Shown here one piece after another: positions 1-64,000 of a DNA stretch of 64,000 nucleotides (positions are counted from its first letter, which is position 1; every line of letters starts with the position of its first letter). The stretch comes from Antedon mediterranea. Taxonomy: Eukaryota > Echinodermata > Crinoidea > Comatulida > Antedonidae. Under the pieces are notes generated by a model, which saw nothing but the letters and a program-made list of their open reading frames with translations, did no database searches and was not told the origin of the DNA. The DNA lies in contig NC_092672.1 of assembly GCF_964355755.1 (NCBI RefSeq), positions 2,170,001 through 2,234,000 of the forward strand. The letters are read 5' to 3'. The translations under genes were made by a program, and so were the position numbers.

Positions 1-938
1 GGCCAAGTAATCTAAGCCTAGTTAATAAGTGCGGGACCAAGAAACTAGGCCTACTCAGCTTCTCAAATTAAGAAAAAAACAATTTCACTAAACACTACGA
101 ATTCCCTACCGTTGATAGAAGCCTCTGTCCTTTTCCGTTTTCTAATGTCTACCTATAACTTTAATGTATCGTCTTTAGACATTTCCAAAATAAATGACTA
201 TTGATTATATAAAGCAAGTCTTTGTATAAAACCTTCTATACAAATTCAATTAAAACTGCTAGGCTAATCGATATCTAGGTTTAAATCATAATACAGACTG
301 TCTCATGCGTCGTCTGTATTTTATCCTGCACTCCTAACGTTTTGGTAGGGCCTAAGTTTAATTTTTGTTTAAGGGTTCACAAAAAGCCAAGACTGTCATT
401 ATTCAAAACTCGTATTTATTTGGTTTTAAGAAGTTAGGTTGAAATAACGTTCTATTATACAACCGTGTAGGCCAACAATTTTTAGGAATTAAATATTGAA
501 AAGGTAACCTCGAAAATTCGTATCATTGTTCCAGATATACAAAAGGTGCTACAGGCCTATTATAATGAACCCGACATAATCAAAATAACAATGCAGGTCA
601 CGTACGTATGACTGGCAGACAGGAATTTGATTCTTTCAATGGATGTAACACTGTACTTAATGCACGCAATATAAATTGAAATTATAGGCATATAAGAATA
701 TATCTTTATTTATTTTATTTAATCATATAACAAGATATAAACTCAGGATTTACAAAAACAAAAAGAATAAAAAATTAAACAAACTATAAGCAATATACAG
801 CTGAAATTAAAAAAAATAATGCTTCTTTTTATTATAGAATAATATACATTTTGTTGAAAAGGTTTAAAATAATACACGAGAAGACCGATACGAGAGAGAA
901 CCCTATTCCAAAGGTTTGTTGCAGACGTCATACCATTA
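1..938. other. Left-edge intergenic DNA, no gene seen
   Basis: AT-rich unique-looking sequence. Only short spurious open frames are present and none has a recognisable motif. It may be 3' flank of something left of the window. Confidence 0.5.
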
Positions 939-2780
939 GACCATACTCTTTACTTTACTCTTTAGAACATACTCTTTACTTTACTCTTTCGACCATACTA
1001 TTTACTTTACTCTTTAGAACATACTCTTTACTTTACTCTTTAGACCATACTCTTTACTTTACTCTTTAGATCATACTCTTTACTTTACTCTTTAGACCAT
1101 ACTATTTACTTTACTCTTTAGACCATACTATTTACTTTACTCTTTAGAACATACTATTTACTTTACTCTTTAGAACATACTCTTTACTTTACTCTTTAGA
1201 CCATACTATTTACTTTACTCTTTAGACCATACTATTTACTTTACTCTTTAGATCATACTATTTACTTTACTCTTTAGACCATACTATTTACTTTACTCTT
1301 TAGATCATACTATTTACTTTACTCTTTAGACCATACTATTTACTTTACTCTTTAGATCATACTATTTACTTTACTCTTTAGACCATACTATTTACTTTAC
1401 TCTTTAGACCATACTGTTTACTTTACTCTTTAGACCATACTATTTACTTTACTCTTTAGACCATACTCTTTACTTTACTCTTTATATCATACTATTTACT
1501 TTACTCTTTAGACCATACTCTTTACTTTACTCTTTAGATCATACTATTTACTTTACTCTTTAGACCATACTATTTACTTTACTCTTTAGATCATACTCTT
1601 TACTTTACTCTTTAGACCATACTATTTACTTTACTCTTTAGAACATACTATTTACTTTACTCTTTAGACCATACTCTTTACTTTACTCTTTAGATCATAC
1701 TCTTTACTTTACTCTTTAGATCATACTATTTACTTTACTCTTTAGATCATACTCTTTACTTTACTCTTTAGACCATACTATTTACTTTACTCTTTAGAAC
1801 ATACTCTTTACTTTACTCTTTAGATCATACTATTTACTTTACTCTTTAGACCATACTCTTTACTTTACTCTTTAGATCATACTCTTTACTTTACTCTTTA
1901 GACCATACTATTTACTTTACTCTTTAGACCATACTCTTTACTTTACTCTTTAGATCATACTATTTACTTTACTCTTTAGACCATACTCTTTACTTTACTC
2001 TTTAGATCATACTCTTTACTTTACTCTTTAGACCATACTCTTTACTTTACTCTTTAGATCATACTCTTTACTTTACTCTTTAGACCATACTATTTACTTT
2101 ACTCTTTAGAACATACTCTTTACTTTACTCTTTAGATCATACTATTTACTTTACTCTTTAGACCATACTATTTACTTTACTCTTTAGAACATACTCTTTA
2201 CTTTACTCTTTAGACCATACTATTTACTTTACTCTTTAGAACATACTATTTACTTTACTCTTTAGAACATACTCTTTACTTTACTCTTTAGACCATACTC
2301 TTTACTTTACTCTTTAGAACATACTATTTACTTTACTCTTTAGAACATACTCTTTACTTTACTCTTTAGAACATACTCTTTACTTTACTCTTTAGACCAT
2401 ACTCTTTACTTTACTCTTTAGAACATACTATTTACTTTACTCTTTAGAACATACTCTTTACTTTACTCTTTAGAACATACTCTTTACTTTACTCTTTAGA
2501 ACATACTATTTACTTTACTCTATAGAACATACTCTTTACTTTACTCTTTAGACCATACTATTTACTTTACTCTTTAGACCATACTGTTTACTCTTTACTA
2601 TACTCTTTAGACCATACTGTTTACTTTACTCTTTAGACCATACTGTTTACTCTTTACTATACTCTTCAGACCATACTATTTACTCTTTACTTTAGTCTTT
2701 AAACCATACTATTTACTCTTTACTTTACTCTTTTGACCATACTATTTACTTTACTCTTTAGAACATACTGTTTCTTTACT
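939..2780. repeat. 26-bp minisatellite, about 70 copies
   Basis: Tandem array of a 26-bp unit of the form CATACTNTTTACTTTACTCT followed by TTAGAN. Two positions vary between copies: the base before CATACT is A, C or T, and the base after CATACT is C, A or G. The array is very regular for over 1.8 kb. The last few units (about 2580-2780) are degenerate and gain an extra CTTTACT-like insertion. It lies 3' of the minus-strand zinc-finger-like gene that ends at 2975. The unit length is not a multiple of three, so the array has no long reading frame. Confidence 0.95.
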
Positions 2781-2974
2781 CTCTCTGTACTGTAAATTGT
2801 TTGTCTTTGCAAGATAGGATATTAAAATGCATTTAAAATACATTAAAAATACGAAAAACAAACATACAAAAAATTGCATTTAAAATACCGAATTAAAAGT
2901 TTTAGTGTATAAGCCCTATTACAATACACTTAAAATGTACTACTTATGGGAATTATGAAGAGATAATTCCAAGA

Positions 2975-5334
2975 TTATATCAAATTGAAATCCTGCTGAA
3001 TGGGAACATTTGACACTGTTTTGACAGAATGTTGAATCACACTCAAGTGATTCCTGGCAAGTGTGGATTGCCTCTTCCATCGTTCCAAATTCAGACTACA
3101 CAAGGATTGATGTTCTTCTAATCTGTATCCCAAAGAAATAGGCATTTGTTTGTGTGCAAGAAGTTTGGGAATTGGTTTACGTTGAAAAACATTGGACGTG
3201 TTTAGTGGTGATTTTTCATACAATGGAACAGGTACTTTTATCCTAATGGTAGGCCTATTCATCTGTGACATAAGACGGTGGCGATGATCCGTGGTCGCGT
3301 TACGGGCAAAAGAAGTGGTGTTGGTTCGTATGCTAGGCCTGTGCATTCCAATATATTGTGTTTGGGAAAGTGGTGGTATTTGTCGTAGACCTATTGGTAG
3401 TTGTCCTAACTGTATTGCTGCAGCTGCTAACTGTGAATCTGGTATTTGCAGATGTGGTGCTGGTATTTGTAGATGTGGTGCTGGTATTTGTAGATGTGGT
3501 GCTGGTAATTGTAAATGTGGTGCTGGTATCTTAAGATTTGCCGTTTGAAATGGTAGCTGTGGTGCTGATTGTGGTACTAATATTGATATATGTGGTGCTA
3601 TTTGTGGTTCTGGTATCTGTATACGTGCTGGTGTTTGTAGATTTGTTATTTGTATTGGTAACTGTGGTGCTGATTGTGGTACTGCTACAGGTACCTGTGG
3701 TACTATTTGTGGTGCTGCTATTGGTATATTATTAGGTATCAATTGTTGAACTGGTATTGTTAGCCGTGCTTCTGGTTGTAAACAATCACCCCGGACTTTA
3801 TTTCTAAGTTGTTGAATATCCGATGTTTGATTACGTTTAGGAATGGGTGGTGGCAGTATGAAGGTACTTGGTTGTATATTCACACCACGTTGTCCAGATG
3901 TGGACGGTGTGTCGGATGAGGTATTACATTTTTTATCAATTTGATTAGTAGGTTGCAGCATATTGTTTTGTAAAATACCGCTACTGTTTAACTTGGCTAA
4001 TGAAGCAAGACGCATAAGTCTCCCCGAATAAAGCGTCGAACTATCCTCCTCAGAGTTAGTTAAACCTTTAACACGATCTTTACCACGGGAGGTCAGATTG
4101 GTATTTGTCTGTCTAAGATTTGCATTATCGGGAAGGCTTATTGGTGCAGGAACAGTTTCTACGTTTGGTAATCTGTTGGAAACATCTATTGTTACTTGTT
4201 TTCTTTGCGTACAACCTTCCATAACATGTCGAAGGTAAACATCATAAGATGTATAACTTGTGTTACATATCCAACATTTGAATATTTTGACAGATTCTTC
4301 TGTTTCCATCAATCCATTCAGCTCAGAAAAGTCTTTGAGATTTGAAATTGATTGATCAAGCTTTCTTTGTTTAAATGAACAGTTATCCACAGGAATACCT
4401 ACATAACTGTGTTTTAGACCTGTAGATTTATACACTGGTTGTCTGTCAGAAATTTTACCTTCGAATGCCTTCTTCACTTGCAGGTCTAAAGGTTCTGCAG
4501 GTCTGCATGTCATTGAACTTTGCTTGTGTGGAGATATAGAAACATGTGTGAACAAATGATCACGATTACCGGTAACGATGTTATCATTGGGTTTGCTGAT
4601 GTCTAATTGTTCTGGGTTTTCCACAATAATTAATTCGTTGCCTTCACTGTTTCCTTCAGTGGTTTCTATAACATGATTATTCACATTAATATCAGCCTCG
4701 TTTTCAGCCTTTTCGTCAACATCATTCAATACTTTAAACTCACAAGTACAATTGCTAATCAATTTATTTTCTTTTCTTATACTCATATCAATGGCGTGTT
4801 CGGAGATTTGGAGTTCAAAGCTGTTATCTGCATGTTGATTTGTTTTCAAATGTTCTGTAGGGATGGTATAGGCACTGGTGTCACAATATGTACATTCTGT
4901 ACTTGAATCATATGCATCTTGCGGCCTATCGTTATTACTAGAATCTGGTTCTGATACGTTGGTTATGTCTTCGTCTGAACAGTATATTATATCTGTTGAA
5001 TCTCCTCGGTTTTGAAATTCCAGTTTTAATTCTTCAGGAATTTCTAAAGGAGAAAATTAACATGACGTGTAAACAAAACTACTGTTGTTTTGTCAATGAG
5101 ATAGGTCATCTAATACGTAAAGTAACTTTTTGATGAAACTTATATTAGACCAGTTTAGTTAAATCAGATAGACTTTTAAATTAAAAAGACAAATTAAGAC
5201 ATAACGTTACCTAAACGTTGAAGTTTTACGTAGCACTTGAGAACCTTGCAAGCAGGTTGTTCTCTTAGAATGTCCACATCCATTTCTTGACTATCATGGC
5301 AGTTTGTGTCCATCTTATGACTTGCCATAACCAT
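2975..5334 (-). CDS. Uncharacterised C2HC zinc-finger-like, Pro-rich protein (two exons, about 730 aa)
   Basis: I join two exons. Exon 1 is 5334-5211, with candidate in-frame ATGs at 5334, 5328 and 5313 and a stop just upstream; its donor reads G|GTAACG. Exon 2 is 5043-2975, with acceptor CCTTTAG, and ends in TAA. The phase-1 junction keeps the frame and extends the long exon-2 frame upstream. Counting from the ATG at 5334, residues 298-319 form C-x2-C-x12-H-x4-C (C298, C301, H314, C319). A weaker C-x2-C-x10-H-x5-H pattern sits at 92-112. Residues about 480-592 are rich in Pro, Gln, Ile and Ala and include perfect tandem heptads APHLQIP (about 546-576). The rest looks low in structure, with many Ser, Asn and Thr. 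I do not recognise the family. A nuclear protein is an inference from the finger motif only. The first two ATGs lie inside a block duplicated at 7.9 kb, so the ATG at 5313 may be the real start. Confidence 0.7.
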
Positions 5335-5785
5335 AATATATTTGATCCCAGAGTTCAATAGATTCTGCTACGAATTTACCTGAAGGTAAACAATTTTCCA
5401 ACTGAACGATAGAAAATAATCATGTAAGCTATGACTGGGAAACAACTTACTTAATTGTCCGCATGTTTTTTAATGGCCCATAGGCTATAGACAGACCTGC
5501 TGACAACAAAAAGGACTGTTATGGTGTATAAGTTTATTAAACAGTTTATTATAAACGTGATTCCAAGTGTGAAAAGCATTTCATACACAAGCTTGTCATG
5601 CTTCAGTTAAGATATTTTAGGTCAAAAATGCGGTTTTCTATAAACCTTTTCAGAAATAGAAATTGGAAATACAATTGTGAAAAAAGTGTTATAGGCCTAC
5701 CATAGACTATTGACTATTGACCTTAATATATAACCATTTCTAGTAAGAACTATAAAATAAGGTGTGTGTGAGTGCATTTTTTTTG
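5321..5785. repeat. Dispersed duplicate block, copy 1 (partner at 7908-8432)
   Basis: About 460 bp nearly identical, in direct orientation, to 7908-8432. Shared text includes CTTGCCATAACCATAATATA at the left edge and AAGGTGTGTGTGAGTGCATT at the right edge. This copy lacks short stretches present in the other. Its left edge overlaps the first two candidate start codons of the minus-strand zinc-finger-like gene, so it supplies that gene's 5' flank. Confidence 0.85.
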
Positions 5786-6077
5786 GTCTTTGTACAACCT
5801 TAAAAGATAGTTATTTAGATGCAAACTTGTCAATACATGTAAAAAGAGTAAGTTACACTTATATTCCAGTTAAATGTTCCCATGTTAAATGATACAAAAA
5901 CAAGAATTGTAATGTGTTTAATACATATTATTACTGGAGAGGCATGCATTACGGGTTATCAGCACAGAGATGTTAATATTATGGACAAAATGAAGTTTGT
6001 TCTGTTTACGATTACACTGCATCCGTTTTTATATTATATTTCTATATTATACATAGTCATACTGGTTCTTATTTAAG

Positions 6078-6185
6078 ACTAATGTTAGGCATGCCGGCAG
6101 GATCAAATACATTCAGATATTGTTCAACACTAATGTTAAGCATGCCGGCAGGATCAAATACATTCAGATATTGTTCAATATACAG
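6078..6185. repeat. Tandem duplication, about 52 bp x2
   Basis: Two adjacent direct copies containing GCATGCCGGCAGGATCAAAT followed by ACATTCAGATATTGTTCAA. It lies in the intergenic space between the divergent zinc-finger-like and antistasin genes. Confidence 0.85.
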
Positions 6186-6261
6186 GGAAGTTGGGGCAAT
6201 AGTTAGATTCTGAGATTGAAAATAATGCGGATCTGTTATGCAACTATTTGAAATTATCAAT

Positions 6262-6410
6262 GTGTAGATTGGACTACCGTATCTATAGGCCTAACATCAA
6301 ATATGCACCACTCATCCATGGATAGATTGGACTAACGTATCTATAGGCCTAACATCAAATATGCACCACTCATCCACAGGTAGATTGCACTAACTTATCT
6401 ATAAGTCTAA
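6262..6410. repeat. Tandem repeat, about 57 bp, 2.5 copies
   Basis: Units contain ATCTATAGGCCTAACATCAA and ATGCACCACTCATCCA. The third copy is partial and diverged. It lies about 200 bp upstream of the antistasin gene promoter. Confidence 0.8.
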
Positions 6411-6588
6411 TTTTAAAAGGATTAATTAATCTGATAATTTGTTTATTAGATAACAATCTCAATAAATGGAAGCAGGGAAGAGTCACTCTTTCCTGATGAA
6501 AGTAAATACCAAAGGTAAACATTAAACTTTGACACGAACTTAATGGCTTGGAGTAAGTAACACCTTGCACGTCCGTTCACACGATGGC

Positions 6589-6618
6589 TATAAATTGCAG
6601 ACACACATCGTTCAGTTG
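6589..6618 (+). promoter_or_regulatory. TATA box and initiator of antistasin gene
   Basis: CTATAAATT at 6589-6597 is followed at a plausible distance by TTCAGTTG (6611-6618), an initiator-like TCAGT. Transcription from there gives a short 5' UTR of about 55 nt before the ATG at 6669. The placement relative to a good signal-peptide start codon supports the reading, but the start site is inferred. Confidence 0.55.
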
Positions 6619-6668
6619 TCTTTCCAAAGTTGTCTTGCTACAATCAAGTGTTCGTGTTTGACAAGAAG

Positions 6669-9600
6669 ATGAAGTTCATTTCAACAATCCTCGTCGTCGT
6701 GTTGTTTTCGTTAGTCTCAGGTAAGAACGTGTTCTACTAGGCCTAAATCTTCTGAAAGGGTAGGCCTACTCCAGGTATACAGTTTCTATTGTTAACAACA
6801 TTGATAACTGTTTTGTCATAGTTAAAGCAGAACAGGTGTTGTAAAGAAGTAAGCCCCCCACATCCTCTTTTTTGGTGTTAAGAGGATTTTTTCTGAATGT
6901 TCTAAGATAGTAATTTTACTATTCCAATGACTTATACACGTTAATCAGATATATTTCTAATACTAAATAGTATTTTCTTGTGTAAATTTAATTGTTCTTT
7001 CGATTTATATACATTTTTTCTAGAAAAAATCAGTCAAGTTTATGAATATCTTATAACATTAGACATTTGGGGTTTTTTCACGACGCTCGTGTTTAGTGAT
7101 AGCAATTGATATTGCATGTAATCAACAATCCATTTTGTTTCAGATGAGAAATAAGTTCAGTCGCATCATTAATTCTATTATTTATAATCATATCTCTTAT
7201 TGTTTTAAATTACATTCTTTAACATGTTTTATTTTTTATAACAGGAAGCGAAGAGGGAGAATGCGAGAAGGTTAAATGTAAAATGACTTGTGAATTTGGT
7301 TATAAAATTGACGAAAATGGATGCGAATATTGTGAATGTAATGGTAGGTACATTCCTTTAGGAAATTAGTTACCAATTAAATAATTACGTTCAGTTCTCG
7401 TAATTTACTATTTTATAAAATTTGTCATAATGGTCTTTGCTTCGCTCCACTGGCAGTGACAATGGCACGGCTGCCAAGAAGGATACAATGGCTAAGTGTC
7501 TGTCAATGTCATGATTTATACAAAATGATAATAATATTCATCAATGGTTTTTTTTTCAATTTTATTAAACCAGAGAATGAATTAAATGTACACACACATG
7601 TTGCATTGCGTTGGTTGTCTTACCGTTTGTAGGCCTTAGTAAAGTGAACGACCGTTTGTAGGCCTTAGTAAAGTGAACGGAGAGAGTGCCTCGTTATGTT
7701 GCTCGAGTTTAATTCGAGCTTATGGTACTCATTTACTCGAGTTTAAGGTACTCATTAACCGAGTTTGGTACGTATTACTCGAGCTTGCAAATTTGTTTTC
7801 CAGGGGGGCCAGTCTGTCCGGATGTAATGTGTTTGGTGCACTGTGAGTATGGACAAGTAAAAGACGAGAACGGTTGTGCCACGTGTTCCTGCAAAAGTAA
7901 GCCTAGTTACTTGCCATAACCATAATATACTGCATTAAATTTGATCCCAGAGGTCAATAGATTTTGCTACGAATTTATTATTATAACGGTCCTGAAGGTA
8001 AAGTTGAGAATCAGTGGTACCACCATTTATTGTTCAAACAATTTTCCAACTGAACGATAGACAAAAATCATGTAAGCTATGACTGGGAAACAACTTACTT
8101 AATTGTCCGCATGTTTTTTAATGGCCCATAGGCTATAGACAGACCTGCTGACGACAAAAAGGACTGTTATGGTGTATAAGTCTATTGAACATTATTATAA
8201 ACGTGATTTCAAGTGTGAAAAGCATTTCATACAAAAGCTCGTCATGCTTCAGTTAAGATTTTAGGTCAAAAATGCGGTTTTCTATAAACCTTTTCAGAAA
8301 TATAAATTTGAAATACAATTGTAAAAAAGTGGCATAGGCCTACCATTGACTATTGACTATTTTTACCTTATATATAACCCGTTTCTAGTAAGAACTATAA
8401 AATAAGGTGTGTGTGTGTGAGTGCATTTTTATGGTTTAGTGATAGCATTTGTCCATACTGTGAGTATGGACAAGTAAAAGACGAGAACGTTTGTGACACG
8501 TGTTCCTGCAAAAGTAAGCCTAGTTAGAATATTTTGTTTTTACTTTGTTGAAATGTGTTTTTCGTTCTAAAGCTTAGTTCTCACTAATGACGCAACCTAT
8601 TCAACGTAAGAAAATGCCCTTCCGATAATCGTGTTTGCCCCCCCCCCCCCGCCTGCGTGAAATCAAACCTGCAAATTTAGCAGCACTGTTACGTCGTCGG
8701 TTCCCACTTGTGTTACGCAATACGGCACTTTGCGTTGATACGTCGTTGCGTTACATGGCGTTGCTTGTGGGAACTACGCTTAAGAGGCTTGTAAAGCGTG
8801 GTTCCCACACGCAACGCAAGTGAATTGACCAATCACAAGCGATGGCTTATTCGCTTGTGATGATTACTAACTGTCTATAACTTCGCTTGTCATTGGTCAA
8901 CACGCTTACGTTGCGTTTACGTCCTTGTGTTACGTTCTAGTGGGAACCAAGCTTAATCGCTATTCAAGTTTTTACTCGTCGTCACTTGTCTGAGTCGTTT
9001 ACTAAAGTTTGTAATTATTCGTTAATAAAGTTTGTTACATTTTTTTCTTTAATTCAGAGAACCCAGTGTGTCCAGATGTAATGTGTTTGATATACTGTGA
9101 CCATGGATACAAAGTGGACGAGAACGGTTGTGATACGTGTACCTGCAAAAGTAGTTATCATTTTATAATCATAACGATAAACAAAATTATGACACCGATG
9201 TGTGTATGAGTTGTTTCACAAGTATCAATAATAATACTAATATTTCTTTCATGCAGAAAATCCAATCTGCGAAGATGTAATGTGTTTGATGTACTGTGAC
9301 CATGGATACGTTACGGACGTAAACGGCTGTGATACGTGCATCTGTAAACGTAGGCTCTATTAACGATTCAGTTCTTCTGGGCGTACGCAGAATGTATTAT
9401 TCACACGATACAACTGCGTCACCAAATTCAATGGTCGCTATGACAATGATTTGGAGAACTCATGATTACATCCTCTATTTTAACTAGAGAATACTGTGAT
9501 TAATTCTTCTCTATAATGTATTTTAGATATAGCAATACTATACATTATTTACTTAAAGATGTATTGTCCCCCAAAAACATGAAAAATGAAGATTAATTAA

Positions 9601-11043
9601 ATCAGACTTGAATATGTTATTTTGTAGTTTTAATAAAGTTAATCACTTAACAAAATGATTTCACTTATAAAATGACAAAATAAATGGTTAAATTGAACCA
9701 AAAACTCATTGGCTGGCAGCCAATTTGACAATTTGTTGCTATAAATTACAGATTTTTCAGGTAAATACATTTTTTTTTCGATCCAATTTTGGTCAAAGTG
9801 GAAATTAAAATTGCATATTCAACAAAAATTTGTTTAAGAATTATTTCAGGGGGACAATACATCTTTAATTAAACAAAATAAAATTATTTAAAATATCCAT
9901 TTCTTATAGCAAACCCTCTGTGTCCAGAGGTGATGTGCATGGTGTATTGCAAACATGGACACATATTTGACAAGAATGGCTGTAAGACATGTACCTGTAT
10001 CGGTAGGTTGTTTATACACAATTACGAATCATTTATTAATTAATCGCAAAATTGTCAACAGCATTCCGATGCAAAATAATTCCGAAGGTAAACGGTAGTT
10101 ATAGAAAATTGTGGCTTAGAATGTTGTCCTAGTAATAAACAAATAAGTTGGAATATCTAGATTCCCATGTCTCATTGGTTTTCTCAACAGAGGAGCCAAA
10201 AGAAGTTGAGACGCGTGGCATAGGAGTAGAGAAGCGTGCCATAGTAGGCAAGGGACGAAGATGTCCAGATTTCAGCTGCCTGATGTTCTGTGACAATGGC
10301 TTTCAGACGGACAGCTTTGGTTGTGATATCTGCAGATGTAAAGGTATAAAGTTAAAATATTGTTCCTCTTGTAACATTTTGGCACCTATAACGTATCATA
10401 ACTATACTGAAAATTATCAAAGCGCCCGCTGTTGTTTTATGTTTAGGCCTATTATATTTATTTATTTTTTTTTTTTTTTGCAGTTTAATAATGAAGAATA
10501 CGTACGGAGCCAAGACTTTGTTTATTTCTTTTGTCATTTCCAGTTTTTAAAGATAATTACCCAGACTTATTAATTAATTAATAAATAATAATGAAATGTA
10601 TTTTTGTTGAACAACAATATTTTGATTATATAGAATATATAAAATGACAATTAAAGTAAAATCAAAATGAAAATAAGAAACTTTGCATTTTGCTTCATTT
10701 GTATGGTAAAAGCATTGCGCTGATCGATTTATCCAATCGATGTGGATGAGAGTGGATGAACCCAACATTTGGCATGCCGAAAAAGGCTGTTAAATGACGT
10801 CATAACATTCCACCATCTTGTATATCAACAATAACATACCGGACTTAGTGAATGTTATGATATGGACTTATATTGACTATACAGTACTAGCAAGTAAGCA
10901 CAATGGACTTATCTAACTATAATGACTATACTTGCAAGTTAGCATAATTTATCGTGAACAGTAGGCCTAATAGGTTGATATTTTTGTTTATTATAGACAA
11001 ACAAATCCCAAAAAGCAGACTATATCCTAGAGGCCTGATGTAA
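6669..11043 (+). CDS. Secreted six-domain antistasin-like protein (eight exons, 240 aa)
   Basis: Coding exons are 6669-6720, 7245-7343, 7804-7896, 9058-9150, 9257-9349, 9910-10002, 10191-10343 and 10997-11043. All have GT/AG borders and all introns are phase 1. They add to 723 nt with a TAA stop. Exon 1 is a hydrophobic signal peptide (MKFISTILVVVLFSLVSG). Exons 2 to 7 each encode one antistasin-type module with C-x4-C-x3-C-x10-C-x2-C-x-C, for example CPDVMCLIYCDHG then NGCDTCTC. The exon at 10191 first encodes a linker with basic pairs (VEKR, GKGRR) that could be proprotein-convertase sites, then the sixth module. A short basic tail ends in RGLM. Antistasin modules in leeches and cnidarians inhibit serine proteases; inhibition here is inferred from the family. 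One module per symmetrical exon fits growth by exon duplication. AATAAA polyadenylation signals are at 11439-11444 and 11615-11620. Confidence 0.88.
7625..7680. repeat. 29-bp direct duplication in intron 2 of the antistasin gene
   Basis: ACCGTTTGTAGGCCTTAGTA plus AAGTGAACG occurs twice back to back just upstream of exon 3. Short CTCGAGTTTAA-like repeats follow (7700-7790). Confidence 0.85.
7908..8432. repeat. Dispersed duplicate block, copy 2 (partner at 5321-5785)
   Basis: Starts 12 nt after the donor of the third antistasin exon and runs about 520 bp. It matches the 5' flank of the zinc-finger-like gene in direct orientation, with short extra segments (for example around 8003-8030). It ends shortly before a degenerate copy of the same antistasin exon. 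Confidence 0.85.
8449..8513 (+). pseudogene. Degenerate antistasin module exon
   Basis: About 65 bp matches the 3' part of the exon at 7804-7896, including its donor GTAAGC and following intron text. The 5' part with the first two cysteines is missing. The nearest AG (about 8446) would put the cysteine frame out of phase with the phase-1 introns, so it cannot be spliced in usefully. It is a relic of a local exon duplication in the third intron. Confidence 0.75.
8570..8956. mobile_element. Two abutting MITEs of family A (GGTTCCCACTAG termini)
   Basis: Family A ends look like AGCNTGGTTCCCACTAG at the left and CTAGTGGGAACCAAGCTTA at the right, with interior text such as GACGCAACG and GACCAATCACAAGCGATGG. 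Here a first copy (8570-8792, long form, with a 10-C run at 8641-8650) is followed directly by a second, shorter copy (8796-8956). Related copies lie at 13790, 20213, 34475, 36975 and 40440. No coding capacity. An internal ATG frame at 8635 is spurious. Confidence 0.8.
9553..9869. mobile_element. MITE family C in intron 5 of the antistasin gene
   Basis: About 317 bp bounded by inverted ends TTAAAGATGTATTGTCCC and GGGACAATACATCTTTAA. AT-rich and without coding capacity. Other copies: 42970-43499 (long form) and the right half at 41240-41462. Confidence 0.85.
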
Positions 11044-11740
11044 TGAATTCGTCACAATAAGCACCGGTTTCCTACCCAATGCATATTCTTGTATGGGTGG
11101 TCGGTTTAGAGGTTACTTTTTGACGCGACCCGGGTACACATTCAAATACAAACGTACGGTCTGGATTAGACATGGTACAGTATTATTAAAAGTATTTGTA
11201 TCTTTAAGATTAATATTAAAACGTAAGTGTGAATCGTGTGACATTTCTGGACTCGCCACTTTGCTCTTGTGTGTGTATGACGACGACGACACGGGAACGA
11301 GAATGACGACACGACGAGTGACAATCAGCGGAAAACGTTGACGACTACTCGTGACAAGAAAAAACGTTGATGAATCCACCATCAACGACGACAACACAGT
11401 GCATCACAGACGACGATAGAAATGGTGTATTGCCGTTGAATAAACTAGACACACCCGTTTAACACACACAAACGTCTAAAACATAGACATGTATATAGGT
11501 CTAACAAACAGTTTTAAAGCCGGAAAAAAAAAGTATTATCATTCAGTATTATACTGACGTAGAAGTTTCAATGGAAACATACAAGAGAGAAAAATTATAG
11601 CATTATTATGTGTGAATAAAGTTTACTATTTTTGCGTTGCTCATTAGAATATTATAGACTACAAGCAAGGAAATGAGAGTCAATACACAATAAAAGATAG
11701 TAATTTAAAATAGAATATTGGCATTATGGGTTTATGTGAA
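11044..11740. other. 3' UTR and flank of the antistasin gene
   Basis: Contains AATAAA signals at 11439 and 11615 and a GACGAC-rich stretch (11278-11415). Open frames on both strands here are short and unconvincing. Confidence 0.5.
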
Positions 11741-11762
11741 TAAGCAATCAAAACAATCTTCA

Positions 11763-11972
11763 TAAAGCCCGTTTTCCTGTCGACGTTATTCGACGCTATC
11801 GTTAACAATAATCGGTGATCTTCTACGTAAACATTGAAATGTTAACGATTTACAGTAAAAGGTACTCGCTATCGTTATCATTTCAACTTTATCGTTTTCA
11901 AACGATCGTCGTTGAACTGTTAACGATCAACGACGATAGAGTCGAATAACGTCGACAGGAAAACAGGCTTTA
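11763..11972. mobile_element. 210-bp palindromic MITE (family D)
   Basis: Left end TAAAGCCCGTTTTCCTGTCG and right end CGACAGGAAAACAGGCTTTA are inverted repeats of about 30 bp. The interior is also largely self-complementary (TCGTTAACAATAATCG with TGTTAACGATCAACGACGAT). It interrupts the 44-bp minisatellite: a unit end is visible just left (ATCAAAACAATCTTCA) and the unit resumes on the right (GTTACGCCCGGAG). Confidence 0.85.
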
Positions 11973-12420
11973 GTTACGCCCGGAGTTTTCCTATATTCAA
12001 AACAATCTTTAGAAGTTACGCTCTGAGTTTCTCTTTAATCAAAACAGTCTTCAAAAGTTACGCCCGGAGTTTCCATTTTAATCAAAACAATCATCAGAAG
12101 TTACGCCCGGAGTTTCTTTTTAATCAAAACAATCTTTAGAGGTTACGCCCAGAGTTTCCCGTTAATCCTAACTATCTTCCGAAGTAACGTCCGGAGTTTC
12201 CCTTTAATCTAAACAATCTTCAAAAGTAACGCCCGGAGTCTCCCTTTAATCAAAACAATCTTTACAAGTAACGCCCGGAGTTTCCCTTTAACCAAAAAAA
12301 TCTTTAGAAGGTACGCCCGGAGTTTTCCTTTAACCACCAAAACAATCTTTAGAAGTTACGCCCGGTGTTTAAATTTAATCAAAACAATCTTCAGAAGTTA
12401 CGCCCGGAGTTTCCCTTTAA
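11973..12420. repeat. 44-bp minisatellite, about 10 units
   Basis: Units of the form AATCAAAACAATCTTNAGAA then GTTACGCCCGGAGTTTCCCT. They are moderately diverged. A partial unit lies left of the palindromic MITE at about 11745-11762, so the array predates that insertion. Confidence 0.9.
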
Positions 12421-12963
12421 GCTTATGATTCAGAAATTAAAAGCTCAATTTCAGTTCATAATGGTCATAAATAACGGATACATTTTTTCCTGTTTTGAAA
12501 GTTTTCATTACGAAATTTATTCATACAAACGCACACTAAATTGACACACATGATACTCTGACACATGCGCAAAAGGGGACAGCAGCTCGTAGTTTTAAAG
12601 CTTACCGTATCTGAACAGTTAATTTAAGAAAACATTTTATTTTTAAAATTGGATGTGAACACCACTCGTAAGCGCCATGAAGTGCTGTTAAATATCAAAT
12701 TTATTTGCGGTAATAATTATAGTTACGACAATTATCTTTGGTTTTATAATAAAGAAAGATAATAGATGAGTATTTCATTATCGCCCGCCGCTGAGGACAC
12801 GCGCTGGTTGAAGTACGGTAGATGAGCGAATTAGCGATATTCTCCCATGGGAATCATCGCACACGCTACATAAGCAATTATTCCATATGGTAAAAATACA
12901 ACATGATATAATAGTAATATAATCGTGAATTTAACAACACGCTTAAAGTGTGCAGGCTACAAC
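12421..12963. other. TMED6 upstream region
   Basis: No repeat or gene recognised. It should contain the TMED6 promoter; no clear TATA box was identified at a useful distance. The frame open from 12925 begins at GTG and is only the upstream extension of TMED6 exon 1. Confidence 0.5.
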
Positions 12964-15664
12964 ATGGCAGCCATATATACAATTCTGCTTGCGATTACTT
13001 TAGTTTTACTGTTTGTGAACTTGTCATTAGCTTTTGATCCGTTAAAACGAAAGAATAAGATCTGGACTCATTTTGATTTTACAGTTTCACTTAGCCCACA
13101 ACAGAGGGAATGCTACCATCAGTATGTGGAAACAGGGATGATTTTTTCTCTATCTTACAAGGTGAGAATAGGCTTGCATTATTGTATTATAATATAAGTA
13201 GACATAGGCCTACTTTTCGTAAAGGTCACACTTTTTAGATCATCAGTGGCGTAACGGCTGTAGCGCTCACTAAACCCAGGGGCAAGGGGAAGGGGCGAGC
13301 AGTGCCCGTAGAAAGAAAACTTGCATTAAAATAATATGTCAAGGAGGCTAAAAACGTCAGAAACCTCCAGAGTTGGAGGGCCACTTCAGGTTTTTCAACC
13401 AGGGGCCTCATTGCCTCTGCGTTTATGCCACTGTCACCTCTGGGATGGTATTTGCTCTACAAAACAAGACTATTTGAAGCAATTAATGAATATCGATTAT
13501 TGCTCTTTTTGTTTCTGTTTTTGGCATCGCAGGTTGTTTTTGGAGACCAGCATGACCGTAATTTTGGATTTGTGGTAACAGATTTCAACGGTAAAATTGT
13601 AAAAGAAAATTACGAAGATTTGGAAGGTAATATGCAGGTCAATGCCAAAGAATCAGGTAAGTTTCTTAAAATAAGAATAATTTGTATTACGATTATTATT
13701 GATAATCAATGTTTACTGGTCTTGGAGATTTATTACGATTCTTTAGCCAGATACATTTGTTTTAAATGTAAAGAACAGTAAAGAAAACAATGTCCGTTCC
13801 CACATGGACGCAACGCAATTTTACTTTGAGTTGATCAATCACAAGTGACAGTTCGGATGATGATCTTGTCGGTTTTGGTAAATTTATTTGAGGTGTGCTT
13901 CTTCCGTAATCCTTAATAGGATTAGTGTTATCCGAAGGCTCGGCATTCTTTTCCGGCTGTTTTACTTTATCGTTTTCATTTTAGCTTTTTGCTTATTTTA
14001 GTTTGTATGTCTACTGAGATCCAGCCACTGATACCCACAGCATTGTCCTTTTTTCAGTGCTTATTTTATTTTGTATCTCTCCATTGAGATCAAGCCACTG
14101 ATACCCACAGCATTGTTCTTTTTTCAGTGCTTATTTTATTTTGTATCTCTCCATTGAGATCCAGCCACTGATACCCACAGCATTGTCCTTTTTTCAGTGC
14201 TTATTTTATTTTGTATCTCCATTGAGATCCAGCCACTGCAACAACCTTGTCAATAGCCTAATTTGCTTTTAGATTTATAGGCCTCTAATAATAAAAATTA
14301 TATATTTTGAATGTGGTTTTACATAATTTTTTTATAATTATGTCATGCAATTCAGCTCGTGCTTAATTGAGCGGAAATAAATACATTAACATGTTAACAT
14401 GTATTTCTGTTGTTTTCCGAAGGTGTCTATAACATATGTATCGGGAACCAGGCAAGCCGTTTCTACTCAAAAAAGATACATATATACCTTGACTTGTTTA
14501 ATCCAAAACGCTTTGAAAGTGCCGTTGAAGAAGAGACAGAAAAGGACCATAGCTTTGGAAACATTAGCGTAAGTTAAAGTGCTGGATTGGAAAGTGGTTA
14601 AGAAGGAGTTAAGGCCCATTCACACTGTAGGACGATTAAACCAGGGAGTTGTATTACAACTCCCTGATTAAACCAAAAACAGTTAAATATGCGTTTTTTC
14701 CTACTTAAAACAAATAAATCTAAAAACTATATGGATAACCATTTAAGGCCCATTTACACTTTGAACGATAACGATCGAAGATAAATAGACAAATATGCAT
14801 TTTTCATGCATAAACGGATAACAATCTAGTATGCTTTCTTTAATGAAAATAATGAAATACTATTTTTAAAGACATAATAAATGATTATCCAATAGTTCTA
14901 GAATGAAAACTTGTCTAATCTAATTTGTTTTGTGTAAAAAAAAAATGTATGTTTATATTATCGATATTGTCCTAGGTGTGTTTACAGCAGCTTTTATAGG
15001 AAAAACAATTCTATGTTGCTTTTTATGAATACTTCAACAGTAATAATGATGTGTAAAACAGGCATGGTATCTGTCATCCTGGATTAAGGAATCTTAAGCC
15101 ATGCTCTCACTCATCATGATAACAGTTTGATAGCCAATCTGGATTCTATGTAAGATAGATAGTCTGGGAGTGGGGGAGTGAAATGTTAGAGGCTTTCAAC
15201 ATAGCCAGATATCCTAATTTCCTTCTGATCACTCTAAGCCCTGTTTCTAACATCCCACCACCCTAACTTGATTTCTAGGCATCTTCAGATTTTTTCCTAG
15301 ACTAATATGGCCTGTTGTCGAATACTCCCTAAGTTCCTTCAGAAATACTGGAATAGCGAGGTAGTTTGCGACCACTTTCTTGTTCGTTGTCAGTTATTTA
15401 GCTTTATCACATTTTAATTTTAATTTCAATTTTCAGAAGACGATTATGGTGCTGAACGAAGGAATCCGAAATATGAGACTTTACCAAATGAGAACGCGAC
15501 AGAACTCGATACATGATTGGTACATTCTATCTGCAAATTTAGCATACGTTAACAGGTGGTCGTGTGTGCAATGTATTGTGATTATAGCATCCGGGATACT
15601 GCAAGTGTATATATTAAGGACTTTATTTACCGTACCTACAAACACTCGTAAGCCGAGATGTTAA
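12964..15664 (+). CDS. TMED6: TMED6-type p24 family cargo receptor (four exons, 231 aa)
   Basis: Exons are 12964-13161, 13533-13656, 14423-14568 and 15437-15664. GT/AG borders and phases 0, 1 and 0 agree, giving 696 nt with TAA. Residues 1-23 are a signal peptide (hydrophobic, ending LSLA). A GOLD domain follows (about 34-125), with Cys50 and Cys113 placed as the conserved disulfide pair of p24 proteins. A helical segment (about 157-195) leads to one transmembrane helix (about 197-216), starting VNRW as is usual in the family. The C-terminus GILQVYILRTLF then VPTNTRKPRC resembles vertebrate TMED6 closely, including the final KPRC, and lacks a dilysine. p24 proteins are type I membrane proteins that cycle between ER and Golgi in COPI/COPII vesicles. 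The ATG at 12964 is chosen because it opens the signal peptide. Intron 2 holds a tandem repeat and a MITE fragment. Confidence 0.9.
13790..13885. mobile_element. Fragment of MITE family A
   Basis: Contains CGTTCCCACATGGACGCAAC and TTGATCAATCACAAGTGACA, the left half of family A. The right terminus is absent. It lies in TMED6 intron 2. Confidence 0.6.
13985..14240. repeat. 71-bp tandem repeat, about 3.5 units, in TMED6 intron 2
   Basis: Units contain CCATTGAGATCCAGCCACTG, ATACCCACAGCATTGTCCTT and CAGTGCTTATTTTATTTTGT. Differences between copies are few. Confidence 0.9.
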
Positions 15665-15676
15665 CGTGCATTAGTA

Positions 15677-15844
15677 AAGGTCTGTCTACACTATCAAACT
15701 AGTTTGACAAAAAAAGTGTGATGTGCCCAAATAGCCTATGGCAGTGAAAAGATGAAATATGGTAGTGCTTTGACATCATCATGTCCATATATGGGCACAT
15801 CATGTTTTTTTTCACATAACGTTCGATAGTGTAGACAGAGCTTA
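15677..15844. mobile_element. MITE family B copy
   Basis: Family B is about 120-200 bp, with ends like CTCTGTCTACACTATCAAAC and TTTGATAGTGTAGACAGAGC and core CCCATATATGGACATGATGA. Here the core runs on the opposite strand (CATCATGTCCATATATGGGC). It lies just 3' of the TMED6 stop and may fall in the TMED6 3' UTR. Confidence 0.9.
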
Positions 15845-16129
15845 ATGGAAGCATGTATTTTATGAATACCTTCAGGCTTAGCAATTTACCCGGGTTAAGT
15901 TGGTTACCACAAAATTAGCGAAAATCAGCCCGATGAATTCATTAAACCAGGGAACCTGCAAAACCTACAAAAGTGTGTAGCCCGCCCTCTCAAAACTGGC
16001 AAGACAGGTATTTGAATTCAAAACGTTATCCATGAAAACATTTTCTTATTGATAAAATAAAAAACACACTGCGATAATTACTGTACGTATAAAAGGGCAA
16101 AAACATCTTTTAAAAAATAAATGGTTAAT
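15845..16129. other. TMED6 3' flank
   Basis: Contains a candidate AATAAA at 16056-16061. Nothing else recognised. Confidence 0.4.
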
Positions 16130-17760
16130 ATAGTCTAGCTTTACGACGATGATAACGCAATATGTATTTATGGATTTTTTTTTCGAAAAAAAGGCCAAAT
16201 TTTGACCTTTTTATTTTTTGACATAAATGGTTACTATAGGCCTACGTCTATAAGATGATGATAACGCAATATATGCGCATATGTAGCAATAGTATTGCAT
16301 AATAACAGTATTTTAAAAAGTGCGTATTTTGGCCATTTTGTGAAACAATCCCTGTACTATAATAAGGCTACAGGGATTTTTTTTTCGAAAAATAGCAAAA
16401 TTTCGACCTTTTTATTTTTTGAAATAAAATGGTTACTATACGCAATATATGCGCATATATAGCAATATTATTGCATAACAGTATTTAAAAAAGTGACTAT
16501 TTTGGCCATTTTTTGAATAAATCCCTATAGGCCTACTATAGTAAAGGGAAATTTTCGAAAAATGGCCGGTTTTCGACCCTTTTATTTTTTTGACATAAAT
16601 GGTTACTATAGCATAATAAACATGCGCAATTCATGTTCATTATGCTATAGTAACCATTTATGTCAAAAATTAAAGGGTCGAAAATCGGCCATTTTTCGAA
16701 AATTTCCCTGTACTATTATAGTTCAGGGATTTTTTAAAAAATTGTCAATTTTCGACCTTTTTATTTTTCGATAAAACTGGTTACTATAGCACAATTGACA
16801 TGCGCAGAACCAATTATTCGGCTCTGCGGATGTTTATTATGCTATAGTAACCATTTATGTCAAAAGTGGTTACTATAGCACAATTGACTTGCGCAGAACC
16901 CATTATTCGACTCTACACGTGTTTATTATGCTATAGTAACTATTTATGTCAAAAAATAAAAGCGTCGAAAATCGGCCATTTTTGGAAAATTTCCCTGTAC
17001 TATAGTACAGGGAGATGTTTTCAAAAAATGGCAAATTTTCGACCTTTTTATTTTTCGATAAAACTGGTTACTATAGTACAATTGACATGCGCAGAACCCA
17101 TTATTAAGTAAAAAGGTCGATAATTGGTCATTTTTTTGAATAAATCTCTGTACTATAGTACAGGGAAATTGTCGACAAATTGCCGATTTTCGACCCTTTT
17201 ATTTTTTGACATAAATAGTTACTATAGCATAATAAACATGCGCAGAGTCGAATAATGGGTTCTGCGCATGTCAATTGTGCTATAGTAACCACTTTTGACA
17301 TGAATGGTTACTATAGCATAATAAACATACGCAGAGCCGAATAATGGGTTCTGCGCATGTCAATTGTGCTATCTTAACCAGTTTTATCGAAAAATAAAAA
17401 TGTCGAAAATTGGCCATTCTTGTGAAATCCATTTTCGAAAATGGCCGATTTTCGACCTTTTTATTTTTTGACATAAATGGTTAATATATGTCTATACAAT
17501 TATGATAACGCAATATATGCGCATATATAGTAATATTATTGAATAATAATTTTATTTTAAAAATGGCCAAAATATCAAATTTTCGAAATACAGGTTAAAA
17601 TAAAATGTGCAGAACACATTATGTGCGTCAGCGCATGTCACATTATAAACCAGTTGCAGTATGTCAAAGAATAAAAGGGTCAACATTTGGCGTTTTTTTT
17701 TTCAAAAAACTTGTTAGGGTTTTGTCGAAAAATGACCAAATTTTCCCATTTTTCGAATCA
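16130..17760. repeat. Cluster of interlocking inverted repeats (hairpin cluster)
   Basis: At least six related segments alternate in orientation. Recurrent parts are GGTTACTATAGCATAATAAA with its complement TTATGCTATAGTAACC, ACATGCGCAGA with TCTGCGCATGT, CCCTGTACTATAGTACAGGG (itself a palindrome), and TTTTCGAAAAATGGCC-type runs with CGACCTTTTTATTTTT. Palindromic cores are visible at 16603-16659, 16779-16853, 16868-16943, 17215-17290 and 17306-17380. The pattern fits several copies of one foldback/MITE family inserted into, or duplicated within, each other. Small open frames inside are by-products. Confidence 0.85.
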
Positions 17761-18625
17761 CGTATTATGCATTAATCACATCCATTAGAACACTATCAAA
17801 AGCACCACATGTAATTCCTGCATTTTTATTATCCTTTTTTACACTTTGTGCCAGAAACTGTATAAACATGGCATTGCTTGTTTTTTGCAAAGCTGATATT
17901 AACTACCATCACATCTTAAAAATAATATCTTTTAATAATTTCGGTAACACATGGTTTACTGAAAACCTTATTTTACTAGTTTTTTTTTCGCCATGCAATA
18001 TTTAATGAACGCTGCTACACTTTTTAACATTTGTTTTTCCTTTGAAAACTTACTACAAAAATTGTGGAGGGACATTCAGAAAATTAATTTACAAAAGTTA
18101 AACAGGAAAATATAATCAAGGCTGGAAATGAAAATTATTGTTCAATAACATTAATTACAGTGTAACTCCTCCTTAAACACACAATGGGCATTGCGGCATA
18201 TATATTGAAATACTACCATCAACCCCCTAACTTTGTCCCCTAAAAAGGGGTTCTATTGATTTAACTGGTACACTTTGAAAAAGCAAATCCAGTATCCAAA
18301 TATGTCTAAAAAGCTCTCTTGTATACAATCATGGCCGGCCATTTTGTTTCAATATATTTATTTGAATCAGTCGCAGTATAAAGTGACATTGTGATTTTGT
18401 TTTCCCCAAAAATATATTGCATTAATTCTTCCTACAAAAAATATTGATGAATTATTTGATGCTATGCACAAATTTCTCCAAATTTTCAAAAGAAAATAAA
18501 TTGCAATTTGTTTCACAACCTTTTTAATAATTTCAGTGACCTTGATGATGTCAAAGAGCAAAGTTCACATGTATAAACTCTTCATTTGCGTAGACTCCTA
18601 ATATGATAATGGTCCTATATAACTC
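17761..18625. other. AT-rich intergenic DNA, nothing recognised
   Basis: No convincing exon, repeat or RNA gene seen. Confidence 0.45.
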
Positions 18626-18750
18626 TAAAGCTCTGTCTACACTATTAAACTTTACGTAACAAAAAAATGTGATGCCCATATATAGACATGATGATGTCAT
18701 ATCACTACCATATTTGGGCACATTGGTTTGATAGTGTAGACAGAGCTTTA
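18626..18750. mobile_element. MITE family B copy (short form)
   Basis: Left end AAAGCTCTGTCTACACTATT, core CATATATAGACATGATGATG and right end GATAGTGTAGACAGAGCTTT. About 125 bp with a single interior subrepeat. Confidence 0.92.
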
Positions 18751-20110
18751 GCAAAAAAAATAAAACTGTATATGACCCAGTATAATCCTATGTGTTTGGG
18801 TGGGTATAATCCCACCCCGTAATTTAGTTTAAATTCGGACACAAGACTTAAATGCTATGGTTACGGCAATCCGATTACAATCCAACTGTTTAACTTTCGC
18901 CAAAACCATACCAAGGCCCTTGGGACTACTACTCTGTCATATACAGAAATCAACCTATATTATATAATATTTATTTTATTATTTAATATTTATTTTATTA
19001 TATAACAATATTGTTATAGTTGTCAATGCTTATATTGCATTGTATTCTGCTTTAATAGATTTGTTTATCAAAGTACATTTGAAAAATATTAAACTAGCAT
19101 TTCAACAAAATTGATTGTACGACAATTAAACACCTTTATAAATAATCTAAAGTAAACTAAAACGGCACATTAAATAGTACTTACTAAAAAAATGTGAAAA
19201 TAATATAAAATTAAATTAAATACAATTGTATCTTAAACAACACGCAATATAAAATCTTGTTCTTCAATTTTTTCTTCCAATAATATTCTTTTGCTTTCTT
19301 CTTTATCCTTTCATTGCACTATTTCTAAGTCTTTTAATCAACTTGTAAAGTTGATTACTGCTTCTTATCCTGTCTGCAAAGTTCACAAACAATTTCCATC
19401 AACAATCGTGTAAATTCTTGCTCAGTCCGTAAAAATATTGCTGAGTATTAAGGCCTCAATCGTATCTCTTTCTTCTTTCCATTCCATTAATCATTTTTTT
19501 TATTTTAACGTCCAGCGTTTTTTTCGGTTTCATACACAGCACACTTTCTTTTTCATCTGTGAATTATTTAGTATACACAGTTCATTTTTTCTTTATTCAT
19601 ATAAATTTCATAATTTCTTTTTCACATAATCTGTAAATGTTCAGGCAAATCCGCTTAATGTGGACACGATTTTATTTGCCGTAAAACTTTTCCAACAACT
19701 TGTAGGCACTTCATGTTTCTTGTTCAACTCTTGTAACAAATGGGACGTGTAAATAAAATTGTCTTATATCTATTTAATTTTTTTAAACCTGATGAAATCT
19801 GGTAGAAGGCAACACCGTCACACTATCAATGTGAACATCTAGTGGCATTCTCGGTGGAAAAAAAGATGAATCAATTTATCCCCATACATAACGCTTATTT
19901 AAACAGTATGCATGTACTTTGTTATAAGACATTTAAATTAAATCTCATTTCTGGGACAATTATAGATATTATTGATTTTTAAAGATTGTAACTAACATGA
20001 TTATAGTAATCAATGCCTTAAGCAAGTTATCAAATGATAACTTGGTTATAAGCATGGTTAACCGGATTAGAATGTGTTAACAAGTAATAAATCTAAATAA
20101 GGGATTAAAA
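18751..20110. other. AT-rich intergenic DNA, nothing recognised
   Basis: Poly-A/T-rich. Short frames only. No repeat family identified. Confidence 0.45.
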
Positions 20111-20111
20111 T

Positions 20112-20140
20112 TACTCTACTGCAGTTACTGCAGTAACTAC
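20112..20140. repeat. Short PstI-palindrome repeat element, copy 1
   Basis: CTACTGCAGTTACTGCAGTA followed by ACTAC. The same core, with similar AAAATTA-type left flank, occurs at 48384-48409. Shorter or rearranged versions are at 48531-48570 and 61667-61683. Confidence 0.6.
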
Positions 20141-20212
20141 ATTTTTATAACTGCAATATTCAGATGTTATAAGACAATAGTGTGTATAATTATCCACACT
20201 TTTATTCAACGC

Positions 20213-20347
20213 ATGGAGGTAATCGCAACGCAAAGACATATCGCAAAGCAAATAATTTGACCAATCACAACGGGCTTGATGATGATCCATCAAGTCGGAT
20301 TGGTTAAATCACTTGCGATGCGTTTACAATCTTGCTTGCATCCGAAT
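20213..20347. mobile_element. Degenerate MITE family A copy
   Basis: Self-complementary stretch with TTTGACCAATCACAACGGGC on the left and GATTGGTTAAATCACTTGCG on the right, as in family A. The terminal GGTTCCCACTAG is eroded. Confidence 0.6.
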
Positions 20348-20756
20348 TCCTAAAGAGTAAACAGAATGTATTTACTGCAGTACATGCAGTAGTAATTCAG
20401 ATATCAAATGTTCAAATAACACTACAATAGCTAAGCTTAATAAACATCGAATCATACTTTGTTCTTTACCCAAAACAAATTTAACAAAGTACCGCTAACA
20501 GTTTCATAGCATCATGAAGAAATCTTGATATTGTCAATAAACCCATTAATAACTTCCTAGTATAATACCAGCTTTATACACAAGATCATTTCCAAGAAAT
20601 CTCTTGTCTTATGGACAAAGAATTTAATGCAGTATCTGCAATAAAAATGCTTTTACATTGAACAACACTATCTACTAGCTATTTGTATTATTGGCAAACA
20701 AACTTATACGTTATTGTATAGTGTTTAATTACCCTTTGCAAGTACTGTAGAATAAC

Positions 20757-20925
20757 GCTCTGTTTACACTATCAAAAAATGTGATGTGCCTATATATGGA
20801 CATGATGATGTTATATCACTACCATATTTAAGCAGATCACTACCATATTTGGGCATATCACTACCATATTTAAGCATATCCCTACCATATTTGGGCACAT
20901 TACAACTAGTTTAGAAAGAGCTTTA
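20757..20925. mobile_element. MITE family B copy with expanded interior
   Basis: Left end GCTCTGTTTACACTATCAAA. The interior has four tandem variants of ATCACTACCATATTTNNGCA. The right end is degenerate (AACTAGTTTAGAAAGAGCTT). Confidence 0.9.
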
Positions 20926-21854
20926 AACCTTTTATATTCTTAACAGCCTTTTAATCTATTCAGAGTTTGTTTAAATGTTATTTGATATTTAAACCATCCT
21001 CACATCGTGCCCATGTGAGGATTCCTCGCTCGATGCCTTGACACGGTTTTAATGGTTTCTGGGTCCTGGTGACGATTGTCCTACGTTGTTGGACAATCTT
21101 CCTATTCACAATTTGAATTGATTAGTACAAAAATAATTTATTGTGATATCATAATTGGTGGAACATCAAAGAAATTATTTAAATGATTAGGCTGTTACCT
21201 TGACTTATACTAACTGTTGGTTTAACTGCAATAGTTCAACTCCACCTAGATATCTATAAATTCTTTTGAAATTGCTTACTGAAACAGTAAACAACCTAAT
21301 CGTTATAATTATCATTATTAATAAATCCTTTCCGGTTCTTTTGTTATCGCTCCATATGACCGGATGACGTCATTTTAGTTCCGTTGCACTATAAACACGG
21401 TAACGCTATTGTTATTGTTTCAAACAATCTATTTTAAAGATCGAATGAGCTGAACAAGTTAGTATGTTGGCAATTATTCGCAGAATTATAATTTGTTTTT
21501 GAATTATTATGGCCATAAGAGAATGAAAAATTAGAGTTGAAATGCTAATAGGCCTTGTGCGTTGGAATAAAATAAAATTTAATATTTGAGTGAGAAAAAT
21601 TGAACATTTTAGACCTCACGCTAATATTTGTGAGGGTAATGGGTACACGTAGTATTTTCATATTTCGCTTACCATAGTACATCACAGCACTTTGGACAAG
21701 TTTATATTTGCTGTATAATTTCTCTTAAATAAAAAAAAACCTTTCATAATGAAAATATAATCTAGATTATTTATACAATAAATAGAATCTATAAATAAAT
21801 AATTATTTTAATCCTCTTAATTCTATTCACATAAGACTGTATGTTACTAATTTT
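20926..21854. other. Intergenic DNA, nothing recognised
   Basis: No gene or known repeat seen. It may include distal 3' UTR of the minus-strand YPEL gene. Confidence 0.4.
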
Positions 21855-21864
21855 TTCCAAATCT

Positions 21865-22255
21865 AGTAATGGTGATAATTAACATTTGGTGACAATATTC
21901 ATTTTGTGACAATTTCCATTTAGTGATAATGAATAGGACAATGTCCATTTGGTGAAGATGAACATTTAGTGATAATGAATAGGACAATGTCCATTTGGTG
22001 ACGATGAACATTTAGTGATAATGAATAGGACAATGTCCATTTGGTGACGATGAACATTTAGTGACAATATTCATTTAGTGAAAATGTTTATTTGGTGACA
22101 ATGTTCATTTAGTAACAATTTCCATTTAGTGATAATAAACAGAACAATGTTCATTTGGTGACTATTTGTTCATTTGGTAAGAATGAACAGGACATTTTCC
22201 ATTTAGTGAACATTTAGTGACAATGTCCATTTTGTGACAATGTCCATTTGGTTTC
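21865..22255. repeat. Degenerate minisatellite of ATTTGGTGACAATG-type units
   Basis: Higher-order array. A short motif CATTTAGTGATAATG or CATTTGGTGACGATG alternates, and a 46-bp superunit with GAATAGGACAATGTCCATTT is repeated about three times at 21940-22060. It lies about 220 bp 3' of the YPEL stop codon, so it may be transcribed in the YPEL 3' UTR. Confidence 0.9.
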
Positions 22256-22478
22256 TTATCCTCATTCCTGGTTTCATTTAGTGTACTGTATTCTATACCA
22301 AAAAAACATATTTAACAGATTAAAAAAAATTATCTTCAATATGATTTCAAATTACTTTGTTGTCTTAATTACGGAACTAATGTATGATGCGGCACCAAGC
22401 ATGATCTTAACAATACAAAGCTTTGTACAAAATATCACGGACATCTATTGTTTTATTTGTTCTGGCAGCAACAGTGAA

Positions 22479-25400
22479 TTAATCACATTCCCAGCCGTTA
22501 TCTTTTATCATGTGAGCCAGTTCTATAATATATTTGCCTTCTTTATATTTCTGGCTGTTCTCAAAAGCATGTTCCTGGAAAAAAAGAAGAAAAAGAAGAT
22601 TGTAAACATGGTGTTTGGTTACTGAAAAGCTGGGTTCAAATCCTGTCCAACATCATTTTTAAAAGGGTAGGTTCTAACAAAAAATGAGGATGGCTTAGGC
22701 TCTGTCTACACTATCAAACTTTATGTGACACAAATATGTGGCCATATATGGACATGATGATCTCATATCACTACTATATTTGGGCACGTCACAACCAAAT
22801 TTGGGAACATCATGTCATCATTTTTGTCAAACTAGTTTTACAGAGCTTTGTCAACCCTAAAATTTCAAATTTACTTGTTACAAGCTCAATTCCCCACATC
22901 CCTTTAAAAAAAAAAAGCCGAAAAGCTTGAAGTGGGAGACCGGTGCTTTTAAATGATAACATTTGGTGTGGTGGGCTTAATCCTGGAACAATGTATCATG
23001 ACAAGACTACTGTACAAGGTCACCATTTTTAATTATGTATCAATAGCAAACTGTCTAATTACTTTAAAATGAGTATGAATATGAATCAGTATAATTTATT
23101 ATGACAAGAAATTCATTTCATAAATAATCCGGAATTCCTGTAACGTTATGGAACCTCATCATTTAGCCATTGTTTAGGATTTGTTGAAAACTATTCATTA
23201 CATCATTGTCGTCAACGTCATTGTATTCGCCACTGATGTCACAGTAATTAACCTCATTGTCTTTGCATACTACTCATTAATACTATTACAATACTGCTCA
23301 TCAATATAATAACACATTTATTAATTAAGGTGCATTAAGCAATAACAACACAGTTCATCAACTGGAGGCATAGCAACTAAATGGATGGAAAATAATTTGA
23401 ATTTAATTTGCTTCCTTTTTATAAAAGGTTGTCAAAAAAAAAAATATTTTAGATAGAATGACCATACTTTACAGGACACCACAGCACATGCAGTTTAACA
23501 GTGTATAGAATTTGTTTTACAATTGACCTATTGGTTCAGGAAGCTGTACATTTTTATAATAACCTATTTTTATGAATATTCATGATAGTTCATGAATATT
23601 CATTAATAAATTACAGGTACCATTGTCATGTATCGTAAGTTAACTGATGGTTATCAGCTGATGTCATTGTTATGCATTGTACATTGTATAGTATGTGTAT
23701 ACTGTGAAAGAACGGTTCATGGTAGGAACATGGTACAGCAGGCAATGAATGCATTACTGTATGCATGGTAGGAACATGGTACAGCAGGCAATGAATGCAT
23801 TACTGTATGCATGGTAGGAACATGGTACAGCAGGCAATGAATGCATTACTGTATGCATGTGAATGCAGTCTTTTTGAGGTGTAGGAATGTGATCACTTGC
23901 ACTTCTAAAATGCCTCCAAGGTGCAGCTTTAGTATTTTCAGCCAACATAAAAATCTTCTACACACCATGAATTGAATTTCAAGGTACAAACAGCATACAT
24001 ACTGAAGCACCACCACAATTCCAGCCTCACCACAACCCCCCCCCCCCCCCCACACAAATGTGTTGAGGAATGCAATTTGTAGAACACTTACAATTTTCAA
24101 AAGACAAAAGACAAGACCTGACTACTGTATAGTACAAAGTCAGACAACAACTAGTTGTTTACCAAAGCATCAGTTCAAAAAGTATCAAACTTCACAATCA
24201 ATTTGAGTACAATTTGCTGTACATCTTGCGAATAAATACAGCCTCAGTGTTGTGTAAATGAAATCGCATAATTAACACAATTATATTCAGTGACACAGAA
24301 ACTAAGCAATTATTGGTCTTTTTATCTCATAAAATCATTACCATGTGAAATTAGTAAAGAAAATAATCAATCACGCAGATTGAAAACATATGTGGGATGA
24401 ATAGTAACATAATGAGGTTTACTGTTTCTCAGATAATATAACAAGAAGCGTTGTTACCAGGAATTAGGGAAAATGTAAACAGGTCTATAATATAACGCAG
24501 CGCGTAACTCTATTCACTATCCTATCCTTCATTTTCGATATCTGTGATAAATTGTTACTTACATATTTCCACCCTAATGTAGTTTTACAGCATTCACAGA
24601 ATATATCAGATACAGCGTGCAACCCTGTTAGTAAGACACGTTCCTCAGCCGGACCACACCCTACATTAACACTATGAAAAAAAGATAGGTTAGTATGAAT
24701 ATCGAGAAAACGCTCTCTCTGGTGGACAGGAAGTCCATGGTAGATACAGTTAAAAATAGCAGTGTAGTATTTATGCTCCTTTAGGAGACATCTCTATACA
24801 TGGGAAATCCCTATTAACAAGACACCCCTATACAGGGGGACACACCTATTAAGTGGACACTTTGCCTTGAAAATTATAGAAGATGCTTGTTCAGGAGACA
24901 CTTTTTTTTGGTCTTGAATGAGTAAAGCCTTCTCTACACTACTCAATTTTATGTGAAAAAAAGGTGTGTGCCCATATGGATGATGATGTCATATCACTAC
25001 CATAATAGGGCACATCACATTTTTGTTTGGTCAAAATAGTTTGATAGTTTAGATAGGGATTTAGGCACAAAAGGCAAAAATGTCTGTCTGCTAATAATAG
25101 AATAATTTAAAAATGGCAACAATAAAGACAATTTTCAAACACCTATATAATTACATTTCCACCAAGAACAAATTAACTAAAAAGCCTGGAGTCTCTCAAA
25201 GAGCCATGTCCATGGTTGCTAGGAAATGCAATCAACAGTTGATGAAATATCCAGTGCTTATTAAGACCATAAGGGGTTTTAACCAATTAAATACAAAATG
25301 TATAATAGATACTTCTATTTAAATCTAAAATTAATCTAAATTATGGAAAATAATTGTTTTCACTGTGATAATAAGAACAAGTTTGCGATCATGTGCTACC

Positions 25401-28400
25401 CACATGTTTTCTCAGTGTGAACATGTTCAATGAGAGAGATACCTCAGTGTGAACACATGTTGAGTGTGTGAGTATTATACCCTCAGTGTGAATACATGCT
25501 TAATGAGTAGTATAGATTATTTTTACATTATGCGCTAGCAATGGATAATAAATGATGGAATATATAAATAAGCTATAAATTCACTGAACGATCTCAAAAT
25601 ATTTTAAACCAGTTTTGTAAATTTTATATCTCAAGATGATTTGCTACTAAACATGTTTAAAAACATTTCAATTCATTATTATTAATGTGAATATTAATGT
25701 TCTTATAAAATGTGTTCTTGTACTGACGGTAGACGTAGAATACATTAACAGGTTGTCTTTGTCAATACCATCGCCTTGCCTCCTAGCATGACATCCAATT
25801 AGTGTAGACATGTGTGTGTGTGTTAAATCAACCAGTACATGTACATGTCAATATTGCTTAACGCCCATTGAGGTTGGCTAGGCTGGTAAACTTGCGTTTA
25901 GATGCAAGTTGGTAAATTATTGATGCAACAGCAACAAGATAGACAAGTTAAAATACAAAAAGTGATAATATATTGTGAACTTAATTAGGATAAAATGTGA
26001 ATTTATTTAATGTTTACAATTAATTTTTATGTCACTAACTATTGAGATTGAGAGAAATAATATGGTGGCACTATGTAACACAAAAACTATCCTGCCCATG
26101 GCATAGGGAAATGGCATGAAATAGTGGAAAGCACCATGTTGCAAGATGAGAGGCGCAACTTATAATGATGATGATGATGATAAAACCACACAGTGAAAAA
26201 CAAGATACTTTGGAAAGTAGACTATCTTTATCCTGCTAACTTTCACCATTCCCGAAACCCAACCCCACCTATCTTAACACCACCTATCCTAACTACACAC
26301 GTAACTGGTTCCATCTGCCATCTCCATTTCACCTCCCCCCCCCCCCTTTCCCCATTAATTTCACCTATCCTAACTACACACGTAACTGGTTCCATCTGCC
26401 ATCTCCATTTCACCTCCCCCCCCCCCTTCCCCATTAATTTCACCTATTTAAAACACTGTACAAAGTGTCATACTAATCATATGTACAAATACAGCAGTAA
26501 AAATTATACATTTTAATCACCGAAAAACATAATTCAGAAAAACCAACCACCACAAGGAAATAAAAAATGGTTGCTTTACAGCTGAATAGAAACCACAGCA
26601 TTGAAACAGGTTTTTTTTTGTAAAAATAATTTCAGCATAAATGTCATATCTGTAACATTTATAATTATAATTTCCTTTAGGACATTATGAATAGTAAGAT
26701 TATATTATTAAACTGGAAAGTGTAAGGCCACTACATTACATCGACATGTTATTCTAATTTTTTGTTTTATTTGTATTTTAAATTTATTAATGCATGTCTT
26801 TTTAAATGTATAATTATATTTATGTAATACTCTGTATTATGGCTGTAATTTGTGTCTAAATAATCTTTTTTTTTGCTAAATGATTTAAACTGATGATGTT
26901 TGTATGGTTGTTAGCTTTAATGTATTAAAAATACTGAATTGCAGCGTAAAAAAAAAGGAATTGATAATTTAAACTTTTTATACAGAATGGAGTATACTGT
27001 AGTGCGCTATTTTTTTTTTTCTTTTTTTTTTTTTTCTGTATACTCGCAGCTTTATACTTTATTTGTTCATAAAATGATATATTTATTTTAGTTAAGATCA
27101 TGGGACTGCTGACTCTTGTACAGTAGTTACAGTAATCGTATTACTTTAACAGTCCCTGACCAATTCACATTTGCACATTGATTTTTATGTTTTGTTGGTC
27201 AAATAAATAAATGAAATGAAATGAAATTACTGGCTGTGGAAGGGTTTGATCGGACTAGCTGGGGTAATAATGTAAAAGCGTTATTGGGGTACAGTAGCTT
27301 TTTCTCATTCTCACAGATTTCCTCATCTCTACCGTTTAAAATTAATTAATAAATTTCCAGTATATATTCATCAGGCGGTTTACAATATGCACTATTAAAT
27401 GAATAAATTATCATTATCATAGGTTCTTAAGTCCAAGAATTATCATTATGATGCAAAGCAAACAGGAATCTGCTAAGTAATTAATTCATGACATACTTTG
27501 TAACAGGTCACATGAAATACAAACATTCATTTAAATTAACGATAATCTTAAATAATCTGTCAGCGTCAGCCCAAAAATATAGTATATTCTCATTATTTTT
27601 ATATTAATTTGAATAATTAACTAATTTGTATTTTACCCTTGGAAGTTTAGCCTGTTCACAATGCATGCATGTAATTTATTATCATGACTAATTTGCAATT
27701 GATTTTATTTTTTGTTTATAAATGTTCAGTCAATTAGAAATGAGTTTAATATCACTTTTCTTTCAATTTACAGAGACAGTGCATGTCATGTTAAGACTCC
27801 CCAAAGAGGTTCCTGCAAAAATTGTCACCCCATATTGATTGTAGATCGGATGTAGTTGTTGTAGTGCAGAGTAAAATCAGAATGGTTAACAGTCTCATAT
27901 CCTGGCTTGCAAGTAGGAATCAGTATAATCATGTGACATGGTTTAGTTAGGGTAACAAGGTTAGAAAGTGTGAAACACTAATATGAGCTTTCGATTTGCT
28001 AAGACAACAATAAATTATTATTATAATTTTACCAGCATACAAGTAAAAGGGGAAAAAAGGCAACTATTAATATCTAAAGTTCTGTCTACTCTATCAAACT
28101 TTATGTTTCAAAAAAATGTGATGTACCCATATATGGACATGATGATGTCATATCACTACCATATTTGGGCATATCACTACCATATTTGAGCGTATCACAC
28201 TGGTTTGATAGTGTGGACAGAGCTTAATGTAATTATTATACTCACACTGAATTAAATAGGTAAGCTCTTCCCTGGCTTCCTTGAAATGACTAAAAAAAAG
28301 AAAAAATAAAATTTGTAGTTATTATTTTGAAGCAAAACTGTAATTTATCCAACATTAGCTCTTGAGTGCAAGCTATGTGGTCTACAATTATCAATGTCAG

Positions 28401-31400
28401 GTTGGTGATCTGCATGTCATAGGTTCGAGTCATATCTAAGAACGTCTTCTTTTTCTCAACAAGCACTCTAAAATGTATGGAGTATTCTGTATAATTTACG
28501 TCAAAGTTAATCAAAACATCTTCTTGTCACACAAATAAATTTGTTATCATAGTCGTTGTAAAATTCATCAGCATGTCCATTTGAGAAGACAATTAGTAGT
28601 TTGTATGCATAATTTGTTTCCTCAACTGTGTAACAAATGTGATTCTCCAGTGAACACTAATTTTATTTATTTAGTACAATGTCAACATCCTGTTAATAAT
28701 CTAATCTTACATATACCACTAGTTACTACATTACTGTATTAATATAGGATTTGAATAATGTACTAAAGAAGTTTAAAAAGACTTTTTATAATCCTACCAT
28801 CTACTGTATCTAAAATATAGAATCTTAAGCACGGTAGGGTATGGAAAGAAGTTAAATCAACCATAATACAGATAATACACTATCAAACTTTATGTGACAA
28901 AAAGATGTGCCCGTATATGGACATGATGACATCATATCACTACCATATTTAAGCATATTACTATCATATTTGTGCACATCACACCAGTGGTGGCGCCAGC
29001 GGGGGGGCTACGGGGGCTCTAGCCCCCTTGTCGGGGAGCCTAGCCCCCCCGTCGGGGAACACGGGTACTTTTTGTCGGGGAATATAATATACAGTAAAAA
29101 ACGTTCGCGTTCACTTCATATAGCTTCAGCGCCTAGAAAACCACGACGTTCCATTGACCGTGAGAGAGTACGTCAGAGAGCTATTATGCACTTTTATGCA
29201 TTCATTTATTGCCAGCGATCTAACTTACTACTAAACATTAGCTAGGTTCGCACTTGTCTGGCGGTATCCCTTTGTACGAATTGTTCAACGTTGGGTCGAG
29301 ACGCGTGATATCATGTTCCATCCAGGGACCAAAATGTGTACTGTAGTTATTTTCCAGGCGAAGTTTACTGACGGTTACGTCGTGTACTGCGTCGACGTAC
29401 GCTACACTACAGCAAAAACGAATTAATTGTTCGTATGTTCACCAATTTTTTTAATTTACAAGTAACCTTCTGTACCGTGGGGCACCTAAAATAAATTTTT
29501 CATCCATTACTAAACAAAAAAACATGCCATTTTCGCTTAGCCAACATCTTATTATAGCTAAGTTATTACATTTTCAATGTCCTGTATGTCATGAATTTCT
29601 CACCACTCGGAAGTCCAGATGGTACGCACGCATACACTTGGGAGGAATAAACTTATTTCCCCGACTGATAAAGGTCTACGCTTGCGTTTTTTAAGCCTCT
29701 AGGCCTGATGTTTCCGAAGTATAAAATGCAATTTTTTGAAGACCTGCAGCTCTAGTTTTAAACAGTTTCTTAGCTCAGCCCCAACAATAAAGCTGGTCAT
29801 ATTTCGAAGTACAAGAAGTCCATTTTCCGGGACCTAACATCTCTATTTTTCAAACATTTCTTAGCTCAGTCACAACCTTGATACTGAGGAACTTATATAT
29901 TTTGTTTCATGTTTTGAAGTATAATAAGTCCAACTTCCGGGACCTCCAACTCTATTTTTCTAAATTTTCTTTGAACTTTTATTTTTTAAATTGAAAAATA
30001 TGGATTGAAACAGTCATCGCGCATCGTTTTTTTGCACGCAGTATTTTATTTATGCATTATAAAAAATGGAAAAAATGGCTACCCTAAATCTGATTAAAAT
30101 GACCTCAAATGACGCTAGAACGCGTTGCTTCCGGGGGCTTCGCCCCCTGGACCCCCACCGGGGGCCCTTGGCGGCCCCCTGGCCCCCAGCCTAGTGATGC
30201 TCGCATAGCCCCCTCGTCGGGGAATGTAGCCCCCGCGTCGGGAAGATCCTGGCGCCACCCCTGCATCACACTTCTGTCCAAACTAATTTGATAATGAAGA
30301 CGGAGCTTTAGATCTAGAATTCCCGGAATATTATTACAGTATGTTAAATTGACCAAATACAGTCCTGAATGTCCAAAGCTTTTATGGAAGCATTTGACTC
30401 TTGATTAGAAGGTATTGGTGTGTTTACTTTATTGTCGCTGGTCTTTTGGACAGTTGACTAAAAATAATAGGAGAAATACCGGCAAAGGATGTTTAAGCAT
30501 TTTAATATTAATAAAATGTAGTTCCAAGGCATTTAGCTGTTTTTGATTAACAGTACTGCACATTACAGACAATTTTGGCACCATTTTTAAATAATTTTTA
30601 ATTAATTTTGTAATTAAAGAACTATAGAATAAAATATAGTAATAACAAAGTTAATTAATTTGTTAATAGTTGCGGCAAAAAAGGGAAGGGCTGATTGACA
30701 TTGAAAATTTATTCTTTATGACCATTGGTTCAGCATTAACTGTAAATGCTTAGTTTCCTTTGTTCAATAAAAACAGATATTTCTTTGAATTCAAGGCATT
30801 GCCCAAAACAAACAAAATCTATTCTTAGAATTTGATAAACTATCTATCTGTACAAATATGTAAATTTTGAAACCAAACATTTTAGCAGCAGCTAGCCTGA
30901 ATTTAGTTATTCAAGTGCGCTTGGCTTGATTATTTATGGTAACTACGTTTTTATACTCATTAAATCTTTAAACTCGCTCATAAAGATTTGATTTTAAATC
31001 TATCTATCCATAAAATTAGTGTTTTTGCAAGATAAACAAGAAAAGCTTCCTGATGCACAAAAAGCAATTAAATAAATTTTAATGGACAGGAGGTGTTAAA
31101 CTGGATATAAATCTTGGTATATTTTGTTAAAAATAATAATACAGGATTGTAAGTGTCTTAACAATGTCTCAAAACAATATAAGTCAACAGGATCAGGAAA
31201 ATAGAACACAGTTGTGAAGGTAGTCTCAGAAACAGTTGGTGTAATTGAGGACGGTAATGTCCAAGGAACCTGCAGAAGGACCATGATATTTTTTCACATT
31301 CTCTAATAAAACGAAACAATTCTAACTTTACAAATAACTCTAAAATTAGAAGAAATATTTTAAAATTGTATTTGTTAATTTGAATGTACAATAAATGTTA

Positions 31401-31520
31401 ATTTGAATAATATGTTACCTTAGATATGAGGTCATCATGATTGGCTAGATGAGCTCTGCAGTGTATGCAGGCGTACCGCCGATGGCAGGTAGGTAGATAC
31501 GCTTGGAATGTCTTTACCAT
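22479..31520 (-). CDS. YPEL: Yippee-like protein (YPEL1-4 type), four coding exons, 116 aa
   Basis: Coding exons in transcript order: 31520-31419, 28289-28246, 24671-24563 and 22574-22479. All have GT/AG borders, phases 0, 2 and 0 fit, and the total is 351 nt with TAA. The protein has the full Yippee zinc-binding pattern C-x2-C-x52-C-x2-C (Cys18, Cys21, Cys74, Cys77). Family signatures are [56 protein letters not shown] and [12 protein letters not shown]. The length fits YPEL1-4 (about 118-121 aa). Yippee proteins form a beta-barrel-like zinc fold; vertebrate members are linked to centrosome, mitotic or growth-arrest roles, and no enzyme activity is visible here. The start ATG at 31520 opens the conserved N-terminus. 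A possible 5' UTR acceptor lies near 31556 and a possible non-coding donor near 35767, both tentative. The introns carry MITEs and a hAT element nested in a MITE. Confidence 0.96.
22696..22849. mobile_element. MITE family B copy in YPEL intron 3
   Basis: Left end GGCTCTGTCTACACTATCAA, core CATATATGGACATGATGATC, right end CAAACTAGTTTTACAGAGCT. It starts about 120 bp upstream of the last YPEL exon's acceptor. Confidence 0.9.
23719..23858. repeat. 46-bp tandem repeat x3 in YPEL intron 3
   Basis: Three nearly perfect units beginning CATGGTAGGAACATGGTACA and ending AATGCATTACTGTATG. Confidence 0.95.
24775..24910. repeat. GGGACAC/GACACC-type degenerate repeat
   Basis: Phrases such as AACAAGACACCCCTATACAG and CACACCTATTAAGTGGACAC resemble the text at 58030-58215 (CCTTATTAGGTGTATCC, GTGTCCACTGAATAGGTG). 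This suggests two decayed copies of one repeat family. Confidence 0.5.
24923..25062. mobile_element. MITE family B copy in YPEL intron 2
   Basis: Left end TAAAGCCTTCTCTACACTAC, short core with GATGATGTCATATCACTACC, right end AGTTTGATAGTTTAGATAGG. More diverged than average. Confidence 0.85.
25063..26240. other. YPEL intron 2, mostly unrecognised
   Basis: Holds a weak repeat of CTCAGTGTGAACACATG-type phrases (about 25408-25500) and a short GATGAT run (26165-26180). The open frame at 25113-25322 has no recognisable features. Confidence 0.4.
26265..26445. repeat. 83-bp direct duplication with C-runs
   Basis: Two adjacent copies of CACCTATCCTAACTACACAC, GTAACTGGTTCCATCTGCCA and TCTCCATTTCACCTCC, each followed by a run of about 10 C, then CCCCATTAATTT. 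Open frames on both strands come from this duplication. Confidence 0.9.
26980..27227 (+). mobile_element. Possible retroelement 3' end
   Basis: Text ending TTGGTCAAATAAATAAATGA then a short AAATG tandem (27206-27227) looks like the 3' terminus of a non-LTR element or SINE with a simple-repeat tail. No coding sequence was found upstream. Weak call. Confidence 0.35.
28075..28226. mobile_element. MITE family B copy next to YPEL exon 2 donor
   Basis: Left end AAAGTTCTGTCTACTCTATC, two interior subrepeats, right end TTTGATAGTGTGGACAGAGC. It ends about 19 bp from the donor of the 44-nt YPEL exon (GTGAGT at 28245-28240). Confidence 0.95.
28874..30311. mobile_element. MITE family B copy split by a hAT-like element
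   Basis: Left part 28874-28984 (ACACTATCAAACTTTATGTG to GTGCACATCACAC) and right part 30264-30311 (CATCACACTTCTGTCCAAAC to GACGGAGCTTTA) rejoin exactly into a normal family B copy when the insertion and one copy of the 8-bp duplication are removed. Confidence 0.93.
28985..30263. mobile_element. Non-autonomous hAT-like transposon, 1279 bp, nested in a MITE
   Basis: It has terminal inverted repeats CAGTGGTGGCGCCAG (left) and CTGGCGCCACCCCTG (right) with adjacent GGGGGGCTA/TAGCCCCC-type subterminal runs. The 8-bp target duplication CATCACAC is at 28977-28984 and 30264-30271. The CAG start and 8-bp duplication are standard for hAT elements. The interior has no transposase frame that I can recognise. 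It holds three diverged internal repeats with TTCCGGGACCT and TTCTTAGCTCAG (29700-29980). The GC-rich ends encode short spurious proteins. Confidence 0.92.
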
Positions 31521-31760
31521 CTTGACTTCGTTACGCAGCACAAAACACAAAATTTCTGAAGAGATCACAGCAGCTAAGTTCCACGAAAATGCAGATCTTA
31601 GTCAATAAAGGATGCTACAGTAAACACAGATCACGACTTCAAGGGGGGATCACAGTCAACTACAAGTGGAGATCACAGCCAACTACAAGTGGAGATCACA
31701 GCCAACTACTTGAAGATCACAGCTGAAAGCTACATGAACTGCCAAAGACCACCACTAAAG
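31521..31760 (-). other. Likely YPEL 5' UTR/upstream with 29-bp tandem repeat
   Basis: At 31640-31735, AGATCACAGCCAACTACAAG-type units recur about three to four times. A plausible splice acceptor (TCTCTTCAG on the minus strand, near 31556) lies upstream of the YPEL ATG, so a separate non-coding first exon is likely further right. Confidence 0.45.
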
Positions 31761-32640
31761 AGAATTGCTGAAAACCAGTGGAGATGCCAATTTCCACTAA
31801 AGTTGTCTTTTCACAAAAACTGCTAATAAACTTTCTTTATAATAATATCAGATATTTACAATAAATAAGGTATTCAATATTTAAACTATAACAAGAATTG
31901 TCTTTGTGGGAGCATTGAGTTTTGAGTTTTGTACAATGGTTCGTTTGTTGCGCCTTTTCTTCCACCGGGGGAAGAGTTTCTGTGCATTAACCATTTGATG
32001 TTGGCTTTTATATTGTTCAACTCTTCTTCTCTTTTCCCCGTCTTTTTACAAACTTTTTTTCTGATGAATTAGTTTATCTGTTGAAACTTTTACAGTTGAA
32101 GCTCACTGCAAGAAAAACAAAAATGTTTTTAACAATGATTCTAAATATTTAAAAGCTTAATTGAAATAACATTAAATAAAAAAGTTCATAACATTACTGT
32201 ATCATGTTATATTTTTAAGGGTCTGTTCCTGCTGCATAACAACTGAATAAATATTTAATTTCAATGTTTCACTGGGTGGTCATTAATGAAAAAACCTTAA
32301 AATTACCCAAAATACAATGCACTCAGTCAAATGTTCATTGGCAATAGTAATTGAATGAATCAAATAAGCGTTAATTTTCAGCATTTTTAAGCTAAAAGTT
32401 GCATAGTGATATTGATAACAGATTAAGTGTGTTGAGCGTTTTTAACCATAATTTTCGCCATTAATTGAAATTTTTTGGAGGTAATTTATTCACCTCAGGA
32501 AAAACAAGACAAGTGCACTGTACATTGTATCATTCTGATGAGGAAATTTGCTAGAATGACAACAAACAACCCTGTCATATACTATGGTACAAAAGGTCAA
32601 GGACACTCATCACAACAATGACTCAATATTACTCAATTCT
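31761..32640. other. Intergenic DNA, nothing recognised
   Basis: AT-rich with no convincing frame or repeat. Possible YPEL upstream region. Confidence 0.4.
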
Positions 32641-32644
32641 TGTC

Positions 32645-34255
32645 CTAGACAAGAACTTTTATTGGTTATCCGCAACGAAGTTGCAGGATAACCTCTTGTG
32701 ATTGTACGAAATCATCATCAACATCAACTTTTTATTTCTCTTCTTTCTTTCTGTATGATTTTTGTGGAACGCTTTTCTCGAAAACTTGCAAACATAACAT
32801 TTTGTAACTTTCTCAACATATCGTCATGCACATGAAGATGTGCAGCGAAGCTTTTCATGATGTTTACAATTGCGCAACGTGACTTACGCGCGATTTAACG
32901 ATTTTGTCGTATTTAACATAGCTCAACAACCAAATAACATTTCAACTTGAAACTTTGCAAAAGTTTAATTTATATCATGCGCTAACTTTCTGTTGAAAAA
33001 AAATTGCGTGTTTTACACAAAGTTACGCGCGCACGCGCATATAAAATTTCAAAATGCGCAAAATTAATTTATAATCAACTTTCTACGCGTTTCATGTCGT
33101 TTTAAGCATGTCAAAAATTCCCACGCGTGCGCACATTTTTACGTGTGCGGTGCGCACGTAGCATTGAAAACGTATTTTTTTCGCGTGATTTATGTTGTTC
33201 CAGCTTTTTCAAGTAATTTTACGAAATTTTTAACAATTTCGACTTAAAGATACGTCATACGAGCACGTCGAATTGGACAATTGGCGCGCGTTTTTTATGA
33301 AAAGGGTAAAAAATTCGTTTAAAATATGCCTTTTTTTAAACAGTCGTAATTTCTAAACTAGACGGTCAACTTTTTGTGGATGGCATATTCTGGAAGTAGA
33401 TGAGTTGTAGATATCGGATCAAGTAGTAATATGGCTAACCTGACATTGTGACGTCATCGTATGGCCACACGAATATAAAATTTAGGATTTTTGTATCTTT
33501 CGTCATAGCTCATCACATTGAATAGAGCGCATCTCCACTTATCCGTTTTCCATTTTCACCCCGATTTTGATATTGTCTAGGTCAATCAAGTATCTTTCGC
33601 ATGAGTTAAAAATATTTTAATTTTTTTGACGTCATCATGCCTAAAAATTTAAATCACGTGTGGCATTAATTTCATCTTTACAGTAAATTTTAATCTGTTA
33701 TAGCTCGTAAGAATAAAATGTGATAATCACGATTAAAACTTTTTCTGGAAGCTATTGGATTGTAGATACGAAATTATGTAAAAATGTTGCCAATCGGATG
33801 TTGTGACGTCATCATATGGCCAGTTAAATAAAAAAGGTCGTATTTTCATCTTTTGCGTCATAATTCATTACATTTAAAAGAGCGCGCATCAATATTTCAC
33901 GTATTCAAATTTCCTCTACACGCTAATACGTTGTTGCTGAGATAATTTCCTTTCGGAATTGCTACCTTCGCGTTTCATTTTAAAACCGTCAACATGTTAA
34001 AAATTGCAATAAATAGCGGGTCCCGTAATTTCACCTATTCTACACTGTATGTGATATGGATACAGATACTGTGTATACTATATATGAATTTAAATAATAA
34101 AATTCAGCAATAACAACATATCATATTCTTCAGTTCAGGTCATAATGCCAACGTGAACACTTCCTTTTGTCCTCAACCTATCCCCTTAATGTTAATGTTG
34201 CACCACTTGCGCGGCGGATAACCAAACTCGTCAAAGTGACGAGTTACATGTCTAG
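32645..34255. mobile_element. Non-autonomous DNA transposon, about 1.6 kb, with GGTTATCC ends
   Basis: Left end CTAGACAAGAACTTTTATTG then GTTATCCGC. The right end, reversed, reads CTAGACATGTAACTCGTCAC followed by GGTTATCCGC, so the termini are imperfect inverted repeats. The interior is rich in CGCGC/ACGCG words, unlike its surroundings, and has an internal direct repeat (GTGACGTCATCGTATGGCCA at about 33449 and GTGACGTCATCATATGGCCA at about 33802, each followed by CATC/CGTCATA text). No transposase recognised. Confidence 0.75.
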
Positions 34256-34474
34256 TTCATTTCAAGTTGATGCAATAAAAACAATAACAAAGACCCTTTA
34301 AACCAAAACAAATCTTTGAAAAAAATCGATCATTTTATAAATTGCAACAAACTGGTAATTAGGAAATATTTTATAAACATGTTAAATAAATAGTTTTAAA
34401 GGGGCATATTCAATTTCACAAATTTTAATGCAAAAGATAGGATATGAAATTAAGTTCAAGGATATCCACGTTAT

Positions 34475-34621
34475 GCTTGGTTTCCACTAGAGACGCAACA
34501 CCACGACGTAACGCAATGTAAGGGATTTGACCAATAACAAGCGATGGATTTATTCGGCTGTTGATTGTCATTGGTCAACACGCTTACGTTGCATTAACGT
34601 CCTAATGGGAACCAAGCTTAC
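34475..34621. mobile_element. MITE family A copy
   Basis: Left end TGCTTGGTTTCCACTAGAGA, right end CCTAATGGGAACCAAGCTTA. The core has ATTTGACCAATAACAAGCGA paired with TTGTCATTGGTCAACACGCT. Confidence 0.93.
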
Positions 34622-34974
34622 TGTAACTCGGTAAATAATCATTCCTTACAAGCTGTCCAGATTTAGCAAGGCTTCAGAGGCCAGAGTTGACATGGCGGCA
34701 TTGCAGGGTACTGTACTGGATGTTTTATTAGTGACCTTTTAGAAACAAAGGATTTTTAGAAAATTCTGCTGGGTAAATAAATAAAATTTAAATTGTTTTC
34801 TGGTGGCGTTCAGGGTCTCCTCTTTCCTGGTTGTGATAATGCATGGGTAATGTGATAAGGATTCCAAATATATAACTTCCTGTTATAAACAAGAGTCTTT
34901 ATAAATTTTTTTATTTTATTATGTCAGCATACTGTACTGTTGATCTTTAATTCCTCATAAAGGTTTTGTATTCA

Positions 34975-35205
34975 AATTGTTTTGTTGTTCCACAACAGTA
35001 CCCACAATGCATTTCTGGTAGTTAATTAAATATAGATTTAAATGTTCATCTCCTTTTATACCTTGATTTTAACAACAGTACCCACAATGCATTACAGCTA
35101 CTGTAGCTCATCTTAATTTATACCTTGATTTTAACGGCAATACCCACAATGCATTGTAGGTACATAGCTCATCTCTTTTTATACATTGATTTTAACAGCA
35201 AGGAA
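34975..35205. repeat. Diverged tandem repeat with ACCCACAATGCATT
   Basis: Three units of about 65-75 bp share TATACCTTGATTTTAACAAC and AGTACCCACAATGCATT with variable spacers. A fourth TATACATTGATTTTAACAGC marks the right edge. Confidence 0.8.
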
Positions 35206-36190
35206 ATAATAATGAATAAGGAAACATTTATTATTTTTACAGGAGTATCTACTGTATTATATAATGTTTAATTTGCTATAGATTGTAAAAACATCGTAAT
35301 ATCACTTCATCGGTAGTAGATGTGAATGTACTGGGAAGTGTGTAGTAGTACTGAATTTTGCATACTCAATACTGAAAATTATTTGCAGCATGAAATGTTC
35401 GCTAATTTAAATCACTCCCAAATTCGCGAAAGTTTAATACGTGCAAAACTTTTTGGTTTTACACTAAGTACATGTAATCTTCAACTGTAAGTTCACCAAT
35501 ATCACTCCTTTCCACCTTTAAATTAAGTTAAAATGCAACCTTTTATTATGAAAAATTCTGTTTCAGGACAGAACACATGCTTGATAAACAAAATGGACAT
35601 TATTTTGCAACTTTGACTAAAGCTCCTAAATTTTGTTTTTATATTGTGGAAGACATATAAATAGTAAATAATAAATAAGTTTAAAAACTAAATTAACAAC
35701 TTAATAGAGATAATATAAATAGAGAAAATAAATAAAAGTTAATGTTTTAATTAAGAACGTTACTTACCACCAACTGGAAGATGGGACGAAATGAAAACTG
35801 GAGTTAAACAAAGGTAACAAAAGTGTACTATAAATGAGGTCTAAACAAAGAAAGGTCACAAATACCCCACAGGTAAAATATTGCACCAATCAGCACACTA
35901 CAATGCAGGAAAATAAAAACCACCAACTAAACATAGACAGCTGATTGTGCTTTATGTGAAGTTAGAGTATGAACTTAAAAAGTTCAGCTGAATTTGATCC
36001 TCAGACAAAGAGCATATTTTGGTTATGACCACATTGTTTACTAAAAAAGGAAATTAAACTGCTAATAATAGGTGCATGCATACAACAGTCATTACTAATT
36101 GTTTTCTACAGTGTTTGTAGTGAATGTTATATAATTTAATTAACTATACACTTCTTCATAATGCTACAGGCAGTAACTTTTCAATTAGAT
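35206..36190. other. Intergenic DNA, nothing recognised
   Basis: On the minus strand a good donor (GGTG|GTAAGT near 35767) could end a YPEL non-coding exon, but this is a guess. No coding signal. Confidence 0.35.
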
Positions 36191-36299
36191 TTTTAACATT
36201 TTTGTTATTTATTTATACTGAGTGACCTTTTCAGTCAGAGACTGGTCTTTCATAGGGCCCAGTTATGATCAGTGGCTATGTGCGTGTACTAGTACATCG

Positions 36300-36530
36300 A
36301 GGTAACCTCCTAATCGTCTCGAAAGATGTACAGTACTAGGTTCTTTAAAGTGTACATGAGCTAGATGTGTACAGGCACACTGGACCTACGGTTTATAATC
36401 CTTATCCGAGAAGACTCATTCCACCACCGGAACCACATTGAGCGAGTTAGCCTCAAACTCTTGCCGATGTTATGGCTATGTATAATTACGGTTCCACTGT
36501 CTAAACTGCGCGGCCACCGAAATCACTCAA
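36300..36530 (-). mobile_element. tRNA-derived SINE copy (minus strand)
   Basis: Reading the minus strand, an A-box-like GGTGGCCGCGCAGTTTAGAC is followed by AACATCGGCAAGAGTTTGAG, GCTAACTCGCTC and then TTCCGGTGGTGGAA, AAACCGTAGGTCCAGTGT and TACACTTTAAAGAACC. The same order is found in the SINE at 56484-56838. This copy is diverged in the A and B boxes. Confidence 0.75.
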
Positions 36531-36974
36531 TCAATAGTTTTTACATTTAGTAAAACAGATTTTATGCAGACAGGAAGAAGGAATACATGTAGTTTCAATC
36601 CCTCTAGTTTTATTTTACTAATGTTTTCCCCTTTAGTGTGATCTTTTAACAAAGACATTCCACTCTTGCAGTGCATAGCAACAGTTATGGTTTTAAGTTA
36701 TATTAAGAACAGTGTCAATATACTTAATTAAAATTCCGGAAAAAAATGCTATGAAAATAAAGAGGCTCTTATCTACTTCCTCCTTTACACCAGCACTTTA
36801 TTAAATTATAAAACTTAGCTACTTAGCTTAAGAACCAAAGTATTCCATTGTTCTAGTAGTAACTAGTATGCAATTATTACGCCCTGTTTACCTGATCAAT
36901 ATGTACCAGATGGAAGTAACCAATTAAAATCATTTAATTGTATTGCTTTTGAGAATAAAATTTACTCAAAGAGT

Positions 36975-37186
36975 AAAGCGTGGTTCCCACTAGCGACGCA
37001 ACGTAACGCAATCTACGCAACGTAAGAAAATGCCCTTCAAATCATTGTGTTTGCCCCCGCCTGCGTGAAATCAAACCTACGATGTTTGCAGCACTATTGC
37101 GTCGTCGGTTCCCATTTGTGATTACGCAATACAGCACTTTGCGTCGATACGTCGCTGCGTTGCGTTCTAGTGGGAACCAAGCTTCA
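36975..37186. mobile_element. MITE family A copy (long form)
   Basis: Left end GCGTGGTTCCCACTAGCGAC, right end GCGTTCTAGTGGGAACCAAG. The interior matches 8590-8760, including AAGAAAATGCCCTTC and CGCCTGCGTGAAATCAAACC. Confidence 0.93.
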
Positions 37187-37359
37187 ACACATGAGAACAA
37201 ACGCTATCTACTGTAAAATGATGTCATTGTTTACAGCTGTATTGCTTGTTGTATTCAGCTGTGATGTTGAATTGTTGGTAGTAGTGATCAATACAGTTCA
37301 TTCTTTTCCCACAGATTATACACACAAATTCACAATTCATTTTACTTCAAGCTAATGCG

Positions 37360-37484
37360 TAAAGATCTATTAACACTATCAAACTTTATGTGACAAAAAA
37401 TGTGATGTGCCCATATATGGACATGATGTCGTCATATCACTACTATATTTGGGAATATCACTACAATATTTATGCACATCACAC
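37360..37484. mobile_element. MITE family B copy, right end missing
   Basis: Starts AAAGATCTATTAACACTATC, has the CATATATGGACATGATGTCG core and stops after GCACATCACAC without the right terminus. A CATGT tandem (37637-37662) lies further right. Confidence 0.88.
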
Positions 37485-39540
37485 TTCGCCATCGCCATCC
37501 TATCACTTCTTAGTAGGAATGTGTCGCCATTTCTTCCTATATTACAATGCCAATATTGATGAACGAAACACAATAATGATTTACAAAGTGTGATCTTTAC
37601 ATGATGTTCTAATATTTTATAACATAAATTGGACATCATGTCATGTCATGTCATGTCATGTCATTAATTATTAGTAACCTTTGAACATTTTGTTAATTAC
37701 TGCCTATATAGCAGAATTACAGTATGTTAATTAAAAACACATGAGAGGTATTCTGTTGATAGGGCCGGTAGGCGACGTTGTCAGCACTGGAATGTAGTGT
37801 AATGTCAGATCATTGATTACAGATATTTTTTGACTGAATCAATTGTCTAATAATATTTTGTAATTATAATAATATAAGGTGGTTTTATTGTACGCTTGTT
37901 TATTGTATCCGTGTGGTCAGGCACTGTAAACAAAGGTCAGAATTATGTAACTATAACAAACAATACTCCATAGTAAATCAATTTGTGGTAGCCTAGCCTA
38001 TGCCTAATATACAATGTGAATGTAGTGTATTAATTAGTGCATGCAGCATAGGGCTAGCAAAGACTTTCCAGGTCAGGGGCCTGTAATATAGTTAGTAACT
38101 AAACTAGGCTAGTGAGTTCTTTTTCTAGAGTAGAAAAAAGGGTAGGGTAACAAAATTGCATTGACGGTCTATTTTGGATGGAGTGCATCCTTCGAAAGTA
38201 GGCTACGCTTCATCATTGTGAGGGGGTGGGAGTAAAGATCTAGAAGGATGAAAGTACTGGCCTGGGGATAGCAGTTTATTGTCACGAACTGCCACCTACC
38301 TTATGTGAGTAATGTAGGCCAAAAAAAATGTTCGCACCAAAAATCAATGGCGCGCGAAACTACCATTTCGACCATCGCAATTCACACATATACACAGGTA
38401 CACCACACACATATATATTCAACATACGGAGTGAAAACAACTATATTATTAAATAATCCACAAAAACGTATTTTATGATAATCATTTATTAAATACTTAC
38501 ATTATTGCCAAGCTTAGTTTGCATTCAACAGAATATGCAGTAAAAAATTTAGATGTTTCTAAGCTCTCACAACGAAATCCTGTCATTCGTCGCAGTTCCT
38601 TCGCACTTGGTGTGTTGTTTTGACTGCATATGTTTAAGTCACGTGATCAATAATTGGCTACTATTTATTTTGTTACTGGGTAATTATTACAGAATCGCCG
38701 TTAACATTAAAAATAAAATGTTTTTATTTAAGTCCACAATATTTACTCACGTAATATTTATATTATAATAATATTAATATGAAGCTTTATATTCAATATA
38801 AATACATTTTACATCAACAAAAAATGTTATAGTTTGTAATTGTAGGTTGTATAGAAATAATGGAATAGTCCAACCTTTGATATCTGACGTTTGTTATGAT
38901 CACTATGCAAATTAGGTATATCGTCGGAACACGTTTTCCTTTCGCGTACTTTTTGCCAACAATAGAGGGAACATTATAACGAAAACGATTATAATATAAT
39001 TACTAAAATATTACTAAATAAACATCTACCAAAAGAGATTTAATAATATATTTTGTAATAAATCCAATTTATTACCGCACGAAAAACTACAATTTTGCAC
39101 CGTGAACGTGAAACATCCAATTGCCATCTGACATTGATAACGCAATCAATGTCACTTATGAATGAGTTCAATGATCGATCGTAAAACGAAGACATTACAT
39201 TTTTATATAACTTCTCCAGTGAAAATGAATTATTCATAATTCGAAGAACAAAGTTTACGAACCTCGTTAAATGCAAGATGCTGTGACGTCATAATATCTT
39301 AATCACATACTGCATTGTCCCATCCAACCAATCAAAAGGCATATACAAATATTGATAAATAAAATATAACAAAAACAATGACTAAAAATAAATTTATATC
39401 GGCCATATCAATATATGGCGATTATTGTGCAACAAATATCTAATCAGGCCATATGCACCTAACATATTTATGGATATGTTCTCGCACAACATTTATGGAT
39501 ATACTTTGTTACACAAAGCAGGAGTTAAGGCAAAGTCTCC
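37485..39540. other. Intergenic DNA, nothing recognised
   Basis: No exon with convincing splice sites and protein similarity was seen on either strand. It includes an AGGCCTA/CTAGGCTA-rich patch (37990-38120). Confidence 0.4.
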
Positions 39541-39569
39541 CTCTTGAATATGATGGGTGAAGTCTGCTC

Positions 39570-40215
39570 ATATTTTATTTATTTATTTATTTTATTTATT
39601 TATTTCCTTTATTGCATCAAGTAAGCAGTGATGAAGTTGACATAAATATAATAGTAAATATGTAAACACATAGTATAACACAGTCCAAACAAGTAATACT
39701 AAAATATATCATAGTCCACAAATCAGTCTTTCAATGGCCATCATAGTACATTCAGTAACACAAACCAAACAAGTTACTAAAATATATCATAGTCCACAAA
39801 TCAGTCTTTCAATGGCCATCATAGTACATCCAGTAACACAAACCAATAGGGGTTCACAATTTGCTTATCATAACTCAGTTACTGATCATTCACCAATCAT
39901 TGAAAACTCCGTGGAAAGTAATGAAGTTTTTTGTGCGTTGTGTCCGGACTTTGGGGAGGGTGAACGATCTAACGCGTCGAAGCTGATGGTTGTGTGTGGG
40001 AGGTTTAGGTAAGAGAGAGTGTAATATATGATCTTCTTTTTTCATTTTATCAAAGAATTTTCTTGACAACTTCTCGCGGCGTTCAGATAGAGTGATGATG
40101 TTAAGGTATCTGCGGGTATCAGCATACAAGGTACCATCGGGGCATATTATGTTACACGCTCTTCTTTGTATGGCACAAACTTTCTAATCACATTGAAGGA
40201 ATACAAGTTCATCGA
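39570..40215 (-). mobile_element. 5'-truncated non-LTR retrotransposon (LINE) 3' end
   Basis: On the minus strand, 40129-39890 encodes a frame with ADTRRYLNIITLSERREKLS and KFFDKMKKEDHILHSLLP. This resembles the C-terminal end of reverse transcriptases of CR1/L2-like elements, where RREXXXRRFF and LHXLLP are typical. The frame runs out at 39890. The 3' part holds an 80-bp tandem duplication (ATATATCATAGTCCACAAAT, about 39700-39850), and the element ends in a TTTA-rich run on the plus strand (39574-39605), i.e. a TAAA-type tail on its own strand. It is a dead fragment. Confidence 0.7.
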
Positions 40216-40439
40216 TGGTATAAAATCAAATTGCTGGTAATAAAACACATTGATTAAATAAAGTTTTTATTATTATTATTGGGACATGGTAGACTTGGAT
40301 GCAATCAGGTTAGCCCCAATTCATTGTTGTATTACATGCTGCCTGTGGGTCAAATATGGCCAGCAAGTGCATTTTATATGTCCCACAAAGAGCTACTGCT
40401 AAAAAAAGTAATGATAAAAAAAGTGGTAAATGTTGTTAA

Positions 40440-40567
40440 TGTTTAGTTCCCATTTGAGACGCAAGTGATTTCACCAATCACAAGCGATAGATTATTTTAA
40501 GTTTCGCATGTTATTGGTCAACTTGTTTGCCTCCTTTTGTTGCGTCTCTAGTGGGAACCAGGCTTAA
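40440..40567. mobile_element. MITE family A copy (short form)
   Basis: Left end GTTTAGTTCCCATTTGAGAC, right end CTCTAGTGGGAACCAGGCTT, core TTCACCAATCACAAGCGATA. Confidence 0.92.
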
Positions 40568-41157
40568 GCCCACAGGATTCCAGGGGTTCTTTATATATCT
40601 GACCTACAATATTATTTCAATCTGGCCCACTGTTCAGAACATATGCATTACAAGTTTGAATTAAATTATACTCGTCACTCTTCTGTGGTTGAACATTAAA
40701 TAACAATGAAGTTTCACTTGCGTCTATAATGAAGTTTTATATAAATATACATTTTAATAGATTGCAAGTACAGCAGGTATAATTTTAATACACATACATC
40801 CCATAATGATTAGTCTGGGTTCCAGACGGAGTTTTGTCCTAATATTAGTAAAAAGATAAATATTTTGGCACATATGGCGTTTCATACGTATACTACTTGA
40901 TTTTGGATAAGACAAAAATCGCAGTCGAAATAAAAACAAATAAATAAAAAAAAAAGATAATACAGACTTGGGGCAAGTCTACATAATGATGTTCATTTTC
41001 CTCCTCCTAAACCCCCAAGTTTTACAAATTATTTCATACACATCTTGCATGTCTTTCTTGTGTTGTTGGTAATTCTGTATTCATTTAAGTGCCACCACTC
41101 ACTAAATTATTTTTACTAAATATTAAACTGAATCACTTTCTGGAACTGAGAGTCCAA
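40568..41157. other. Intergenic DNA 3' of BOLA2, nothing recognised
   Basis: No gene-like frame with support. Confidence 0.4.
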
Positions 41158-41462
41158 ATCTCTGTCTACAATGTCAAACTATTTTGACCAAAAAAATGCG
41201 ATGTGCTCAAATATGGTAGTGATATGTTCATCACAAAAAATCAAACTTTTAATAGGCTATTTTACAGTTTTAATAAAGTTATTCACTTCTGTAGACAGAC
41301 AATTTTAGTATTTATTTGCTTTAATTTAGGGTTTTTTCAGGTAAATAATTGTTTTCGATCCAGTTTTTGGTCAAAGTGAATAACTATTATGTGACATTAA
41401 AACGACATATTCAACAAAAAATGTAAAAAAAATTATTTTTTAGGAGGCCAATATATCTTTAA
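41158..41462. mobile_element. Chimera of MITE B left half and MITE C right half
   Basis: 41158-41235 is the left half of family B (CTCTGTCTACAATGTCAAAC). From about 41240 the text matches the right part of family C (TTTTAATAAAGTTATTCACT to CAATATATCTTTAA). The joining ends of both are missing. A possible BOLA2 polyadenylation signal (AATAAA on the minus strand) lies at 41316-41311. Confidence 0.75.
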
Positions 41463-41621
41463 ACACACAAATTATGGAAAATGCAATGTAAAAGATACTG
41501 AAGCACATTAGGTTCAGCACTTAATTTTACACTTAGCATACCGACTCCTCTCCCTATTAGAAAATAGGATGGATCCTCCACTGAACAATATGAATAAAAT
41601 GTTCTCTTTAACAATTAATTA

Positions 41622-42798
41622 TTAATGGCCACCACCAACACACTTCATATCGTCTGCTGCTGTGTCATTTGTCTTTGCTGTTTGTTTTGCAAACTGTTCT
41701 GGTGTGAGTGTTTTCATTGTAAATGCATGAATGGATTCCATTTCTTCTTTGATACAACTGTTTACCATCCTGAAACAGAAATAATAAAATGACTTAAAGT
41801 TTAAAGCTTTTTCTACACTATCAAACTAGTTTGACACAAAAACAGAGTGATGATGCCCACATTCGGTGGTGATATGACCATCATCATCATGTTGTCCATA
41901 TATGGGCACACCACATTTTTTTGCTACATGAAGTTTGATAATACCTGTAATAATAATAATATTTATTACCTGTGCTGTTGTAAAAGTCCTTTCCCCTTAA
42001 ATTTGTTTGAAACAATAAAAGCGCTAAATTTGCCTCCACAACCATCCGATAAATCTTCAACATTCTACAAAAGGAAAGGATGACAATGTCAAGGGGGCCT
42101 TATATCCCAGGGGTCCTTATACCCCAGGGGTCCTTATATCCCAGGGGTCCTTATATCCCAGGGGGCCTTATATCCCAGGGGTCCTTATATCCCAGGGGTC
42201 ATACTGTACAGTACAAGTGCAATAATATTTTGTACCAAAATGAGATTATTATATTTTGTTATTCATAAATGGGTGTCTCATGGTCATGGTTCAGAAATCC
42301 TGACAGTATTGCACGGTGCCGGTGGTAGGGTTTTATTAGGAATTTATATAAAATGAATGAAAAGTTGTTTCTGGAAAGAAAAACATATTTTTACCACTCT
42401 GGGGCCTGGAGCATGATGTTAAAAATAGGCATTTGTCATTTGATATCACCATTTTATATCATGAAACTCAACCATGCGTAGCCTAGATTAGTACAGTATA
42501 GTGAATTATTACCCAGCCTATATGACCGCTCGCTATACTAGTAGTAGTAGTAGCTACATACAAAACACTAGGCTAGCTAGCCTAGAGTAGAGAGAGTTGG
42601 TTAGCTAGTCCTAGCCTAGGCCTATGCCTAGCTAGCTAGACATAGTCATAGTAGTAAGTAGGCTACTAGGCCTAGGCCTACTCAAACACGCAAATAAATG
42701 AAATAGAAGAAATGATATATTTTTCAAATACTAACCACATGTTCAGCTTCAAGTTCAATTTTAAGTTTTTTTGCCAGTATTTCTGCAGTTATGGCCAT
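41622..42798 (-). CDS. BOLA2: BolA family protein BOLA2 (three exons, 101 aa)
   Basis: Exons in transcript order: 42798-42736, 42064-41970 and 41769-41622. GT/AG borders, phases 0 and 2, and 306 nt with TAA. The N-terminus MAITAEILAKKLKIELEAEH is followed by VEDLSDGCGGKFSAFIVS, a basic loop GKGLLQQHR and MVNSCIKEEMESIHAFTMKT with LTPEQ. This is the BolA fold. Cys30 and His66 (IHAF) correspond to the cluster-ligand positions of BOLA2, which with monothiol glutaredoxin GLRX3 binds a [2Fe-2S] cluster and delivers iron-sulfur units in the cytosol. A tail of about 20 residues after LTPEQFAKQ, ending KCVGGGH, is longer than in mammals. The start is the only ATG fitting the first exon. Intron 2 is 200 bp and mostly a MITE; intron 1 holds a minisatellite and an AGGCCTA-rich patch. 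Confidence 0.95.
41801..41942. mobile_element. MITE family B copy filling BOLA2 intron 2
   Basis: Left end TTAAAGCTTTTTCTACACTA, core CATCATGTTGTCCATATATG, right end CTACATGAAGTTTGATA. It occupies about 142 of 200 intron bases, leaving about 31 nt to the acceptor and 27 nt to the donor. Confidence 0.9.
42090..42200. repeat. 18-bp minisatellite in BOLA2 intron 1
   Basis: About six units of GGGGTCCTTATATCCCA with small variants (ATACCCC). It begins just upstream of the exon 2 acceptor (42065). Confidence 0.93.
42470..42700. repeat. CTAGGCCTA/CTAGCTAG-rich patch
   Basis: Dense short palindromic words (CTAGCTAG, CTAGGCCTAG, TAGTAGTAGTAG) in BOLA2 intron 1. Simple-sequence character with no clear unit. 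Confidence 0.6.
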
Positions 42799-42969
42799 GT
42801 TTTCACAGTGACTTTCTAGGCTCTCGCACCAGGCCTAGTTAACAACAAAATAACAGCTTTACTTCCCCTCTCCGATCCTCTTGGGGCCCATTCATCGCAT
42901 GCTTGTTTTTGTTAGCTCGAGTATTTAGGAGACATTAAACGCCCTCTAGAGCTAGACGTTACTTTTAAT

Positions 42970-43499
42970 ATTAAAGATGTATTGTCCCTTTGACTAATTC
43001 CAAAAAAAAAAAATACAAGATTTTGAAAAAAGTGGGTCATTTTGAAGTATCATAATAGTTATTAACTTTCACCAAAAATTAGTCGAAAAAAAAATCATTT
43101 AACTGAAATACAGACGTATTTTGGTTCCAGTCAAAGTTTTCGATCAAACATATCTCATAATGCAACACGCTTATTTGGCTACTCTGTATGCATAATCATA
43201 AAACTTCCTTGCGATCTGTGTGAAAAGACCTTCTCAACCATGATGAGTTGTAAACAATCCTAATTAGCATCATGCATATGCATATTTATTGTTTGAAATC
43301 TTTGTTTACTTTTGCTCCTGACGATTTTCCAGACGAAATGTCAAATTAATTTACCTGTTAATTACATAAACTTGTTGTTTTTGGCTCGATTTTTCAACTT
43401 AAAGTGAATGACTTTAATATTACTTTGATATGACCAAATTAAATTTAGAATATTTTGACCTTCATTTTTTGGTGTTCCAAGGGACAATACATCTTTAAA
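42970..43499. mobile_element. MITE family C copy (long form, 530 bp)
   Basis: Ends TTAAAGATGTATTGTCCCTT and AAGGGACAATACATCTTTAA are near-perfect inverted repeats. The interior is AT-rich with no frame. It lies about 170 bp upstream of the BOLA2 start codon. Confidence 0.92.
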
Positions 43500-45835
43500 A
43501 AAAAGTTAAAGAAAAGAGTGTTCGATCGCCTCCTCTCTCTTTATTTTATTATAAGCTATTCCATTTGTTTAAAAAGTTATTTTTGTTTTGTTATGCTTTT
43601 CTTTTAATACGATTTGAAAAAAAAAGATACACCATGGGTTACAACAAAATGAGAAGTAAAGCATTTATTCAATACATTTCAAAATTTACAATAAAGAAAG
43701 GAAATAACTGTCCTCTTTAGATATCTCCTGCACTTTTTTTTTCAAATGCAAGATACTTTACGGTTGTATCATCAAATTTATTTTTCTACGAAAAATCCTC
43801 CTTTCTACCACTGTTTTCCGTAATTAGTAGTAAAATAGCATCCTCTAGATATCAGTTTAAAAAACTGTTTGACTGAAACACGACAAACTACTAAAAGCAT
43901 GGTTTTAGATATCTTTTTCTGTGAATATTTGTACAGAAAGAAAAACCTAGAGCAGATACAACACTACTAAACACATAACTATTACATACATATAAACACT
44001 GTGGTCAGAAAATGGACAAACATCATATTTGCTATGGAAATTTGGAGGTTTTACACATAGGATTCCTGCAAGATGTGAGGAAATGGATTTTGGAAAAAAT
44101 TCTAGTATGAAAATTTAGTAGTGAAGCAGATTTTATCCCGCTGACTTGCATGTGAGAGTCTCAGAGTAGAGATATGACATTATAATATGGACATATTAAC
44201 ATAGAACATTTAAAAAAAGTGTTTATCATACAAAATGCATACTGTATCTATATTAATATCATACCAGTACAAAATCTACAAGCTTAGGTGGTCCATATCC
44301 TGTCCACAGTGCTTACTATAACTACAGAATATACTCTTTATATGTAGAATTTTATATAATGCAGAACCTTCAAAAACAAACTCAATTACCGTGCATAACA
44401 AATAAATTGTATATACTACGGATGAAACATGTCGCATTGACAAAATTGGAATACAGCAAAGCTCTTTTACAAGGTCAGGTGGTAAATTGGACTTCAAAAG
44501 AGATCGTACATTTCATTAATGGATATCGAATGTGTAAGCTTACAGTATTAACATGATGTGAATTGTTTCTTTATAAAATTTAACAAAGATTGAAAATTAT
44601 GGAAATTGCCGTAAAGAAATAGTTAAGTAAAAATTTAACTTTCTTCCAAAAGAGTTGCAATTACTGCTGTCTGTGCAGTTTTTACGTCCTTGATGACAAA
44701 TTTGTGTTTCCAATTTTGCCATATCATATCGGGAACCACAAATATGAATAACTTACAACAATGTATAGGCGTACAAATAATGCATGTTTGTATTAAATAT
44801 ACTGTGTATACGTAGTCGTTTTTCCACAAGGCGAATTTATTCATGTAAATCAACAACATTATGTATATGTGTACACATAAATTTATTTTTGCGATTCAAA
44901 ATATTAGTTAACCAATCAGAAATGTTTGATTTTGCGTGAATATATTTGCCTAGTAGAAAAACAGTATTTAAATATGTCTCTGTGCAATGATACCAACATT
45001 ATTATGCATGCGTTTTAAACATTACTTTGCATGATTTTATTATTTTTTAAATTTGGTATAAACCTTATAGTAAAGTTCCATATATGCACAGCAATTAAGA
45101 ATGCAACTAAGTCTGTAGGTCTTATGTGTTTATATGGTAATAAGCTGCCCATATATGGGTATCATATGTCGTATAGATGATTTTATCATGCCAAGTACAG
45201 ACATATTATAATACTATTATATCATAAAAGCCTTATATTATATCACCTGTTTAACAGTGTGATAATAAAGTAGTGTTTTAGCAAAGTATACATATTTATT
45301 TGTGCTTCTGTCTTAATTTATTGTTTTTGATTATTATTACGATTTTGATACATCATGTTCATGATTTTGACAATTAATATATCAATTAAAACCAGATATT
45401 TTGAACAGGACCGGATCCAGGATTTTTTTTATAAATGGCAGAGAGTTAACATACAGTAATATTAATATTTGAAGATTAAGAGATCAGAAATAGATTATGT
45501 AAATTTAGCTGTCTAATGGAGATTCACAAGATACCTATGGATCCGTCCCTGTTTTAAACAATTATTTTTCCATAGAAAGATTTTATCAATATATTTGGTA
45601 ATAAAATAAGCAAATCATTAACAATATTAATTGATATCAACCATGTCCTAAAATTGGTGTTTTTAAAACTTCCCTGCATATACCGACAACTCTGAAACTT
45701 CTCACAATTTAATTTATAAAACACAATATATTTAACCATTAGTAAACAACATGTTTCTAGGTAAAAATAATTCAATCATGGTTGTTGCTAGGAGACAGTA
45801 ACAGCAGTGTCCATGGTTTCATAGACATGGTATAA
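43500..45835. other. Region between BOLA2 and MAPK, no gene recognised
   Basis: AT-rich. It may include the distal 3' UTR of the minus-strand MAPK gene (AATAAA-type signals on the minus strand occur, e.g. near 43664), but the UTR end cannot be fixed. Confidence 0.35.
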
Positions 45836-45837
45836 TA

Positions 45838-46046
45838 TAAGCTCTAGTAAACTGGTTTAGAATCTAGTAAACTAGTTTAGATTCTAGTAAACTAGTTCAG
45901 ACTAGTAAACTGGTATAGAACCTAGTAAACTAGTTCAGACTAGTAAACTGGTTTAGAACCTATTAAACTGGTTTAGATTCTAGTAAACTAGTTTAGATTC
46001 TAGTAAACTAGTTTAGATTCTAGTTAACTAGTTCAGACTAGTAAAC
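45838..46046. repeat. 20-bp tandem repeat TCTAGTAAACTAGTTTAGAT
   Basis: About ten units of TCTAGTAAACTAGTTTAGAT with variants (TGGTTTAGAA, AGTTCAGAC). Each unit contains the palindrome AAACTAGTTT. Confidence 0.93.
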
Positions 46047-46919
46047 TAAAAGTGATCAATTCTACATTTACTTCTTTAATAGAGTGCTTTAAACAAATAT
46101 GTACATGTATGTCAAAACTATAAACGGTAAACAACATAAAAAAAATCTTAATTTTTTTTTTCTTAATATATAGCAAAATTCTCGCACTGCACAATCCAAG
46201 TGCTCTAATTTATACATCTGCCACTTGCAAAACACAACCGCGTTTGAAGAGTAAAATGAACAGTTTCGATGGTACATGGATTGCGAAATGGGAGAATTAA
46301 ATATCAAACCTAGTAAATTTATCTAGATAGAATTGTAGCTTATTTAACATTATTTTTGTTCAAGAGAGAAAACTGCAAGTATAAAATTGTTTGATAACCT
46401 TGCATCATATTGGAGCCGTTCTCAGAACGTCTCAATTCTTAACATCTAAGTAATTGAATACAGATTTGCGTGACAAAACTTCTTGTTTATTTGTCGATGG
46501 GTATCCTTTTCAAAAACATTTTAAAAAGTCATTAATATAAATATGAGTGTTATAAAAACTAATTTTTCTTTCCAAAAAAAGCAATTTTAATTTTCATAAT
46601 TCATGATTTTGATATATTATATAAATTATTTTGATAATTATATCATGATTTTTATATATATATATATATGTTTATCTGACTGTGTATTCTATTTTTAAAT
46701 TTGAAATTCATAAAATAACTTAATATTTAATTTCTGATATTAAGATTAGGATATCGTCCAAAGCAAGATATCGATATAATTGCTATAGAAAATAGAGGGC
46801 AGTATAGCGGAAGCCTCAAGCTATCATATGATATAATGAATAGTTCAGTTAATTTGAATACATAACGCCGTATGAAGCTAAGTTTTGGATGTGTATAAAA
46901 TAAAGTATCACAGATAATT

Positions 46920-47190
46920 TTCTTATCTCACATATTTGCTATTACAAGCCCATACAATAGATTTCATTGGCTATGTGTAGTCAATGAAGACTTCTGATTG
47001 ATTGTTCTTAATCTTATTTCACATATTTGTTATTACAAGCCCATACAATAGAGTTTCATTGGCTATGTGTAGTCAATGAAGACTTCTGATTGATTGTTCT
47101 TAATCTTATTTCACATATTTGTTATTACAAGCCCATACAATAGAGTTTCATTGGCTATGTGTTGTCAATGAAGACTTCTGATTGGTTGTT
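46920..47190. repeat. About 90-bp tandem repeat x3
   Basis: Units contain TTCACATATTTGTTATTACA, AGCCCATACAATAGAGTTTC, ATTGGCTATGTGTAGTCAAT and GAAGACTTCTGATTGATTGT. Several ATTGG (CCAAT-type) words per unit. Confidence 0.95.
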
Positions 47191-47711
47191 CTGATATCAA
47201 ATACTAACAATAAAGCCAAACCAATCATCTGATTGGTCAAAGTACTTAAGCACCATTCTTATCGCAATTAATAGATTTCGGCAACAAGGAATAGAAGAGA
47301 AAGAATTACAAAAAAAAAAAGAGATAAATTTAGTTGATGACAAAAATTGACTTATTTGAGTTTTATCTATAATAAAGTAATATAGAAAACATTTTCAAAA
47401 AATAGCCATGTTACAATGGAAACCCAACATGGATTTTAACTCACACAGAACAAAAATTCTATCTGAATTAACTGAAAAAGCAATTATACACAAGTCACGC
47501 ATAATACAACTTGAAAATGCCCTTTTCCATTCCAAGTGCGAATGAGTGCTTTAATTATGAAACTACGCACTCTCTGGAACCAATAATTTGTCTGTATACA
47601 ATTCCATCGACAGATATTTACAGCAAATACTGGTGAATGTTGAAGATGATTTTTGTCTGAGCATCCTTTCATAAGCTTGTTATCTCTCCACACTCAAATG
47701 CCTTGTTGAAA

Positions 47712-61517
<13,806 letters not shown>

Positions 61518-61666
61518 CTGTCAAGTAAATACAAAAAAATGATTATTCAATATCAATTTAGTACTATAATTTTTTTTCAATCGTTATATAATGTGATCTC
61601 ATTTCATCTTTCTTGACTTTTTCTATCAATTAAAAGATGATAAATGGCAGTAAAGGTTTAATAATG

Positions 61667-61683
61667 TTACTGCAGTAACTGCA
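61667..61683. repeat. Short PstI-palindrome repeat, partial copy
   Basis: GTTACTGCAGTAACTGC matches the arm of the elements at 20112 and 48384. Confidence 0.5.
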
Positions 61684-61743
61684 AGATTACTTTATCAATT
61701 ACAATTAGTACTGTGCAACTTTATTATTAGCATTTACTACAGT

Positions 61744-61887
61744 TAAGCTCTGTCTACACTATCAAACTTTATCTGACAAAAAAATGTGATGTACCCATAT
61801 ATGGACATGATGATGTCATATCACTACCATATTTGGGTCACATCACATTTTTGTCAAACAAGTTTGATAGTGCGGACAGAGCTTTAG
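61744..61887. mobile_element. MITE family B copy
   Basis: Left end TAAGCTCTGTCTACACTATC, one interior subrepeat, right end TTTGATAGTGCGGACAGAGC. Near-canonical. Confidence 0.96.
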
Positions 61888-62239
61888 AGCATAATAAGTG
61901 CTCCAGAATTTAATGAAAAGTTAACATGATCTATCGTACCAACCAGAACCCAATTGCAATGATATCTTTTTCATTTCCAGTGAGAACATTAACTTTATTT
62001 TACAACCAAAGCTTGTAGTAGTAAATATTGAACTTATGACCCTGTCTTGGGAATGGAAGTGTAGCGGTGACATCATTACATTAATGTGTAACATACATTC
62101 TAACATTCTAAATGTTAATGTGATTATATTACTATTAGGACATGTTTCAGCATCAGATCACTTATTTTAGTATACATCCAAATTTGTTACAATTTACATA
62201 CAGAAAATGGGGTTTTTTTTCAAAATTCAATTATATCTT

Positions 62240-62503
62240 TAAAGCTCTGTTTACACTATCAAACTTTATGCGACAAAAAAATGTAATGTGCCCATATGCA
62301 TACATGATTATGTCATATTACGACGATATTTGGGCGTATCACTACAATATTTGGGCACATCACAGTTTTTGTCAAATTAGTTTGATAGTGTTCAGTTCAG
62401 TCTCCTAACCCCTAATAGGGCTGTTGAGGCACCACTGACTTTTGGACAATCCTCCTCCATTGATCTCTGTCCTCTGTAGCTTTGATAGTGTAGACAGAGC
62501 TTA
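62240..62503. mobile_element. MITE family B copy split by a 90-bp insertion
   Basis: Left part ends TTTGATAGTG (62381-62390). The same TTTGATAGTG resumes at 62481-62490 and continues TAGACAGAGC. Removing 62391-62480 plus one duplicate restores a normal right terminus. Confidence 0.95.
62391..62480. mobile_element. 90-bp insertion with 10-bp target duplication
   Basis: Text TTCAGTTCAGTCTCCTAACC to CCTCTGTAGC, flanked by perfect TTTGATAGTG repeats. Length and duplication fit a truncated SINE or LINE-mobilised fragment. No A tail is visible, and inverted ends are absent. Confidence 0.75.
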
Positions 62504-64000
62504 ATATACATAGTAACAACGGATTTACCATTTGCAGTATTTAAATAATATTAACAATATTTTGCAATGGTGACCATTAGTCTTAAGTTCAAATTTAGCT
62601 GAAGTAAAGGAGGTGGGATTATGTCAGAGCACGAGATTACTTGGTCAAAGGAATTATCGAAGACCTGTGACGTATCCTCTATCAGCTGATTTGCCTAAAA
62701 CATTACGATATCATCATATTTTCTTAATTGAATCGAGAAGAAACGAAAGGAGGTCCCTAATTGATATGTAGATCACATTATTGATCCGTACACTATGCAT
62801 GACAATTAGCACACAAAATAATAGATGCCAAAATCCTCATACAGCCTTGTATTGATGAAGCTAGCTCCATCTGATCAGCATATTAATAATTATTCTTTGA
62901 AAACTCAAAAGCTTCTTATAGAAGCGTTAACCTTTAGAACGGCAAATATTGCAATGGATGACAAACTACACTTAATATAATTGGATTCTTTTTATTAGCA
63001 ATGAAAAAAATAAAAAAACAAAGTCTGAGGAGGCAAGGAATGACCACAGTTTAAAATAAAACTTTGGTCGGTCACTCCTAGTTACTAATCACAGTGGGTA
63101 TGTGATCCTGGGGTGCGTCTCTGGGGGTGTGTCACAGGGATGTGTTTACATTGGTAAAAATATTGCCAGACTTCAAGGAATAAAAAAAAATGTAGTATCC
63201 AACACTATAAGACATATTAAGAGTGATAGCTATTTTCCATCTATTATTTTTTATTCATCCTTTATTCATCCTTTATTCATCATAAGAAATTATAAAATTA
63301 CAGGATTCGAACATTAAACAAAAATTAAAAAATGTCTCGAAACAAAATAAAAATTTCATCCTTGAATAAAAAAATAAAAAAAGCTAACATATCAAACACA
63401 GTAAATTGTCGTCGTCGTATTCTGCCAGTTATACTAACAATTCTCAACAACAATGCTAATGATTACAGAATTAATGACACATGATTATTTGGTCATATTT
63501 ATATATGGTGCGAGTTATTCTTACAACGTTTGATTACATTCGATGGCATTTCTCAGAAGACTCGTTTTGACGATGCAAGTCATAAATGAAAACAATCACA
63601 TCCTGATGCTAAAAAACATCATTTACAACCGGGTAACATTCACAGTCGCTCAAGGAAATGGCCGAGATGGTCATGTGATATGTGCATAATTACTTTAGTG
63701 GACGCTGCAGCTACAAGTTGAACAAGATAAGCTAGACAGAGGCTGTTTACAGAAAAAATGTCTATTTAAAATAAATTTTTTCTGTAACCTGAACAGTGAT
63801 GGGAAAACTATTAAAAATACTGTACTTTTAGTTACTGCTATTTTGTAAATATACTAATATTCATAATTGAATCTTAAGCAATCTTTGGTAGCTTATGAAT
63901 GCAAAAATTATGGTTAATTATTTTGGCCTACAGCAGTCACTTGTTTTACAAATAAAAATACGAAATTCCAAAAGTTCCCCAAATTTGTTCAACTGAAAAA
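62504..64000. other. Right edge, MAPK 5' intron or upstream DNA
   Basis: The missing MAPK exon with the glycine-rich loop was searched for by eye on the minus strand and not found. Short frames here have no support. Confidence 0.4.

Follow-up and report, generated by a model that had tools for sequence, protein, structure and literature searches.

Three genes lie on the minus strand of the window, the whole 64-kb stretch analysed here (C3:2,170,001-2,234,000), and follow one another in the direction of transcription as ERK1/2 (MAPK1/3), BOLA2 and a YPEL gene (Table 1). The stretch comes from the 354-Mb genome of Antedon mediterranea, which is assembled in 11 chromosome-sized contigs of 22-41 Mb each and 7 small ones, with a GC content of ~33%. 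All exons located for the three genes join in phase at GT/AG splice sites with open frames, and the coding sequences of BOLA2 and YPEL are complete from ATG to stop; YPEL, BOLA2 and ERK1/2 do lie on one strand, as a preliminary description had stated, and are spliced and intact. Since introns are present and the frames are open, a reading of the three genes as pseudogenes or retrocopies was ruled out. The interval of 22,479-61,517 given earlier begins correctly at the YPEL stop, but it finishes where exon 2 of ERK starts; exon 1 sits 7.4 kb past this point, and the whole block including it spans 22,479-69,028, extending past the right edge of the window. The intervals between ERK and BOLA2 and between BOLA2 and YPEL contain only short open frames without a recognisable family. 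The neighbourhood might have been created by a misjoin, as the evidence comes from one assembly only, yet 0 N were counted across the 164 kb formed by the window and 50 kb on each side, the ERK gene runs gap-free with its exons in order across 49.6-69.0 kb, and further families of human 16p11.2 and 22q11 share the chromosome. We give such a misjoin next to no credence, and misassembly was rejected on the grounds of the missing N and the continuous gene.

Table 1. Coordinates of the genes, repeats and linked families. Positions are on the window scale (negative values, left flank; values above 64000, right flank) unless C3 is given.
Feature	Position	Strand	Remarks
ERK1/2 (MAPK1/3) gene	49601..64000 in window	-	Exons 2-8 inside window; located exons span 69,028-49,601
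ERK exon 1	69028-68910	-	Right flank, locus L010
ERK exons 2-4	61517-61391, 54934-54879, 52995-52806	-	
ERK exons 5-8	51926-51722, 51140-50982, 50612-50503, 49703-49601	-	
BOLA2	41622..42798	-	101 aa; 3 coding exons: 42798-42736, 42064-41970, 41769-41622
YPEL1-4-type Yippee gene	22479..31520	-	116 aa; 4 coding exons; stop at 22479
YPEL exons	31520-31419, 28289-28246, 24671-24563, 22574-22479	-	
p24/TMED-family gene	12907-15664	+	PF01105
Transposon-like element	55158-57843		2.7 kb
Short inverted-repeat element, examples	18631-18745, 53138-53282, 61748-61881		
Satellite	936-2782		1.8 kb; 26-bp units, ~70 copies
Antistasin-domain exon array	~-14000 to -3200		Left flank, L008-L009
Exons related to the array	7000-10300		
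Two tandem TMEM26-like genes	~-40473 to -34392		Left flank, L005-L006
KIF12-like kinesin, Elongin B, SLC25A33/36-like carrier	77000-114000		Right flank, L011-L014
KCTD10/13; CDIPT; SLX1; ALDO; PPP4C	C3: 0.55; 3.71; 4.28; 4.48; 5.20 Mb		
PPIL2; CORO1-type coronin; GDPD; MVP	C3: 5.83; 6.19; 6.23; 7.23 Mb		
UBE2L3; QPRT and YDJC; TAOK	C3: 34.5; 35.2; 38.7 Mb		QPRT-YDJC: C3:35,202,575-35,215,821

The identity of the three genes was established from their spliced products. Eight ERK exons were located, while a short final exon was not found; among solved structures the product matched MAPK1 best and MAPK3 next (E 2e-195), and it was 79% identical to human ERK2. With a Pkinase domain in Pfam, the TEY activation-loop motif in the product of exon 5 and MAPK1/3 nearer than other MAPKs, the gene belongs to the ERK1/2 subfamily. 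The BOLA2 product, 53% identical to human BOLA2, contains the BolA domain (PF01722, E 2e-18), and its top match among solved structures was a mouse BolA-like protein (E 5e-23); chains named BolA2 (E 5e-17 to 4e-14) were nearer than those of BolA3 (2e-10) and BolA1 (1e-5), which assigns the gene to the BolA2 type. Likewise, the Yippee domain (Yippee-Mis18, PF03226) and identities of 92% to YPEL1 and 90% to YPEL3, compared to 46% to YPEL5, place the third gene in the YPEL1-4 type. When the genome was searched with all three proteins, high-identity exons were found at this locus only, so that ERK1/2, YPEL1-4-type and BOLA2 each appear as one copy, a call that rests on this search, in which an absent weak match is not proof of absence. 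A duplicated vertebrate as the origin of the sequence was rejected in view of the one ERK1/2 and the one YPEL1-4-type gene. A second BolA gene lies on C6, and a separate YPEL5 gene, intronless here, on C10. The Yippee Pfam search of the genome overlooked the YPEL gene of the window because its exons are short, and the spliced protein detects the domain.

The human genome holds four genes of the YPEL1-4 type and has kept two of the MAPK (ERK1/2) type, together with one BOLA2 and its recent human copies. GDPD and CORO1 genes flank MAPK3, BOLA2 lies beyond CORO1A on the far side of MAPK3, and we know of no BOLA2 at 22q11. ERK1 is located at 16p11.2 and ERK2 at 22q11.2 (PMC11211608), and the gene list of 16p11.2 BP4-BP5 includes multiple BOLA2 copies (PMC4752317, PMC11211608). 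In both human and zebrafish, erk1 is followed downstream by ypel3 and erk2 by ypel1, and the two members of each pair have the same orientation (Busca et al., 2015; PMC4559367). The locus of Antedon agrees with both arrangements: as in MAPK3-GDPD3-YPEL3 at 16p11.2 and zebrafish erk1-ypel3, and as in MAPK1-YPEL1-PPIL2 at 22q11.2 and zebrafish erk2-ypel1, YPEL follows ERK downstream and shares its strand. The likeness to 16p11.2 that had been proposed holds for the ERK-YPEL order and also for the gene families, with ALDO, PPP4C, KCTD13, CDIPT, MVP, SLX1, CORO1, GDPD, QPRT and TAOK relatives on one chromosome. However, it does not extend to the position of BOLA2, a gene found here between ERK and YPEL and not beyond CORO1, nor to GDPD and CORO1, which lie 4 Mb from ERK instead of adjoining it; the human fine order, with GDPD between ERK and YPEL and CORO1 and then BOLA2 on the opposite side, is not matched, and we do not regard it as a defining feature. 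Moreover, the families are spread over ~7 Mb in Antedon with a second group 30 Mb further on, in contrast to ~0.6 Mb for human 16p11.2. Similarly, PPIL2, UBE2L3 and YDJC relatives share the chromosome of ERK as they do at 22q11.2, whereas TOP3B is on another chromosome (C7), PPIL2 is 3.6 Mb away from ERK, and BOLA2 is present.

To place these families, human sequences or Pfam models were used for 14 further families of 16p11.2 and 22q11, with ERK at C3:2.22 Mb as the reference point for distances. All of them except TOP3B, i.e. 13 of 14, were found on C3, compared to four of 13 control genes (Fisher exact p 1e-3), and nine of the 14 lie less than 6 Mb from ERK, compared to none of the controls (p 4e-4); since the 6-Mb limit was picked once the first matches were known, the chromosome value is the fairer figure. 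UBE2L3, YDJC, QPRT and TAOK are more than 30 Mb away from ERK. The first controls were GAPDH, TPI1, PCNA and enolase, and because three of these, which are linked in human, fell on C3, nine more genes were added afterwards. The controls are partly dependent, as GAPDH, TPI1 and enolase make up three of the four on C3; their human relatives occupy one segment, 12p13. The search for shared neighbours suggested in the preliminary description was borne out for the CORO1, GDPD and PPIL2 families, all of them on C3, with the CORO1-type gene and GDPD ~40 kb apart. A coronin on C2 was rejected as a relative of CORO1A on account of bit scores nearer to CORO2B, while the C3 copy is nearer to CORO1A. T-box loci, as candidates for TBX6, were found both on C3 (three, at 19.2, 34.7 and 36.1 Mb) and on other contigs (four), and the human queries for SDF2L1 and CRKL gave no match in the genome, which is uninformative.

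If the trio had gathered independently in the Antedon lineage, its likeness to the human regions would be coincidental. The different placement of BOLA2 would fit such a convergence, as would the distance of GDPD and CORO1, neighbours of MAPK3 in human. In contrast, for ERK with its roughly six neighbours, a rough chance model puts the probability that two of them come from a human neighbourhood of 30-60 genes at ~1e-4 to 5e-4, the order and strand of ERK and YPEL agree with both human and zebrafish copies (PMC4559367), and the clustering of the families around ERK is not shared by the controls. The chromosome-wide test is much stronger than the neighbour model, and we consider chance or convergence very improbable. 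The closeness of QPRT, a 16p11.2 family, and YDJC, a 22q11 family, which are ~10 kb apart, is a second hint of one ancestral neighbourhood behind both human regions.

The single copies of ERK, BOLA2 and YPEL, the ERK-YPEL order and the linked families therefore support the reading of this locus as a pre-duplication counterpart, and we hold it to be highly probable that the window contains the single-copy counterpart of both the MAPK3-YPEL3-BOLA2 and the MAPK1-YPEL1 neighbourhoods. To this extent the view of a single pre-duplication locus stands, although it is the locus of a living relative and not of the ancestor itself; the accompanying statement that genome doubling split it into two is too simple in view of the four human YPEL copies. 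Common descent is the simplest account of the linkage. In the common ancestor ERK, BOLA2 and YPEL would have been linked, the first and the last as close neighbours and BOLA2 in their vicinity, and the larger ancestral linkage group would also have included KCTD10/13, CDIPT, SLX1, ALDO, PPP4C, PPIL2, CORO1, GDPD and MVP. The Antedon lineage would have retained one copy of the segment, while in the vertebrate line it would have been multiplied by whole-genome duplication followed by uneven copy loss (copies kept: MAPK 2, YPEL 4, BOLA2 1 besides the recent human copies). The position of BOLA2 between ERK and YPEL comes from one outgroup only and is compatible with an ancestral or a derived order. 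In line with this account, both human ERK segments match one amphioxus linkage group (Putnam, 2008, cited in PMC4559367). Conserved linkage of this kind is well known in animals, an example being the ancestral chordate linkage groups (PMC7269912). As in Antedon, one unduplicated group there corresponds to several vertebrate segments; the available parts of these sources make the comparison at chromosome scale and do not give a local ERK-BOLA2-YPEL order (PMC4559367, PMC7269912).

Inheritance with slow rearrangement is most likely the reason for the persistence of the linkage. A variant of the same account, differing in the reason for persistence, assumes that the ancestral linkage was kept by selection, through regulatory elements in or beyond neighbouring bystander genes. 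The closeness of ERK and YPEL has seemingly survived in Antedon as well as in the two vertebrate copies, whereas the rest of the block is scattered over megabases here, and some animal microsyntenies are reported to be coregulated or to act as regulatory blocks (PMC8851819). However, the intervening sequence is rich in tandem and transposon-like repeats, and an Rfam search found no element in it. We regard selection as the less likely reason, though one to be taken seriously, and shared regulation that keeps the three genes together as possible; nothing in our analysis points to a common function of the ERK, BOLA2 and YPEL proteins. More doubtful still is the proposal that ERK-BOLA2-YPEL is a trio older than the Antedon-vertebrate split, kept intact through shared regulation as the remaining members of the block dispersed. 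If this proposal were true, the dosage sensitivity of 16p11.2 and 22q11 would partly reflect a regulatory unit from early animals.

Returning to the single-copy counterpart, its value lies in the comparison with 16p11.2 and 22q11.2, two segments in which copy-number disorders of human neurodevelopment commonly arise. The undoubled version in an outgroup separates the members already assembled when the vertebrate duplications took place from later joiners, and it provides a baseline for dating gene losses, for example the loss of ERK1 in cartilaginous fishes and in some tetrapods (PMC4559367). Since the vertebrate half was already published in 2015, the novelty is modest and the result useful rather than surprising; a literature search of partial coverage found no published invertebrate map of ERK-YPEL-BOLA2.

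Several other features were observed in and around the block. The intron between ERK exons 2 and 3 contains a transposon-like element whose inverted repeats are very long (476 + 94 + 94 nt, 97-99% complementary), and its interior and surroundings hold fragments of an unplaced protein without a Pfam match. A dispersed short inverted-repeat element is bounded by CTCTGTCTACACTATCAAAC and carries in its interior a 21-bp repeat similar to CATATCACTACCATATTTGGG; 21 CTCTGTCTACACTATCAAAC ends occur in the 64 kb, where zero are expected by chance. A satellite lies towards the left end of the window, and the p24/TMED-family gene adjoins YPEL. On the far side of ERK, the right flank carries a KIF12-like kinesin, Elongin B and an SLC25A33/36-like carrier, none of which is a human 16p11.2 BP4-BP5 neighbour. 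In the left flank a large tandem array of antistasin-domain exons, with units of ~184 bp that are 90-95% alike and interleaved with WAP-like cysteine-rich exons, probably represents an expanding protease-inhibitor gene family, and related exons are present inside the window. Further to the left there are two tandem TMEM26-like genes, the second of which was confirmed by Pfam (E 1.5e-59), and past this pair a LINE-type reverse transcriptase frame.
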